From Sporosarcina sp. NCCP-2716 (GTDB lineage Bacteria; Bacillota; Bacilli; Bacillales_A; Planococcaceae), in contig NZ_BRCF01000004.1 of the NCBI RefSeq assembly GCF_023707985.1, positions 186,001-250,000 of the forward strand: a stretch of 64,000 nt of DNA, written 5' to 3'. The translations under genes and the position numbers were made by a program. Below the pieces are notes generated by a model. That model did no database searches and was not told where the DNA came from. It saw nothing but the letters and a program-made list of their open reading frames with translations. Each line of letters opens with the position of its first letter. Within the stretch, counting starts at the first letter, position 1. Shown one piece after another: positions 1 to 64,000 of the stretch.

Positions 1-387
1 GGATTCCCGACTGACCTGCAGCAGCCGTTCTGCGTCCTGTCCACCCAGGCGGAAGGGACGTCCATGCTGACGGATACGATCTATTCTGCACGATTCAAGC
101 AGATCGACGAACTCCGCCGCATGAACGCCGACAGCAAAGTGGAAGGCCGCTCCGCGATCATCAACGGTCCGACACCGCTCCACGCGGCGAAAGTGAAGGC
201 GAGCGACCTGCGCGCAGGCGCATCCCTCGTCATCGCCGGCCTGATCGCGGAAGGCGAGACGGAAATCCAGGGCATCTCCCATATCGAGCGCGGCTACGGC
301 GGGCTGATCGGCAAACTGCGCGGACTCGGTGCCACCATCGAGAAAGTCGAAGTGCCGGAAGCCGACGGTGAGCCGGGCCAACCGTAA
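1..387 (+). CDS. murZ: UDP-N-acetylglucosamine 1-carboxyvinyltransferase, MurA2/MurZ type (5' truncated by window)
   Basis: C-terminal part of an EPSP-synthase-fold enzyme that transfers enolpyruvate from PEP to UDP-GlcNAc, the first committed cytoplasmic step of peptidoglycan synthesis. The frame is open from base 1, so the gene starts upstream; the catalytic Cys lies outside the window. The visible part has the family's late segments ([10 protein letters not shown], then RRMNAD, IINGP and the ASDLRAG helix) and closely parallels the C-terminus of the complete murA at 23817. The position directly before glpX and rho matches murAB/murZ of B. subtilis, so this is the second paralogue. The end of the gene is certain; the MurZ rather than MurA label rests on gene order. 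Confidence 0.93.
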
Positions 388-414
388 AAACAGTGCAGCG
401 CGCGTTTTGACCTG

Positions 415-423
415 TGCTATAAT
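415..423 (+). promoter_or_regulatory. extended -10 promoter for glpX
   Basis: TGCTATAAT fits an extended -10 (TGn-TATAAT) about 65 bases before the glpX start. No good -35 stands 17 bases upstream, so activity would depend on the TG extension. Confidence 0.5.
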
Positions 424-486
424 TGAGTGAACGAGCAACACGGGTACACAATCTGCAAGAGGCAGAAAACGGGAGGAATTCTAGAG

Positions 487-1452
487 ATGGAACGCAGTTT
501 ATCGATGGAACTTGTACGTGTGACAGAAGCAGCGGCAGTGGCCGCATCGCATTGGATGGGACGAGGGCTCAAAAACGAAGCGGATGACGCGGCAACAACG
601 GCTATGCGGACCGTTTTCGATACGATCCCGATGCAGGGCGTCGTCGTTATCGGCGAAGGCGAAATGGACGAAGCACCGATGCTCTATATCGGTGAAGAGC
701 TCGGGACTGGCTCCGGACCTTTCGTCGACGTCGCAGTCGATCCGCTCGAAGGGACCAACATCGTCGCATCCGGCGGCTGGAATGCACTCGCAGTCCTCGC
801 AATCGCGGACAAAGGAAATCTCCTGAATGCCCCGGATATGTATATGGACAAAATCGCGGTCGGCCCGGAATCGGTCGGCAAGATCGACATCAACGCTTCC
901 GTAACGGACAACCTGATAGCTGTTGCAAAAGCGAAAAACAAGCAGCTCAACGAAGTGACGGCAACCGTTCTCAATCGTGAGAGACATCAGAAGATCATCG
1001 ACGAAATCCGGGAAGCCGGCGCGCGCATCAAGCTCATCAACGACGGCGATGTCGCCGCAGCCATCAACACCGCGTTCGAAGGGACAGGCGTCGACATCCT
1101 GTTCGGTCTCGGTGGGGCACCGGAAGGCGTTATTGCAGCAGTCGGCCTGAAATGCCTCGGCGGCGAGATCCAGGGAAGACTGATCCCGATGAACGATGCA
1201 GAACGCGAACGGTGCGAAAAGATGGGCATCGATGTGGACAAAGTATTGTACATGGACGACCTCGTGAAAGGGGACGACGCCATCTTCGCCGCAACAGGCG
1301 TGACGGACGGCGAACTGCTCCGCGGTGTCCAGTTCACGGGCGGCCATACCAAGACGCATTCTCTCGTCATGCGTTCGAAGTCGGGCACGATCCGCTTCGT
1401 CGAGGGACGGCACAGCATGGACAAAAAACCTCACCTTGTGATGAAAGACTGA
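487..1452 (+). CDS. glpX: class II fructose-1,6-bisphosphatase GlpX
   Basis: Hydrolyses fructose-1,6-bisphosphate to fructose-6-phosphate in gluconeogenesis. The 321-residue length is typical. The class II metal and phosphate signatures are visible: GEGEMDE at residues 56-62 and DPLEGTN at 85-91. The ATG at 487 is chosen because GGGAGG lies just upstream and the GlpX N-terminus ([14 protein letters not shown]) begins there; the frame is open further upstream to 427 but lacks support. It sits between murZ and rho, the place of ywjI in B. subtilis. A hairpin follows the stop. Confidence 0.95.
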
Positions 1453-1468
1453 ACGGCCTCAAAATAAT

Positions 1469-1499
1469 TGCCCGGCACTCCTGCCGGGCGATTCTTCTG
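1469..1499 (+). terminator. probable intrinsic terminator after glpX
   Basis: Stem GCCCGGCA / TGCCGGGC with a 4-base loop, followed by GATTCTTCT; the U-run is interrupted. Confidence 0.55.
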
Positions 1500-1580
1500 T
1501 ACTTCGTACGCTCATTCTGATCAACCCCAACGAATTTTCATCCGAATCTAGTGACTATATGTTAAAGAGTGGTGCCGATA

Positions 1581-2864
1581 ATGACAATGATTACACTGGC
1601 TGACTTGGAGAACATGACGCTCAAGGAGCTCTATGCGCTCGCCAAGGAATTCAAAATCAGCTATTACAGCAAGCTGACGAAAAAAGAACTGATCTTCTCC
1701 ATCCTGAAATCGCGCGCCGAACAGGAAGGCTTCTTCTTCATGGAAGGGGTGCTCGAGATCATCCAGTCGGAAGGCTACGGTTTCCTCCGGCCGATCAACT
1801 ACTCGTCCAGCTCCGAAGACATCTACATCTCTGCGTCCCAGATCCGCCGGTTCGACTTGCGGAACGGGGACAAAGTGACCGGCAAAGTCCGGCCGCCGAA
1901 AGAGAACGAACGCTACTACGGCCTCCTTCAAGTGGAAGCTGTCAATGGACAGAACCCGGAAGTCGCCCGCGAACGTGTCCACTTCCCGGCGCTGACACCG
2001 CTCTACCCGACACGGCACATCAAACTCGAAACCGAGCCGAGCAACCTGTCGACACGCATCATGGACCTTGTGTCCCCGGTCGGATTCGGCCAACGCGGAC
2101 TCATCGTCGCACCGCCGAAAGCCGGGAAGACGATGCTGTTGAAGGAGATCGCGAACGCCATCACGACGAACCACCCGGAAGCGGAACTCATCGTCCTGCT
2201 CATCGACGAACGGCCCGAAGAAGTGACCGACATCGAACGGTCCGTCCAGGCCGACGTCGTCAGCTCGACGTTCGACGAAGTGCCTGAAAACCACGTCAAA
2301 GTCGCGGAACTCGTCCTCGAACGCGCCATGCGCCTCGTCGAACACAAACGCGACGTCGTCATCCTGATGGACTCGATCACCCGTCTCGCGCGCGCCTACA
2401 ACCTGATCATCCCGCCGAGCGGCCGTACATTATCGGGCGGAATCGACCCGGCGGCGTTCCACCGGCCGAAACGGTTCTTCGGCGCAGCCCGGAACCTGGA
2501 AGAAGGCGGCAGCCTGACGATTCTCGCGACGGCGCTCGTCGACACCGGCTCCCGGATGGACGAAGTCATCTACGAGGAATTCAAAGGCACCGGTAACATG
2601 GAGCTCCATCTGGATCGCGCCCTCGCCGAACGGCGGATTTTCCCGGCGATCGACATACGGCGCTCCGGCACGCGGAAAGAGGAGCTGCTCGTGCCGAAAG
2701 ACCAGCTCGAAAAACTGTGGGCAATCCGGAAGACATTCTCCGACGCCCCGGACTTCGCCGAGCGCTTCCTGAAGAAACTGCGCCAGACAAAATCGAACGC
2801 AGAGTTCTTCGAAAAGCTGAACGGCGACATGAAGCACCAGCGCAACGGCAAAGGCCTGTTGTGA
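1581..2864 (+). CDS. rho: transcription termination factor Rho
   Basis: Hexameric RNA-dependent ATPase that ends transcription at C-rich, unstructured rut sites. N-terminal Rho domain ([15 protein letters not shown]), cold-shock-like RNA-binding domain ([11 protein letters not shown], then [12 protein letters not shown]), Walker A APPKAGKT at residues 177-184, Walker [10 protein letters not shown], and the downstream [15 protein letters not shown] loop are all present. Length 427 residues, like the B. subtilis protein. The ATG at 1581 is preferred to in-frame GTG codons at 1569 and 1572 because homologues start at this point; the ribosome binding site is weak either way. It lies between glpX and rpmE as in Bacillus. 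Confidence 0.97.
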
Positions 2865-2872
2865 GTTAGTAA

Positions 2873-2902
2873 AAGACTGCGGATTCCCGCAGTCTTTTTT
2901 TA
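2873..2902 (+). terminator. intrinsic terminator of rho
   Basis: Perfect stem AAGACTGCGG / CCGCAGTCTT with an ATTC loop, followed by a T-run. Confidence 0.9.
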
Positions 2903-3000
2903 GTGATGGATGGTCAAGGGCAGTTGGCGCGTGGAAGTGGGGGGTTTGGGGGTGGGGGAGCGTGCCGCGGACCGAGGGTCTGGCCGGCAGGGAGGCGGTT

Positions 3001-3172
3001 TATGAGCGGTATTTGGGAGTTATGAGCGCTTTTCAAGATTTATGAGCGCTTTCCGTGATTTATGAGCGCTTTTCGCCATTTATGAGCGTTTTTCAGGATT
3101 TATGAGCGTTTTCACAAATTTATGAGCGTTTCCCACCATTTATGATCGCCTTCCACATTTTACGATCACTCC
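3001..3172 (+). repeat. tandem array L1, nine 20-bp units
   Basis: Starts at 3001, 3021, 3041, 3061, 3081, 3101, 3121, 3141 and 3161, an exact 20-bp period. Consensus TATGAGCGCTTTynnnnATT; the last two units are degenerate (TATGATCG, TACGATCA). On the minus strand the core reads CGCTCATA, sharing CGCTCA with the other arrays in this window. No core element accompanies it. The rest of the gap, 2903-3000, is G-rich with no gene. Confidence 0.93.
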
Positions 3173-3224
3173 GCCCCTCCGTGAAAAAAACTATCCACCA
3201 CCCTCCATTTTACAAACAAAAATC

Positions 3225-3253
3225 TTGCACAGTCCGTCCGTTTTTGTTAAGAT
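3225..3253 (+). promoter_or_regulatory. sigma-A promoter of rpmE
   Basis: TTGCAC at 3225-3230 and TAAGAT at 3248-3253 with a 17-bp spacer. Confidence 0.75.
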
Positions 3254-3259
3254 TAACTC

Positions 3260-3396
3260 ATATGGTTCACACCATATCTGCATATACGGCTGACATATAC
3301 GGGCCGTGTAAGGCATCAGTCTTCTACTGGGAAGGCGTGAGCCGACCAGAATAACAACTCTGTTCCAGATGGTTCAGGGCGAGAGGAGAGAGACCG
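3260..3396 (+). promoter_or_regulatory. structured 5' leader of rpmE, possible L31 autoregulatory leader
   Basis: About 135 nt separate the predicted transcription start from the rpmE ATG. It opens with a perfect hairpin (ATATGG at 3260-3265 / CCATAT at 3272-3277) and holds further paired segments up to the ribosome binding site. Ribosomal-protein leaders are known for L31 in Firmicutes; that this is one is inference. Confidence 0.4.
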
Positions 3397-3609
3397 ATGA
3401 AAGCAGGAATTCATCCAGATTACAAACTTGCAACTGTTTCTTGTTCATGTGGCAACACATTCGAAACAGGTTCTGTCAAAGAAGACATTAAAGTGGAAGT
3501 TTGTTCAGAATGCCACCCATTCTACACTGGACGTCAGAAATTTGCTGCAGCGGACGGCCGTGTCGACCGCTTCAACAAAAAATATGGCATCAAAGAAGAA
3601 GGCAAGTAA
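3397..3609 (+). CDS. rpmE: 50S ribosomal protein L31, zinc-binding form
   Basis: Component of the large ribosomal subunit at the intersubunit bridge. 70 residues, the usual size. It is the zinc-containing (C+) type, with CSC near residues 16-18 and CSEC near 36-39 as ligands. The start ATG follows GAGGAGAG. Position after rho matches Bacillus. It has its own promoter, leader and terminator, so it is probably monocistronic. Confidence 0.96.
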
Positions 3610-3624
3610 GAACGGCTTCTCAAG

Positions 3625-3664
3625 TTCCCGTCCGGTGCATGGCGCCGGACGGGAATTTTATTTT
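3625..3664 (+). terminator. intrinsic terminator of rpmE
   Basis: Stem TTCCCGTCCGG / CCGGACGGGAA with a T-rich tail. Confidence 0.85.
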
Positions 3665-3719
3665 ATCCGCATCATTCATGCACTCCTTCCTATCTCTCAT
3701 TCACGAAAGGGGATTCCTC

Positions 3720-4322
3720 ATGTACGTATCCATGCAAGGCGGATGGATCGAAGTCATCTGCGGCAGCATGTTCTCCGGTAAATCGGAAGAACTCATCCGC
3801 CGGATCCGCCGTGCCCAATTCGCCAAACAGAACATCGCCGTCTTCAAGCCGGCGATCGACAACCGCTACAGCGAAGAGGCGGTCGTCAGCCATAACGGCA
3901 CGACGCTGCTCGCGGTCCCGGTCGCCTCTGCGGCCGATATCCGTGCCGGCGTGACCGACGATTGCGACGTCATTGCCATCGACGAAGCCCAGTTTTTCGA
4001 TGAAGGCATCGTCGACGCGGTCATGGAACTCGCCGACCACGGCTTCCGTGTCATCGTCGCCGGTCTCGACCAGGACTTCCGCGGTGAGCCGTTCGGTCCG
4101 ATGCCGCGCCTCATGGCGGTTGCTGAAATGGTGACCAAGCTCCAGGCGGTCTGCACCGTCTGCGGTTCGCCGTCGAGCCGCACCCAGCGGCTCATCAACG
4201 GCAAACCCGCCGGTGTCGACGATCCGATCATCCTCGTCGGTGCATCGGAAGCGTACGAACCGCGGTGCCGCATGCATCACGACGTGCCAACAGGTGTCTC
4301 CATCGAGATCCCCGCAGAATAA
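3720..4322 (+). CDS. tdk: thymidine kinase
   Basis: Cytosolic type II thymidine kinase, phosphorylating thymidine to dTMP with ATP in the salvage pathway. P-loop GSMFSGKS at residues 15-22, catalytic DEAQFF at 88-93, and the zinc-finger pair CTVC at 145-148 with a late Cys (EPRCRMHH). 200 residues, standard length. The frame is open upstream into rpmE sequence, but the ATG at 3720 follows AAAGGGGA and matches the family N-terminus. It lies between rpmE and prfA as in B. subtilis. Confidence 0.95.
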
Positions 4323-4333
4323 CGACACCACGA

Positions 4334-4364
4334 AGAGACAGGCTGCCCGGCAGACTGTCTCTTT
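4334..4364 (+). terminator. possible weak terminator after tdk
   Basis: Arms AGAGACAG / CTGTCTCT with a 13-base loop, followed by only a short TTG tract. Confidence 0.4.
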
Positions 4365-4475
4365 GTGCACGCGGACCGGCAGTGGGACCATACGCCGTGC
4401 CGAAATCCAAGCACGGATGGAGATGGACCCTTCCGGCCAGACCCAACCAACCAAACTAACCCGAGGTGACCTGCT

Positions 4476-5549
4476 ATGTATGATCGGCTCCAAGCTGTCG
4501 AAGACCGTTACGAAAAACTGAACGAACTGCTGAGTGATCCTGACGTCGTCAGCGACTTGGACAAACTCCGCACGTACTCGAAAGAGCAGTCCGACATCCA
4601 GGAGACCGTCGATGCGTACCGTGAGTACAAACAAGCCCGCTCGGCGGTCGCGGACGCGAAGGAAATGCTCGACGAAGCGGACGGCGAAATGGAAGACCTC
4701 ATCAAAGCCGAACTGCATGAGCAGAAAACGAAGATCGACGTGCTCGAAGAGAAGCTCAAACTGCTGCTCGTGCCGAAAGACCCGAATGACAGCAAGAACG
4801 TCATCATGGAAATACGGGGAGCGGCAGGGGGCGACGAAGCTGCGCTGTTCGCCGCCAAACTGTACCGGATGTACAGCCGGTTCGCTGAACTGAACCACTG
4901 GAAGATCGACGTCATGGATTCCGCACCGACTGAACTCGGCGGCTTCAAGGAGATCATCTTCATGGTGAGCGGCGCCGGCGCCTATTCGAAACTGAAGTTC
5001 GAAAACGGCGCCCACCGCGTACAGCGCGTGCCGGAAACCGAATCGGGCGGCCGTATCCATACTTCGACCGCCACCGTCGCCGTTCTCCCGGAAGCGGAAG
5101 AAGTCGAGATCGTGCTGCACGACAAAGACATCCGGACCGACACGTTCGCGTCATCCGGTCCCGGCGGTCAGTCCGTCAACACGACGATGTCCGCCGTCCG
5201 GCTCACCCACCTGCCGACAGGCATCACCGTCTCCTGCCAGGATGAAAAATCGCAGATCAAAAACAAGGAAAAAGCGATGAAAGTACTGCGCGCCCGTGTC
5301 TACGACAAATTCCAATCGGAAGCCCAGGCGGAATACGATGAAAAACGGAAATCCGCCGTCGGCACCGGCGACCGGTCGGAACGGATCCGCACGTACAACT
5401 TCCCGCAAAACCGGGTCACCGACCACCGCATCGGGCTGACGATCCAGAAGCTCGACCAGGTGATCGAAGGGAAAATGGACGACGTCATCGACGCCCTCAC
5501 GCTCGAAGACCAGGCGCGCCGGCTGGAAAGCATGGAATCCAATGACTGA
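4476..5549 (+). CDS. prfA: peptide chain release factor 1
   Basis: Recognises UAA and UAG in the ribosomal A site and triggers hydrolysis of peptidyl-tRNA. 357 residues. Codon-recognition tripeptide P-x-T is present as PET at 186-188 within [10 protein letters not shown], and the catalytic GGQ is at 230-232. The ATG follows CGAGGTGA. Its last codons overlap prmC, whose product methylates the GGQ glutamine, so the two are translationally coupled. Confidence 0.97.
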
Positions 5550-6393
5550 ACGGATCCACGAAGCGCTGCGCCGGCTGCAAAAACAGCTCGAAGCCCGCGG
5601 CCTGGATGCAAACGCTGCCGTCCTGCTTATGGAACACGTCACACGGAAATCCCGCGCCGCCCTGCTTGCGGACATGCGGGAACCGCTATCGGACAGCGAA
5701 CTGCGGCAATTCGAAGAAGAGAGCGCCGAGCTGCTGACGGGACGCCCCGTCCAGCATATCATCGGCGAAGAATGGTTCTACGGCCGGCCGTTCATCGTCT
5801 CGGAAGACGTCCTCATTCCGCGGCCGGAAACGGAGGAGCTCGTCCAGCACGCGCTGCAGCGGGCGGACAGACTGTTCGGCCATGAACCGATCCGTTTGGC
5901 GGATATCGGAACGGGCAGCGGGGCGATCGCCGTCACGTTCAAACTCGAACGCCCGGATTCGGACGTCACGGCGACGGACATCAGCGCCGCTGCACTCACT
6001 GTCGCTGAAAGTAATGCCGGACGTCACGGCGCAGACGTCGGGTTCCGTCCCGGTGATCTCGCCGAGCCGCTCGCAGGAGAGACATTCGATATCATCCTGT
6101 CCAACCCGCCGTATATAAGCGAAAGCGACGCACCTGACATGTCGCCGACCGTCACCGGATTCGAACCGCACAGCGCGCTGTTCGCGCCGGAAGAAGGGCT
6201 CGTGCTGTACCGCAGACTTGCAGACTCGCTTCCAGGCGTGATCGAAAGCAGAGCGCTCATCGGCCTGGAGATCGGTCATCTGCAAGGGCCCGCCGTCCGC
6301 GATTTATTCCAAAAGGCGTTTCCTGATGCGGCAGTCGACATCGTCAAGGACATCAACGGCAAGGACAGAATGATATTTTGTGAGATTGTGTGA
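5542..6393 (+). CDS. prmC: peptide chain release factor N5-glutamine methyltransferase
   Basis: SAM-dependent enzyme that methylates the glutamine of the GGQ motif in release factors. N-terminal helical domain, IPRPETE at 92-98, SAM-binding DIGTGSG at 121-127 and the catalytic NPPY at 188-191. 283 residues. It overlaps prfA by 8 bases, the usual Firmicute arrangement. The 3' end of the gene carries a sigma-F-like promoter and a DnaA box that serve the downstream region. Confidence 0.96.
6343..6372 (+). promoter_or_regulatory. possible sigma-F promoter of spoIIR
   Basis: GGACAGAATG at 6363-6372 matches the sigma-F -10 consensus GGnnAnAWTR exactly; 15 bp upstream is GTCAA, a poor match to the GYATA -35. 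It lies inside the end of prmC, about 70 bases before the spoIIR start. spoIIR is a sigma-F gene in B. subtilis. Confidence 0.45.
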
Positions 6394-6459
6394 ATAAATC
6401 CATACCCCCTTGTCCACAATGAGGTCAGGAGGGGATGACATGTTACAAGATTATCCACA
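6389..6459. promoter_or_regulatory. DnaA-box cluster, left half
   Basis: TGTGAATAA at 6389-6397 (reverse of TTATTCACA, a perfect TTATNCACA), TTGTCCACA at 6410-6418 (one mismatch) and TTATCCACA at 6451-6459 (perfect). They straddle the prmC stop and the spoIIR start. Confidence 0.75.
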
Positions 6460-7021
6460 GTTCACAGACTCGCAGATTGCACGCACTGATTCAACACATA
6501 TATGGAAGAAACGGTTCATCACACTCGCGGAGTTCCTGCTCATCATAGTGATGCTGCAGGCGGTTCTCGCACTCTTCCAGACGCACGAAGCGGAAGAACC
6601 CGTCCGCTACCGGATCCTCGCACATTCCGATGCGCCTGCCGACCAGGCCGTCAAAGTGCGGATCCAGCAGCAAGTCGAACCGATGATCGCAAAAGCACTC
6701 GCAACCGCCGTCACGCCGGCCGAAATCGACGCGGCGCTCACCGGCCTTGAAGCCGAGATGCTCGCCGCGGCCCGCCAGCTGTCGCCGGACCGGACGATCA
6801 CGCTCGAGCGGAAGAACGCCCTGTTCCCGGCGAAGCGGACAGGCCTCTGGATCAGCCCGCAGGATACGTACGATGCCTATGTGATGACGATCGGCAGCGG
6901 CAAGGGATCGAACTGGTGGTGCTCGGTCTTTCCGAAAGTCTGCTACGACGAAAAGGAGGAAGAGGATGAAGAACCGGTCAAGTTCTTCGTCTGGGAGTGG
7001 ATAACTTCCATCTTCGCCTGA
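6440..7021 (+). CDS. spoIIR: stage II sporulation protein R
   Basis: Forespore-made signalling protein that leads to SpoIIGA-dependent activation of pro-sigma-E in the mother cell. 193 residues: cytoplasmic head, one membrane segment near residues 25-45 (LAEFLLIIVMLQAVLALF), then the SpoIIR domain with RYRILAHSDAPADQ and the hallmark ITIGSG-like VMTIGSGKGSNWWC. The tail is unusual: a run of acidic residues (EKEEEDEEP) and a hydrophobic end. The ATG at 6440 follows AGGAGGGG at good spacing; an in-frame ATG at 6410 lacks one. It lies between prmC and ywlC; ywlA and ywlB of B. subtilis are missing. Confidence 0.9.
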   Translation: MLQDYPQFTDSQIARTDSTHIWKKRFITLAEFLLIIVMLQAVLALFQTHEAEEPVRYRILAHSDAPADQAVKVRIQQQVEPMIAKALATAVTPAEIDAALTGLEAEMLAAARQLSPDRTITLERKNALFPAKRTGLWISPQDTYDAYVMTIGSGKGSNWWCSVFPKVCYDEKEEEDEEPVKFFVWEWITSIFA

Positions 7022-7038
7022 GAAAGTCCACTGACAAC

Positions 7039-7121
7039 TGTGGATAACTAAATGAAAAGCGGCACGAAGGAGATGAAATGATGCACACTCAGCTTGTGAA
7101 AGTGGATAACCATGTGGATAA
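7039..7121. promoter_or_regulatory. DnaA-box cluster, right half
   Basis: TGTGGATAA at 7039-7047 and at 7113-7121 (both the perfect reverse of TTATCCACA), AGTGGATAA at 7101-7109 (one mismatch), and a weak TGTGGATTG at 7143. The last three lie inside the 5' end of ywlC. Confidence 0.75.
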
Positions 7122-8109
7122 CGACGAAAGTTACCAACAAGTTGTGGATTGTTTGCGGAAAGGGGAAGTCGCTGCGTTTCCGACCGAAACGGTTTACGGC
7201 CTCGGGGCGCTCGCGACGGATCCGGAAGCGGCGCGCAAAATTTTTGAAGCGAAAGGCCGTCCTTCCGACAATCCGCTCATCGTACATATCGGAACAAAAG
7301 AGGAAGCCGGGCGCTATGCGGCGGAAATCTCGGAAACAGCCGTCCGTCTCATGGACGCTTTCTGGCCGGGACCGCTAACACTGATCTTCAAGGAGCGGCC
7401 GGGCGTCATCGCAAAAAGCGTGACAGTGGGCATCGGCACGGTCGGCCTGCGCATGCCGGACCATCCCGTTGCGTTAAGGCTGCTGCGCATGCTCGGCGGG
7501 CCGCTCGCCGCACCGAGCGCCAACCGGAGCGGCAAACCAAGTCCGACCGAGGCGGCGCACGTGTTGCACGATCTGGACGGCAAGATTCCGTTCATCCTCG
7601 ACGGCGGTGCGACTGGCGTAGGCGTCGAGTCGACCGTCCTAGACATGACGTCCGTCCCGCCCGCGATCCTGCGGCCGGGCGGTATTACGGCTGAAATGAT
7701 CGAAGACGTCATCGGTCCTGTCCGCACCGAAACGGGCGCCGCAGAAGAGGAAGCGCCGAAAGCACCGGGCATGAAGTACATGCATTATTCGCCCGATGCG
7801 CCGGTCTGGCTCGTCGAGGCGGATGAGGACACAATCCGGCAGGCGATCCGTGTATTCTCAAAAGACGGCGGCAAAGTCGCCGTCATCGGCCCGGATGAGC
7901 TGCGGACGGACGAAGCCGGCTGGTATTTCGCAACCGGCCCGTACGCGGATCCCGGCAGTCTTGCAGCCCGTCTCTACGGAGCGCTCCGGGCGTGCGATGA
8001 CACCGCCGCGACCGTCATCCTCGCTGTGGAAACACCGCTTGAAGGGATGGGGCTCGCCGTCATAAACCGCCTGAAAAAAGCGGCGGACGGCAAACGGTTC
8101 ATCCGATAG
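7078..8109 (+). CDS. ywlC: L-threonylcarbamoyladenylate synthase (Sua5/YwlC)
   Basis: Makes threonylcarbamoyl-AMP from threonine, bicarbonate and ATP for the t6A37 modification of ANN-decoding tRNAs. N-terminal YrdC domain (FPTETVYGLGALATD, KGRPSDNPLIVHI, APSANRSGKPSPT) followed by the Sua5 C-terminal domain (KAPGMKYMHYSPDAPVWLVE). 343 residues, the long two-domain Sua5 form. Start at the first of two adjacent ATG codons behind AAGGAG; the second, 7081, is equally possible. The variable N-terminus KVDNHVDN is encoded by two DnaA boxes, suggesting DNA-level constraint there. Confidence 0.94.
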   Translation: MMHTQLVKVDNHVDNDESYQQVVDCLRKGEVAAFPTETVYGLGALATDPEAARKIFEAKGRPSDNPLIVHIGTKEEAGRYAAEISETAVRLMDAFWPGPLTLIFKERPGVIAKSVTVGIGTVGLRMPDHPVALRLLRMLGGPLAAPSANRSGKPSPTEAAHVLHDLDGKIPFILDGGATGVGVESTVLDMTSVPPAILRPGGITAEMIEDVIGPVRTETGAAEEEAPKAPGMKYMHYSPDAPVWLVEADEDTIRQAIRVFSKDGGKVAVIGPDELRTDEAGWYFATGPYADPGSLAARLYGALRACDDTAATVILAVETPLEGMGLAVINRLKKAADGKRFIR

Positions 8110-8144
8110 AACGCACTTTCCAATCGAATACAATTCATGAATGG

Positions 8145-8198
8145 CCTCCCCGGGCGCCGCATAAGATGGACTGGCGCAAACTCGGGGAGGTTCTTTTA
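8145..8198 (+). promoter_or_regulatory. hairpin sequestering the mntP ribosome binding site, or terminator
   Basis: CCTCCCCG at 8145-8152 is complementary to CGGGGAGG at 8183-8190, with an inner stem GCGCC at 8154-8158 / GGCGC at 8173-8177, then TTCTTTTATT. The 3' arm contains the GGGGAGG that serves the mntP start at 8199. Confidence 0.6.
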
Positions 8199-8699
8199 TT
8201 GGTTGAACTCATTGCGGCAGCGGTGACAACGATTGACATCCTCGTCATCTATACATTGCTGCACGTACGGAAACGGAAGTGGCTCATCGCTCTGTGGACG
8301 GGATTCCTGAACGTCCTATTCCCGCTTGCCGGCTTCCTGATGGGGGAGTGGTCGGCGCATTTGTTCTCGGAATGGAGCAGCATCCTGTCGAGCGTCCTGC
8401 TGACCCTGCTTGGTGTACATATGGTGCTTCAGGAGGAGGATCCCGCCTCCCAGAAGTTGACCGGACCGCTGTTGCTGGCGGTGGCTGTCAGCCTGGACGG
8501 TTTTTCCATCAGCATGTCTTTCGGCTTGATCCAGCTCAATATGGTGCTGTTCGTTGCGGCGACAGGTTTCCTGTCACTCGTGCTTTCGTATGTAGCTTTA
8601 CGGATGAATCTCACCATGTCGCCGAGGATCCGCTCATGCCTGAGACGTTTTGCAGGGTTCGTCTTGATCGGCATGGGGATATTGGCATGGATTTCGTAA
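8199..8699 (+). CDS. mntP: MntP-like manganese efflux pump (YwlD)
   Basis: Integral membrane protein with about six hydrophobic segments and the family signature SLDGFSISMSFGL, close to the SLDAFSVG motif of MntP/YtaF exporters. 166 residues from a TTG at 8199, chosen because GGGGAGG (8184-8190) sits 8 bases upstream; an ATG at 8166 in the same frame would start inside the hairpin arm with no binding site. The first acidic motif of canonical MntP is weakly conserved (TTIDILVIY), so the substrate is less certain than the family. Position between ywlC and ywlE matches ywlD. Confidence 0.8.
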   Translation: MVELIAAAVTTIDILVIYTLLHVRKRKWLIALWTGFLNVLFPLAGFLMGEWSAHLFSEWSSILSSVLLTLLGVHMVLQEEDPASQKLTGPLLLAVAVSLDGFSISMSFGLIQLNMVLFVAATGFLSLVLSYVALRMNLTMSPRIRSCLRRFAGFVLIGMGILAWIS

Positions 8700-8753
8700 A
8701 ATAACTGTTTCGGTTTCAGGATGAATCAGGTATGATGGAGATAGGTGATCATC

Positions 8754-9197
8754 ATGAATATTTGTTTTATTTGCACAGGAAATACATGCAGAAGCCCGCT
8801 CGCTGAAGGGATCCTGAAGTCCCGGCGGCTGCCGGGCGTGAATGTCCGGTCGGCAGGACTGTATGTGGCGGACGGCCAGCCGATTTCAGTGAATTCCAGG
8901 CGGTTGTTGGAAGGAAAAGGATACCCTTACACACCGTCCGCCCGCCTGTTCTCCGGACAGGATGCCGAATGGGCAGACCTGATTTTGACAATGACAGAGG
9001 CGCACCGGGACACGATCCGGCGGATGTATGAAGGGTACGCGGACAAGGTGTTCACACTGAAGGAATTCACGGGGGATGCAGTGCTCGATGTCATGGACCC
9101 GTTCGGCGGCAGTTACGAAGTATATGAACAGACGCTCGCTGAACTCGAAGGGCAGATCGATGTACTGGCGCGCAAGTTACAGGAGGAACAGACATGA
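8754..9197 (+). CDS. ywlE: protein-arginine phosphatase YwlE (low-molecular-weight phosphatase fold)
   Basis: Removes phosphate from phosphoarginine placed on proteins by the McsB kinase, in heat-shock control and ClpCP targeting. The P-loop CTGNTCRS (residues 7-14) has Thr-11 where tyrosine phosphatases have Ile; in this family that Thr is known to give arginine specificity. General-acid motif DPFGGS near residue 120. 147 residues. ATG 8754 is chosen from alignment with B. subtilis YwlE ([15 protein letters not shown]); a GTG at 8745 is the alternative. The gene overlaps the next one by 4 bases. Confidence 0.93.
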
Positions 9198-10486
9198 CAG
9201 AGACAAAGAGAAAATTCGGGTTGAAATGGAAACTGGTCATATTCGTCACCGTTTTGGCGCTCGTGACGTATTCGACCAGTGCGGTGTTCATCAACTTCCT
9301 GCAGCCTAGGTTCTTCCCGGGATTCGACCCGGTCTGGTTCGGGATCTTGACGTATGCGCTCGGCATCCTTTGGTCGGCGATATTGGCCGCGCTGTTCAGC
9401 ACCGTGCTCACGAAGCCGCTGCAGAAACTGGAACAGGAAGCGATCATGGTCGCAGACGGCAAGATCGGCACGGACATCGATCTGCCGGATTCATCCGATG
9501 AAATCCGCTCCGTTGCGGAAGCATTCCAGCAAGTCGTCCTCAATCTGCGCAGCATCGTCGGCCAGATCGAAGAGAACTTCGAAAAGACGTCGCGGTCCGT
9601 CGATGTGCTGCATAGCGAAACCGGCTCGGCGGCAAGTCAGGCGGACGCCATTGCCTCGACAATCGCGGAAATCTCCTCCGGGGCCGAAGCGACGGCTGTG
9701 TCCGTGCAGGAGACGGCGGAAGCGATGGAAGATGTCCGGTCGATCGCAGCGGACGTCAGCAGCCGGGCGGAGCAGTCGTCCGCGCAGTCGGAAGCGATGC
9801 TCGCCGATCTGAAGAAGACGACCGATGCATATCGGGCACTCGTCGGCGGCATCCGCGACATGTCCACCCAGAGCGAAGAGTCGCTCGCGACGATCCGAGA
9901 CCTCGACCGCAACGCCCAGAAGATCGGCGAAATCGTCGAGCTTGTCGGCGGCATTGCCGACCAGACGAACCTGCTCGCGCTGAACGCCTCGATCGAAGCG
10001 GCCCGCGCCGGTGAACACGGCAAAGGATTCGCCGTCGTCGCGGAGGAAGTGCGTGTCCTTGCGGATGAAAGCGCGAAATCCGTCCAGATGATCGGCGGAC
10101 TCGTCAGCACGATCCAGGCGGACGTCACAAAAGTCGTCAAGGAGATCGAAGCGCAAGTGAAGACGGCCGGTCAGGAAGCGGACCGGGCGGACGAAACGAA
10201 CAAGAGCATCACGGCGATGGCGGCAACCGTCAATACGATGGCCGGCTCGATCACCGGCATCACGGAACTCGTCGAGCATCAGCTGGCACAGATCGAAAAG
10301 ACGGCGATGCAGTCGCAGGAAGTGGCGGCGATCGCCGAACAGACGTCAGCCGGCGCCGAGGAAGTGCAGGCGGCGACTGCCGAACAGGCCCACTCGATCG
10401 AGCAGACAAGCAATCTCGCAAGCGACCTGAAAGACCAGTCGCAGGCATTGTACAGCGTCATCCGCCAATTCGATACGTCCCACTGA
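9194..10486 (+). CDS. methyl-accepting chemotaxis protein without a large sensor domain
   Basis: Two membrane helices (about residues 13-33 and 50-71) separated by only about 16 residues, then a HAMP domain (71-122) and a long coiled-coil signalling domain. The conserved hairpin tip is present ([20 protein letters not shown], then [12 protein letters not shown]). 430 residues. With so short an external loop it probably senses a membrane or cytoplasmic cue rather than a soluble external ligand. It overlaps ywlE by ATGA, so it is translated with an arginine phosphatase; B. subtilis has no MCP here. A terminator follows. Confidence 0.93.
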
Positions 10487-10487
10487 G

Positions 10488-10514
10488 AAAGCCGGCCGCG
10501 TGCCGGTTTTTTCA
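10488..10514 (+). terminator. intrinsic terminator after the MCP gene
   Basis: Arms CCGGC / GCCGG with loop CGCGT, followed by six T. Confidence 0.7.
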
Positions 10515-10601
10515 ATTGTCCGGAAGAAAACTTGCCACTGTGTTTTTCAGCGCAAGAGTGATAGAATCTATTGTAAGTATATTATGAAAAGAGGGACCTA
10601 C

Positions 10602-11042
10602 GTGAAACTCGCAATTTCATCCGACCACGGCGGCAACAACCTCCGCCGGGAGATCAAAGACTTGCTGACTGAGCTCAATATCGACTTCACGGACTTCGGG
10701 CCGGACTCCGATACGTCCGTCGATTATCCGGATTACGCGAAAGCGGTGACGTCCGGTGTCGCATCCGGCGAATTCGACCGGGGGATCCTCATCTGCGGCA
10801 CGGGCATCGGCATGTCGATCGCAGCGAATAAGACGAACGGCATCCGCTGTGCGCTCTGCCATGACGTATTCAGCGCCAAGGCGACCCGCGGCCATAATGA
10901 CACGAACGTGCTCGCGATGGGCGAGCGCGTCATCGGACCGGGACTGGCCCGCGAGATCGTCCAGACATGGCTCGAGACTCCGTTCGAAGGCGGACGCCAC
11001 GAACGCCGCATCGAAAAACTGATGGCGCTCGAAAACAACTAA
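10602..11042 (+). CDS. rpiB: ribose-5-phosphate isomerase B
   Basis: Interconverts ribose-5-phosphate and ribulose-5-phosphate in the pentose phosphate pathway. RpiB/LacAB fold: ISSDHGG at the N-terminus, DYPDYA, active-site ILICGTGIGMSIAANK with the catalytic Cys, and HNDTNVLAMG. 146 residues. The GTG at 10602 follows GAGGGA and gives the conserved N-terminus MKLAISSDHGG; an ATG at 10584 in the same frame is a weaker alternative. Equivalent to ywlF. Confidence 0.95.
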   Translation: MKLAISSDHGGNNLRREIKDLLTELNIDFTDFGPDSDTSVDYPDYAKAVTSGVASGEFDRGILICGTGIGMSIAANKTNGIRCALCHDVFSAKATRGHNDTNVLAMGERVIGPGLAREIVQTWLETPFEGGRHERRIEKLMALENN

Positions 11043-11059
11043 GAAACGGGGGGAGCAGC

Positions 11060-11617
11060 ATGGACGCCAACATCTTATGGAGACTGCAGATCGAGCAGGC
11101 GCTGGCGGAGTTCGCCGAACAGGCCCCGCCTGAACCGGACACGTTCTTCGTCATCGGCTGTTCCACATCGGAAGTGGCCGGAAAACGGATCGGCACGGCC
11201 GGCGCTCTGGAAGTCGCGGAGGCGCTGTACGGACCGATCGCGCAATTCGCGGAAAAACACAAGCTGCACCTCGCCTTCCAGGGCTGTGAGCACATCAACC
11301 GTGCCGTGACGATCGAACGTTCGGCCGCGAAACAATTCGGACTCGACCGTGTATCCGTCGTGCCGGTCCGGACAGCGGGCGGCTCGATGTCCGCCTACGC
11401 GTATGAGCACTTGGAAGACGCGGTCGTCGTGGAATCGGTGCGGGCGCATGCCGGCATCGACATCGGCCAGACGCTGATCGGCATGCAGCTGAAACCGGTC
11501 GCCGTACCGATCCGCACATCTGTGAAACAAATAGGGGAAGCCGTCGTCACCTGTGCAACGACCCGTCCGAAACTGATCGGCGGGACCCGCGCACAGTACG
11601 AATATCCCGGAGCCTGA
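11060..11617 (+). CDS. ywlG: UPF0340 / TIGR01440 family protein YwlG
   Basis: Conserved Firmicute protein of unknown function, 185 residues. Recognisable family segments: FVIGCSTSEVAGKRIGTAG, FQGCEHINRA and the C-terminal RPKLIGGTRAQYEYPG. Soluble, with no signal or membrane segment. The ATG at 11060 follows GGGGGGAG. It lies between rpiB and glyA, as in B. subtilis, probably in one transcript with both (gaps of 17 and 45 bases). Confidence 0.93.
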   Translation: MDANILWRLQIEQALAEFAEQAPPEPDTFFVIGCSTSEVAGKRIGTAGALEVAEALYGPIAQFAEKHKLHLAFQGCEHINRAVTIERSAAKQFGLDRVSVVPVRTAGGSMSAYAYEHLEDAVVVESVRAHAGIDIGQTLIGMQLKPVAVPIRTSVKQIGEAVVTCATTRPKLIGGTRAQYEYPGA

Positions 11618-11662
11618 ACTTCGGGACAGTACGACCAAAAAGACGCTAAAGGGGAAATGATC

Positions 11663-12916
11663 ATGGATTTGAGCAATGTGAAACGCGAAGACAGCGCAGT
11701 ATTCAAAGCGATCATGGCGGAAAAGAACCGCCAGAACGCCAATATTGAATTGATTGCCTCCGAAAACTTTGTCTCTGAAGCAGTCATGGAAGCACAAGGG
11801 TCTTATTTGACGAACAAATATGCGGAAGGCTACCCGGGCAAGCGCTACTACGGCGGCTGCGAACACGTCGATGTCGTCGAAAACATTGCACGCGACCGCG
11901 CCAAGGAACTGTTCGGCGCAGCATACGCGAACGTCCAGGCACACTCTGGCGCACAAGCCAACATGGCCGTCTACTTCACAGTCCTGAAGCCGGGCGACAC
12001 CGTCCTCGGCATGAACCTGTCGCACGGCGGACACTTGACGCACGGCAGCCCGGTGAATTTCTCCGGCATCCTGTACAACTTCGTCGAATACGGGGTCAGT
12101 GAAACAGACGAACGCATCGACTACGAAGATGTCCGTCAGAAAGCGCTCGAGCACAAGCCGAAGATGATCGTCGCAGGAGCGAGTGCCTACCCACGGGAGA
12201 TCGACTTCAAGAAATTCCGCGAGATCGCTGATGAAGTCGGTGCCTTCCTCATGGTCGACATGGCGCACATCGCCGGACTCGTCGCAGTCGGCGAACATCC
12301 GAACCCAGTGCCGCACGCACATTTCATCACCTCCACGACGCACAAGACGCTCCGCGGCCCGCGCGGCGGACTCATTTTGATCAACGAGGAATTCGCAGAA
12401 CAATACGGCAAGAAGATCGACAAAACGGTCTTCCCTGGCATTCAGGGCGGCCCGCTCATGCACGTCATCGCAGCCAAAGCCGTCGCTTTCGGAGAAGCGC
12501 TGCAGTCGGACTTCACGACGTACATCCAGCAAGTGAAGAAAAACGCTGTCGCCCTCGGTGAAACACTCGTCAGTGAAGGCATCGACATCGTCTCCGGCGG
12601 CACTGACAACCACTTGCTGCTGCTCAACCTGACAAGCCTCAACCTGACAGGCAAAGTCGCCGAGCACGTCCTCGATGAATGCGGCATCACCGTCAACAAA
12701 AATACGGTTCCGTTCGACAAGGAAGGCCCGTTCGTCACATCAGGCATCCGTATCGGCACACCGGCCGTCACATCACGCGGCTTCAAGGAAGACGACATGA
12801 AGGAAATCGGATTGATCATCGCCAAACTCCTCAAGAACCACGAGGACGATGCCGTGAAAGAAGAAGCGAAACAGCGCGTCCAGGCCCTCACCGGCAGCCA
12901 CGCCCTCTATGCATAA
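11663..12916 (+). CDS. glyA: serine hydroxymethyltransferase
   Basis: PLP enzyme converting serine and tetrahydrofolate to glycine and 5,10-methylene-THF. PLP-lysine motif [14 protein letters not shown], early [13 protein letters not shown] and substrate-loop [14 protein letters not shown] are all present. 417 residues from the ATG at 11663, which has AAAGGGGA at better spacing than the in-frame ATG at 11657. Last gene of the rpiB-ywlG-glyA unit; a strong terminator follows. Confidence 0.97.
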
Positions 12917-12925
12917 GACGCATTG

Positions 12926-12962
12926 CAAAAAACCGCCATCCTCTCAGGACGGCGGTTTTTTG
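12926..12962 (+). terminator. intrinsic terminator of glyA
   Basis: AAAAAACCGCC / GGCGGTTTTTT stem and loop with a T-run. The A-run upstream makes it potentially bidirectional. Confidence 0.9.
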
Positions 12963-13033
12963 CTGCTCCGAAACTTTTTTTCGCGGTACCTGTGCGTCGC
13001 ACAATTCGGAAACGATTCAGAATAGTGTCCATC

Positions 13034-13346
13034 TGCCGATTAACTTGCCCGTTTGGCCGATTGTGCGCTCCATCTGGCCGATTCATGCGCCGATTTGGCC
13101 GATTCCGTACGCCATTTGGCCGATAAGCCCTCGGATTTGGCCGATTCCCAGGCGAATGGGGAAGCCGAACAGAAACGAGCGCAGCGAGCACACTTCAAGC
13201 CCTCCACGGTTGCGAGTTGTGTCCATTTGCCGATTAACTTGCTCACCTGGCCGATAACTCTCTCCATCTGGCCGATTCATGCGCCGATTTGGCCGATTCC
13301 GTACGCCATTTGGCCGATAAGCCGCACCATTTGGCCAATTCCCACC
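13034..13346 (+). repeat. composite locus L2: two six-unit 21-bp arrays around an inverted core
   Basis: Left array units start at 13034, 13055, 13076, 13097, 13118 and 13139; right array at 13228, 13249, 13270, 13291, 13312 and 13333. Both have an exact 21-bp period, with core GGCCGATT and a variable half. Corresponding units of the two arrays are nearly identical at an offset of 194 bp, so one array copies the other. Between them, at about 13165-13216, is the shared core element seen at four other loci, here on the opposite strand. Confidence 0.93.
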
Positions 13347-13449
13347 CGATCTCCCCAAGAATCACCCCGCACCAGCCGCAATCCCCCCCCCGCGCAAATC
13401 TTCCGCGAATTCCAAACTTCAGCCGATGCAACCTAACGTGTCCCCATTC

Positions 13450-13458
13450 TGTTATACT
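13450..13458 (+). promoter_or_regulatory. extended -10 promoter of upp
   Basis: TGTTATACT is a TGn-TATACT extended -10 about 30 bases before the upp start; the -35 is weak. Confidence 0.55.
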
Positions 13459-13488
13459 GATTGAGACAACGTAAAAGGAGCGATTCCA

Positions 13489-14118
13489 ATGGCAAAAGTA
13501 CACGTATTCGATCACCCGCTCATCCAGCACAAACTGACATTCATCCGGGACGTCAACACCGGCACGAAGGAATTCCGCGAATTGGTGGATGAAGTCGCCA
13601 CATTGATGGCGTACGAAATTACCCGCGACCTTCCGCTGCAGGAAGTGGACGTCCAGACACCGGTCAGCAACGCGAAATCGCAAGTGCTGGCAGGGAAGAA
13701 ACTTGGCATCGTACCGATCCTCCGCGCCGGCATCGGCATGGTCGACGGCATGCTCAAACTCATTCCGGCCGCCCGCGTCGGCCACGTCGGCCTGTTCCGG
13801 GATCCGGAAACGCTGGAGCCGCACGAATACTTCGTGAAACTGCCGTCGGACGTCTCCGAACGTGAATTGATCGTCGTGGATCCGATGCTTGCGACAGGCG
13901 GGACCGCTGTCGAAGCCATCAATTCGCTCAAGAAACGCGGCGCGAAGCACATCAAGTTCATGTGTCTCGTCGCTGCACCGGAGGGTGTCGAAGTGCTGAC
14001 GGAAGCCCACCCGGACGTCGACGTCTATATCGCAGCACTCGACGAAAAGCTGAACGACCATGGCTACATCGTACCGGGACTCGGCGACGCCGGCGACCGT
14101 CTGTTCGGAACCAAGTAA
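13489..14118 (+). CDS. upp: uracil phosphoribosyltransferase
   Basis: Salvages uracil with PRPP to UMP. 209 residues. PRPP-binding motif [12 protein letters not shown] near residue 130, early [13 protein letters not shown], and the uracil-binding C-terminal region [16 protein letters not shown]. The ATG follows AAAGGAG. Between glyA and mnaA as in B. subtilis. Confidence 0.97.
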
Positions 14119-14170
14119 GGCGGAACCAACTGAATCATCCGCACGAAAAAATGGGGAAGGCGTGACTAGT

Positions 14171-15292
14171 GTGAAACGCAAATGGAAAGTAATGACGATC
14201 TTCGGAACGCGGCCGGAAGCCATCAAAATGGCACCGCTCGTTCTCGAACTGCAAAAACACGAGGAAGACATCGAATCGATTGTGACCGTCACCGCGCAGC
14301 ACCGTGAAATGCTCGACCAAGTGCTCAGCACATTCGGCATCACACCCGACTTCGACCTCAACATCATGAAGAGCCGGCAGACGCTCATCGACGTCGCCAC
14401 ACGCGGCCTCGAAGGGCTCGACCGGATCATGAAAGAAGCAAAGCCTGACATCGTGCTCGTCCACGGCGACACGTCGACCACTTTCGTCGGCAGCCTGGCG
14501 GCGTTCTACAACCAGATCGCCATCGGCCACGTCGAAGCGGGCCTGCGCACGTGGGACAAGTACTCACCGTATCCGGAGGAGATGAACCGCCAGCTCACCG
14601 GCGTCCTCGCCGACCTGCATTTCTCGCCGACCGAGAAATCCGCACAGAACCTGCTCGACGAAGGCAAACCGAAAGACCGGATCTTCATCACTGGCAACAC
14701 CGCCATCGACGCGCTGCAGACGACGGTTGACGACACGTATACGCACCCAATCTTCGAAAAGCTCGGTGACGACCGTCTCGTCCTGCTCACGGCACACCGC
14801 CGCGAGAACCTCGGCGACCCGATGCGCAACATGTTCCGGGCCATCAACCGGCTGCTCGACAAACACGATGACATCCAGGTCATCTATCCCGTGCACATGA
14901 ACCCGGCCGTCCGCGAAGTGGCGGACGAACTGCTCGGCAATAACGAGCGTATCCATCTGATCGAACCGCTCGAAGTGGTCGACTTCCACAACTTCGCAGC
15001 CCGGTCGCACATCATCCTGACCGACTCCGGCGGCATCCAGGAAGAAGCGCCGTCCCTCGCGAAACCGGTCATCGTCCTCCGCGACACGACCGAACGCCCG
15101 GAAGGCATCGACGCCGGCACACTCAAACTCGCCGGCACCGACGAAGACACCATCTTCACCCTGGCCGACGAACTCCTGTCCGACCAGAACGCATACGAAG
15201 CAATGGCAAAAGCCTCCAACCCATACGGCGACGGCCACGCCTCCGAACGCATCGTCGAAGCATTGCTCAACTATTTGAATAAAGACCAATAA
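14171..15292 (+). CDS. mnaA: UDP-N-acetylglucosamine 2-epimerase, non-hydrolysing
   Basis: Interconverts UDP-GlcNAc and UDP-ManNAc, supplying ManNAc for the teichoic-acid linkage unit or other wall polymers. GT-B-like fold with FGTRPEAIKMAPL at the N-terminus, VHGDTSTTF, GHVEAGLRT, LLTAHRRENLG and DSGGIQEEAPSL. 373 residues. GTG 14171 is chosen over GTG 14162 because GGGAAGG then lies 10 rather than 1 base upstream. It follows upp closely and ends in a strong terminator. Confidence 0.95.
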   Translation: MKRKWKVMTIFGTRPEAIKMAPLVLELQKHEEDIESIVTVTAQHREMLDQVLSTFGITPDFDLNIMKSRQTLIDVATRGLEGLDRIMKEAKPDIVLVHGDTSTTFVGSLAAFYNQIAIGHVEAGLRTWDKYSPYPEEMNRQLTGVLADLHFSPTEKSAQNLLDEGKPKDRIFITGNTAIDALQTTVDDTYTHPIFEKLGDDRLVLLTAHRRENLGDPMRNMFRAINRLLDKHDDIQVIYPVHMNPAVREVADELLGNNERIHLIEPLEVVDFHNFAARSHIILTDSGGIQEEAPSLAKPVIVLRDTTERPEGIDAGTLKLAGTDEDTIFTLADELLSDQNAYEAMAKASNPYGDGHASERIVEALLNYLNKDQ

Positions 15293-15322
15293 AAAGCAGA
15301 GGCCCCAAAGCCTCTGCTTTTC
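15290..15322 (+). terminator. intrinsic terminator of mnaA
   Basis: Stem AAAAGCAGAGGC / GCCTCTGCTTTT. Confidence 0.9.
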
Positions 15323-15334
15323 AAATTCCATAAG

Positions 15335-15375
15335 TTATGTCCCTGTCACCGAACTTTAGTTATGTCCCTGTCACC
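15335..15375 (+). repeat. direct repeat of 16 bp, two copies
   Basis: TTATGTCCCTGTCACC at 15335-15350 and again at 15360-15375, 25 bp apart. It resembles the ends found near small IS200-like/REP-associated transposases in Bacillales, but no transposase is present here. Confidence 0.8.
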
Positions 15376-15420
15376 ACTCTGCTGTCGCAATGACGTTCCC
15401 ATCTCATATGGCGACCGTTG

Positions 15421-15543
15421 ATCGAAGCGGAGAGCGGCGACTCCTGGGGGACCAGCGCAGCCCGAAGACCCCGCAAGGAGCAAAGCGACTGAGGAGGCTG
15501 AGGGCAAGCCCCCCGGAAAGCGCCCGCTCGCAGCGCAGATCAA
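15421..15543. repeat. GC-rich palindromic intergenic repeat of the Bacillales type
   Basis: Contains CGGCGACTCCTGGGGGACC, GCAGCCCGAAGACCCCGCA, GAGGAGGCTGAGGGC and GGAAAGCGCCCGC in this order. I recognise the layout from interspersed repeats common in Bacillaceae and Planococcaceae genomes. Function unknown. Confidence 0.6.
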
Positions 15544-15668
15544 CCCTGTTTCTCCCCCTACCCCCCTTAAGGGAAATCCCTATTTCTCAACTTTCACCAA
15601 TTTAAACAAGAAAGTGTGACGATAATTTGACACTGTCCTAAGTATGTGAAGAATTTCACGGGAATCAA

Positions 15669-15697
15669 TTGACATCAAAATACCCCTATTGTATGCT
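15669..15697 (+). promoter_or_regulatory. sigma-A promoter of the atp operon
   Basis: TTGACA at 15669-15674 and TATGCT at 15692-15697 with a 17-bp spacer. Confidence 0.75.
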
Positions 15698-15703
15698 AAC
15701 AGA

Positions 15704-16051
15704 GGGTAATAATGATAGGGTTTATACATAGATAAATCAGCATTTTCCGCTTGATTTTCGGCTAAGTTCTATCATCCGCTCGCAGCCTATCGCACGCAAG
15801 GAATTTGGGCATTTGTGCGGTACGTTGGACAACGTGTCCTGGTGAACGCCAAGCAGGCGGCAAGTCGCTTACTGCATTCAGCCGCGGGTCTCCCGCAACC
15901 GCTGATCAGGAAGTCAGACAGCCGTACAACTCGGGGGACGCCGAACGTATCGGACTGCGAATCCGTCCGCCCTTTGAAAGGAACTCCGCTTCCCGAAAAG
16001 GACAAGATCCGATTTCCAACTAAACTTTACGTAATAGGAGACTCACCTACC
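15704..16051 (+). promoter_or_regulatory. long 5' leader of the atp operon
   Basis: About 350 nt lie between the predicted start site and atpI. Several short hairpins are visible (GGACA/TGTCC near 15830, GCGGG/CCCGC near 15883). The frame of atpI stays open through much of it, but no start with a ribosome binding site is present, so I treat it as untranslated. Confidence 0.4.
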
Positions 16052-16423
16052 ATGCAGACAATGCAGGAAATTTTCCACAGGCAAAAGAGGGCTCTATTTT
16101 TTTTGCTCGCATTGCTCATAATAGGCTGGGCTGTTATGGGAGCCAAAGAGATTTTTGCCGGGCTTTTGCTCGGAATTATCTTCGGGTTGTATAATTTCTG
16201 GATACTTATCCGTAGAATGGAACAATTCGACAGGAAATTGGATCAGGGCAAAAAGGCTTCGCTTGGTTCGGGACTGCGTTTCGCTTCCGGAGTGGCTGCG
16301 GCTGCCATCGCGATGTCGATGCCAGAATACTTCAATCTGATCAGTACTGTGATCGGTTTGATGATTCCATATGCCCTATTGCTCATCGATAGGATCTTCT
16401 ACCATGTGAAGCATCAATCTTAA
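16052..16423 (+). CDS. atpI: ATP synthase protein I
   Basis: Small membrane protein thought to help c-ring assembly or Mg2+ supply for the Fo sector. 123 residues with four hydrophobic segments (ALFFLLALLIIGWAVMG, then IFAGLLLGIIFGLYNFWIL, and two more). First gene of the operon. ATG 16052 with AGGAG about 11 bases upstream; an ATG at 16061 is also possible. Sequence is poorly conserved in this family, so the identification rests on size, topology and position. Confidence 0.85.
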   Translation: MQTMQEIFHRQKRALFFLLALLIIGWAVMGAKEIFAGLLLGIIFGLYNFWILIRRMEQFDRKLDQGKKASLGSGLRFASGVAAAAIAMSMPEYFNLISTVIGLMIPYALLLIDRIFYHVKHQS

Positions 16424-16428
16424 CCTGA

Positions 16429-17163
<735 letters not shown>

Positions 17164-17205
17164 ACATAAAGCCCGTCCGCGGGTGAATACGCACTACCAA
17201 ACTAA

Positions 17206-17454
<249 letters not shown>

Positions 17455-17493
17455 TCGTCACGGAACTTATCGGCAGATCGGCAGAAGTGGATA

Positions 17494-17523
17494 GGGCCAG
17501 GACTGATGACTATCGGTCCTGCC
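17494..17523 (+). promoter_or_regulatory. hairpin in the atpE-atpF gap
   Basis: CAGGAC (17498-17503) pairs with GTCCTG, extended by GG/CC around a one-base bulge; no T-run follows. It lies in an unusually long 250-bp gap inside the operon. Nothing else recognisable in 17455-17704. Confidence 0.45.
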
Positions 17524-17704
17524 AGCCCGTTTGACTCCCTCTGTTATCTAACCACTTTATAGAGCAGGTAAACAATGGCGGAGAACGGGAACAGTACGAT
17601 CCTTCGCCATTCGTTTATGTAAGCGGCAGGCGCAAGCAGCCGGCCGGGGCATCACCAAACCGTTTGGACCGCAAACGTAAGTTTTTGAAGGGAGTGAAAC
17701 AATC

Positions 17705-18256
17705 GTGTTTTTGGATACCTTCGTCCTTTTGTCGGCAAACGCTGACTCAGGATTTTTGGCAAGCTTGAACCAGCGGCTGAATCTCGGGGACATCATTGCA
17801 ACCGTCGTGTTCTTCACGATCCTGATGCTCCTCCTGAAGAAGTTCGCATGGGGTCCGCTGATGGGCGTCATGAATCAGCGTGCTGAAATGATTGCAAACG
17901 AAATCGAAACGGCTGAGAAAAGCCGTGCCGAGTCACAGAAAGTGCTGGAAGAGCAGCGCGCTCTTTTGAAAGAAGCCCACACTGATGCACAATCGATCAT
18001 TGAAAACGCGAAGAAACAAGGCGAAGCGACACGCGAAGACCTCGTACAGGCAGCTCGTGCTGAAGTGAGCCGCATGAAAGAGAACGCAGCGCTTGAAATC
18101 GTCACTGAAAAAGAAAAAGCGATTGCAGCCGTACGCGAAGAATTCGTCTCGCTTTCCATCATGGCAGCGTCCAAAGTACTCGGCAAAGAAGTTTCCGAGG
18201 AGGATAACCGCGACTTGATCGAACAGACGATTGTGAAGGCAGGGGAAGGCCGATGA
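17705..18256 (+). CDS. atpF: F1Fo ATP synthase subunit b
   Basis: Peripheral-stalk subunit: one N-terminal membrane helix (IIATVVFFTILMLLLKKF, about residues 30-47) and a long charged coiled coil. 183 residues. The GTG start follows GAAGGGAGTGA. Overlaps atpH by 4 bases. Confidence 0.95.
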   Translation: MFLDTFVLLSANADSGFLASLNQRLNLGDIIATVVFFTILMLLLKKFAWGPLMGVMNQRAEMIANEIETAEKSRAESQKVLEEQRALLKEAHTDAQSIIENAKKQGEATREDLVQAARAEVSRMKENAALEIVTEKEKAIAAVREEFVSLSIMAASKVLGKEVSEEDNRDLIEQTIVKAGEGR

Positions 18257-18789
18257 GCCGTTCGATCGTATCGGAACGTTACGCAGCCGGCCTTTTCAAA
18301 GCGGCACAGGATAACGGCGCTCTGCCGGAAGTCCACGCAGACGTCCTTGAATTGCTGAAGGCGATTCAAAACGACCGCGGCTTCCTGGAACTGATGAGCC
18401 TGCCGCAGCTGTCCCTGCAGAAAAAACATGCACTGATCGCAGCCATCCTTCCCGGCGCTAACCAGCTATTGCTGAATGCGCTGTACGTCATGCTTGACGC
18501 AGACCGTATGGAAGAACTGCCAAGTGTTCTTGAAGAGTTCCACGAGCTCGCGAACGACGCAGCCGGCATTGCCGAAGCGACAGTGTACGCGACCCGTGAA
18601 CTGACAGAACAGGAACGGACCCGAATTTCCAGCGCGTTTGCCCACAGAGTCGGCAAACAGACGCTTCACATTACAACGATCATTGACCCGACCCTGATCG
18701 GCGGCATCCGCCTTCAGATCGGCAACCGAATCTTCGACAGCAGTCTCAGCAACAAACTGGCTTCACTGCGCCGTACGTTGATCGGGTAA
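18253..18789 (+). CDS. atpH: F1Fo ATP synthase subunit delta
   Basis: Connects the b stalk to the top of the F1 head. 178 residues with the OSCP/delta pattern: VSERYAAGLFKAA near the N-terminus and IDPTLIGGIRLQIGNRIFDSS near the end. Start overlaps the atpF stop (ATGA), so it is translationally coupled. Confidence 0.96.
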   Translation: MSRSIVSERYAAGLFKAAQDNGALPEVHADVLELLKAIQNDRGFLELMSLPQLSLQKKHALIAAILPGANQLLLNALYVMLDADRMEELPSVLEEFHELANDAAGIAEATVYATRELTEQERTRISSAFAHRVGKQTLHITTIIDPTLIGGIRLQIGNRIFDSSLSNKLASLRRTLIG

Positions 18790-18804
18790 AATTTTGAAAG
18801 ATGA

Positions 18805-20328
<1,524 letters not shown>

Positions 20329-20374
20329 GAACCGGTGTTTGACGGATAACGGACTAAAAAAAGGTGGTGAATAG

Positions 20375-21235
<861 letters not shown>

Positions 21236-21248
21236 CAGCGCAAGGTAA

Positions 21249-22694
<1,446 letters not shown>

Positions 22695-22718
22695 TACAAG
22701 GGACCAGGAGGGAAAGTA

Positions 22719-23114
22719 ATGAAGATAAAAGTGAATATCGTCACTCCCGACGGCCCTGTCATGGAAACTGAAGCAGATATGGTGATTGCGGTCACCGAAA
22801 CGGGTGAACTCGGCGTCCTGCCGGGTCACATCGCGATGGTGGCACCGCTTGACATCGGCGCACTGCGTCTTAAAAACGGCACTGACACGGATCACGTAGC
22901 TGTCAACGGCGGCTTCCTCGAAGTCCGTCCTGACGTCGTGACCGTCCTTGCCCAAAGTGCGGAACTCGCTTCCCACATCGACGTAGCCCGTGCAGAACTT
23001 GCGCGCAAAAAGGCAGAGGTCGCCCTCCAGCAGCAGACGAACAAAGTGGAGGCGCAAATGGCTGAACTGAGCCTGCGCAGGGCCATCAACCGCATCAAAG
23101 TTTCCGGCATGTAA
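22719..23114 (+). CDS. atpC: F1Fo ATP synthase subunit epsilon
   Basis: Rotor subunit that can inhibit F1. 131 residues: N-terminal beta domain (VNIVTPDGPVMETEADMV, GELGVLPGHIAMVAPL) and two C-terminal helices (ARAELARKKAEVALQQ onward). Last gene of the operon; a strong terminator follows. Confidence 0.96.
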   Translation: MKIKVNIVTPDGPVMETEADMVIAVTETGELGVLPGHIAMVAPLDIGALRLKNGTDTDHVAVNGGFLEVRPDVVTVLAQSAELASHIDVARAELARKKAEVALQQQTNKVEAQMAELSLRRAINRIKVSGM

Positions 23115-23131
23115 GGCGGATATGTACAAAT

Positions 23132-23166
23132 CGGGCAGAGGGGCAACCCTTCTGTCCGGTTTTTTA
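23132..23166 (+). terminator. intrinsic terminator of the atp operon
   Basis: CGGGCAGAGGG / CCCTTCTGTCCG with loop GCAA, then a T-run. A second stem (GCTCTCCCG / CCGGGGAGC, 23180-23203) follows behind an A-run. Confidence 0.88.
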
Positions 23167-23219
23167 GCGTATAAAAAAAGCTCTCCCGTCGATCCGGGGA
23201 GCCTAGGGAGTTGAATGTT

Positions 23220-23453
23220 ATGGACCTCTACGGTGTCAATCCGCTTCTCGCGATCGGGTCGCACATCTTTTTCATCGGCATCTCCTTCTTCGCGCTGCAG
23301 GCGATCATGCCCCAGGCGATCATCCGGAAGAACCGGGTCTTCCAAACCCAGCTCCTGTATATTTTACTGAGCATTGCCATCGGTTCGGCCGTATCGAACT
23401 TCTTTTTGGACATATCCTATTGGTCAGGAAGGCTGCCGGCATTCTTCGGCTGA
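23220..23453 (+). CDS. ywzB: DUF1146 family membrane protein YwzB
   Basis: Small protein of 77 residues with two membrane helices (AIGSHIFFIGISFFALQAI and LLYILLSIAIGSAVSNFFL). Function unknown. Conserved between atpC and murA in Bacillales. ATG 23220 follows AGGGAG at proper spacing. The stop codon abuts a large palindrome. Confidence 0.88.
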   Translation: MDLYGVNPLLAIGSHIFFIGISFFALQAIMPQAIIRKNRVFQTQLLYILLSIAIGSAVSNFFLDISYWSGRLPAFFG

Positions 23454-23503
23454 TTCGTCGGATGGCCGCGCAGGCATCGATGCCTCCGGGGCCATCCGAC
23501 GAA
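23454..23503. repeat. 50-bp near-perfect palindrome after ywzB
   Basis: Outer arms TTCGTCGGATGGCC (23454-23467) and GGCCATCCGACGAA (23490-23503), inner palindrome AGGCATCGATGCCT. No T-run follows, so it is not a standard intrinsic terminator. Confidence 0.85.
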
Positions 23504-23682
23504 ACGCCCATTAGAATTCGATGAGAAAGGTTTACATCTCCGTGCTCTCGGGAACGGAAAAGATTGTAACTCGTTTGTAATATTGGTGGCAGAAACAGTA
23601 AGCCATTCACCTACACAGATCTTCTTAGGCATACATAACTTAGACTGAGGCGATCTTTTGTCGGAAACAGTCACAATGGCGC

Positions 23683-23711
23683 TTGTGAACCGTCGCTTGT
23701 CGTTGTACAAT
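23683..23711 (+). promoter_or_regulatory. sigma-A promoter upstream of murA
   Basis: TTGTGA at 23683-23688, 17-bp spacer, TACAAT at 23706-23711, about 105 bases before the murA start. Rest of the 23504-23816 gap is AT-rich with no gene. Confidence 0.5.
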
Positions 23712-23816
23712 GGACTGAGTTTGGTTGATTTTTCTACTAGATTCCTAATTGACTTTTGAATAGGTGCACTGAGAACAAATAGAACGTATTATAACTTTGA
23801 GTCGGAGGGGCTTGTT

Positions 23817-25118
23817 TTGGATAAAATTATTATTAATGGTGGGCGTCAGCTGCACGGTACTGTGAGAGTGGAAGGGGCTAAGAACGCAGTGCTCCCGATA
23901 CTTGCGGCTGCGCTGCTGGCGACGGAAGGTGTCAATGTCATTCGGGAAGTGCCGAATCTGTCAGACGTCCGTACAATTAACGAAGTGCTCAAGAGCTTAT
24001 ATGCAAAGACGGAGTATAAGCCTGAGGAAGGCGAGCTCATCATCGACTCGACGGAGACACTGACAAGTGAAGCACAATTCGAATACGTCCGGAAAATGCG
24101 TGCATCCATCTTAGTAATGGGTCCTTTGCTTGCGCGCAATGGCTTCGCACGTGTTGCGATGCCAGGCGGCTGTGCAATCGGTTCCCGTCCAATTGACCAG
24201 CACTTGAAAGGCTTCGAAGCGATGGGCGCGGATATCTCGTTCGGCCACGGATTTGTCGAAGCACGCGCAAAAGGCGGTCTGCAAGGTGCCAAGATCTACT
24301 TGGACTTCCCGAGCGTCGGCGCGACTGAGAACATCATGACAGCAGCGGCCCTAGCGAAAGGGACGACAACGATCGAGAACGCTGCGAAAGAACCGGAGAT
24401 CGTGGACCTCGCGAACTTCATCAACGAAATGGGCGGCCGCGTGATCGGTGCCGGTACGGATGTCATCCGGATCGAAGGCGTCCGCACATTGAAAGGCGCT
24501 GTCCACCACATCATCCCGGACCGCATCGAAACAGGTACGTTCATGGTCGCAGCTGCGATTACAGGCGGCGACGTGACGATCGAGAACGCGCTTCCTGAAC
24601 ACAATGCTGCACTGATTTCGAAACTGCAGGAAATGGGCGTCATCATCACGGAACTCGACGAAGGCATGCGCATCACCGCTGAACATCCGCTGAAATCGGT
24701 TGACCTGAAGACCATGCCGCACCCTGGCTTCCCGACCGACATGCAGTCCCAGATGATGGCACTCATGCTGAAAGCCGAAGGAACCGGCGTCCTGACAGAA
24801 ACGGTCTTCGAAAACCGTTTCATGCACGTCGAGGAATTCCGCCGCATGAACGCGGACATCAAGATCGAAGGGCGCTCCGTCATCATGAACGGACCGTCGA
24901 AACTGCAAGGTGCCGAAGTCGCAGCAACCGACCTCCGTGCCGCTGCAGCCCTCATCTTGGCCGGACTCGTTGCCGATGGTGTCACACGCGTCACGGAACT
25001 CGTCCACTTGGACCGCGGCTACGTCAACTTCCATGAGAAACTGAAAGCACTCGGCGCAGACATCACACGCGTCTCGTCCGAATCCGAAACAGCCGATACT
25101 GAAATCGTGCATTCATAA
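23817..25118 (+). CDS. murA: UDP-N-acetylglucosamine 1-carboxyvinyltransferase MurA (MurAA)
   Basis: First committed enzyme of peptidoglycan synthesis (PEP + UDP-GlcNAc). 433 residues, complete. Fosfomycin-target catalytic Cys at residue 119 in [13 protein letters not shown]; early [14 protein letters not shown] and late [13 protein letters not shown]. The start is TTG, preceded by GGAGGGG. Second MurA of the window; position before spoIID identifies it as MurAA. Confidence 0.96.
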
Positions 25119-25125
25119 TAACGCT

Positions 25126-25157
25126 GACTGTCCCTTCCTATGCGGAGGGGCAGTTTT
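25126..25157 (+). terminator. intrinsic terminator of murA
   Basis: CTGTCCCT / AGGGGCAG stem followed by TTTTTG. Confidence 0.75.
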
Positions 25158-25205
25158 TGTTTTGGGATTAAACCGCATCCGGCCGGCTCCGCCAGACGCT
25201 CCCCT

Positions 25206-25234
25206 GAATACTCCGTCCGCGCCGCGCATACAAT
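25206..25234 (+). promoter_or_regulatory. sigma-E promoter of spoIID
   Basis: -35 GAATACT (25206-25212), 14-bp spacer, -10 CATACAAT (25227-25234). The sigma-E consensus is KMATATT-N14-CATACAHT. The expected transcription start falls at about 25240-25242, on the ATG itself. Confidence 0.75.
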
Positions 25235-25239
25235 GCGGC

Positions 25240-26196
25240 ATGGACAAACGACTATTAGCAGTATTCATCATCCTCCTGTTTTTCATACCGATTGTGCTGA
25301 ACAAGGCATTCAAACCGCCGGACGGCCCCAGCATCCGGAAAGACCCGGCAGTCGCCGCATGCGAAACCGAAATCACCGTGGAAGGAGAGGACAAGCCGCT
25401 GCCGCTCGAAGAGTACATCGTCGGTGTCGTGGCTTCGGAAATGCCCGTGACCTACTCGTCCGAGGCGCTGAAAGCCCAGGCGATCGCCGCCCGCACGTAT
25501 GCACTGAAAGAGACGGCGGAAGGGACGAAACCGATCGGCCGCGGCACTGGCGCCCAAGTGTACGCCAACAAAAAGGAACGGAAGGAGCGCTGGGGGAAGG
25601 CTTTCAAGGAGAACGAAAAGAAGATCCGCGCAGCGGTCGATGCGACGGCGGGCGACATCCTCGTCCATGAGGGCGGCATGATCACCGCGATGTTCTTCTC
25701 CACATCGAACGGCCAGACGGAAACCGCCGAGAACTTCACCGGCAATCCCGTGCCATATTTGCAGAGCGTCGATAGCCCGGACGAGCAGACCGTCTCCGAA
25801 CAGGTCGAGCGCTCCGTCGACATGCCGCTCCGTGACTGGAATCAGAAACTCGGTGTCTCATGGAAGGAAGCCGATTTCCGCGCCCTCCAGCTCGTCCGCA
25901 ACGAAACCGGGCGCGTCCAGCAAGTATTGTCGGGCAGCACGGAATTCAGCGGACGGGACATCCGGGAGAAACTCGGACTGGCCTCGACCGACTTCAATAT
26001 CGGCTTCGACGTCGCGAACAAAGTCGTCCATATCACGACGAAAGGCTACGGCCACGGCGTCGGCATGAGCCAGAACGGCGCCGAAGCGTATGCCAAGAAA
26101 GGCTGGACCGCCGAAAAGATCGTCAGCCACTACTATACAGGCGCAGAAGTAAAAAAATTCGAGAAGTCAGAATCACAATGTTTAAAAACACCTTAA
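25240..26196 (+). CDS. spoIID: stage II sporulation protein D, peptidoglycan lytic transglycosylase
   Basis: Mother-cell enzyme of the SpoIID-SpoIIM-SpoIIP machine that thins septal peptidoglycan and drives engulfment. 318 residues: N-terminal membrane anchor (LLAVFIILLFFIPIVL), then the SpoIID domain with LEEYIVGVVASEMP (catalytic Glu at residue 67), AQAIAARTYAL, FFSTSNGQTE and GYGHGVGMSQNGA. ATG 25240 fits the anchor; there is no ribosome binding site, and the sigma-E promoter lies only 5 bases upstream, so the message looks leaderless. Confidence 0.94.
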   Translation: MDKRLLAVFIILLFFIPIVLNKAFKPPDGPSIRKDPAVAACETEITVEGEDKPLPLEEYIVGVVASEMPVTYSSEALKAQAIAARTYALKETAEGTKPIGRGTGAQVYANKKERKERWGKAFKENEKKIRAAVDATAGDILVHEGGMITAMFFSTSNGQTETAENFTGNPVPYLQSVDSPDEQTVSEQVERSVDMPLRDWNQKLGVSWKEADFRALQLVRNETGRVQQVLSGSTEFSGRDIREKLGLASTDFNIGFDVANKVVHITTKGYGHGVGMSQNGAEAYAKKGWTAEKIVSHYYTGAEVKKFEKSESQCLKTP

Positions 26197-26227
26197 CTTG
26201 CGGAGAATAGCGAGTGAGGTGATCATA

Positions 26228-26890
26228 ATGGGAGAAGAAAAAAAACCGAAAGCCCCTTCTCAGAAAAACAAGAGCAAAAAAAGCAACTGGTTCTGGCCCG
26301 CCGTCTATGCAAGTTTCGCCGTGTTGTTCGTTGGAATGGTTTGGGGTTATAACGCACTGAACAAATCCGAAGCCCCGCAGCAAGCCGCCGTCGACAAAGC
26401 AGAAACAGGCAAAGACAATGTAACCGTCGAGACGAACGCAGCCGCCGAAAACCTGAAGTACCCATTCAAGGAAGACCTGCTTGACCAAGTCGCAATCCTG
26501 CAAGACTTCTACGACGCGAAAGCCGATGATTCAAGCCGTGAAAACGCACTGCTCGTCTTCAAACAGACATACGTAACGAACCAGGGACTCACCCTGTCCG
26601 TCGACGGCAAGCCGTTCGAAGTGGTCGCAGCGATGAGCGGGAAAGTCGACAAGATCATTGCCGACCCGTTCAAAGGTGACGAGATCGTCCTGTCCCACAA
26701 AGACGGACTGAAAACGTACTACCGCTCCGTCACAGGCATCCTCGTCAAAGAAGGCGACGAGATCCAGCAGGGCGAAGTGCTCGCGACGACAGCCGAGAAC
26801 GACTGGAACCCGCAAGCCGGCGTCCACCTGCACTTCGAAGTCCAGAAAGACAACGTCGCCGTCAACCCGCGCTCGTTCCTGGCATTCTAA
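26228..26890 (+). CDS. spoIIQ: stage II sporulation protein Q, M23-like
   Basis: Forespore membrane protein that binds SpoIIIAH across the septum, forming the feeding channel. 220 residues: Lys-rich cytoplasmic head, membrane helix FWPAVYASFAVLFVGMVWGY, and a LytM-type domain. VHLHFEVQ keeps the HxH pair but the first zinc His/Asp motif is missing, so it should be enzymatically inactive, as in B. subtilis. ATG 26228 follows GTGAGGTGA. No convincing sigma-F promoter was found upstream. Confidence 0.92.
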   Translation: MGEEKKPKAPSQKNKSKKSNWFWPAVYASFAVLFVGMVWGYNALNKSEAPQQAAVDKAETGKDNVTVETNAAAENLKYPFKEDLLDQVAILQDFYDAKADDSSRENALLVFKQTYVTNQGLTLSVDGKPFEVVAAMSGKVDKIIADPFKGDEIVLSHKDGLKTYYRSVTGILVKEGDEIQQGEVLATTAENDWNPQAGVHLHFEVQKDNVAVNPRSFLAF

Positions 26891-26904
26891 CGCAATCATC
26901 CACC

Positions 26905-26932
26905 CCGCCTGCCTCCCCGGCAGGCTTTTTGC
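26905..26932 (+). terminator. intrinsic terminator of spoIIQ
   Basis: CCTGCC / GGCAGG stem followed by CTTTTTG. Confidence 0.85.
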
Positions 26933-26957
26933 GTGGGATCAAGGCGGGGAAGCGTGT

Positions 26958-27431
26958 GAAGCGCTCAATTAATGCCGCTAACCGCTCCATTGTGGCAGCT
27001 AACCGCTCCATTCCGGCGGCTAATCGATCAATTGTGCATAACCGCTCAATACGTCTCCATAACCGCTCAATTGCCGCCGCTAACCGCTCCATTCCCGCGG
27101 TCACCGGCCCCATTCCCACCGATTTCCGGTAGTCGCGACAATTCAGCACAGCCCGAACTTCAAAACCAAGATTGAATGGTCAGCTCCGCTGCGCTCCGCA
27201 TTTTCTGTTCGTGTCGTGCCGGCCCAGTTGCCCCCCCATGTCACCTGGAACCTACGCGAGAACCGCTCAAGCCAGCCCCAAAAGCGCTCAAGCCCCCATG
27301 CGACCCGCTCAAGCCAGCCCCAAAAGCGCTCAAGTCCCCATGCGAACCGCTCAAGCAAGCCCCAAAAGCGCTCAAGCCGACCCCATAACCGCTCAAGCCA
27401 CCACAATAACCGCTCAAGCCCACCCCTCCCA
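26958..27431 (+). repeat. composite locus L3: two 21-bp arrays around the core element
   Basis: Left array: seven units from 26958, core TAACCGCTCMATT, 21 bp each except the unit at 27021, which is 18 bp. Core element 27133-27213 (TCGCGACAATTCA, AAAACCAAGATT, CCGCTGCGCTCCGC, TTTTCTGTTCGTG). Right array: eight CGCTCAAG units at 27264, 27285, 27306, 27327, 27348, 27369, 27390 and 27411, exactly 21 bp. Confidence 0.93.
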
Positions 27432-27443
27432 TCCACCCCCAAT

Positions 27444-27472
27444 GAATAGCCGCCCCCTCTGCCGCATACAGT
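27444..27472 (+). promoter_or_regulatory. sigma-E promoter of spoIIID
   Basis: GAATAGC (27444-27450), 14-bp spacer, CATACAGT (27465-27472); one mismatch in the -10. Confidence 0.65.
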
Positions 27473-27507
27473 GAAAGAACAAATGGACGACGAGAAAGGA
27501 AGAGGGT

Positions 27508-27792
27508 GTGCACGAACAAATCCGGAGGCGCAGTGTCCGCCTCGGCAACTTGCTCATCGAAACCGGGCTCACCGTACGGGCGCTCGCAAAAGCGACAGGC
27601 TACTCGAAAAGCACCATCCACAAGGACCTGACAGAACGGCTGCCCAACATCGATGCGGCACTATCGGAAGACGTTGCCAAAATCCTGGCCTATCACAAAT
27701 CGATCCGTCACTTGCGGGGAGGCGAAGCCACCCGGCAGAAATGGAAACTCGAACAGCAGAAACTGAATGAACTTGCGGAAAAAACGGACTAG
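27508..27792 (+). CDS. spoIIID: sporulation transcriptional regulator SpoIIID
   Basis: Mother-cell DNA-binding protein that adjusts the sigma-E regulon and prepares for sigma-K. 94 residues with the helix-turn-helix VRALAKATGYSKSTIHKDL and the invariant YHKSIRHLRGGEAT basic segment. The GTG start follows GGAAGAGG. Own sigma-E promoter upstream; mbl downstream, as in Bacillus. Confidence 0.96.
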   Translation: MHEQIRRRSVRLGNLLIETGLTVRALAKATGYSKSTIHKDLTERLPNIDAALSEDVAKILAYHKSIRHLRGGEATRQKWKLEQQKLNELAEKTD

Positions 27793-27816
27793 CGGCTCAG
27801 CTTGTCTGTTTTTTCC
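27779..27816 (+). terminator. intrinsic terminator of spoIIID
   Basis: AAAAAACGGAC, overlapping the stop region, pairs with GTCTGTTTTTT. Confidence 0.75.
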
Positions 27817-27900
27817 CTGTTGTCACGCCGAAAGTCTCCCCCTCAGCGTCCGCAAAAATAGGTAATTTCAGGACTTATTATGTTCATTTGGCCCGCACTA

Positions 27901-27909
27901 TGCTAAAAT
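27901..27909 (+). promoter_or_regulatory. extended -10 promoter of mbl
   Basis: TGCTAAAAT about 70 bases before the mbl start; no strong -35. Confidence 0.5.
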
Positions 27910-27975
27910 GTTAAGTTAGGAGAGCGTGTAAATTTCCAATTTACCGGCCGAACGAACGGAAGGGGCAGGGATGAG

Positions 27976-28977
27976 ATGTTTGCGAAAGATATCGGCATTG
28001 ACCTGGGAACAGCAAATGTGTTAATACATGTAAAAGGAAAGGGGATCCAGCTCAATGAGCCATCCGTCGTCGCCGTCAACCCGACAACCCGCAGCCTGAT
28101 TGCGGTAGGGGAAGAGGCACACCGGATGATCGGCAGGACCCCCGGCAATATCCAGGTCATGCGCCCCTTGAAAGACGGCGTCATTGCCGACTTCGACAGC
28201 ACCGAAGCCATGCTGAAAGGGTTCATCGACCGGCTGAAAGTCAAAGGCTGGTTCTCGAAACCGCGCATCCTCATCTGCTGCCCGACCGACGTCACAAGCG
28301 TCGAACAGAAAGCGATCAAAGAAGCCGTCCAGAAATCGGGCGGCCGTCAAGTATTCCTCGAGGCGGAGCCGAAAGTCGCTGCGATCGGCGCCGGCATGGA
28401 CATCTACCAGCCGAGCGGCAACATGGTCATCGACATCGGCGGCGGCACGACGGACGTCGCAGTCCTCTCGATGGGGGACATCGTGACGTCCGAGTCCATC
28501 AAGATCGCAGGGAATACGCTCGACCAGGACATTATCCAATCCATCAAGAAAAACCATAAATTGCTGATCGGGGAACGGACGGCGGAAGAAGTCAAGATGA
28601 CTGTCACGTCGCTGTTCCCGGATGGCCTTTCCGAAACGATGGACATCCGCGGACGCGACGTCGTCACGGGCCTTCCGCGCATCGTCACCATCACTTCGGA
28701 GGAAGTCACCGGAGCGATGGAAGAGTCCATCGCCTGGATCCTCCATACGGCGAAGAATGTGCTCGAGAAGACCCCGCCGGAACTGTCGGCGGACATCATC
28801 GACCGCGGTATCATCCTGACAGGCGGCGGCGCGCTCCTGAAAGGGCTCGATCAGCTGCTCGCCGAAGAACTGAAAGTCCCCGTCTTCGTCGCGGACGACC
28901 CGCTCGCCTGTGTGGCGAAAGGGACAGGCATCATGCTGGAAAGCCTGGACAAGAAACGCAGCAAAACGCAACGGTAA
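27976..28977 (+). CDS. mbl: rod-shape actin homologue Mbl
   Basis: MreB-family filament protein that guides lateral-wall synthesis. 333 residues with actin-fold motifs: DIGIDLGTANVLI (phosphate 1), VIDIGGGTTDVAVLS (phosphate 2) and LTGGGALLKGL (adenosine). ATG 27976 follows GGCAGGGATGAG. Position after spoIIID separates it from mreB and mreBH. Confidence 0.95.
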   Translation: MFAKDIGIDLGTANVLIHVKGKGIQLNEPSVVAVNPTTRSLIAVGEEAHRMIGRTPGNIQVMRPLKDGVIADFDSTEAMLKGFIDRLKVKGWFSKPRILICCPTDVTSVEQKAIKEAVQKSGGRQVFLEAEPKVAAIGAGMDIYQPSGNMVIDIGGGTTDVAVLSMGDIVTSESIKIAGNTLDQDIIQSIKKNHKLLIGERTAEEVKMTVTSLFPDGLSETMDIRGRDVVTGLPRIVTITSEEVTGAMEESIAWILHTAKNVLEKTPPELSADIIDRGIILTGGGALLKGLDQLLAEELKVPVFVADDPLACVAKGTGIMLESLDKKRSKTQR

Positions 28978-29021
28978 CAGCCACTGGTCATTCGCGCAAC
29001 AGCAAAAAGGAGGCGGAGCTG

Positions 29022-29861
29022 ATGTTCCGTGGATTTTATACTGCCGGTTCCGGCATGATCGCGCAGCAGCGCAGAACCGAAATGCTTTCCAACAATATGG
29101 CGAACGCCAACACGCCTGGGTTCAAAGCCGAACAGTCGTCCATCCGCTCGTTTCCGGACATGCTCCTGTCGAGCCTCGAGACGGCGAAAATACCCGTGCA
29201 GAACCGGTTCCAGATGAATGGCCTGCGCCCGGTCGGACAGCTGTCCACCGGCACGTATATGCAGGAGACGGCCCCGCTCTTCACGCAGGGCCAGCTCCGC
29301 GAGACCGGACTGACGACGGACATCGCCATGATGGACGGTTCCCTGCCGATCGATGAAGAGACAGGGCGCCCCGGTGCCGTCTTCTTCACACTTGAAGGAC
29401 CGGGCGGCGAACGGGCCTATACGAAAAACGGCAACTTCGCGCTGAACGCGGAAGGCTACCTGACGAACGCCTCCGGCAACTACGTGCTCGACGATAACGG
29501 ACAGCGCATCCAGCTGCCGGACGACGACTTCCAGGTTTCCCCGGACGGTGTCATCTCCTACGGCGGCCTCGGACAGGGCATCCGGCTCGGCATCGGCTTT
29601 GCAGCTCAGCCTGAAGCACTCGAGAAACGGGATAACGGCCTATTTTACGCAGCACAGGACCTGCCCGACGCAAGTAACGCTGACGGCGTCACCTATTCGT
29701 TCCAGCAGGGGTACGTCGAGCAGTCGAACGTCGACGCCACCCGCACGATGACTGACATGATGACCGCCTACCGTGCGTTCGAAGCGAACCAGAAAGTGCT
29801 GCAGGCATACGACCGCAGCATGGAGAAATCCGTCTCCGAAGTAGGACGAGTCAATGGCTGA
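29022..29861 (+). CDS. flhO: flagellar basal-body rod protein FlhO
   Basis: Distal-rod/hook-family protein of the flagellum axial structure. 279 residues: N-terminal rod motif with SNNMANANTPGFK and C-terminal helix ending in AYRAFEANQKVLQAYD. ATG follows AAGGAGG. Paired with flhP 36 bases downstream, behind mbl as in B. subtilis. Shows the organism carries flagellar genes. Confidence 0.93.
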   Translation: MFRGFYTAGSGMIAQQRRTEMLSNNMANANTPGFKAEQSSIRSFPDMLLSSLETAKIPVQNRFQMNGLRPVGQLSTGTYMQETAPLFTQGQLRETGLTTDIAMMDGSLPIDEETGRPGAVFFTLEGPGGERAYTKNGNFALNAEGYLTNASGNYVLDDNGQRIQLPDDDFQVSPDGVISYGGLGQGIRLGIGFAAQPEALEKRDNGLFYAAQDLPDASNADGVTYSFQQGYVEQSNVDATRTMTDMMTAYRAFEANQKVLQAYDRSMEKSVSEVGRVNG

Positions 29862-29897
29862 CCGCGCATTCCGCACTAGCGAAAGGAGTCTTTCCAG

Positions 29898-30731
29898 ATG
29901 ATCCGTACGATGACGACAGCTGTCAACACCATGAACCAGCTGCAGAACAATATCGATATCATCGGCAACAATCTATCCAACCTGACGACGCATGGCTACA
30001 AATCGAACCAGGCGAGCTTCCAGGAGATGCTGTACCAGCAGTTCAACAACGACAAAGCCGACAAGGCCCCGCGTGAAACGCCTGCAGGCATCCGCTACGG
30101 CGTCGGCGCCATGCTCGCCCAAACGCAGATGAACTGGAAAACGGGCGTCCTGCAGCCGACGGACCGCAACCTCGACTTCGCGCTGACTGAGCCTAAACAG
30201 TACTTCAACGTCATCGTCCAGGGACCTCAAGGACCGGAAACCGTCTATACGCGCCAGGGCAACTTCTACCTGTCCCCTGAAGGCAACCGGGTCGCTCTCG
30301 TCGACTCGGAAGGCAACGCAGTGGCCGGCCGCGGCGGCAATCCGATCACGTTCGCAGGCCCTGTCGATGACTTCGAACTGCGGGACGGCGGGACACTCAT
30401 CGCAAAACGGGCGGACGGGACAGAACAGACCGCACAGCTCGCCGTGACGCGGATGGAGCGGCCGAACCTCATGACCCGCCTGTCGTCGACACACTTCAAA
30501 GTGCCGGATAATCTGGATGAACTCAACGTCACGGAAGCGGATATCTTAACGGAACTCACCGGAGCGGGCGGCGCACAGCCGGCCATCCGCCAAGGTGCAC
30601 TCGAAGGGTCCAATGTGGACTACCAGAAAGAAATGACAGACCTCATCAACGTCCAGCGATCGTATCAGTTCAACTCACGTACGGTCTCCATCGCTGACCA
30701 GATGCTCGGCCTGGTCAACAACATCCGGTGA
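29898..30731 (+). CDS. flhP: flagellar hook-basal body rod protein FlhP
   Basis: Paralogue of FlhO in the same unit. 277 residues; IDIIGNNLSNLTTHGYKSNQ at the N-terminus and VQRSYQFNSRTVSIADQML at the C-terminus are the paired rod-protein signatures, with the FlgE/F/G central fold between. ATG follows GAAAGGAG. Confidence 0.93.
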   Translation: MIRTMTTAVNTMNQLQNNIDIIGNNLSNLTTHGYKSNQASFQEMLYQQFNNDKADKAPRETPAGIRYGVGAMLAQTQMNWKTGVLQPTDRNLDFALTEPKQYFNVIVQGPQGPETVYTRQGNFYLSPEGNRVALVDSEGNAVAGRGGNPITFAGPVDDFELRDGGTLIAKRADGTEQTAQLAVTRMERPNLMTRLSSTHFKVPDNLDELNVTEADILTELTGAGGAQPAIRQGALEGSNVDYQKEMTDLINVQRSYQFNSRTVSIADQMLGLVNNIR

Positions 30732-30751
30732 GCCGAATGGGGAGTATAGAT

Positions 30752-31189
30752 ATGACTGATGAAAAACGATTGACACCGAACCCGGCCGAGCCGCCGATCG
30801 ATAAGCCGGAAAAAGCCGCGCCCGTAAGCCGGACGGAAGCCCGCAAAGCACATGCCGCTACAGCAGCGGAGGCGGCAGCTGGACAGGAGCGCCCGACCCG
30901 CAGCAGGCGGCGCACGGAAGAGGTGCCTGAACCGAAAGTCCGGACAAAGCGCAGCGAGCAGCAGGCAGAAGCCGGCGACGACGCAGCCGGGGCGAAACCG
31001 GTCCGCTGGGTGCAGATCCGCATCCTGCCGATCTACGTCCGCGTACTGATCGTCCTCGTCCTCCTCGCGGTGGCTGTCGTGGCAGGCGCCATGATCGGCT
31101 ACAGCATCCTCGGCGACGGTTCCGCAGGCGACGTGTTCCACAAAGAGACATGGACACACATTTTCGATATTATGAACGGTAAAGAATGA
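30752..31189 (+). CDS. EpuA-family membrane protein (often annotated DNA-directed RNA polymerase subunit beta)
   Basis: 145 residues: a long charged, low-complexity cytoplasmic N-terminus rich in Glu, Arg and Ala, then the conserved block [20 protein letters not shown] with one membrane helix, [12 protein letters not shown] and a [10 protein letters not shown] end. The family is named EpuA; the polymerase label in databases has no functional basis that I can see here. ATG 30752 follows GGGGAG; an earlier in-frame ATG overlaps flhP. Usually found next to fabZ, as here. Confidence 0.85.
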
Positions 31190-31214
31190 ACCAACTGGTA
31201 AAAGGGGGAGTCCC

Positions 31215-31649
31215 ATGCTGACAGCAGAACAGATCCAAGCAATCATCCCGCACCGCTATCCATTCCTGCTCGTCGACCGCATCACCGAAGTCGAAGAGGG
31301 CGTCCGCGCCAAAGGATTGAAAAACGTAAGCATCAACGAAAATTATTTCAACGGGCACTTTCCCGGCTATCCGGTCATGCCGGGCGTCCTGATCGTCGAA
31401 GCACTGGCGCAGGTCGGCGCAGTCGCCATTTTGCAAAAGGAAGAGAACAAAGGCCGTCTCGCGTTCTTCGCCGGCATCGACAACTGCCGTTTCAAGCGCC
31501 AGGTTGTCCCGGGTGACGTCCTTCAGCTGGAAGTTGAGATCACGCGGATGCGCGGTTCGATCGGCAAAGGACATGCTGTCGCGACGGTCGAAGGCGAAAT
31601 CGCATGCGAGGCGGATATCACGTTCGCACTCGGTGCAAAAGAGGCCTGA
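31215..31649 (+). CDS. fabZ: 3-hydroxyacyl-[acyl-carrier-protein] dehydratase FabZ
   Basis: Dehydrates beta-hydroxyacyl-ACP in fatty-acid elongation. Hot-dog fold; 144 residues. Catalytic His in [14 protein letters not shown] and Glu in VLIVEALAQ. The N-terminal [13 protein letters not shown] is diagnostic. ATG follows AAAGGGGGAG. Confidence 0.96.
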
Positions 31650-31660
31650 CCGGCTGGCAG

Positions 31661-31689
31661 TTGCATCCGGAAACGGAATCCGATAAAAT
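31661..31689 (+). promoter_or_regulatory. sigma-A promoter for the gene at 31796
   Basis: TTGCAT, 17-bp spacer, TAAAAT. Confidence 0.6.
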
Positions 31690-31795
31690 TTTCACTAGTG
31701 TGTCACCAATCGTTGGCAGGTGCAGTCCTGCACAAAAAGCCAAACACACATGACCGGAAGCGGCATGTGTACATTGTGGGAGGTACGAAACGAGA

Positions 31796-32182
31796 ATGTT
31801 CAAAAGTCTTTCACCTAACTTGAAGAGCAGCATCACGAGGTCGATCACGCAGACCTTTGAACAATACATGACGGAAATCGAATGGGATCCCGAACGCTAC
31901 GACATGAACGACTTCATGAAGCGGTGGAGCGAATACATCACGAAGAAAGCGCTCTGGTATTCAAAAATCCCGGACGACGTGAAACACTCGGCGGAATTCC
32001 ATGAAGACGTCGCATCGCGCATCAACGAAGTGATCCGAAAAGTGCTGAGCGAACCGGCTTCCGAGGACCAGATCGCCTCCATCGAGCAGATGCAGGAAGA
32101 TCTGAACACGGAATACATCTACGAATGCAAGGCGGAAGCGGCATTCGTGGAAGCTGAACTGAAGAAGCGCATGAACGCCTGA
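31796..32182 (+). CDS. conserved-looking hypothetical protein, 128 aa
   Basis: I do not recognise this gene. It encodes a soluble, mostly helical, charged protein with no signal peptide or membrane segment. Tryptophans cluster at residues 30-55 (IEWDPERYDMNDFMKRWSEY) and the C-terminus is a Glu/Lys-rich helix. ATG follows GGGAGGTACGAAACGAG. It has its own promoter about 110 bases upstream and lies between fabZ and a lipoprotein gene, a place that varies between Bacillales. Confidence 0.75.
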   Translation: MFKSLSPNLKSSITRSITQTFEQYMTEIEWDPERYDMNDFMKRWSEYITKKALWYSKIPDDVKHSAEFHEDVASRINEVIRKVLSEPASEDQIASIEQMQEDLNTEYIYECKAEAAFVEAELKKRMNA

Positions 32183-32254
32183 AAACGTACGGATAGTTCC
32201 CCCTTTTCGAGCCAAGCTATGACAGATGGCTACTTGGAAAGGAGGGAACTTTTT

Positions 32255-32686
32255 ATGTGGAAGAAGGCTTTGCCTTTGGCAGCGGCAGGATTCCTGCTTA
32301 CTGCGTGCGGCAGCAACAACAATGACGCAATCCCGGGCAAGAACGAAACGCCGATGGAAGACACGGACCAACGGATGGACGACTGGACACCGGAAATGGA
32401 CGCCGACAATCCGGACGGCACAGCCGGCCCGAACTTGGACGGGGTGGAAGATGCACACCCGGACAACAACGGGAACGGCCTGCTTGACCGGGACCAGATG
32501 GACGGCACCGGAACGAACACGGACGGCACGGACGGCACCGGCATGGGCGGCGGTACGCTTGAAGGCAACGGCAATGCGGAAGGCGATGACTTCGGCGCAA
32601 ACAGCACGGAAGACGGCGGGAACACAGCCGGCACGGGCAGCAACGGCGGCTCCCCGACAAAGGGTGACGGGAACGGTACACGATAA
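32255..32686 (+). CDS. small acidic low-complexity lipoprotein
   Basis: 143 residues. Signal peptide with a lipobox LLTAC-G near residue 18, so it should be exported and lipid-anchored to the outer face of the membrane. The mature part is almost entirely Asp, Gly, Asn and Thr (for example NGNGLLDRDQMDGTG), with no folded domain. Function unknown; a spacer or metal-binding role is possible. ATG 32255 follows AAAGGAGGGAA. A bidirectional terminator follows. Confidence 0.82.
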   Translation: MWKKALPLAAAGFLLTACGSNNNDAIPGKNETPMEDTDQRMDDWTPEMDADNPDGTAGPNLDGVEDAHPDNNGNGLLDRDQMDGTGTNTDGTDGTGMGGGTLEGNGNAEGDDFGANSTEDGGNTAGTGSNGGSPTKGDGNGTR

Positions 32687-32724
32687 CGATCGGACCTCCG
32701 CACTTATGGAAATTCGGAAACACA

Positions 32725-32779
32725 AAAAAGGGCTGCCCCGATGTCAGTTGTCTGACACGCGGGGGCAGTCCTTTTTTTG
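32725..32779. terminator. bidirectional terminator
   Basis: AAAAAAGGGCTGCCCC / GGGGCAGTCCTTTTTTT with an inner GTCAG/CTGAC stem. Serves the lipoprotein gene (+) and ywpF (-). Confidence 0.9.
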
Positions 32780-32786
32780 TCGTTCT

Positions 32787-33212
32787 TCACTGTTTCTTGA
32801 GGCGGGGGCGCGAACGCATATCGTGTTCGAACCGTGCCAGCAGTTCAGGACCTTCCAGCCCGCTGTCCATGAGCTCGCCCAGCAGCTGCTCGGCATACTC
32901 CGTACGCTGCCGTTTCAGTCGCCCTTTCAAAAGCACTGACAGCCGGCTGCCGATCTGCTGGACAGCGTCGATCGCGAGCACGAACGCCGCCGGCTCGTTC
33001 TCCGGATAAGAAATGACGACTTTCGCTTCGATCAGTTCCTCGCCGGCCTGCAGCTGTTCGAACCGTTCTTTATAGGACGCATCGAGGAACAGCTCGAGAA
33101 TCCACATCCTGTGGCTGTTCTCCTGATTAATGATAATGCCGTCGAGCATCGGCAGATTCTCGGTCTCGTCCCCTGACAACAGCGCAAACGAGATCATCTT
33201 GAACGTTTTCAT
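32787..33212 (-). CDS. ywpF: YwpF-like family protein
   Basis: 141-residue soluble protein of unknown function. It has the family layout MKTFKMISFALLSGDETENLPMLDGI at the start (quoted in part: FKMISFALL and IINQENSHRMWILE) and a Lys/Arg-rich end. It lies upstream of ssb in the opposite direction, near its B. subtilis neighbours ywpH(ssbB) and ywqA. Promoter with extended -10 upstream. Confidence 0.85.
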   Translation of the reverse strand: MKTFKMISFALLSGDETENLPMLDGIIINQENSHRMWILELFLDASYKERFEQLQAGEELIEAKVVISYPENEPAAFVLAIDAVQQIGSRLSVLLKGRLKRQRTEYAEQLLGELMDSGLEGPELLARFEHDMRSRPRLKKQ

Positions 33213-33237
33213 CCCACTGCAGCCCCCTTTTCCAACC

Positions 33238-33268
33238 AGTATACCACAGCCGGAAATTTTCTTTGCAA
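33238..33268 (-). promoter_or_regulatory. promoter of ywpF
   Basis: On the minus strand, TTGCAA (33263-33268), 19-bp spacer, TATACT (33238-33243) with a TG extension. Confidence 0.5.
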
Positions 33269-33411
33269 TCAGGGCAAAGTCGAATTATCACGAATCATAG
33301 ACAATTAGGGAACCCGGCGTCTGCTGCCTCTTCCGCCCTCTTCCTCCCAGGCGGCATCCCCAAACACCGAGTTCGTCCTGAAATAGGGCGTCAAAACCCC
33401 GAAACCGCGGT

Positions 33412-33440
33412 TTGTACAAACGGACGGGACCCCGTATAGT
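33412..33440 (+). promoter_or_regulatory. sigma-A promoter of ssb
   Basis: TTGTAC (33412-33417), 17-bp spacer, TATAGT (33435-33440). Confidence 0.65.
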
Positions 33441-33471
33441 CAAGGCAATCCATTGAGAGGAGGGGAAACAG

Positions 33472-33927
33472 GTGAATCACGTAGCACTCGTCGGACGGCT
33501 GACCAAAGATCCGGAACTCCGGGTGATCGGGGACCGCAGGACACAGGCGAGCTTCACGCTCGCCGTGAACAGGGGCTTCAAGAACCAGCGGGGTGAAATC
33601 GAAGCGGACTTCATCCTCTGTTCGATCTGGGGCAAGACTGCGGAGAACACCGTCAAGCATTGCGGCAAAGGCTCGCTCATCGGCGTCAGCGGGCGCATCC
33701 AGACGCGCTCCTACGAAAAAGACGACCGCAGCCGCGCCTATGTGACGGAGATCATCGGGGAGGATGTACGCTTCCTCGTGACGAAAAAGCCGTCTTCCGC
33801 CGGTCGGGTGGCGGAAACGTCCGCAGCTGCCACAGAGCGCACCGAAGCCGAAGCGCATTTCGACTTGCCGGCGCACATACCGGAGACACCGGAAAAACCG
33901 GAAATCGAATCATTGCCGATCTTCTGA
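33472..33927 (+). CDS. ssb: single-stranded DNA-binding protein, second paralogue
   Basis: OB-fold protein that coats single-stranded DNA. 151 residues: MNHVALVGRLTKDPELR, ILCSIWGKTAENTVKHCGKG and GRIQTRSYEK are typical. Position corresponds to ywpH/ssbB, the competence SSB of B. subtilis, but unlike that short protein this one has a tail ending ESLPIF, resembling the acidic DDDIPF tip that recruits partner proteins. The GTG start follows GGAGGGGA. No ComK box is evident. Confidence 0.9.
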   Translation: MNHVALVGRLTKDPELRVIGDRRTQASFTLAVNRGFKNQRGEIEADFILCSIWGKTAENTVKHCGKGSLIGVSGRIQTRSYEKDDRSRAYVTEIIGEDVRFLVTKKPSSAGRVAETSAAATERTEAEAHFDLPAHIPETPEKPEIESLPIF

Positions 33928-34282
33928 ACCTGACACGCGATACATAGGGCGGAAGGTCGCGGAAGGAAGGGGGGGACAGCAGGCCGGACGGCAATCCGGC
34001 GGGGAGTAAAGGATAACGGAAAACGGAGAAAAGCAGTATATCAAAGATTGTAGCGGGGATGATGGACAGCCCGGGAGCCCGGGGGGGCCGACGGGTTTGC
34101 AAGAACGGCTGACATGCCAGACAAATCCATCTCAGGAGCCTGGATACAGCAGCCGGCACGATCCAAGAGGAGTGAGCGGCTGTCCTAGCCATCACACAAC
34201 AGCAGAACTGCTGCAGCACAGCGGGAGACCGCTTCCCGCGGACCTGCGGCAGTATTTGCTTAACTGAAGGAGGGTGAGAAGG
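33928..34282 (+). other. 355-bp structured non-coding stretch
   Basis: No supported gene. Clear hairpins: GCCGGA/TCCGGC at 33983-34000, GCGGGA/TCCCGC at 34221-34239 and GCAGAACTGC near 34203. It could be the leader of the small gene at 34283 or a non-coding RNA; no family was recognised. Confidence 0.35.
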
Positions 34283-34441
34283 ATGAATGGACAGGAACAA
34301 GCTGTCGTACGGATGGAACTGCAGATCGGCCAGTTGATCAGGATGGTCGCCAACCTGAACGAACGCGTGGAAGCGCTGGAAAGGCTCGAACGCACCAAAA
34401 CGCTCCGCGTACTGCACATGAAACGGCTGAGCCGGGTGTAG
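34283..34441 (+). CDS. short coiled-coil protein, 52 aa
   Basis: ATG behind GAAGGAGGGTGAGAAGG, stop at 34439-34441. The product is a single amphipathic helix with heptad-like leucines (MELQIGQLIRMVANLNERVE, then ALERLERTKTLRVLHMKRL) and a basic end. No family recognised. The excellent ribosome binding site and the convergent terminator of ywqA right after the stop support it as real. Confidence 0.6.
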   Translation: MNGQEQAVVRMELQIGQLIRMVANLNERVEALERLERTKTLRVLHMKRLSRV

Positions 34442-34447
34442 ACAGAC

Positions 34448-34480
34448 GGAAAAACGCAAACCGCCGGAGCGATTTGCGTT
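34448..34480 (-). terminator. intrinsic terminator of ywqA
   Basis: On the minus strand AACGCAAA / TTTGCGTT followed by TTTCC; overlaps the end region of the convergent small gene. Confidence 0.75.
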
Positions 34481-34509
34481 CATGACAGGGAAACGGTGCC
34501 GTATCCCGA

Positions 34510-37254
34510 TCAGCCGAATGACAGCAGGTCATCGAGTTCGGTGTCGGACAGCTCCGTCAGCCACTGGCTCGACTGGATCAGGTCAGCGGACAAGGCCGCC
34601 TTTTCCTCGAGCATCTTATCGATCTTCTCTTCAATCGTACCGATCGTTACGAATTTATGGACGTGGACGAATTTCTCCTGGCCGATCCGGTAGGCACGGT
34701 CGGTCGCCTGGTTCTCGACCGCTGGATTCCACCAGCGATCCGCGTGCAGCACATGGTTCGCAGCCGTCAAGTTCAGCCCCGTACCACCCGCTTTCAGCGA
34801 CAGGATGAAGATCGGGAACTCTCCCTGCTGGAACGCATCCACGAGTGAATCCCTCTGGCCCTTCGGCATACTGCCTGTCAGGAACGGCACTTCGAACCCA
34901 TACAGTTCGGACAGGCACTGACGGATCAGCTGCCCCATGCCGATGTATTGAGTGAAAATCAGGCACTGCTCGCCATTCTGGGCGATCTCCGCCGCCAGTT
35001 TGACGAGGCGTTCCAGTTTGTCGGAACGCGTCAGCATCCGGTCCGCTGCCGTGAACGGCTCCTTCAGGAACAGCGCGGGATGGTTGCACAGCTGTTTCAG
35101 CCGGCTCAGCATCTTCAGGATGAGCCCTTTGCGTTCAAAGCCCGACAATGTCTGGAGCTTGAACTTCGTCTCTTCGATGAAACTTTCGTAGAGCGCGGCC
35201 TGTTCCGCCGTCAATGGTACATATTCGTTCTGTTCGAGCTTTTTCGGCAGATTCAGCTGCAGGTCGGGATCGCTCTTCGTCCGCCGCAGCAGGAACGGGT
35301 GGATCTTCGAACGGAGCTTGCGTTTCGTCCGTTCATCATCATCCCGTTCGATCGGGATGATGTAGTCATCCGTGAACCGGCGGAAACTCCCGAAATACCC
35401 GCGGTGGATGAAGTCGAAGATCGCCCACAGTTCCGCCAGACGGTTCTCGATCGGCGTCCCGGTGAGGGCGATATGGTGGCCGCCCTGCAGTTTACGGATC
35501 GCCCGCGACTGTTTCGTCTGCATGTTCTTGATATTCTGAGCTTCGTCGAGCGTGATGCTCGCGAACGGGAACTCCGTCAGGAACTCGCTGTCCTGTGTCG
35601 CCGTCCCGTACGTCGTCAGGACGACGTCAGGCTGTTCCGCTGCCATCACCGTACTGAACTGCTCTTCCTTCAGCCGTCCGGGTCCGTAATGGACGGAAGC
35701 TTTCAAGGAAGGCGCGAACCGCTCGAGCTCCTTCTGCCAGTTGCCGAGCACGCTCGTCGGACAGATGATGAGCGACGGGGCCACTTTCTCTTCCTTGCCG
35801 TGCACTGCTAGCAGGTAGCTGATGAGCTGGACGGTCTTCCCGAGCCCCATATCGTCAGCAAGGCACGCACCGAACTTGTTCTGGCGCATGAACATGAGCC
35901 AGTTGAACCCTTCCTGCTGGTACGGGCGCAGCTCTGTCTGCAGCCCTGCCGGCACTTGCACTTCCGGCAGCCCTTTCTTATCCATGACCTGGTCCACGTA
36001 ATCGCGGAGAGACTGCTGCATCGAAAACGCGAGGAGCGGGTCCTCTTCTGCCGAGTCCTCTTCCATCGGCACAATCTCTTCAGGAAGTTCCTGGAACAGC
36101 AGGTCCTTCACGGTCCACTCGCCTTCATCCGCCTGCTCCATCAGTTCTTTGATGCGCTTCAGCCAGGCGGGATCGATATGGAACCACTCGTCCCCTGTGC
36201 GGATGAACTCGCGGTTTTCGTCGACCATCCGCTGGAACGCATCCCGGTCGATCGTCTGGCCGCCGAGGGAGAAGTTCCAATTGAAGGAAAGCACTTCGTC
36301 CAGGCCCGCAGCGGAGCGGTACGACTGGATGCCCGCGTCCGTCCGGATCTTCAGCTTCGTCTCGGTCACCGTCTTCAGCCAGGCCGGCAGCAGGACCGCA
36401 AACCCGAACGACTGGAACAGCGGCAGATCATGCTGGATGAACATCCGGACTTCCGGATCGCTCATCGGGATATGGAGGAAGCGGTCCTCGGGCTCCGTAC
36501 CGACAGACCGCAGGAACGAAACCATCTCGGACTGCTGCTCCCGCAGCTGGTCCGCATACGGCTTCCATTTCGCGGGGAGTGCGTCTTCGACAGGCGCATT
36601 CCGTTTCGTCTTCGAGGGCACCCACTGCGTGCCGCGTTCATTCAGCAGTACGGTCTCAAGAAGCCAGTCTTCGGAACGGTCCGCGTCGGGCTCCGTCAGG
36701 CGGATTGCACAGCGGACAGGCAGATCGGACTTCGCCTCGCCCGGCCAGCCGTACACCTTCAGATGGGGCAGCAGCGCAGCGGCGGATTCCCCGCCGACGC
36801 CGAGTGAACGGAACTTGCTGATGACCGCCTGTGTCGTCAGGGCAGCGGCTTCTTCGGACAGGCCGGCTGCGTCGCCAGCAAGATGGATGACCTGTTCGGC
36901 ATCCGGCTCCACGTATTTCCACAAGTCAGGGGACTGCCACAGGGTAGCGGCTTCCTCGGCCGCTTCCAGATGCCGTCCGTCGCCTTCGGTCGCGCCGATG
37001 TAGGAGACGAACGGATGGCGGCGGCTGCCGAGCACCTGCACCCATTCATACGGCTGCAGGATGACGGTGTTCTCTTCGACCGGCACGGACAGGCCGAACA
37101 GCGACGCCTCATCCGCGAAGAAGAAGAACGAGACGAGACGGTCGGCAGGGATCCGTGTTCCATAGTCATCCGCCGCAGACAGGGCGATCCGTCCATGGTC
37201 TGTCTGCTGGATCGTCAAATAGAGCGTGCGGACGAGCGGGTTGGCAGAAGTCAT
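34510..37254 (-). CDS. ywqA: SNF2-family DNA-dependent ATPase (YwqA)
   Basis: Swi2/Snf2 translocase, 914 residues. N-terminal bacterial SNF2 domain (1-400), then helicase motifs: DDMGLGKT (467-474), ICPTSVLGNWQKEL, DEAQNIKN (570-577), ALTGTPIEN, and the C-terminal lobe with GGTGLNLTAANHV and ATDRAYRIGQ. Likely works on protein-DNA complexes or with RNA polymerase; the exact role is unknown. Its ATG overlaps the ywqB stop by 4 bases, so the two are coupled, the same pair as in B. subtilis. Confidence 0.95.
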   Translation of the reverse strand: MTSANPLVRTLYLTIQQTDHGRIALSAADDYGTRIPADRLVSFFFFADEASLFGLSVPVEENTVILQPYEWVQVLGSRRHPFVSYIGATEGDGRHLEAAEEAATLWQSPDLWKYVEPDAEQVIHLAGDAAGLSEEAAALTTQAVISKFRSLGVGGESAAALLPHLKVYGWPGEAKSDLPVRCAIRLTEPDADRSEDWLLETVLLNERGTQWVPSKTKRNAPVEDALPAKWKPYADQLREQQSEMVSFLRSVGTEPEDRFLHIPMSDPEVRMFIQHDLPLFQSFGFAVLLPAWLKTVTETKLKIRTDAGIQSYRSAAGLDEVLSFNWNFSLGGQTIDRDAFQRMVDENREFIRTGDEWFHIDPAWLKRIKELMEQADEGEWTVKDLLFQELPEEIVPMEEDSAEEDPLLAFSMQQSLRDYVDQVMDKKGLPEVQVPAGLQTELRPYQQEGFNWLMFMRQNKFGACLADDMGLGKTVQLISYLLAVHGKEEKVAPSLIICPTSVLGNWQKELERFAPSLKASVHYGPGRLKEEQFSTVMAAEQPDVVLTTYGTATQDSEFLTEFPFASITLDEAQNIKNMQTKQSRAIRKLQGGHHIALTGTPIENRLAELWAIFDFIHRGYFGSFRRFTDDYIIPIERDDDERTKRKLRSKIHPFLLRRTKSDPDLQLNLPKKLEQNEYVPLTAEQAALYESFIEETKFKLQTLSGFERKGLILKMLSRLKQLCNHPALFLKEPFTAADRMLTRSDKLERLVKLAAEIAQNGEQCLIFTQYIGMGQLIRQCLSELYGFEVPFLTGSMPKGQRDSLVDAFQQGEFPIFILSLKAGGTGLNLTAANHVLHADRWWNPAVENQATDRAYRIGQEKFVHVHKFVTIGTIEEKIDKMLEEKAALSADLIQSSQWLTELSDTELDDLLSFG

Positions 37255-38834
37255 AATTCGAGGTTCCCCCTTTCCATTTCTTCGACGAGCGCGCGCAGCC
37301 GGCGGTGTTTTTCACGCACAGTGCCGATGTAGCGGTTCCAGAACTCCGTCTGCCCGCTTTTCTTGCAGGCGGTCCGCATCCGCTTGAACAGCTTGACCGC
37401 ACGGCGGTAGCTCATCCGGTTCTTCTCGGCTATGAACTGCTGGGCATAGTCATGCAGCAGCGGGAGTGCCGCAGACGGCTGGCGGGTGAGCACTTCCTTC
37501 AGCTCCCACGACTCGATGCTGTCATATGGCACGCTGAAACGGTGGAGCAGAGCTGCCCACTCTTCGAAACGCTCGCGCTCGATGAGGAACAGCGAGTACC
37601 GCGGAATCCCGATCTTGCCATAGACGGCGTAGACACGTTCATATTCCTCGTCTGTAAACTCCCCGCTCGACAGCAGCGCATCGATCTCCTGGGCAGCGGC
37701 GAGCTGCTCGCTCCGGTTCGTCATCCGGCTGAAGTAGCCGGCGACGGACGGATACAGTCCGCGCGCGATAGACGCGGCAGTCGGCTGCAGCGCTTCGGAA
37801 CGTGCGAACTTCGCGAGCGTCATCCAGCTGCTGAAGTCGGGTGATGTCTCTGCGGCAAGTGTCTCCTCGAGAAGATCCCCGCGCCCTTCGATGATGGCGA
37901 AATACATCTCGAACAGCTTCGCTTCGTCCGACGGATCCGCAGCAAGCCTGCTCTTTTCCTGTTCGCGGTCCTTGCTGTCGGCGAACAGCTGCCCCCAAAC
38001 GGCTTCGTACAGCCGGAAACGGTACGGGAACTGGCCGGTGTGTCCGACACAGACCGTGTAGACGAGCTCTTTCAGCCGTTTCAGGAACGCATCGGTCTCG
38101 AACAGTTTCGGTTTGCTGCCGAACGTACCGGCTAATTTCTCGACGTCGCCGATCTGATCATTCAGCCACGTCGTCAGCTGCCACGTACCGTAGGCATGCT
38201 GGGAATGGCTCGCATCGAGCAAGGACGCCGCATACTCCCAGGCGGCGTCAAGCAGATGGAGACGGTAATACAGGTCGAACAGCGGCTTCCATTCATACTC
38301 GAACGGCATGAGCGGCTGGACCCGGTTCTCGATCTCCGTGCATTCGTATGTGAACACGGAGGAATTGACGGATGGCGTCAGCTTGCGCAGGGGTGCCGTC
38401 ACTTTCGCGAGAACGGTATCCCAGGCATCCGGCGTACGCGCGGTGATCTTCAGAGCAAGCTCTTCATTGTCCGACGTACGCCAATCCTGGACCCACTCCG
38501 TAAGTGAATGGAACTGGGAATACAGGTCGAATACGACAGCGAGCTGATGCACACAGTGGTTGTTTGCTCCGCATGTACAGCTGAGCGCCTGATCATTGAA
38601 CGAAAACCGCACGAATTCGGACGCACGGTCATTGAGCTGGGCCAGGATTTCCCCGTCCTCCTGGGAATACCGGTAGGACGAAATCGCGCCGCGGCGCACC
38701 ATGAGGATGGCACGCCGTACGACGTCGGCCTGATCCGGTTCATCCGGACGGAATCTATTATGGAGATCATTCATCATCTTTTCGATTTCTCGTTCATGCA
38801 AATACGAAATACGTTCTGCAGCAACGCGCAACAT
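37251..38834 (-). CDS. ywqB: SWIM zinc-finger protein YwqB
   Basis: 527 residues from the ATG at 38834, which has GGGAGTGG just upstream; two earlier Met codons lack support. SWIM zinc finger CTCGANNHCVH at residues 86-96 (CxC...CxH), then a long helical region without recognised domains. SWIM proteins usually bind DNA or partner proteins. First gene of a two-gene operon with the SNF2 ATPase, which suggests a shared complex. Confidence 0.92.
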   Translation of the reverse strand: MLRVAAERISYLHEREIEKMMNDLHNRFRPDEPDQADVVRRAILMVRRGAISSYRYSQEDGEILAQLNDRASEFVRFSFNDQALSCTCGANNHCVHQLAVVFDLYSQFHSLTEWVQDWRTSDNEELALKITARTPDAWDTVLAKVTAPLRKLTPSVNSSVFTYECTEIENRVQPLMPFEYEWKPLFDLYYRLHLLDAAWEYAASLLDASHSQHAYGTWQLTTWLNDQIGDVEKLAGTFGSKPKLFETDAFLKRLKELVYTVCVGHTGQFPYRFRLYEAVWGQLFADSKDREQEKSRLAADPSDEAKLFEMYFAIIEGRGDLLEETLAAETSPDFSSWMTLAKFARSEALQPTAASIARGLYPSVAGYFSRMTNRSEQLAAAQEIDALLSSGEFTDEEYERVYAVYGKIGIPRYSLFLIERERFEEWAALLHRFSVPYDSIESWELKEVLTRQPSAALPLLHDYAQQFIAEKNRMSYRRAVKLFKRMRTACKKSGQTEFWNRYIGTVREKHRRLRALVEEMERGNLEL

Positions 38835-38912
38835 ATACCCACTCCCTCGACAAAGCATTCTTTCTATTATACCCCATGACGGGGGGAGCGTAAATCATCT
38901 CTATCCAAAAAG

Positions 38913-38942
38913 AAAACCCCCGCCTCATTCCTTTGCAGGGGA
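38913..38942 (-). terminator. possible terminator of the XRE gene
   Basis: On the minus strand CCCCTGC / GCGGGGG stem with TTTTCTTTTT after it; overlaps the end of the gene. Confidence 0.5.
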
Positions 38943-39419
38943 GGGGAGGGGGCTGCCGGCTTCACCGTGTTTCGCCGCGAGGCTCCGGAAGACGGTCAGG
39001 TTATTTTTGAGGGAGTTCAAATACAGACGGCGCTGTTTCTTATTGAGCGCAGCGGTGAGTGCGATGATTTCGCGCAGCTCATCGGTCTCTTCGATCAGCT
39101 GTCGGTGGCGCTCGACGAAATGATCCCGGTAGCGTTCCTGGACTTCCGTCGTCTTCCCGGCCGTATCGGAGCGCACGGCGCGCACTTCACGGAGCGGCTG
39201 TCCGGTCACCATGGCGACGAAATAATCGTCCGGTATATCGAACGTCTCCTTGAATTCGGCAAGCATCTCAGCTGTCACGTCCCGATCGGCCCGCTCGTAG
39301 TTCGACAGGGCGGAAGAGGAGATGGAAAGCTGCTCGGCGGCTTCCAGCTGTTTGATGCCCAAGTATTCTTCACGGTATTCTTTGAACTGTTTCCCGAAGT
39401 GCCGGATTTTTCGTTTCAT
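38925..39419 (-). CDS. XRE-family transcriptional regulator, 164 aa
   Basis: N-terminal helix-turn-helix (LGIKQLEAAEQLSISSSALS, then NYERADRDVTAEM) with a C-terminal helical region (about 90-150) rich in Arg, Glu and Leu that may oligomerise. The ATG is preceded by GGAGGACC. Its promoter region holds two perfect inverted repeats that could be its operators. Target genes unknown; the divergent gene at 39647 is the obvious candidate besides itself. Confidence 0.88.
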   Translation of the reverse strand: MKRKIRHFGKQFKEYREEYLGIKQLEAAEQLSISSSALSNYERADRDVTAEMLAEFKETFDIPDDYFVAMVTGQPLREVRAVRSDTAGKTTEVQERYRDHFVERHRQLIEETDELREIIALTAALNKKQRRLYLNSLKNNLTVFRSLAAKHGEAGSPLPSPAKE

Positions 39420-39478
39420 GGCGGTCCTCCACTTTTTGTTATACCGTAAAGGAGCCGGCCGGCCATTTTGTCAAAACC

Positions 39479-39512
39479 CACGAATCGTGATGTTGTTTTT
39501 CACAGTATGTGA
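39479..39512. promoter_or_regulatory. two inverted repeats, candidate operators
   Basis: CACG-AAT-CGTG at 39479-39489 and TCACA-GTA-TGTGA at 39500-39512, between divergent genes; a further TTTTCACAG lies just right. Confidence 0.45.
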
Positions 39513-39646
39513 GTTTTCACAGCAGGTCGGATGAACTTATTTTTCCCGGAAATCCGCCTGCAGCAAACTAAAAAAGAATTTGTCACCGGATGATCAATCT
39601 TTTGCGAGGCTCTGGAATAGGATAGGGAAGGGAAGGAGAAGAGAAC

Positions 39647-40003
39647 ATGCCGAAGTCGATGGTCGTCTATATCCCGGATCTGCGTGCGAAGATACAGGAT
39701 AAAGGAACAGTGATGTATGAAATGCTCGGCGGGGACTGGCCGGACATTGTGCCCGGCAGCCCGGGACTCTGGTCGCTCCACTTGGAGGACGTCACGTTCA
39801 GCAGCGCCTTCTTCCATTACATAGCGATCGACTGCAACACCAACCGGATGACGTTCCTGAGGTACAGCGATGACCGCTTCCGGATCGGCGACGCGGTGCG
39901 GAGCGCATTGAAGGAACTCGAGATCGACGACTTCACTCCGTGCAGCTTGTCCTACTGGGCCCACGCCCCGGGCTGGCGCCGTACGGAAGGACAGAACGGG
40001 TGA
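39647..40003 (+). CDS. hypothetical protein, 118 aa
   Basis: Not recognised. Soluble, no signal peptide; Trp-rich patches (GGDWPDIVPGSPGLWSLHLE, and SYWAHAPGWRR at the end) and a central FFHYIAIDCNTNRMTFLRY suggest a compact alpha/beta fold. ATG follows GGGAAGGAGAAGAG. Divergent from the XRE regulator with a 227-bp gap containing inverted repeats. Confidence 0.72.
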   Translation: MPKSMVVYIPDLRAKIQDKGTVMYEMLGGDWPDIVPGSPGLWSLHLEDVTFSSAFFHYIAIDCNTNRMTFLRYSDDRFRIGDAVRSALKELEIDDFTPCSLSYWAHAPGWRRTEGQNG

Positions 40004-40031
40004 GGAGGGCAAAATCATCAGGCAGCTATCA

Positions 40032-40061
40032 TTCACAAAAGAGGGGTGAATGTGATAAACT
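40032..40061 (+). promoter_or_regulatory. sigma-A promoter for the gene at 40100
   Basis: TTCACA (40032-40037), 18-bp spacer, TAAACT (40056-40061) with TG extension. Confidence 0.6.
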
Positions 40062-40099
40062 ATTAATAATCGGAATATTCAATTATGGAGGGGATCCAC

Positions 40100-40564
40100 A
40101 TGCTGTCCGTCAAACGTATGACCCCATTCTATACGAGTAAAGAGGATTTCAGGCTGCGGCTCGTCTTTGCGTATCAGTACTTCTCGATCATCAAAGGCAG
40201 TGAAGTGTTCCAGTTCGTGCCGATCGAGGGGAAAGAGATCGTCATCAACATGAAGAGCCTGCAGGTCGAGAACTTGGGCGAAGTATTCGTCTTCCAGCGG
40301 GGCAGCCGGTTCATCCGATTACCGCTGTATCAGCTGCTGCTTATCTCCGATCTGCACATGCACCTTTCCACCGTCCTTGAAGGCATCTTCCAGCTGGCAC
40401 CTGAACTGTCCGAACCCCAGGCACGCGAAATCGAAGAACTGATCGGCGAATTGGAGCTGGTCAACCGGATGCGGATGATCGACTACGCACTCGAGACGAA
40501 CGACAAAAACCTGTTCACTGAACTGACGGAAGGAATGCACGCGCCGAATGTCCCACAAGAATAA
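40100..40564 (+). CDS. protein with C-terminal IDEAL-like motif, 154 aa
   Basis: Soluble protein. Residues about 20-80 form a beta-rich region (FAYQYFSIIKGSEVFQFVP), followed by helices. Near the end MIDYALETNDKNLFTELTEG resembles the IDEAL domain of Bacillales regulators (named for its Ile-Asp-x-Ala-Leu core). The rest matches nothing I know. ATG 40100 follows GGAGGGG; an upstream ATG at 40085 overlaps that site. Own promoter; a bidirectional terminator separates it from the convergent small gene. Confidence 0.75.
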   Translation: MLSVKRMTPFYTSKEDFRLRLVFAYQYFSIIKGSEVFQFVPIEGKEIVINMKSLQVENLGEVFVFQRGSRFIRLPLYQLLLISDLHMHLSTVLEGIFQLAPELSEPQAREIEELIGELELVNRMRMIDYALETNDKNLFTELTEGMHAPNVPQE

Positions 40565-40572
40565 CGCCACGT

Positions 40573-40618
40573 AAAAACACCTATCCAGAGAAGTGATTCC
40601 CGGGTAGGTGTTTTAAAT
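40573..40618. terminator. bidirectional terminator
   Basis: AAAACACCTA / TAGGTGTTTT with T-runs on both strands, between convergent genes. Confidence 0.85.
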
Positions 40619-40647
40619 TTGCATATAAGTCCTGTTTCTTCCCATTC

Positions 40648-40758
40648 TCATAGGAACATGTACAGCAGCGCAACGAAACCGGTCGAGCCTGCGAGTCCGA
40701 AAGCGACGTCCTGCCATGTCATCTGGTCGATTTTACGGGTGGTTATATTGTTTTCCAT
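40648..40758 (-). CDS. 36-aa single-span membrane protein
   Basis: Starts at the second of two close ATG codons (40758), 9 bases after GGAG on the minus strand. Product: short polar head (MENNITTRKIDQMTWQD) and one hydrophobic helix (VAFGLAGSTGFVALLYMFL). No family recognised. A longer frame runs upstream to 40872 but without a ribosome binding site. Confidence 0.55.
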   Translation of the reverse strand: MENNITTRKIDQMTWQDVAFGLAGSTGFVALLYMFL

Positions 40759-40949
40759 CTTCATCCGCTCCTTTTGTCGATTTCCCGGGAAATAACGCGC
40801 ATTTCCCCGAGTGTGCCAGTCCGTGATGTCATCGGGAGTCAGGTTTTCCTTTGCTAGTCTTATAGTACCCACGTTGCCGGCAGCGGGAAACCTGTTTCGC
40901 CGATTTATTCTCCCAGTCTATTCAAGTTGCAAGTCTTGCACCCGAAATC

Positions 40950-40978
40950 TTTGCAAATCACGCGGTTTTTGCTAAAGT
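40950..40978 (+). promoter_or_regulatory. sigma-A promoter for the gene at 41039
   Basis: TTTGCA (40950-40955), 17-bp spacer, TAAAGT (40973-40978) with TG extension. Confidence 0.6.
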
Positions 40979-41038
40979 AGAGGATAGGAAGTTATTGCAT
41001 CGTTCGTTTCCCATCTCCAAGAAGAAAGGAATTATCCC

Positions 41039-41725
41039 ATGTTTTTCAACTTTTCGTTTTGGCGCTATGTTACTAGGCCGTCAAAACTCGCAACCGATCA
41101 CCAAAATTCGGCAATGCGCGGATTCACCATGCGCATCGTCTTCCTTTTCCTAGCGGGCATTGTGATCTTTGCGTTGCGGGATATATGGGGAATGACGACG
41201 GATTCGCTCAGCCCGATGCTTGCGGCTGCCACAGGCGGCGACTATACGATCGCCCGCATCGTGTCTGTCATCGGCGCCGTCCTCTGGGCCATCATCTACA
41301 TAGCGTTCCATCTGTTCATCATCTCCTATGTCCTGGGTATGATCACGTCGATCCCGGTCCGCCGTCTCGTTCCGCTGCAGCTGCTCGTCACGGGTGTACT
41401 GCTGATGGAAAAAGCGCTCGTCTTCATCGTGTTCGCCCTTAAAGGGGAAGCGGCCAACGTCTCGTTCCTGTCATTCGGCCCGCTGACCGCGACATTCTCC
41501 GATACGTGGTTCCTGGTCATGTTCCTCAACCAGCTGACCCTCGTCTCGGCGCTGATCATCAGCATGCAGTTCAGTTTCATCCGTTCGTATACGAAAACGA
41601 TGAATTGGAAAAGCCTGCTCGCCGTCCTGATCGGCCTGCAGATCCTCATGGCGCTCCTGACAGCTGCTCTCGGCTATATCCCGTTTGAGCGTCTCTTCAA
41701 TTACGTCGTGCAAGGAGGCGCATAA
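41039..41725 (+). CDS. polytopic membrane protein, 228 aa
   Basis: Five to six hydrophobic helices (for example IVFLFLAGIVIFALRDIW, VLWAIIYIAFHLFIISYVLG, LLAVLIGLQILMALLTAALG). Layout resembles YIP1-type membrane proteins, but I cannot assign it firmly. ATG follows GAAAGGAATT. It ends 3 bases before the next gene, an HlyD-like adaptor, so the two probably form one export-related unit; no ABC ATPase is next to them. Confidence 0.75.
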   Translation: MFFNFSFWRYVTRPSKLATDHQNSAMRGFTMRIVFLFLAGIVIFALRDIWGMTTDSLSPMLAAATGGDYTIARIVSVIGAVLWAIIYIAFHLFIISYVLGMITSIPVRRLVPLQLLVTGVLLMEKALVFIVFALKGEAANVSFLSFGPLTATFSDTWFLVMFLNQLTLVSALIISMQFSFIRSYTKTMNWKSLLAVLIGLQILMALLTAALGYIPFERLFNYVVQGGA

Positions 41726-41728
41726 CCG

Positions 41729-43024
41729 ATGAACAAACTACAGAACGCAGTCATCGCCGTCGTCGTCAGCGTCTTCGTGGCGCTGAACCTGTACCTGCTC
41801 TATTCCGAGAAAAGCGTCATCCCGAAAACAGTCTATGTGAGCGACTACGAAACGATGTCAGCGAACGAATACAAAGAAGAACTGCCGAAAGAAGGCTTCG
41901 TCGCTCCTGCTGAGACGTTCACCGTCTACACGGACGACAGCAATACGATCGACACGTGGCTCGTCGATGTCGGCGATACGGTCAGCGCCGGTGACGAACT
42001 TGCCAGCCTGCAGACCGAGCAGGCGGACGGACAGCGCGCCGTGTGGGAGTCCGAGAAAGAAGCGCTCTTGACACAGCAGAACGCCATCCGGTCGACCATC
42101 TCCGATCTGAATTCGGGTGATCAGACCGACAGTTCCAACTCGTCCAAGTCCGACCGCGCCCAGGCCGATGAAGATACGAAAGTCGAACTGAACGTCAATG
42201 TGAACGTCGACGTGAACCAGAAAGGCTCTTACGCGCAGGCCGTGGCGGAAGCCGAACGGGAACTCGCGGATATCGACCGCAAATTGAAAGTTGTCGAATC
42301 GCAGCTGGATCAGAACCCGTCGAACCCGGCGCTCATCAGCCCGGCGGACGGCGTCATCGCGCGCATCAACAGCGAAAACGACCGCCCGACGATCGTCATC
42401 TACAGCAATGAGCAAGTGATCGAAACGTATGCGGAAGACGAAGAGTGGAGCCGCATCGCAGCCGGCGATACGGCGGTCATGAACGCCAAAGGGACGGACG
42501 CACCGCTCGACGGCTCCGTGGAGACGGTCGATCAGGTCCCGGCACAGCCCGGTGAATTCCTCCAGGCCTACAAGAAGCTTGCGGATAAAACAGTCACGAA
42601 CCCGCTCGCCTACTACAAGGTGCGGCTGAACGCGAACGGCGAAACGATTGCCGCGCCGTTCGGAACGCACGTAAACGCCGTCATCACGACGAACGCTGCG
42701 CAGAACGCAGCCGCCGTCCCGTCTGCCTGGGTGACCGGCGCGGGAACCGAGCGTGCCTCCGTCTGGCGGCTCGATGAAAATGGCTATGCCGCCGCTACTG
42801 ACATCACCGTGCCGTTTGAGCATCTCGACCGGTCCGTCGTGACGGAAGGGATCGCTGCAGGGGACGTGGTCGTCTATGACAAAGCGATCCGCGACCAGGA
42901 AAGCGCACCGCGTGTGTTCTTCCCGATGCCTGCGGATTTTCCCGCAAAAGCGGAATGGAAAGCGTTCGGCTGGAAGAACTATTTCAGCGTCCTTCTCATG
43001 AAAAAACAGTATACAGGCAGCTGA
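41729..43024 (+). CDS. HlyD-like membrane-fusion (efflux adaptor) protein
   Basis: 431 residues: N-terminal membrane anchor (VIAVVVSVFVALNLYLLY), a lipoyl/barrel-sandwich half near 75-100 (DTWLVDVGDTVSAGDELASL), a coiled-coil stretch (about 110-200) carrying a Ser/Asp-rich insert and NVNVNVDVNQ, the second sandwich half (NPALISPADGVIARI) and a beta domain. Such proteins bridge transporters and the wall. Coupled to the membrane protein before it. A terminator follows. Confidence 0.82.
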   Translation: MNKLQNAVIAVVVSVFVALNLYLLYSEKSVIPKTVYVSDYETMSANEYKEELPKEGFVAPAETFTVYTDDSNTIDTWLVDVGDTVSAGDELASLQTEQADGQRAVWESEKEALLTQQNAIRSTISDLNSGDQTDSSNSSKSDRAQADEDTKVELNVNVNVDVNQKGSYAQAVAEAERELADIDRKLKVVESQLDQNPSNPALISPADGVIARINSENDRPTIVIYSNEQVIETYAEDEEWSRIAAGDTAVMNAKGTDAPLDGSVETVDQVPAQPGEFLQAYKKLADKTVTNPLAYYKVRLNANGETIAAPFGTHVNAVITTNAAQNAAAVPSAWVTGAGTERASVWRLDENGYAAATDITVPFEHLDRSVVTEGIAAGDVVVYDKAIRDQESAPRVFFPMPADFPAKAEWKAFGWKNYFSVLLMKKQYTGS

Positions 43025-43057
43025 CAAAAGACAGAGCCCCCGCGGCTCTGTCTTTTG
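43025..43057 (+). terminator. intrinsic terminator after the HlyD-like gene
   Basis: AAAAGACAGAGCC / GGCTCTGTCTTTT. Confidence 0.88.
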
Positions 43058-43146
43058 GTCTACAATTTAACGTTTTTTTAATGCATATTTACTAGAGGAA
43101 CCGGGTATACCTAGAGCAGACAATACAGCAGCAAGGAAGTGGCCCG

Positions 43147-43782
43147 ATGGAAACGGAACGCAAACAAGTCCAGGTACTGCTCAACCAGCAGCCTATGCAG
43201 AAGAATAACAGATTGCGCAAACAGACCCGGAACAGCAATTACATAACGACGGAAGACTGCCATGACGATTACGTCGTCCTCGATTTCGAGACGACCGGCA
43301 TGCGGGCAGGCGCCGACAAGATCATCGGCGTGCTCGCCATCCGTTTCGAAAAGCACGAAGAGATGGACCGGTTCGAGACACTCGTCAACCCCCACCGCCA
43401 TATCCCGATGGAAGTGACCCAGCGGACCGGCATCTCGGACAGCGACATCCAAGATGCGCCCGTGATGGAACACGTGATCGAGCCGCTCGTCCGGTTCATC
43501 GGCGACCTGCCGATCATCATCCACGACAGCTCATTCGAGATGGGGTTCCTCGAATCCCTGCACGATTTCTCGGTGATCGACCTGCCGAAATACACCGTCG
43601 TCGACACGACCCGGCTCGCGCGAAAAGTCGCAGGCCAGCTGAAACAGCAGAACGAGATGCACAAACTGAAGACGCTGCTCATGGCCAAGCGCAATTCCCT
43701 GAGCGGTCTCACCGACTGCCGTGCCACTGCTGCAATCTACCAGTACTGCTGCGACATGAACGAGCAGCCCGCCCCCCTATGA
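43147..43782 (+). CDS. DnaQ-type 3'-5' exonuclease homologue with altered active site
   Basis: 211 residues of the DEDDh exonuclease fold. Motif I is intact (VVLDFETTG, D46/E48). Motif II reads IIHDSSFEMGFL, with Asp for the usual Asn and Glu-131 for the catalytic Asp. In motif III (SGLTDCRATAA) D190 is kept, but the catalytic His five residues before it is Leu. The related gene at 52911 has all residues. So this copy is probably weak or inactive and may act as a binding protein. ATG at 43147; a terminator and array L4 follow. Confidence 0.85.
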   Translation: METERKQVQVLLNQQPMQKNNRLRKQTRNSNYITTEDCHDDYVVLDFETTGMRAGADKIIGVLAIRFEKHEEMDRFETLVNPHRHIPMEVTQRTGISDSDIQDAPVMEHVIEPLVRFIGDLPIIIHDSSFEMGFLESLHDFSVIDLPKYTVVDTTRLARKVAGQLKQQNEMHKLKTLLMAKRNSLSGLTDCRATAAIYQYCCDMNEQPAPL

Positions 43783-43789
43783 CCCGTGA

Positions 43790-43819
43790 CCACGCTTCCC
43801 GGCCGAAGCGTTTTTTTGT
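43790..43819 (+). terminator. intrinsic terminator of the first exonuclease gene
   Basis: ACGCTTC / GAAGCGT with loop CCGGCC, then a run of seven T. Confidence 0.88.
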
Positions 43820-43854
43820 TGGGTTTTTTCGTGGGGATGAACTGCAGGCGATCG

Positions 43855-44035
43855 GCTGACCGCTCGATTCGGGGCGCTGAGCGATCAATACGCACGGCTA
43901 AGCGATCAATTCGGGGCGCTAAGCGATCAATTCATGTCGCTGACCGCTCAATTCCGGCCGCTAACCGCTCAATTCCCGTGGCTGACCGATCAATTCCCCT
44001 CGCTGACCGCTCCATTCCCGCCACCAACCAGCCCC
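43855..44035 (+). repeat. tandem array L4, 21-bp units
   Basis: Eight units start at 43855, 43876, 43897, 43918, 43939, 43960, 43981 and 44002, exactly 21 bp apart. Core GCTGACCGCTCAATT with CGATCA and CGCTCG variants. No core element or second array here. The remaining 44036-44277 shows no gene. Confidence 0.93.
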
Positions 44036-44277
44036 GCCAATAGACCCACCATACCTCCGCCCAACCTTTCTCACAACATCCAGCCCTTTCCACCCAACCA
44101 ATAGACTACTTCACATGAGCCAGGAAACCAACCATTGAACGATTTTTCAGAAAAATGGGCAAATCATGAACAAACGGTGTCAGCAAGCCGTTCTCAAAAC
44201 TTCCAATCTATGCTATTGTCATTCTGTCACTTAATTTCGTTAAGTCTGACAACTATCATGCATAGGGGGAAGGGAAT

Positions 44278-47200
44278 TTGACCAACAAAAAGTTCACCAG
44301 ACGGCTCAGTACGTTTCTCACTCTGATCCTGATACTTTCGCTCGTCCTGCCGTTTGGAGGGACCGCCGACGCGGCATTCCTCAAACAGCCGTTCAAGCCG
44401 AACCCACAGGATGAAAGCGTGCTGCAGCAAAAAGCGGCAATCGCCCAGCAGACCGATCTGCTGAATGGGGAGACCCGCCTGCACAAGGACCTGAAAGGGC
44501 TCTCCGGCAGCCAGAAAGTCCCCGTCATCATTCATCTGTCCGAGAAATCAGTCGGCCTCGAACAGGGGATCCAGAAACTGAACGGCAAGAAGATGACCCA
44601 GGCGCAAAAGAACGCAAAGCGGGATAAAATCCGCACCCAGCAGATCAACGCAAAAAAACAGATGGCGGTCAAGAACGTCAAGTTCGACCAGACCTTCTCG
44701 TTTGACACAGTCCTCAACGGTTTCTCCGGAACCGTGCAAGCTAACGACCTCGAAAAACTTCTGGCGATCGACGGAGTCAAATACGTCGAACCCGACACGA
44801 TCATGTATGCACTGGAAGACCTCGAGAAGGTCGACCCGGGTGCAGACGCTCAGATGGACACAAGCATCCCATTCCTCGGCATCGACAAACTGTGGGCGGA
44901 AGGCTATGAAGGACAAGGCGTCAAAGTCGCTGTCCTCGACACAGGAATCGACGCCTCCCACCCGGATCTGCAAGCTGTCTACAAAGGCGGCAAGAACTTC
45001 GTGCCGCACACGGACGGTGACTATGCACGTCCGCGCGCTGACGACGACGGATCGGAAACATCACCGCTCGACCGTCCGGCGAACAAGCCTGAGTTCAACG
45101 ACAAAGGCAGCGCATTCTACACATCGCACGGCACACACGTAGCCGGGACGATCGCAGCACAAGGCAACAACAAATTCGGCATCAAAGGCATCGCGCCGAA
45201 AGTCGACCTCTACTCGTATCGCGTCCTCGGCGCATACGGCAGCGGGGCAACCGCCGGCATCATCAAGGCGATCGACACAGCCGTAATCGAAGGCATGGAC
45301 GTCATCAACCTGTCCCTCGGCGGCGGAGCGAACTCCGAAACGGACGGTGCCTCATTCGCCATCAACAACGCGATGCTCGCTGGCACGATCTCCGTCATCG
45401 CCACCGGCAACTCCGGTCCGAAACGCGGCACGATGGGAACTCCGGCGACTTCACGTCTCGGCATCGGTGTCGGCAACACGACAAACCCTGAGACACACCA
45501 CCAGGCCAACGTCAGCATCACAGCAGGCGACTTTACGTACAGCAAAGTGAACGACCTGATGGCGACGACGTTCGGCAAGGACGTCAAACAGCAGCTTTCC
45601 GGCAGCTATGACCTCGTTGCAGTCCCTGGCGTCGGTGCTGAAAAAGACTACGCCGGCCTTGACGTCAAAGGCAAGATCGCTCTCGTGTCACGCGGGGAGA
45701 TCGCATTTGTCGATAAAATCGAAGCAGCGAAGAAGAACGGCGCTGCCGGCGTCATCATCCACAACTTCGCGGGCGGTACGAACGCACCGGGCAAATCACA
45801 GACTTTCCTCGGTGACGCATTCGAATTCCTCCCGACATTCGACATGTCCGTCACGGACGGCGAAGCGATCCGTGCAGCACTTGCGAAAGCACCAGGAACC
45901 ATTTCATTCGACCAATTCACGAACACGAAAACAACGGGAGATGACGTCAATGACTCGAGTTCACGCGGCCCGTCCACACCGAACTACGACATCAAGCCTG
46001 ACGTCACAGCACCCGGCACGAACATCATGTCCACTATCCCGGAATACGGCAAGGACTTCCCGGATGCGGACTACAGCGAAGCCTACTCACGCAAAACAGG
46101 CACATCCATGGCTACACCGCACGTCGCTGGAATCGCAGCACTCGTGAAACAGGCGAACCCTGATTGGAACGCATTCGACGTAAAAGTCGCGCTGTCCAAC
46201 ACGGCAACCCTCCTCGACACGCAGAAATACGACGTCTTCTCACAAGGCGCGGGCCGCGTGGAAGCGTACAAAGCAGCACACGCCGATGTCCTCGCATACG
46301 GCATCGACACGGCGAACAACGACGGAACGACCGTCGAGAACCTGAAAGGGACCGTCACATTCGGTCCGCAGAAACTCGACAAGGACATCACCGTCACCAA
46401 GCAGATCAAAGTCAAGGACCTGAAAGGAAAAGGCGGCGACTACACCGTATCCGTCGACACAACGAAAGGTTTCGGCGATGCGAAAGTCACCGTCGACAAG
46501 ACAGCGTTCACGCTGAACGGCGAACAGCTGCTCAACGTCACACTGACCGCATCCAAAGCAGCAACGAAAGCCGGCGATGAAATCCTCGGCTACATCCACA
46601 TCACGGGCAGCGGCCAGGATCTGTCCCTGCCATTCGCAGCTGACTTCGGCGGAGCAGACGCAGTGCAGGTGAAAGACCTGAGCCTCACAGCAAAAGACGT
46701 GAACTTCACAGGTACAGGCGGAGCGAAGGATACGACCTTCTCGTTCACGATCACAGGCGACGTCAAAAACCAGATGGTCGAACTGTGGGATATCATGAAC
46801 CCGACAGGCGGCGAGTACAAAGACGGCTACATCGGCTACGTCTATGCGGGTGAGACTCTCGGCGCAGGATCTTACAACCTGCAGATCCGCGGCACGTACA
46901 CGAACTGGACAACGAAGTCACCGGGTCAGATCCCGGACGGCCTCTACACAGTCGACTTCTCGGCGATCCCGCAATCCGGCAACCCGGAATCGATCGGCAA
47001 TTATGCAGGACCGATTGTCGTCAAATCAGCTGCCGGCACGATCGAAGGATCGGTTGAAAACGGCAAAGCGACAGGGAAAGTCATCGACAAATACGTCGAC
47101 TACCAGAAAGAACTTGTGAAATACGGAATGGGCTACGACCTCAACACGAAACTGTCCGCGTCGTATGACGTTACACAGGACGGGAAAGTAGTAAATACAG

Positions 47201-49245
47201 GGAAAGTCCAGCTCACACAGGAAGGTTCATTCACATTCGACCTCCCGAACTTCGACAAAACGAAACAGAGTGTGACTGTACGCTACCAGGATGCAGCAGG
47301 CAACAAAGCATCCGAAGAAATCTACAAAGCAGTCGCTGCACCGGACACAGTGTCCATCTCGATCGACAAATCGTCGCTCGACCTGAAAGCGGGCGACACA
47401 GCGCAGCTGCTCATCACGGAAACGACGACAAAGCCGGACGGCACGTCGACGGACCGCGACATCACAGCTGAAGCGGCATTCACGTCAAGCAACCCGGCAG
47501 TCGCAACAGTCGCTGGCGGAAAAGTGACAGCAGTCGCAGCCGGCAAGGCGGACATCACCGTCACTTACAACGACTTCAGCCAGACAATCCCGGTCACCGT
47601 AACGGAAAAAGCACCGGTCCAGGATGAAGTCACGTACGCCGTCAACAAGAAGAACCTGTCCCTCGGCGTCGGCCAGCAGGAACAGCTCATCATCACCGAA
47701 ACAACGGTGAAAGCGGACGGCACGACGGTCAACAAAGACGTCACACCGAGCGTCAAATTCAACGTCGTCGACAACTCGGTCGCGACCGTCTCACAAGGTC
47801 TCGTGACGGCACACAAAGCGGGCAAGACACAAGTCCGCGTCATGATCCCGGGCCAGGACACACGCTTCGTCTACCTCGAAGTGAGCGACCTGCCACAAGA
47901 TACAATCACGTATTCGGTCGATAAAACAGCACTCAAACTCGGCGTCGGCCAGCAGGAGCAGCTGACAGTCAAGAAGACAACTGTGAAGCCGGACGGTACA
48001 GTCATCGATCAGGACTTCACACCGTCGACGAAATTCAACGTCGTCAACAACACGATCGCAACTGTCCAGAAAGGACTCGTTTCTGCGCACAAAGCAGGCA
48101 AGACACAAGTCCGCGTCATGATCCCTGGGGAAGACACGATCTTCGTTTATCTCGAAGTCGTCACGCCTCCGCAGAATATCGTGACATACGCACTGAACCA
48201 GACAGACGTCAAACTGCAGGTAAACGGACAGAAACAGCTGAAAGTTACAGAAAAAACGGTCACGCCTGACGGCAAAACGACCGAGCGCGACGCGACCTTC
48301 GATACGAAGTTCAGCGTCGTCAACAACAAGATCGCAACGGTCAACAAAGGCTTGCTCACTGCGCACGCAGCAGGCAAGACACAAGTGAAAGTGAGCCTGC
48401 CGAACGGCGAAACGACACTCGTCTACCTGACTGTCAAAGGCGAACCAGCTCCGATCGTCACGTATGCACTGGATAAAGACAGCGTGTCCCTGAAAGAAGG
48501 GGACACAGCATCTGTCCAGCTGATCGAAACGACGACAAAAGCAGACGGCACGTCCACGACGAAAAACGTTACGGCTGACGCATCGTACCAGTCGAACAAC
48601 CCGAGCGTCGCAAAAGTGTACAAAGGCACGATCACGGCAATCGGCGCAGGTGACGCGGAAATCACCGTAACACTCGGCGGCTTCACTGCGACAGTTACGA
48701 TCCACGTCGAAAAGCCCGCTCCGAAATCGACTGTCGTCACGAACGACATGATCGCAGGCGCGCTGGCGGATAAAAAAGCGAAAGAGATCGTCATCGATGT
48801 ACCGGCAGCTGCCGATGCGTCCGACTTCGAACTCGGCGCTGACGTGCTGAAGGCGATCGAAAAGTCGAAGAAAGCGCTCGTCTTCCAATCAGCGGACGCC
48901 GCCTTCACTTTCGATAAAAACGTAGTCGAAGTGCTCCGCAAGCGCACGAACGACAGCGCCGTGATCACGCTCGGCAAATCGTCTTCTGAGAAAGTAGCAG
49001 GCGCGATGAGCGACGTGTTCTCGATCGACATCACACAAGGCACAGCAGCGAGCAAAACAGCCATCACGAAATTCGGCGAAAGCATCGCCGTCAGCCTCTT
49101 CGTCGATGAAAACGCTGATCCGAAATGGAAAAAAGGATCCGTCCTGAACCTCGACACGAACAAAGCCGCCAAGTACAAAGTGAAAAAAGGCGAAGCCCAG
49201 TTCGACATCGAAGCACCAGGCAGCTACGTATTGCTGGATAAATAA
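44278..49245 (+). CDS. large secreted subtilisin-like serine protease (Vpr-type) with five Ig-like repeats
   Basis: 1655 residues. Signal peptide to about residue 32 (LILILSLVLPFGGTADA), I9-type propeptide (80-180), S8 domain with triad D221 (VAVLDTGID), H284 (SHGTHVAG) and S610 (GTSMATPHVAG), with a protease-associated insert at about 440-540. After beta-sandwich regions come five Big_2-like repeats of about 90 residues (nucleotides 47344-48716). It ends without SLH or LPxTG, so it should be released or wall-bound by other means. Start is TTG behind AGGGGGAAGGG. Array L4 precedes it and L5 follows. Confidence 0.93.
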   Translation: MTNKKFTRRLSTFLTLILILSLVLPFGGTADAAFLKQPFKPNPQDESVLQQKAAIAQQTDLLNGETRLHKDLKGLSGSQKVPVIIHLSEKSVGLEQGIQKLNGKKMTQAQKNAKRDKIRTQQINAKKQMAVKNVKFDQTFSFDTVLNGFSGTVQANDLEKLLAIDGVKYVEPDTIMYALEDLEKVDPGADAQMDTSIPFLGIDKLWAEGYEGQGVKVAVLDTGIDASHPDLQAVYKGGKNFVPHTDGDYARPRADDDGSETSPLDRPANKPEFNDKGSAFYTSHGTHVAGTIAAQGNNKFGIKGIAPKVDLYSYRVLGAYGSGATAGIIKAIDTAVIEGMDVINLSLGGGANSETDGASFAINNAMLAGTISVIATGNSGPKRGTMGTPATSRLGIGVGNTTNPETHHQANVSITAGDFTYSKVNDLMATTFGKDVKQQLSGSYDLVAVPGVGAEKDYAGLDVKGKIALVSRGEIAFVDKIEAAKKNGAAGVIIHNFAGGTNAPGKSQTFLGDAFEFLPTFDMSVTDGEAIRAALAKAPGTISFDQFTNTKTTGDDVNDSSSRGPSTPNYDIKPDVTAPGTNIMSTIPEYGKDFPDADYSEAYSRKTGTSMATPHVAGIAALVKQANPDWNAFDVKVALSNTATLLDTQKYDVFSQGAGRVEAYKAAHADVLAYGIDTANNDGTTVENLKGTVTFGPQKLDKDITVTKQIKVKDLKGKGGDYTVSVDTTKGFGDAKVTVDKTAFTLNGEQLLNVTLTASKAATKAGDEILGYIHITGSGQDLSLPFAADFGGADAVQVKDLSLTAKDVNFTGTGGAKDTTFSFTITGDVKNQMVELWDIMNPTGGEYKDGYIGYVYAGETLGAGSYNLQIRGTYTNWTTKSPGQIPDGLYTVDFSAIPQSGNPESIGNYAGPIVVKSAAGTIEGSVENGKATGKVIDKYVDYQKELVKYGMGYDLNTKLSASYDVTQDGKVVNTGKVQLTQEGSFTFDLPNFDKTKQSVTVRYQDAAGNKASEEIYKAVAAPDTVSISIDKSSLDLKAGDTAQLLITETTTKPDGTSTDRDITAEAAFTSSNPAVATVAGGKVTAVAAGKADITVTYNDFSQTIPVTVTEKAPVQDEVTYAVNKKNLSLGVGQQEQLIITETTVKADGTTVNKDVTPSVKFNVVDNSVATVSQGLVTAHKAGKTQVRVMIPGQDTRFVYLEVSDLPQDTITYSVDKTALKLGVGQQEQLTVKKTTVKPDGTVIDQDFTPSTKFNVVNNTIATVQKGLVSAHKAGKTQVRVMIPGEDTIFVYLEVVTPPQNIVTYALNQTDVKLQVNGQKQLKVTEKTVTPDGKTTERDATFDTKFSVVNNKIATVNKGLLTAHAAGKTQVKVSLPNGETTLVYLTVKGEPAPIVTYALDKDSVSLKEGDTASVQLIETTTKADGTSTTKNVTADASYQSNNPSVAKVYKGTITAIGAGDAEITVTLGGFTATVTIHVEKPAPKSTVVTNDMIAGALADKKAKEIVIDVPAAADASDFELGADVLKAIEKSKKALVFQSADAAFTFDKNVVEVLRKRTNDSAVITLGKSSSEKVAGAMSDVFSIDITQGTAASKTAITKFGESIAVSLFVDENADPKWKKGSVLNLDTNKAAKYKVKKGEAQFDIEAPGSYVLLDK

Positions 49246-49256
49246 CCAACACGAAA

Positions 49257-49283
49257 AAGGGTGCCCGCGGGCACCCTTTTTTG
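49257..49283 (+). terminator. intrinsic terminator of the large protease
   Basis: GGGTGCCCGCGGGCACCC palindrome followed by six T. Confidence 0.92.
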
Positions 49284-49305
49284 CGTGCGGCGGGGCGGGG
49301 GCTCG

Positions 49306-49740
49306 GCTGACCGCTCGATTATCACCGCTAACCGATCAATACCCGCGGCGAACCGCTCGATTGCCACCGCTAACCGATCAATACCCGCGGCTGACCGCTC
49401 GATTGCCACTGCTAACCGATCAATACTCGCGGCTGACCGCTCGATTCCGCGGCAAGCCACCCCCGTCCTCCCCGACAAATTGCTCGCGACCATTCCTATT
49501 TTCCACCAGTTCAAGGGACTGAATGGTGGGCTCCGCGCTGCTCCGCCTTTTCTGTTCGTGTCTTCGCGGCATTAATACCATTCACTGAACCCGGCTCATC
49601 GAAACGCTCAAGTTGGAGGCACAACCGCTCAAGCAACCGGAGAAGCGCTCAAGCATGAGCTCGAAACGCTCAAGGCATGCACTCAAACGCTCAAGCAAAC
49701 GCACAAACGCTCATGCAAGTGCTACAACCGCTCAAGCCCA
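49306..49740 (+). repeat. composite locus L5: two arrays around the core element
   Basis: Left array: seven units at 49306, 49327, 49348, 49369, 49390, 49411 and 49432 (exactly 21 bp), alternating GCTGACCGCTCGATT and GCTAACCGATCAATA, giving a 42-bp higher-order period. Core element 49484-49562 (TCGCGACCATTC to TTTTCTGTTCGTG). Right array: CGCTCAAG-type units at 49605, 49626, 49646, 49667, 49688, 49708 and 49729 (20-21 bp). Confidence 0.92.
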
Positions 49741-49870
49741 CGACCACAACATCTCCAATAAATCACCCACCAGTTGACCCCCAACTCACCAAAGTCAACT
49801 ATCACTCTATTGAATCACCCGCTGATTGACATATACTTAACCTAACACCACAAACGAAGGAGGGGACAGC

Positions 49871-50971
49871 ATGCTGCAGATCGGTTCCATCATCCACCGC
49901 GAACGCCAGCACCGCCAGATTACGCAGGAAACACTCGCCGCCCATTGCCAAGTATCAAAGGCGTCCGTGTCCAAATGGGAGAAAGGGCAGAGCTACCCGG
50001 ACATCACGCTGCTGCCGAAAATCGCCGCCTATTTCGACCTCACCGTCGACGAACTGCTCGGCTATGAGCAGACACTCTCGAAACAGCAGATCCGCACACT
50101 GTACATGGACTACTCGAAACGGTTCGCGCACGAGCCGTTCGACGATGTCTACCCGGACGTCCTCGACGACGTCCGGCACGGCTACCGCGATGCCGGGCTG
50201 CTGCTGCAGATGAGCGTCCTCATGCTGAACCACTGTGTCCTCGCACCCGAGCCGCCGTCCGTCCTGGCTGCGGCAGGCCGCTGGCTCGAGCGCATCCGCA
50301 CATTGTCCGACGACGTCTGGGTGCTCCGCCAGGTCAACTCGCTCCAGGCGACGATCGCTTCGATGCAAGGTGATCCGGAAACGACACTCCGTCTGCTCGA
50401 CGGCGTCATCCGGCCGAGCATCGGCGACGAGGCGCTGCTGTCGACCGCCTACGAACAGCTCGGGCGGACGGACGACGCGAAGCGCACGATCCAGGTCGCG
50501 ATGTACCAGAACCTCCTGCAGCTTGTCGGCGCCGCGCCGCATTACCTGCGCCTGGCCGCGGACGACCGCGGGGCATCCGCTGAAACGCTCCGGCGCACCG
50601 ACGGCATCATCGATCTGTACGAACTGGAACAGCTCCACCCGAACGTCTGCCTGCTGTACTACATCGGCACCGCCCAGGCAGCCGCCGCCCAGGAAAACCG
50701 CGCGCAGCTGTACGCGTATTTATCCAAATATGTCCGGGTTTCAACGAAGTACCTGTTCCCGGTCGACTTGCACGGCGACCGCTACTTCGACCGGCTCGAC
50801 GGCTGGATGGAAGAACTCGACCTCGGCACGAGCGCCTTGCGCAGCGACCGGCTCGTCAAACAGTCGGTCTTCGATGTCCTCGACGCACCGTATTTCACGC
50901 CGTACCAGGGCGACCAGGAAATGAAAGACTTAAAAGCCGAACTCCGCTTCGGACTGGAGGGAATCCAATGA
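49871..50971 (+). CDS. XRE-family regulator with helical repeat domain
   Basis: 366 residues. Helix-turn-helix in the first 65 (QITQETLAAHCQVSKASVSK, WEKGQSYPDI), then a long Ala/Leu-rich helical region that looks TPR-like (AGRWLERIRTLSDDVWVLRQ, ATIASMQGDPETTLRLLDG), suggesting a signal-binding regulator. ATG follows GAAGGAGGGGA. It overlaps the next gene by ATGA and so is co-translated with a YxlEFG-like ABC system; it takes the regulatory place that SigY holds in B. subtilis. Confidence 0.88.
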   Translation: MLQIGSIIHRERQHRQITQETLAAHCQVSKASVSKWEKGQSYPDITLLPKIAAYFDLTVDELLGYEQTLSKQQIRTLYMDYSKRFAHEPFDDVYPDVLDDVRHGYRDAGLLLQMSVLMLNHCVLAPEPPSVLAAAGRWLERIRTLSDDVWVLRQVNSLQATIASMQGDPETTLRLLDGVIRPSIGDEALLSTAYEQLGRTDDAKRTIQVAMYQNLLQLVGAAPHYLRLAADDRGASAETLRRTDGIIDLYELEQLHPNVCLLYYIGTAQAAAAQENRAQLYAYLSKYVRVSTKYLFPVDLHGDRYFDRLDGWMEELDLGTSALRSDRLVKQSVFDVLDAPYFTPYQGDQEMKDLKAELRFGLEGIQ

Positions 50972-51189
50972 ACAATGATATCGACATGCTCATCGAATAC
51001 TTGCCGTTCCTCGTGCCGCTCATCGTCCTGCAAGTCGGCCTCGCAATCTTTTCGGCGATCCACGTCATCCGCCACCCGCACTACCGCTTCGGCAATCAAA
51101 TCATGTGGCTGCTGATCGTCGTCTTCATCCAATTCCTCGGCCCGCTTGCCTATTTCACCATAGGAAGGGGGGACCGGCATGATCATTGA
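50968..51189 (+). CDS. small PLDc_N-type membrane protein (YxlE-like)
   Basis: 73 residues, two membrane helices (LVPLIVLQVGLAIFSAIHVI and IMWLLIVVFIQFLGPLAYFTIGR in part), with the conserved pattern NQIMWLLIVVFIQFLGPLAY. The phospholipase D name comes from the domain only; no catalytic residues are present. Overlaps genes on both sides, so it belongs to one operon with the ABC transporter. Confidence 0.87.
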   Translation: MNNDIDMLIEYLPFLVPLIVLQVGLAIFSAIHVIRHPHYRFGNQIMWLLIVVFIQFLGPLAYFTIGRGDRHDH

Positions 51190-52078
51190 AGTGAAGAACG
51201 TCACCAAACGGTTCGGTGCCAATGAAGTGCTGAAAGGCATCGACCTAGCGATACCGGAGCGCACGATCTGCGGTTTCGTCGGTGCGAACGGCGCCGGCAA
51301 GACGACGCTCATGCACTGCATGCTCGGGCTCATCCCGGTCACGACCGGCACGATCACGATCGCAGGCACGCCCGTCACATTCGGCCAGACCGCCTCGAAC
51401 GAGCACGTCGGCTACCTGCCTGACGTCCCGGAATTCTACCCGTTCTACAGCGCACGAGACTACCTGGACCTGTGCGCCGTCATCACGAAACTGCCAAAAT
51501 CGGAAAGCAGCACCCGCATCGCCGAGCTGCTCGACCTCGTCGGCTTAAGCGGCAACAAACGAGTGATCAGCACCTACTCCCGCGGCATGAAACAGCGGCT
51601 CGGCATTGCGCAGGCACTGCTCAACCGGCCGAAACTGCTCATCTGCGACGAACCGACTTCCGCCCTGGACCCCGCCGGCCGCGCGCAGATCCTGTCGATT
51701 CTGCAGGAAGCGAAGAAGGAGACCGCCGTATTCTTTTCGACGCATATTCTATCCGACGCGGAACAGATCTGCGACCGCATCGCCATGCTGCACGAAGGCC
51801 GGCTCATCTTTAACGACGACCTGCACCGTCTCGACGAGCAGACTTCCGGTGAATTCGCCTTCACATTCGCGCATCATACTATAGAAGAAACACGCGCACG
51901 GCTCGCCGATTACCCGGCCGAACTGCGCATCGATCACGGCGCCCTCATCGCAAGACTTCCTGGTGATGAAGCCCGGCTTTCATTCGCAAAAGAGCTCGCA
52001 AACCGCGGTCTGGTCATCGAAACGATGCAGCCGCACAAGAAGCCTCTCGAAGACGTCGTCATGGAGGTGCTCCGATGA
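51179..52078 (+). CDS. ABC transporter ATP-binding protein (YxlF-like)
   Basis: 299 residues. Walker A GANGAGKTT near residue 36, signature YSRGMKQR, Walker B LLICDEPTSALDP and the H-loop FSTHILSDAEQ. C-terminal extension of about 90 residues typical of drug/antimicrobial exporters. Start overlaps the small membrane gene by 11 bases, with AGGAAGGGGGG upstream. Works with the permease that follows. Confidence 0.94.
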   Translation: MIIEVKNVTKRFGANEVLKGIDLAIPERTICGFVGANGAGKTTLMHCMLGLIPVTTGTITIAGTPVTFGQTASNEHVGYLPDVPEFYPFYSARDYLDLCAVITKLPKSESSTRIAELLDLVGLSGNKRVISTYSRGMKQRLGIAQALLNRPKLLICDEPTSALDPAGRAQILSILQEAKKETAVFFSTHILSDAEQICDRIAMLHEGRLIFNDDLHRLDEQTSGEFAFTFAHHTIEETRARLADYPAELRIDHGALIARLPGDEARLSFAKELANRGLVIETMQPHKKPLEDVVMEVLR

Positions 52079-52839
52079 ATCCCTGGATCGGTTTCCTGAA
52101 AAAAGAATGGACGGAGAGCGTCAAATCGTACAAACTGCTGCTCGTCGCGGTCATCTTCTCGATCCTCGGCGTCCTGAACCCGTTCACCGCCAAGATCACG
52201 CCCGCACTCATGGAGAACTTCATGCCGGAAGGGACGGTCGTCAACATCCCTGAGCCGACCGCGCTCGATTCGTGGCTCCAGTTCTACAGCAACGTCCCGC
52301 AGATGGGCCTCGTCGTGTTCATCCTGCTGTTCTCGACGCTGATGTCGAAGGAACTCGACCGCGGCACACTCGTCATCCTGCTGACGAAAGGCTTGCGCCG
52401 CAGCACCGTCGTCACGACCAAATGGGTCATCGGCGCCGCCTACTGGACGCTCGCATTCCTGCTCGCCTTCAGCATCACGTACGCCTACACCGCCTGGTAT
52501 TGGGATCAATCTATTCTGCATCATCTGGCGTTCGCCGTCAGCTGCGTCTATCTCTTCGGCTTGCTCATGTTCACACTCACGCTGTGGGGGAACACCGTCT
52601 TCGCGACAGGCTACGGCGGCCTGCTCGCCGCTGTGCTCGCCGTCATCGCGCTCTTCATCGCCGCGCTGTTCCCGGGGACCGACGCCTGGAACCCGATCGG
52701 ACTGCTGACGTCGTCACCCGGCCTGCTCACCGGCGACGCACCCTTGAGTGATTTCACCGGCCCGCTGCTCGTCTCAATCGGCGCAATCGCCGTTCTGCTC
52801 GGGGCGACCGTATTTCATTTCAATAAAAAAGTATTGTAG
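52075..52839 (+). CDS. ABC-2 type transporter permease (YxlG-like)
   Basis: 254 residues, six membrane helices (for example LLLVAVIFSILGVLNPF, VVFILLFSTLMSKELD, LLAAVLAVIALFIAALFPG). The conserved ELDRGTLVILLTKGLRR lies after helix 2 as in this family. Overlaps the ATPase gene by ATGA. Substrate unknown; a self-protection or bacteriocin-export role is inference from the family. Confidence 0.9.
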   Translation: MNPWIGFLKKEWTESVKSYKLLLVAVIFSILGVLNPFTAKITPALMENFMPEGTVVNIPEPTALDSWLQFYSNVPQMGLVVFILLFSTLMSKELDRGTLVILLTKGLRRSTVVTTKWVIGAAYWTLAFLLAFSITYAYTAWYWDQSILHHLAFAVSCVYLFGLLMFTLTLWGNTVFATGYGGLLAAVLAVIALFIAALFPGTDAWNPIGLLTSSPGLLTGDAPLSDFTGPLLVSIGAIAVLLGATVFHFNKKVL

Positions 52840-52910
52840 ACCCGAAATGAGCGTGACACGGCGTTTCAAGGGTATACTAGGGGAGACTACGAGAGAAGGA
52901 GAGCTGCCCC

Positions 52911-53510
52911 ATGGACATCCACGAAAAAGCCATCCGCCTGCTGCAGGAAAAGGCCGAGCAGCCGAACCGATCACGGAAAACAACCTCGTCGAAATATAAA
53001 AAGAGCACGAAGGAAGTCGCCGATTACGTCGTCCTCGACTTCGAGACGACCGGCCTGCGCGCCGGTGCTGACCGCATCATCCAGATCGGCGCCATCCGCT
53101 ACTTCAAGCATTGGAAAGACGAAGAACTGGATGTGCTCATCAACCCGCAGCGCCACATTTCACCGACCATCACACGCATCACTGGCATCTCGAACGAAAT
53201 GGTCGCCGACGCGCCTATCATCGAAGACAAACTCGCGGAACTCGTCGACTTCATCGGCGACCTGCCCATCATCGCGCACAACGCCGCCTTCGACATGGGC
53301 TTCCTGTACGCGCTCGACGGCAAGGCCGGCATCACCCTCCCGGCTTACACCGTCATCGACACCGTCAAACTCGCACGCCAAAAGATCAAAGACACACCCA
53401 ATCACAAACTCACAACCCTCACCCAGTACTTACAGCTCGAACACGACGCCCACAACGCAATCGGCGACTGCCGCGCGACTGCGGCGATTTACCAGCACTG
53501 CATATTATAA
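52911..53510 (+). CDS. DnaQ-type 3'-5' exonuclease, intact
   Basis: 199 residues of the DEDDh family. All catalytic residues are present: D43 and E45 (VVLDFETTG), D128 (AHNAAFDMGFL), H181 and D186 (HNAIGDCRATA). Basic N-terminal tail (KKTTSSKYKKSTK-like) may aid nucleic-acid binding. Closely related to the gene at 43147, which has lost several of these residues. ATG follows GAAGGAGAG. Terminator and array L6 follow. Confidence 0.92.
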   Translation: MDIHEKAIRLLQEKAEQPNRSRKTTSSKYKKSTKEVADYVVLDFETTGLRAGADRIIQIGAIRYFKHWKDEELDVLINPQRHISPTITRITGISNEMVADAPIIEDKLAELVDFIGDLPIIAHNAAFDMGFLYALDGKAGITLPAYTVIDTVKLARQKIKDTPNHKLTTLTQYLQLEHDAHNAIGDCRATAAIYQHCIL

Positions 53511-53540
53511 AAAGGAGCGGCCGAAGCCGCTCCTTTTTGC
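53511..53540 (+). terminator. intrinsic terminator of the second exonuclease gene
   Basis: GGAGCGGC / GCCGCTCC with loop CGAA and five T. Confidence 0.92.
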
Positions 53541-53557
53541 GTAGTACGGCTGCTCAG

Positions 53558-54055
53558 TGCTCAAGTAGGGTGGAAAACGCTCAAGCCAGAAGGAGAAACG
53601 CTCAAGCGAAGCGAGATACGCTCAAGCCAGAAGGTGAAACGCTCAAGCAAGACGAGAAACGCTCAAGCAAGGAGGGGAACCGCTCAAGCGAGGACGAAAA
53701 ACGCTCAAGCAAGACGAAAAACCGCTCAAGTCCGCGGCACAACTTTTGGCATCTACTCCCCAAAAAAAGTCGCGACCATTTAGTCTTTCCCATGTACAGA
53801 GAGCAAAACCAAGATTAACTTGTCTGCTCGCTGCGCTGCGCCTTTTCTGTTAGGTCTACTTCCGCCGACAGTGCCACCACTCAAGAAAGATCCGCCAACC
53901 CTTAGTGCATGCAATGAAGTGCTCAAGCAAGGCGAGAACCGCTCAAGCTAGGAAGAGAAACGCTCAAGCAGGCAGAAGAACCGCTCAAGCGAGGGCGAGA
54001 ACCGCTCAAGCAGTGCCATGAAACGCTCAAGCCAGGCAAGAAACGCTCAAGTCAC
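53558..54055 (+). repeat. composite locus L6: two CGCTCAAG arrays around the core element
   Basis: Left array: nine units at 53558, 53578, 53599, 53619, 53640, 53660, 53681, 53702 and 53723 (20 or 21 bp). Core element 53770-53853 (TCGCGACCATTTA, CCCATGTACAG, AAAACCAAGATTAACTTG, GCTCGCTGCGCTGCGCC, TTTTCTGTTAGG). Right array: units at 53920, 53940, 53961, 53982, 54003, 54024 and 54044, with a degenerate unit at 53877. 54056-54257 shows no gene. Confidence 0.92.
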
Positions 54056-54257
54056 CATCCCTCCCCACACCACCTCCTGCGGAACACCTACATCAGCCTC
54101 ACACAATTCCAACTTGAAAACCAATATAAACACGACTGATCCACGCAGCCATTGGCCCCAGTCAAATTGTGTACAATCCTCGATAATTCGGCTTTGGCAA
54201 AACCCATATACTTTCAAAAGAAGAAGGGCTACACTTAAAAGAAAAAGAGGTGAGGCA

Positions 54258-55214
54258 TTGCTCTACAAACCACGCAAAACCCCGAAAGAACTCATTGCCC
54301 TGCTGGCACTGGAAAAACGAATTGCCCCCACGCATCCACAATACCCGTTGATTTACCAGGAAATGTACAAAATGCGAGCTGGATTCGGTGGTGAGCAAGA
54401 GTACGACCGCCACATGAAAGAAGTCCGAACCGACTACCCGCACGCCATCCTCCATGATCTTTCCCTGCAACAAGAAGGCGTCTACTTCCAAATCGATTCA
54501 CTGTTCATCGCACCTGACGCCATCATCATCTCAGAAATCAAAAACAGAACGGGCAAAATCATCATCAAAGCCAATCCGACTCAGTTCCTCCAGTCTATGA
54601 AGGAAAGCGAACCCTCACTTTTCCGCAGTCCAATCGACGAGCTGGAACGTAAACGGCAGTTGCTGGAAAGGTGGCTGGCCCAACGTAACATCATGGTCCC
54701 TATTCAGTGCATCACCATTTTTGCGCACAACAATATACTAGAATTTAGCGGCAAAACCGAAATCCCGATTCTGACAGGTTATGAAGCACCAATCTTTTTC
54801 AGGGGGAGAGAAACCGGTCCTCATCTGCTAGATAAAAGAAGGATCGAGAAGTTAGCGGCAGCACTGGTCCAACAAGACAAGCCCTATCCGATGCGACCGC
54901 TCAGTACTCGCTTTTCAATTAAAAAAGAAGAGTTGGTGAAGGGCGTCTGGTGTCCCGAATGCCCTGAAAAAACCATCTTGTACTGGAGACATCAGCGCTG
55001 GAATTGTGGAAGGTGCAGCAAAACCAGTCTGACTGAACACGAAACTACAATAGACGAGTGGTTCATGCTCATCACGCCTACTATCACCAACAAGGAATTT
55101 TGTGAATTTACTGGGTTACGCGATCGGCACATTGCCAAACGCCTCCTCGCCCGCAGCAAGGTATATAGAAGGGGAGAGCGGGCCGGCAGCGTCTATGTCC
55201 CTTTGAAAAACTAA
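54258..55214 (+). CDS. NERD-domain protein with C-terminal zinc ribbon
   Basis: 318 residues from a TTG at 54258 behind AAAGAGGTGAGG; the frame is open upstream into repeat sequence but without a start site. NERD (nuclease-related) domain at about 35-160 with YFQIDSLFIAPDAIIISEIK, matching the D...ExK pattern of restriction-like folds. Near residues 235-255 CPECPEKT...WNCGRCSK forms a CxxC/CxxC ribbon. Visibly more AT-rich than its neighbours and flanked by arrays L6 and L7, which hints at acquisition. Possible DNA-processing or defence role; unproven. Confidence 0.85.
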   Translation: MLYKPRKTPKELIALLALEKRIAPTHPQYPLIYQEMYKMRAGFGGEQEYDRHMKEVRTDYPHAILHDLSLQQEGVYFQIDSLFIAPDAIIISEIKNRTGKIIIKANPTQFLQSMKESEPSLFRSPIDELERKRQLLERWLAQRNIMVPIQCITIFAHNNILEFSGKTEIPILTGYEAPIFFRGRETGPHLLDKRRIEKLAAALVQQDKPYPMRPLSTRFSIKKEELVKGVWCPECPEKTILYWRHQRWNCGRCSKTSLTEHETTIDEWFMLITPTITNKEFCEFTGLRDRHIAKRLLARSKVYRRGERAGSVYVPLKN

Positions 55215-55238
55215 CAAGACTGGCAGAATAAAACCTTG

Positions 55239-55269
55239 AAAGGCGTTCCAACCAATGAACGCCTTTTTT
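55239..55269 (+). terminator. intrinsic terminator of the NERD gene
   Basis: AAGGCGTTC / GAACGCC followed by six T. Confidence 0.9.
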
Positions 55270-55332
55270 GGTCGTCAATAAAGTACCGGAAATTTCCGCC
55301 AGTCCCTAGCGTTCTTACCTGTAACGATAAAG

Positions 55333-55890
55333 CGCTCAAGCTCAGTGTGGCATCGCTCAAGGCAGAGGGAGAACCGCTCAAGAGCATGCCGAACCGCTCA
55401 AGCTCAACGCGGAACCGCTCAAGCAAGGGAGCAAAACGCTCAAGTCAGTGGCGCAACGCTCAAGGAAGAAGGAGAAGCGCTCAAGAGCATGCTGAAACGC
55501 TCAAGCCCAGCGGGGAAACGCTCAAGCTCGGCAGGGAAGCGCTCAAGCCCGCGGCATGAACAAAAATCCCCACCCCCAACTAACATCGCGACCATTCATT
55601 CCTTCCCATGCACAGTGAGCAAAACCAGGATTAACTTGTCTGCTCGCTCCGCTGCGCCTTTACTGTTGGGCTGTCTTTGATAACTAGCACCACCATTCAA
55701 ATGTGGTGTTTAAAGATTAAAATAGGGTAGTAGAGCGCTCAAGAGGGGAAGGGAAACGCTCAAGTCATGCCCACAAGCACTCAAGCAGTATCAGAAACGC
55801 TCAAGCATCTAGGGGAAGCGCTCAAGCTATGTGTACAAACGCTCAAGCCCAGCACGCAAACGCTCAAGCACCGCCCACAAACGCTCAAGC
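55333..55890 (+). repeat. composite locus L7: two CGCTCAAG arrays around the core element
   Basis: Left array: eleven units at 55333, 55354, 55375, 55395, 55416, 55437, 55457, 55478, 55498, 55519 and 55540. Core element about 55586-55669, nearly identical to that at L6 (GAGCAAAACCAGGATTAACT, GCTCGCTCCGCTGCGCC). Right array: eight units at 55736, 55757, 55778, 55798, 55819, 55840, 55861 and 55882. Period 20 or 21 bp. Confidence 0.93.
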
Positions 55891-55977
55891 CAACACCGCA
55901 ACCCCTACCCCCAACCCCCAAAATAAGCTATACTCAACAAACAAAGCCAACTCCATCCAAAAAGGAGGCACCGCACC

Positions 55978-56439
55978 ATGCAGCACCACCAAAACACCCA
56001 ACACAATCAGCCGAACGAGCGCCCGCAAGACCCGCGCTTCAAAACGGCGCATAAGGAAGCGTGGATCGGCGTCGCGCTCGCAGTGTTCAACTTCGTCTGG
56101 TGGTACGGGTTCGCATACGGGCTCGGCAGCAAGCCGGTCGACGAATATACATACATCCTCGGGCTGCCGGCGTGGTTCTTCTGGAGCTGCGTCGTCGGGT
56201 TCGTTCTCATGTCGGTGATCACTGTCGTGCTCGCAAAATTCGTCCTCACCGACATGCCGCTCGACGACGACCCGGCGTTCCGCCCGTACCCGGCTCCGCC
56301 GGCCAGCCCGTCGCCCGGTTCACCGAGCAACCCACCCGCCAACCCGTCGCCCGGTTCACCGAGCAACCCACCAACCAACCCGTCACCCGGCTCAACGCAC
56401 GACACTAATCCATCCAGCCAGAAAGGACCTAACTCATGA
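55978..56439 (+). CDS. yhdT: YhdT family membrane protein (DUF997) with Pro/Ser repeat tail
   Basis: 153 residues. Two membrane helices (IGVALAVFNFVWWYGFAYGL and WSCVVGFVLMSVITVVLAKF) with the YhdT pattern, always found with PanF. The C-terminal third is a Pro/Ser/Gly repeat: two full copies of PSPGSPSNPPAN-type 12-residue units and a partial third, coded by 36-bp direct repeats at 56307-56400. ATG follows AAAGGAGG. Overlaps panF by ATGA. The tail is an oddity not expected for this family. Confidence 0.88.
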   Translation: MQHHQNTQHNQPNERPQDPRFKTAHKEAWIGVALAVFNFVWWYGFAYGLGSKPVDEYTYILGLPAWFFWSCVVGFVLMSVITVVLAKFVLTDMPLDDDPAFRPYPAPPASPSPGSPSNPPANPSPGSPSNPPTNPSPGSTHDTNPSSQKGPNS

Positions 56440-57878
56440 ACATCGGCGTACTCATTCCGCTCATCATCTTCCTCGTCGCGATCTTCGCGATCGGGTTCAT
56501 CGCATCCAAACAAATGAGCGGCAGCACGGGCTTCCTGCAAGAATACTTCCTCGGCGGCCGTGAACTCGGCGGCTTCGTCCTGGCGATGACGATGGTCGCG
56601 ACGTACGGCAGCGCGTCGAGTTTCCTCGGCGGGCCCGGTACCGCGTACACCGTCGGCTTCGGCTGGGCGCTGCTCGCGATGACGCAGGTCGTCACCGGGT
56701 ACTTCGTCCTGCTCGTGCTCGGCAAGAAGTTCGCGATCCTCAGCCGGCGCTATGACGCCGTCACGATGATCGACTTCCTGAAGGCGCGCTATAACAGCCC
56801 GGCGGTCGCGATCCTGTCCGCCGCGGCGATCATCATCTTCCTGTTCTCGGCGATGACCGCACAATGGGTCGGCGGCGGCCGGCTCATCGAATCGCTCACG
56901 GGCCTCAGCTACACGTCGGCGCTCTTCATCTTCGCCGTCAGCGTCCTCGTCTACGTGACGATCGGCGGATTCCGCGCCGTCGCGCTCACCGACGCCGTCC
57001 AGGGCGCAATTATGGTAATAGGCACGCTCATCCTGCTCATCGGCGTCATCATCGCAGGCGGCGGCGTGCCCGCCATCATGCAGGATCTGCTCAATGAAAA
57101 CCCGAACCTCGTCACGCCGTTCGGCGCCGACAGAAGCCTCACGCCGGCCTACGTCTCGAGCTTCTGGATCCTCGTCGGCGTCGGCGTCGTCGGCCTGCCG
57201 CAGATGGTCGTCCGCACGATGAGCTACAAAAGCTCCCGCGCCATGCACCGCGCGCTCGCCATCGGCACGATCGTCACCGGGTTCATCATGCTCAACATGC
57301 ACCTGATCGGCGTCTTCGCGCGGCCCGTCATGCCCGGCATCGACGTCGGCGACAAAGTCATCCCGCTCGTCGCGCTCGAAGTGCTGCCGCCATGGCTTGC
57401 CGGCATCGTCCTCGCCGCTCCGATGGCCGCAATCATGTCCACCGTCGACTCGCTCCTGCTGCTCGTCAGCTCCGCCATCGTCAAGGACGTCTACTTGAGC
57501 TACGTCAAACCGCAGGCGACCGAAAAACAGGTCAAGACAATCAGCTTCGGCGTCACCGGCGTGCTCGGCATCATCGTCTTCCTGCTCGCCCTGCAGCCGC
57601 CCGACCTGCTCATCTTCCTGAACCTGTTCGCGTTCGGCGGGCTCGAGGCCGCCTTCATCTGGCCGATCGTCCTCGGGCTCTACTGGAAATATGGCAATAA
57701 AACCGGAGCACTCGCGTCCATGGTCACCGGCATCGGCAGCTACATCGCCATCCATTTCTACAACCAGGCGTACGGCGACCTGCTCGGCGTCCACACCGTC
57801 ACCGTGCCCGTCGTCCTGTCGCTCATCGCCTATATCATCGGAAGCCTCGCGACCAGACGCGAGCCGTTCCGGTTCTGA
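56436..57878 (+). CDS. panF: sodium/pantothenate symporter PanF
   Basis: Sodium-solute symporter (SSS family), 480 residues with about 13 helices. EYFLGGRELGGFVLAMTMVA and GSASSFLGGPGTAYTVGFGW are the PanF signatures; YVTIGGFRAVALTDAVQG is the SSS motif. Imports pantothenate for CoA synthesis. Translationally coupled to yhdT. GC-rich coding, with a terminator just after the stop. Confidence 0.95.
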   Translation: MNIGVLIPLIIFLVAIFAIGFIASKQMSGSTGFLQEYFLGGRELGGFVLAMTMVATYGSASSFLGGPGTAYTVGFGWALLAMTQVVTGYFVLLVLGKKFAILSRRYDAVTMIDFLKARYNSPAVAILSAAAIIIFLFSAMTAQWVGGGRLIESLTGLSYTSALFIFAVSVLVYVTIGGFRAVALTDAVQGAIMVIGTLILLIGVIIAGGGVPAIMQDLLNENPNLVTPFGADRSLTPAYVSSFWILVGVGVVGLPQMVVRTMSYKSSRAMHRALAIGTIVTGFIMLNMHLIGVFARPVMPGIDVGDKVIPLVALEVLPPWLAGIVLAAPMAAIMSTVDSLLLLVSSAIVKDVYLSYVKPQATEKQVKTISFGVTGVLGIIVFLLALQPPDLLIFLNLFAFGGLEAAFIWPIVLGLYWKYGNKTGALASMVTGIGSYIAIHFYNQAYGDLLGVHTVTVPVVLSLIAYIIGSLATRREPFRF

Positions 57879-57882
57879 ACAG

Positions 57883-57913
57883 CGTCCTCCGCACACCGCG
57901 GAGGGCGTTTTAA
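57883..57913 (+). terminator. intrinsic terminator of panF
   Basis: CGTCCTCCGC / GCGGAGGGCG followed by TTTTAA. Confidence 0.85.
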
Positions 57914-57989
57914 CGTTCCGTAAACTTCATTAAGACTTATCAAAAAAATACAAAATCATCTAGCCGGGACACTGGTAAACTGCTATGAT
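57910..57989 (+). promoter_or_regulatory. possible PhoP-box-like repeats and extended -10 of the 5'-nucleotidase gene
   Basis: TTAACG (57910), GTAAAC (57920) and TTAAGA (57930) at 10-bp intervals resemble TTAACA-type PhoP boxes; TGCTATGAT at 57981-57989 is an extended -10. The boxes lie somewhat far upstream of the -10. Confidence 0.35.
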
Positions 57990-58032
57990 AGTACTGCATG
58001 TCCAAACTACTAATCTAGGGGGCACAATCGTA

Positions 58033-60279
58033 ATGAAGAAAAACACGAGATTCCTGGCAACTGCCGTTACAGCAGCCGCCGTCGCATCCGCCATCGCGGT
58101 ACCGAGCGCATCCGCGGACACATCGAAATTCACGGACGTCTCCGACCGCTATGCAGACGCAGTCAACTTCCTGTGGGCGAACAACATCACGCAAGGGGTT
58201 GCCGCTGACAAATTCGGCACCATGTCCGACGTCAAACGTGTGGACGCAGCCGTATTCATCGCGAAACTCATGGGACTCGAGCCAGGCGGTGTGTATGCAC
58301 CTTCCAGCTTCACAGATGTGCCGAAATCCTCAAAATGGGCAGTCGATGCACTGAAAGAAAAAGGCATCATCAGCGGGAAAAGCGCAACGAAATTCGGCGC
58401 GAACGAACAGCTGACACGCGGGGAAGCCGCAGCCATGATCGTCAAAGCCGCTAAAATCGAAGCGGACCTCAGCAAAACCGAAACGAAATTCACAGATGTC
58501 AATAAACGCTTCGCACCATACGTGCAGGCACTCGTCGACGAAAAGATCGCGAACGGCAAAACCGACAAAACGTTCGGCACATCCATGCCCGTCACACGCG
58601 GCGAACTCGCGATGCTCCTCAACAACGGCAATGCGAAATTCGGCTATCTCGACCTGCTCGTCATGCACATGAACGACCATCACGCATATCTCGACAACTT
58701 CCCGTACATTTCGACAGTCGTCAAAGACCTGCGGGCAACTCATAAGAACAACCTGCTCCTCCATGGCGGTGACGTATTCTCAGGCGATCTGTACTGGAAC
58801 AAGTACAAAGGCCTGGCCGACGTCGCGATGATGAACTACCTCGGATTCGACGCCGTCACATTCGGCAACCATGAATTCGACGAAGGCGGCAGCAAAGAAG
58901 GGCACACGGCATTGCGCAACTATATCCTCGGTGCGAAATTCCCTGTACTCGGCGCGAACCTCGACTTCAAAGGAGACGAGAAACTGAAATCCCTCTATAA
59001 AGGCGGCATCGCGGAAAACGCGAAAGGCGGGGAAATCTACGACGGCAACATCGTCGAAATCGACGGCCAGAAAGTCGGTATGTTCGGTCTGACGACGGAA
59101 GATACGGTCAACATTTCAAGCCCGGCTGACGTCGACGTCCTCAGCTACATCACCCGTGCGAAAGAAACGGTCGCTGCCCTTGAGGCGAAAGGCGTTGACA
59201 AGATCATCGCCATCACCCACGTCGGAGTGGACGAAGCTGCCAAGGCAGGAAGCGACCAAGCACTCGCGAAAGCGGTACCGGGCATCGACGTCATCGTCGG
59301 CGGCCACACGCATACGCCATTGAAAGAACCGATCACGATTACGAATGAAAACGGCCACAAGACGGTCATCGTCCAGGCTGGCCAGTACGGCGAATACCTC
59401 GGTACGCTTGACGTGAAGTTCAACCCGCAAGGTGAGATCTACTGGAACCACGGCGAACTCGTCAAGATCGATACGAAGACGATGAAAGCTGACAAACAAG
59501 CAGAAGCAGTCCTGGCACCGTTCAAAGCCGGGAAGGAAGAGCTGAAAAAAGAATCGATCGGCGTCTCGTCTGACGCGGACCTCAGCGGTGCACGTGACTC
59601 GAACGCGGAAGGTGCGTCAAGTGTCCGCCACAACGAAACGAACCTTGGAAATCTAATTGCAGATGCGATGCTGTCAAAAGCGAAAACACTGCCGGGCATG
59701 GACAAAGCAACCGTTGTCGCTATGCAGAACGGCGGCGGAATCCGGACGAGCATCGAAGCCGGCGACATCACAGTCGGCAGCGTCATGCAGGTCCTTCCAT
59801 TCGGCAACCCGCTCGCCATCATCGAGTCGAACGGCAAAGAAGTGAAAGAAGCGCTTGAGCGCAGCGTCGGCGGTTCGTTGATCGCTGAAGGCAAAGGCCT
59901 GAAGGAAGACGGCGGATTCCTCCACGTTGGCGGCATGAAGTTCACATATGACAGCACGAAGGAATCCGGGAAGCGCGTCATCGACGTCCTCGTCCAGGAA
60001 GGCGATAAGTTCGTACCGCTCACAGACGACATGAAAGTCTACATCGCGACGAACTCCTTCACAGCACGCGGCGGAGATGACTACAAAGTGTTCGAAAAAG
60101 CATCCAGCGAAGGACGCGTTTCGGATCCTGGCTTCTCCGACACACAAAACCTGATTGAGTACCTCCAGTCACTCGGAGACAAGATCGATCCGAAAGTCGA
60201 AGGGCGCATTATCGATACGTCACTCGAAACGCAGCAAAACGGATACAAAGTTCCAGTTGCGGCAGAAACAACTAAATAA
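58033..60279 (+). CDS. S-layer-anchored 5'-nucleotidase/phosphoesterase
   Basis: 748 residues. Signal peptide ending VPSASA, then three SLH domains (about 30-200) that would bind pyruvylated wall polymer. Metallophosphoesterase domain from about 205: VMHMNDHHAY, GGDVFSG, TFGNHEFDEGG and GGHTHT carry the metal ligands; NDHH replaces the common NDxHG. 5'-nucleotidase C-terminal domain with NGGGIRTSIEAGDITVG. Acts outside the cell on nucleotides, releasing phosphate and nucleosides. ATG 58033 behind AGGGGGC; possible phosphate control (see boxes upstream). Confidence 0.94.
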   Translation: MKKNTRFLATAVTAAAVASAIAVPSASADTSKFTDVSDRYADAVNFLWANNITQGVAADKFGTMSDVKRVDAAVFIAKLMGLEPGGVYAPSSFTDVPKSSKWAVDALKEKGIISGKSATKFGANEQLTRGEAAAMIVKAAKIEADLSKTETKFTDVNKRFAPYVQALVDEKIANGKTDKTFGTSMPVTRGELAMLLNNGNAKFGYLDLLVMHMNDHHAYLDNFPYISTVVKDLRATHKNNLLLHGGDVFSGDLYWNKYKGLADVAMMNYLGFDAVTFGNHEFDEGGSKEGHTALRNYILGAKFPVLGANLDFKGDEKLKSLYKGGIAENAKGGEIYDGNIVEIDGQKVGMFGLTTEDTVNISSPADVDVLSYITRAKETVAALEAKGVDKIIAITHVGVDEAAKAGSDQALAKAVPGIDVIVGGHTHTPLKEPITITNENGHKTVIVQAGQYGEYLGTLDVKFNPQGEIYWNHGELVKIDTKTMKADKQAEAVLAPFKAGKEELKKESIGVSSDADLSGARDSNAEGASSVRHNETNLGNLIADAMLSKAKTLPGMDKATVVAMQNGGGIRTSIEAGDITVGSVMQVLPFGNPLAIIESNGKEVKEALERSVGGSLIAEGKGLKEDGGFLHVGGMKFTYDSTKESGKRVIDVLVQEGDKFVPLTDDMKVYIATNSFTARGGDDYKVFEKASSEGRVSDPGFSDTQNLIEYLQSLGDKIDPKVEGRIIDTSLETQQNGYKVPVAAETTK

Positions 60280-60290
60280 AAAAATTAAAA

Positions 60291-60331
60291 AAGCGCCGGA
60301 TCCTCAGTTGTACGAGAATCCGGCGTTTTCT
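60291..60331 (+). terminator. intrinsic terminator of the 5'-nucleotidase gene
   Basis: CGCCGGAT / ATCCGGCG with a 16-base loop, then TTTTC. Confidence 0.8.
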
Positions 60332-60414
60332 GCAAAGTGCACCATGACGGCTTTTACAGCAGGCAAGCGAGCGTCAATTCATCCGGTAATCGGGCAGAAA
60401 ATGGCGGAACCTAT

Positions 60415-60440
60415 TAAACTACCCCAATTTAGGCCGATAG
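60415..60440 (+). promoter_or_regulatory. sigma-D promoter of the SLH amidase
   Basis: TAAA (60415-60418), 14-bp spacer, GCCGATAG (60433-60440); the sigma-D consensus is TAAA-N14-16-GCCGATAT. Confidence 0.7.
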
Positions 60441-60509
60441 AAACATAGAGAAATACAAAGAATTGTTGTATCCTTTACGGTAACGACAAAAATTTGGAGG
60501 ATTGTACCA

Positions 60510-62009
60510 TTGAAGAAATTAGCAGCATGCCTTACTTTATCTCTCGCAGCGCTTGTCCCATTCGGACAGGAGTCCCATGCAGCCACTACGTTCACGGACG
60601 TTGGAACGACACACCGTGCCCAGGCTGAAATCTACTACCTCGTCGATGGCGGAATCGTCGGCGGCGTCTCCTCAACACGATTCGTCCCGGAACAGCAAGT
60701 GACACGTGACCAAGCGGCAGCGATGATCGGCCGCACGCTCAACTTGAACGGCGAACAGCGCGCGACGAAATTCAAAGACGTCGGCTCGAACAACTTCGCA
60801 TCCGGCTACATACAGCAGCTCGTCGACAAAGGCATCATCTCCGGTTACCTGGACGGCTCCTTCAAGCCGAAGAACACTCTGAGCCGCGGTGAGATGGCCC
60901 TTATCATCAGCCGGGCATTCGAGTACAACTCCAGCTCTGTCAGCTCTGCTGCAAGCTCGCTCATGAAGAAAGGGATCGCAGCCGGTATCGCGGACGGCAC
61001 ATTCGGCGAATCCCAGACCCTGAAACGGGGAGACTTCTCCGTATTCCTCGCCCGGTCCATCAACGCGGACTTCCGGACGGCGAACAATGAGAAATTCGAC
61101 CGCAACTACTATGTCAATACGAATGACGGAACTGCGCTCAACATGCGCAAAGGACCGGGCACGAGCTACACGTCTATCGGCTCCATCCCGACAGGCAAGA
61201 TCGTCTCGGCTGCCTACTCCGTCGGTGACTGGGTGTACATTTCATCCGACAATGTCAAAGGATTCGTCCACTCGGCCTACCTGCAGCTGGACAAGCCGTC
61301 AGACGATGAAGTCGTAACACCGCCGGCGAAGCCGACACCTGATCCGACGCCACTGCCGACACCGCCTGGCAAAAAGCCATTGAAAGACGTGGTCGTTGTC
61401 ATTGACGCAGGTCACGGCGGAAAGGACAGCGGATCAGTAGGTAATGGATTCTTGGAAAAGAACATCACACTGAACATTGCAAAGAAAATGGAAGCATACT
61501 ACAAGAACGTACCTATCCAGGCGAAGATGACACGGACGACTGACACGTTTATCGAATTGGAAGACCGTGCGGCGTATGCGAAGAAAGTGAACGGCAGCAT
61601 TTTCATGTCGATCCATAACAATTCCTTCTCAAACGAATCTGCGAACGGTACGGAAACCTACTACTACACCCGATCAGCGGCTACGAATCCGAATGCCGCT
61701 CAGTCCAAAGCGCTCGCCCGCTACACGCAGAACCGCATGCTCGAAGCGTGGGGGCTCACAGATCGCGGAGTCAAGCCCGGTCCATGGCTGGTTATCAAGT
61801 ATAACACCGTTCCCGCAGTCCTAGCGGAAGTCGGTTTTATCTCAAATAAGAAAGACATGGGTCTCATGGGAACGGAAGCCGGCCGCCAGAAACTCGCGAA
61901 AGGCCTGTTCCTCGCAACACTCGATTACTACTATTACTATGAAGGACGGACAGACGTCTTGCCGCTGTACAGCACAGTCAACGGTACGCCGAGTGGCAAA
62001 CTGCACTGA
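60510..62009 (+). CDS. S-layer-anchored N-acetylmuramoyl-L-alanine amidase
   Basis: 499 residues; TTG start behind GGAGG. Signal peptide ending ESHAA, three SLH domains (about 27-190), a bacterial SH3 domain (GTALNMRKGPGTSYTSIGSI), a Pro/Thr linker and an Amidase_3 domain (about 295-475) with zinc ligands in VVIDAGHGGKDSG (H302), the LEKNITLNIA Glu, SIHNN and catalytic AVLAEVGF. It cleaves the MurNAc-L-Ala bond and should act as an autolysin in wall turnover or daughter-cell separation. The sigma-D promoter links it to motility genes, as for lytC in B. subtilis. Confidence 0.95.
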   Translation: MKKLAACLTLSLAALVPFGQESHAATTFTDVGTTHRAQAEIYYLVDGGIVGGVSSTRFVPEQQVTRDQAAAMIGRTLNLNGEQRATKFKDVGSNNFASGYIQQLVDKGIISGYLDGSFKPKNTLSRGEMALIISRAFEYNSSSVSSAASSLMKKGIAAGIADGTFGESQTLKRGDFSVFLARSINADFRTANNEKFDRNYYVNTNDGTALNMRKGPGTSYTSIGSIPTGKIVSAAYSVGDWVYISSDNVKGFVHSAYLQLDKPSDDEVVTPPAKPTPDPTPLPTPPGKKPLKDVVVVIDAGHGGKDSGSVGNGFLEKNITLNIAKKMEAYYKNVPIQAKMTRTTDTFIELEDRAAYAKKVNGSIFMSIHNNSFSNESANGTETYYYTRSAATNPNAAQSKALARYTQNRMLEAWGLTDRGVKPGPWLVIKYNTVPAVLAEVGFISNKKDMGLMGTEAGRQKLAKGLFLATLDYYYYYEGRTDVLPLYSTVNGTPSGKLH

Positions 62010-62016
62010 TGTCCCG

Positions 62017-62056
62017 CCCCACTCGTTCACCAGAGCGAGTGGGGTTTTTATTTTTC
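62017..62056 (+). terminator. intrinsic terminator of the amidase gene
   Basis: CCCCACTCG / CGAGTGGGG followed by TTTTTATTTTT. Confidence 0.92.
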
Positions 62057-62131
62057 AACCCTTGTCCGAACTAGACGCGGACGGGGTATAGAGTCATAAT
62101 ATACATACCAATCTATAAAAGGAGTGATCCC

Positions 62132-64000
62132 GTGAGAAAGTTAGGAATTGCCGTCGTGTTCGCTCTCGGCCTGCTGCTGCCAATCCAGGCGCACGCAGAA
62201 GAACGCACCGACTGGCTGTTGAAAGGATCGGCGGACGACCTCAGCGCGATCGCGCATGACGTTACGCCGTTCACCAAGCAATTCAGGCAGGCACCGCTCG
62301 GACAGATCCGCCTGACACAGGAAGAACTTGCACTCATCCGAACGAATTATCCGCAAGTCGAACTGTACCCGAACTTGGAATACGGAGTGGCCGACACAAC
62401 CGAAACACCCGCGCCGCCTTCCCAGATCACCTACCCGAAACGTTTCGCCCTCATCAACACCACACCTGACGTGATCGCTCCCTATACAGGTAAAGGCGTC
62501 AAAGTCGCCGTCCTCGACAGCGGGGTCGACACGACACACAGTAAACTCCTCGTCAAAAGCGGCTTCTGTGCGCTGCCGAAAGACGAATGCGCAACCGGCA
62601 CCGTGCCCTATGCGGATGACCTCGGCCACGGCACCCACGTCGCCGGCATCCTTGCTGCCCAAAAAGCGAGCAACGGCACGCTCGGTGTCGCACCCGGCGT
62701 CGAATTATACGCCATCAAAGCCATCAACCAGTACGATTCCGGCACGACCGCCGATATCATCGCAGGCGTCGAATGGGCCATCAACAACAACATCAGCATC
62801 CTCAACATGAGCATCACGACCAACCGGGATGACCCCGCGTTGAAGTTAATGCTCGAAAAAGCATACGCCAAAGGCATGATTCTCGTCGCGGCAGCAGGCA
62901 ACGAAGAATTCGGCGACAACAAGGATTCCGTCCAGTATCCGGCGAAATACCCGACCGTCATCGCCGTCACGGCCGTCGCCAGCAATAAAGAACGGTTCCT
63001 CGAAGCATCGATGGGGCCGGAAGTCGAACTCGCAGCACCCGGCGTGGACATCTTCAGCACGTACCCGCGGGCGCTTGACGACGACGGCAAGAAAGACGGC
63101 TATTACGAGCTTTCCGGCACATCGATGGCGGCACCGCATGTGTCTGGAATCGCTGCGCTGCTGAAAGAACGCTTCCCGGATCTGACGAACGTCCGCCTGC
63201 GCTCGCTCCTCGCGAACACCGCCGAAGACCTCGGCGCGAAAGGCCGTGACCGCCAGTTCGGCTACGGACTCGTCCGCTATCCGGCGACAGTCGACGACAT
63301 CCCGATCATGACGCAGTATACGCAAAAGGGGAAAGTCGTCTTCGAACTGTCGAACGCCGACAAAACGACCGCGCGCCAGCTCAAAATCGAAGGCCGCGCG
63401 ATCCCGGAACAGTCCCCGGGCAAGTGGGAGACCTACATGCTGTCCGGAACGTACAAAGGCAAATACGCCATCATGACAAAAACCGGCAAGCAGATCCAGG
63501 AAGACATCATCCTCAAGATCGACGGAACAAGCTACAAAGACGTCGGCGGTCTCAAATGGTACGCACCGCAAATCGCCTATCTGGCCGACAAACAGCTGAT
63601 CTTCGGCTTCCCGGGCAACGCATTCCGCCCGGATCAGAAGATCACCCGTGCGGAAGCGGTCGCCATCATGGGCCGTGCGACCGGCCTGAACGGCGAACAG
63701 CGCAAGACCGTTTTCCGCGACGTCAACCCGAGCAGCTTCGCCTCCGGCTACATCCAGTCGGCGCTCGAAAGCGGCCTGCTGAGCGGCTTCCCGGACGCGA
63801 CATTCCGTCCGAGCCAGCCCGTCACCCGCGGCGAAATGGCGCTCCTCCTGCAGCGGGCCTTCAAACTGCAGGCCAACACAGGACAGAAATCGCCATTCAA
63901 AGACATGACGCCGAACGTCTCCAGCTACGAAGCCGCCCTCGCCCTGACCCAGGCAGGCGTGACGAAAGGCTACCCGGACGGCACCTTCAAACCGCAGGAA
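62132..64000 (+). CDS. S-layer-anchored subtilisin-like protease (3' end beyond window)
   Basis: The frame is open from the GTG at 62132 (behind AAAGGAGTG) to the last base, 623 codons. Signal peptide ending IQAHA, S8 domain with D129 (VAVLDSGVD), H166 (GHGTHVAG) and S331 (SGTSMAAPHVSG), a beta-rich spacer (about 380-465), then SLH domains beginning at about 469, 529 and 590; the third runs into the window edge. Its SLH block is C-terminal, unlike its two neighbours. No separate propeptide domain is obvious, the N-terminal 100 residues being short and unlike I9. Confidence 0.93.
   Translation, partial: MRKLGIAVVFALGLLLPIQAHAEERTDWLLKGSADDLSAIAHDVTPFTKQFRQAPLGQIRLTQEELALIRTNYPQVELYPNLEYGVADTTETPAPPSQITYPKRFALINTTPDVIAPYTGKGVKVAVLDSGVDTTHSKLLVKSGFCALPKDECATGTVPYADDLGHGTHVAGILAAQKASNGTLGVAPGVELYAIKAINQYDSGTTADIIAGVEWAINNNISILNMSITTNRDDPALKLMLEKAYAKGMILVAAAGNEEFGDNKDSVQYPAKYPTVIAVTAVASNKERFLEASMGPEVELAAPGVDIFSTYPRALDDDGKKDGYYELSGTSMAAPHVSGIAALLKERFPDLTNVRLRSLLANTAEDLGAKGRDRQFGYGLVRYPATVDDIPIMTQYTQKGKVVFELSNADKTTARQLKIEGRAIPEQSPGKWETYMLSGTYKGKYAIMTKTGKQIQEDIILKIDGTSYKDVGGLKWYAPQIAYLADKQLIFGFPGNAFRPDQKITRAEAVAIMGRATGLNGEQRKTVFRDVNPSSFASGYIQSALESGLLSGFPDATFRPSQPVTRGEMALLLQRAFKLQANTGQKSPFKDMTPNVSSYEAALALTQAGVTKGYPDGTFKPQE

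Follow-up and report, generated by a model that had tools for sequence, protein, structure and literature searches.

Direct repeats spaced about two helical turns apart are familiar from plasmid iterons, which are bound by a protein able to pair arrays. The REP/BIME elements of enterobacteria are extragenic, lying 3' of genes and in the gaps where genes converge, and the REPs themselves are palindromic hairpins. Closest to the sequences described here are the satellites of Bacillus, in which the size of the repeat is constant (20-21 or 52 nt) and its sequence variable, as set out in the main text of Subirana and Messeguer 2021 (PMC8161180). For the 20-21 nt repeats that text proposes a polymerising protein or a small RNA (PMC8161180), and the same authors report the 52-nt repeats of B. 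coagulans as transcribed (PMC8161180, PMC8625621). These sources treat bacterial satellites, constant in size and free in sequence, as a puzzle (PMC6749651, PMC8161180), and the kind of repeat that we report is, by the account in PMC8161180, already published.

The window, that is the whole stretch of 64,000 nucleotides analysed here, had been described in an earlier note as holding seven loci of tandem 20- or 21-bp units. Among named matches of prfA, the closest are Sporosarcina. Tandem Repeats Finder returns 20/21-bp arrays, along with multiples of 40-42 and 60-63 bp, at all seven. The number of arrays is 12 rather than seven, as five loci carry two each (13035/13229, 26962/27263, 49304/49605, 53559/53880 and 55333/55736), and in four of these the pair flanks a common element, the centre, an arrangement that the note missed. 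A word-free detector recovered 11 of the 12; it missed 26962, though Tandem Repeats Finder and the core-defined search both show that array.

Three arrays run on the - strand. The first occupies the rho-rpmE gap (2999..3160; eight units of 20 bp; class A, core CGCTCATAA on the - strand; Tandem Repeats Finder and core search) and has orthologues in eight species; we call it the 3001 array. The glyA-upp gap holds two more, both found by Tandem Repeats Finder and the word-free detector: a 21-bp array of class D at 13035..13146, which reads CGGCCAAAT on the - strand and GGCCGATT on the + strand, and an array with the same word at 13229..13318, assigned to the - strand by eye as the script gave no strand. 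One seed was taken from a degenerate centre in reverse orientation at 13150-13215, which the final centre search did not recover. All other features lie on the + strand, where every array was found by Tandem Repeats Finder and core chaining. Downstream of the gene for an M23 peptidase (spoIIQ-like), a 21-bp class C array (CG[CA]TC[AC]ATT; 26962..27093) is followed by a centre (27160..27211; nhmmer E 3.3e-15) and by an eight-unit class B array (CGCTCAAG; 27263..27419) that precedes spoIIID. Class C arrays of 21-bp units also lie 3' of an exonuclease gene (43854..44029, eight units) and 3' of a large subtilase gene (49304..49453, seven units), the latter followed by a centre (49517..49557; E 1.1e-8) and a class B array of 20/21 bp (49605..49737). 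Class B arrays stand on both sides of the centre past a second exonuclease gene (53559..53730; centre 53801..53853, E 8e-14; 53880..54051) and past a NERD gene (55333..55547, 11 units; centre 55619..55669, E 9.4e-12; 55736..55890). Each of these four + strand centres supplied a seed for the centre search. At the gathering threshold of Rfam, the L31 leader is the sole match in the window.

Each unit is asymmetric and consists of a core of ~8-11 bp, whose G/C letters are conserved equally to its A/T letters, and a free part of 9-12 bp. In the nine + strand arrays, chained CGCTCA-type cores follow one another at 21 or 20 bp, with one step of 18 bp and two of 41 bp as exceptions, the 41-bp steps being a skipped unit. 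In the window the pattern CGCTCAAG-N12/13-CGCTCAAG is present 38 times; 100 dinucleotide shuffles yield 0.00 on average. The unit of 20 or 21 bp holds overall, but its length varies by family: among 38 core-defined arrays from 450 kb, single-unit steps (multi-unit steps are left out of these tallies) number 131 x 20, 7 x 21, 1 x 19 and 1 x 18 in class A (CGCTCATAA), 24 x 20 and 71 x 21 in class B (CGCTCAAG), 47 x 21 and 1 x 18 in class C (CG[CA]TC[ACG]ATT), and 2 x 21 in class D. The suggestion that GGCCGATT is a word apart falls away, since its opposite strand is CGGCCAAAT, which by eye aligns with CGCTCATAA, CGCTCAAG and CGATCAATT.

The array studied in most detail is the 3001 array. It is orthologous, with eight units each time, in eight species, which are all eight of the best rpmE matches among 61 genus genomes. 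In the seven species that were aligned, the cores show 6 pair differences in 1008 (0.6%) and the linkers 577 in 1663 (35%), close to the divergence of the two flanks (0.43/0.41); one of 48 core columns is variable versus 60 of 80 linker columns (Fisher 8.6e-18), and the alignment holds no gap or indel inside the array. This contrast between core and linker, in the absence of any indel, shows constraint on the core and on its phase. The earlier proposal of selection on both is thus borne out at this locus, and it is this selection that carries the reading of the arrays as DNA sites, which we regard as the probable one. For one locus, then, the statement that size seems constrained becomes a measured constraint on an 8-bp word, on a two-turn phase and on copy number.

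Copy number is not conserved everywhere: upstream of mbl the commonest 6-mer occurs 6 to 31 times in six close relatives, the lowest count being near a contig end. The cores themselves change as well. Class B and class C are swapped wholesale at orthologous gaps between the window and the relative G008 (the gap of the 43854 array, class C in the window, carries class B there), and these swaps imply that recombination or re-building also shapes the arrays. In G008 the glyA-upp gap carries a TGTCCGATA array, and array-centre units are duplicated. In the window's genome GATCATAA leads 11 unit pairs and GCTCATAA leads 378; in seven close relatives, one of them with nearly equal GC, GATCATAA leads 29-54% of such pairs. 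Core variants thus shift genome-wide within a lineage, and several core types per genome would need several specificities or one tolerant protein. The idea that the window's genome lost its GATC cores through GC pressure was rejected: G008 has a near-equal GC (0.566 vs 0.576, from ~11.5 kb of fetched loci each), yet 176 GATC-led vs 152 GCTC-led pairs. Bearing on a possible phage origin, a three-unit CGCTCA pattern also matches 90 viral-contig stretches, mostly as single matches.

Over 850 kb in four large contigs, the word-free detector retained 52 dispersed arrays, all in gaps, arrays lying more than half inside a called gene having been removed beforehand. None of the 38 core-defined arrays of the 450 kb lies within a called gene, and two reach into the end of one, by 8 and 27 bp. 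Core words are nearly confined to arrays: in the 850 kb, CGCTCATAAA occurs 188 times within them and 3 times outside, AACGCTCAAG 66 times and never. Arrays occupy 14 of 92 convergent gaps, 25 of 590 co-directional gaps and 4 of 94 divergent gaps (convergent vs divergent, p=0.013). The restriction to co-directional gaps, true in the window, therefore does not extend to the genome, and is an accident of the window. The link to terminators is supported in part. At all seven window loci a hairpin and T-run end, by eye, ~20-100 bp before the first array. Of 53 3' ends that face an array, a crude caller gave 28 a terminator; of 155 others, all facing gaps of at least 150 bp, it gave 50 one (p=0.009; 4 of 53 and 3 of 155 when the downstream sequence was shuffled). 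The median from terminator to array is ~44 bp in those 28, and nearly half of the array-facing ends thus lack a called one. Siting past terminators is also expected of any tolerated intergenic DNA. As to strand, which might reflect replication polarity, class B arrays point along the majority gene strand of their contig in 17 of 17 cases and class A arrays in 17 of 23; a plain boundary function does not predict the agreement of class B. The stretches sampled from G044 include six with arrays, and in three of these the arrays, by eye, run counter to the strand of most local genes.

The ~54-bp centre was found 35 times. All 30 copies that allowed a test are co-oriented with the accompanying arrays, and the five left over adjoin sites of a second kind. 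These are inverted pairs of CGG[TG]CA[CAG]TA[GA] sites, one pair per 52 bp (five turns), and the centre also lies between arrays of them. The window arrays, with units of 20/21 bp, are free of a 52-nt period, the 52-bp arrays being distinct and elsewhere in the genome. Because the centre is common to both, the 20/21-bp and 52-bp satellite classes may be one system in this clade, though the likeness of their cores is weak, with about four shared positions. In non-coding self-match spectra of our own sample and 71 other Bacillales loci, lags of 20/21 and 52 and their multiples dominate; lags of 43/86 and 38 are also present, in a few loci. Outside G000 and G008, the centre has one match in 212 other loci (90 viral loci omitted), in G024.

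To explain these results we favour, as somewhat better than an even bet, that the arrays are phased sites for a putative oligomeric DNA-binding protein with an architectural or insulating role at gene 3' ends. Each array would be a row of binding sites on double-stranded DNA, every unit offering a recognised core of ~8-11 bp (here AAnCGCTCA[A/T]..., generally CGNNCA-like) and 9-12 bp that would be critical in length and tolerant in sequence. With cores every 20-21 bp, or two turns, the putative protein could line up on one face of the helix and oligomerise, and the resulting nucleoprotein row might act as a barrier to read-through transcription and to supercoiling, or else anchor the nucleoid. 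Such a role would suit arrays that sit mostly at gene 3' ends and whose share of gaps is highest between converging genes; with a centre shared by the five-turn 52-bp arrays, both classes would probably belong to one system here. In favour of this reading count the 3001 array, the near-confinement of core words to arrays, the dominant lags of 20/21 and 52, the ~10-bp A/T phasing described below, the bias towards convergent gaps, the unremarkable RNA folding and the co-oriented centre. Against it weigh the measurement of constraint at a single locus, the coexistence of several core types, the swaps of classes B and C, the uneven copy number upstream of mbl, the weak likeness of the 52-bp and 20/21-bp cores, the strand agreement of class B and the borderline fold of the 3001 + strand. 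SpoIIID was considered as the binder, as its gene adjoins the 27263 array and its consensus shares GCTTG with class B, and was set aside as an improbable candidate: SpoIIID is strongly conserved, unlike the cores, which differ between genera. The 3001 array offers a concrete DNA bait. A binder, if found, might represent a new class of factor that organises or insulates the chromosome where genes end and whose binding specificity changes between genera. The common centre is a starting point for asking how arrays are disseminated and why repeats come in two sizes.

Alternatively, the arrays could be selfish or neutral satellites without host function, spread and homogenised by recombination or dispersal in tolerated DNA past terminators. 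Their abundance in the genus, from 0 to 570 three-unit CGCTCA matches per genome (61 genomes), fits this view, as do the exchange of classes B and C at the same gaps, the duplications in G008, and a siting past terminators and off promoters, which is where tolerated DNA would sit. Homogenisation should, however, homogenise linkers too, and in the 3001 array linkers diverge near flank level around fixed cores; we therefore consider this account rather unlikely. Still less likely is that the arrays work at the RNA level, whether as rut-like loading sites for Rho, as small RNAs or as sponges for proteins. The core lies in gene sense in 23 of 28 oriented arrays of co-directional gaps, 37 of the 45 oriented arrays have more C than G on its strand, the 52-nt repeats of B. 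coagulans are reported as transcribed (PMC8161180, PMC8625621), and the + strand of the 3001 array folds somewhat better than its shuffles (z -1.81, a borderline value, with 6 of 200 as good). The rut sites raised in the earlier note are not supported at 3001, where the array lies antisense to rho/rpmE, and so to read-through, in 8 of 8 species, nor for the 6 of 17 class B arrays in which C does not exceed G; for other arrays with more C than G on the core strand they may still apply. Folding is otherwise unremarkable: in six folds of five arrays, plus one centre, z runs from -1.81 to +0.75 (-0.86 to +0.75 for the other five array folds), and RNAalifold on a MAFFT alignment of 34 of the 35 extended centres (one with N was dropped) gave no common structure, so that a structured RNA was discarded. 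The antisense array and this folding are what we count against a role in RNA, which would also leave the 20/21-bp phase unexplained. Bending by A/T tracts every ~10 bp, with no sequence-specific protein required, is a very improbable explanation. In 49 of 100 arrays the A/T second harmonic does exceed column permutation (p<0.05), but the arrays are not independent, as 45 of them come from the window's own genome. Of these 45, 40 were listed; the class A arrays among them pass, and those of class B fall short without exception (p at least 0.075). Nor would curvature by itself keep CGCTCA fixed in a core whose G/C is as conserved as its A/T.

How, then, do phased protein-binding sites of this kind compare with known systems? 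Iterons belong to one origin beside a rep gene, whereas the 52 arrays are dispersed along the chromosome, mostly at gene 3' ends. REP/BIME elements share the extragenic siting at 3' ends and between converging genes, but here the unit is asymmetric and its folding ordinary. Judged from lengths alone, CRISPR repeats and spacers do not match a core of ~8-11 bp and free parts of 9-12 bp, which moreover recur, in the window, as 40-63 bp multiples. STAR elements of Staphylococcus aureus, as described in PMC3532100, are likewise direct repeats in intergenic DNA whose core is fixed and whose spacers vary from locus to locus; their unrelated 14-bp core (TNTGTTGNGGCCC) and spacers of at least 40 bp have no 20/21-bp phase, unlike CGCTCA with its 9-12 bp free part. 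The 20-21 nt satellites, as characterised in the main text of PMC8161180, resemble our arrays most: mostly non-coding, constant in size and variable in sequence, with several species-specific families per genome and, for each species, a short sequence typical of its repeats. The window arrays are non-coding, regular 20-21 nt repeats in at least four copies, species-specific in sequence and with a short word kept within them. The 52-nt Firmicutes repeats described there also occur in this genome, where five copies of the centre adjoin 52-bp sites, but as an inverted site pair instead of a direct repeat of one site. It is possible, though we offer it tentatively, that both Firmicutes satellite classes are two layouts (direct two-turn repeats; inverted pairs every five turns) of one chromosome-wide system of related CGNNCA-type sites with a common centre, read by fast-diverging paralogous DNA-binding proteins. 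Their nucleoprotein rows, helically aligned, would occupy gene 3' ends in the manner of insulators or of a bacterial satellite chromatin. The main text of PMC8161180 uses none of the words Sporosarcina, intergenic, convergent, selection or terminator and, as far as drawn on here, leaves aside gene-end context, orientation, orthologous arrays, core-versus-linker substitution and a shared centre. What our analysis adds to the published satellites is an orthologous array with measured constraint, itself antisense to its neighbours, a bias towards convergent gaps and a co-oriented centre.

The window corresponds to 186001-250000 of contig C4 in its genome (G000), whose prfA finds mostly Sporosarcina among its nearest named matches, at 79-85% identity. 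In the window, twelve arrays of 20/21-bp units are spread over seven gaps, downstream of rho, glyA, an M23 peptidase gene (spoIIQ-like), two RNase T-type exonuclease genes, a gene whose product contains a subtilase, and a NERD gene, as identified with Pfam. By eye, the first array in each of the seven gaps lies about 20-100 bp past a hairpin with a T-run, as the earlier note had described. We extended this inventory to 850 kb (28%) of the same genome, the window plus further stretches, with a detector that presupposes no particular word: one 6-mer must occur at least four times at steps of 19-22 or 40-42 bp, and arrays lying more than half inside a called gene are removed. This detector, which overlooks some arrays (e.g. 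the one at 26962), retrieved 52 gap arrays (23 of class A, 17 of B, 4 of C, 1 of D and 7 without class) and zero in block-shuffled rpmE loci.

The classes differ in their cores and in their steps. Among 38 core-defined arrays in 450 kb, where core conservation is partly by construction because the core is the search word, single-unit steps measure 20 bp in 131 of 140 cases for class A (core CGCTCATAA), 20 bp 24 times and 21 bp 71 times for class B (CGCTCAAG), 21 bp in 47 of 48 cases for class C (CG[CA]TC[ACG]ATT) and 21 bp for class D (CGGCCAAAT). In the 21-bp class B units, two A's ahead of the next core, beyond the search word, are kept in 65/71 and 70/71 units, and positions midway through the free stretch are almost random (0.05-0.27 bits). 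Over the 850 kb, CGCTCATAAA occurs 188 times within arrays and 3 times outside, and AACGCTCAAG 66 times within and never outside; the shorter word CGCTCAAG has 21 copies outside arrays against 30.5 expected. A class B array lies directly 5' of spoIIID (27508-27792), the gene for a sporulation DNA-binding protein whose consensus has GCTTG in common with the class B core. A different repeat, of 36 bp in 2.6 copies, is found at 56302-56394 within a DUF997 gene, in whose frame it is rich in Pro, Ser and Asn.

Signs of selection come from the class A array in the rho-rpmE gap (2999..3160, minus strand), which is present with its eight units in all 8 best rpmE matches of the 61 genus genomes searched. 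In a seven-species alignment, its 20-bp units contain zero gaps and its flanks are gap-rich. The core TTATGA shows 6 pair differences in 1008 and the C at unit position 8 is kept in 56/56; linker positions 10-19 show 577 in 1663, and the flanks diverge by 0.428 and 0.409. Variable columns number 1 of 48 in the core versus 60 of 80 in the linker (Fisher 8.6e-18), and a four-species subset gives 0/288 versus 104/384 differences. In G008, the eighth species, the steps of the orthologue measure 20 bp six times and 21 bp once; there the gap (C1:2085187-2087813) has grown to 2.6 kb by extra sequence, with the array retained. An Rfam L31-Firmicutes ribosomal leader lies 5' of rpmE at 3358-3388 (34.4 bits; gathering 33.3). 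Unit number is less stable upstream of mbl, where the commonest 6-mer ranges from 6 to 31 copies in six close relatives.

Core words, in fact, shift between genomes, and do so in concert. GATCATAA starts 29-54% of class A unit pairs in seven close relatives (230 vs 407 in G010, 176 vs 152 in G008) and only 11 vs 378 in the window's genome. In the rho-rpmE array, GAGC occupies 7/8 units of the window copy and mixes with GATC in relatives; the window's units may have changed by mutation in situ or through rebuilding of the array. GC content does not explain the shift. In relatives (orthologues of 3001-3150; contig C10 of G010), units tend to alternate GATCA with GAGCA/GCTCA and linker starts track them (CTTT vs GAAT), as if a double unit of 40 bp were conserved.

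Whole families are swapped as well. G008 is syntenic with the window at 80-89% DNA identity, and the array-bearing gaps of the window also bear arrays there, often of another family: the gap at 43854 holds class C in the window and class B in G008, that at 53559/53880 the reverse, and that at 26962 class C in the window versus a CCGCCCGTTT-type array in G008, followed by the same centre (a conserved element of ~54 bp) and a B array. In the gaps inspected, array-centre-array order and orientation are preserved. The NERD-domain gene (54258-55214) sits between array pairs, and its G008 homologue (46% identical protein) occupies the equivalent position, surrounded by class C arrays.

Extended from ten seed copies in the window and G008, a profile located 35 centres, of which 21 fall in our 850 kb and 14 across 400 kb of G008; beyond these two genomes it matched once in 212 loci. 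Thirty centres are accompanied by three or more 20/21-bp cores no further than 300 bp away, co-oriented with the centre in 30/30, one of them with a single opposite-strand core against 14. The other five, all in the window's genome (contig:position), adjoin 52-bp sites: these flank both sides of C1:21543, C1:63551 and C2:153029, begin as an array ~100 bp beyond C2:154928, and occur once after C1:121805, whose opposite side reads N. Located with the pattern CGG[TG]CA[CAG]TA[GA], the 52-bp arrays consist of alternating inverted sites with start distances of 19 and 33 bp, and some are built around the centre described above for the 20/21-bp arrays. They lie at C1:21300-22050, C1:63200-63900, C2:34434-34748, C2:152500-153250, C2:155057-155308, C3:32745-32981, C3:130090-130498, C4:41734-42268 and C4:94877-95147. 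Their sites may resemble CGCTCATAA or CGGCCAAAT, a likeness in sequence that is suggestive only.

Arrays also recur across the genus and beyond. A three-unit CGCTCA pattern is present in 39/61 genomes, a lower bound given that G005 and G013 lack a match yet carry same-period arrays of other words; the reversed pattern gives 0 in most genomes and up to 13 in G014, itself without a true match. In viral contigs the forward pattern matches 90 stretches, mostly with single matches, which is uninformative. Arrays of any word occur in the loci containing rpmE, glyA and mbl in 20/30, 17/30 and 19/30 genomes, the 30 being the best-scoring of 61 for each gene. In 71 other Bacillales loci (up to 21 kb), non-coding self-match peaks at 52/104, 20/40/60/80, 101 and 21, more weakly at 43/86 and 38, and additionally at 12 in one Sporosarcina-group locus. 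The words depend on lineage (ACGCAAT.A in Rossellomorea aquimaris, TAGCCAAAAC in Neobacillus novalis), and self-match peaks are absent from the seven B. subtilis and B. pumilus group loci (L081, L082, L084, L109, L116, L118, L122). A further non-coding period next to 20/21 and 52 appears in Sutcliffiella and Bacillus, as 42-43-bp tandem repeats with GGGTCAGACCCC near 13920-14110 of L100, L105, L106, L113 and L120.

What could the arrays do? Across centre copies a common RNA fold is absent; a hairpin with a T-run does occur in some of them. The arrays combine a fixed short word, free linkers near flank divergence, a two-turn phase and an antisense orientation conserved at one locus, and their RNA structure is not convincing; all this fits DNA sites for a protein whose binding we infer, and this putative protein would be aligned along one face of the helix. 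With genes called by a simple codon-usage script that overlooked some, including the NERD gene and rpmE, arrays occupy 14/92 convergent, 25/590 co-directional and 4/94 divergent gaps of the 850 kb (convergent versus divergent, p=0.013), and 14/21, 25/126 and 4/49 of gaps of at least 200 bp, which arrays themselves lengthen. In co-directional gaps the core reads in gene sense 23 times and antisense 5 times, and class B matches the contig's majority gene strand in 17/17 arrays and class A in 17/23, paired arrays not being independent in these counts. Terminators were called at 28/53 array-facing 3' ends versus 50/155 other 3' ends (4/53 and 3/155 on shuffled sequence). This bias to 3' ends and convergent gaps suggests that the arrays have a boundary or architectural role.

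In the open literature, covered in part, we found no description of the orthologous constraint, the convergent-gene bias or the shared centre, which is weak evidence of absence. The constant-size, variable-sequence satellite is itself of an already known kind: earlier reports describe Bacillus satellites of constant 20-21 and 52 nt size and variable sequence, and put forward either small RNAs or a nucleoid protein that polymerises (PMC8161180, PMC6749651, PMC8625621).
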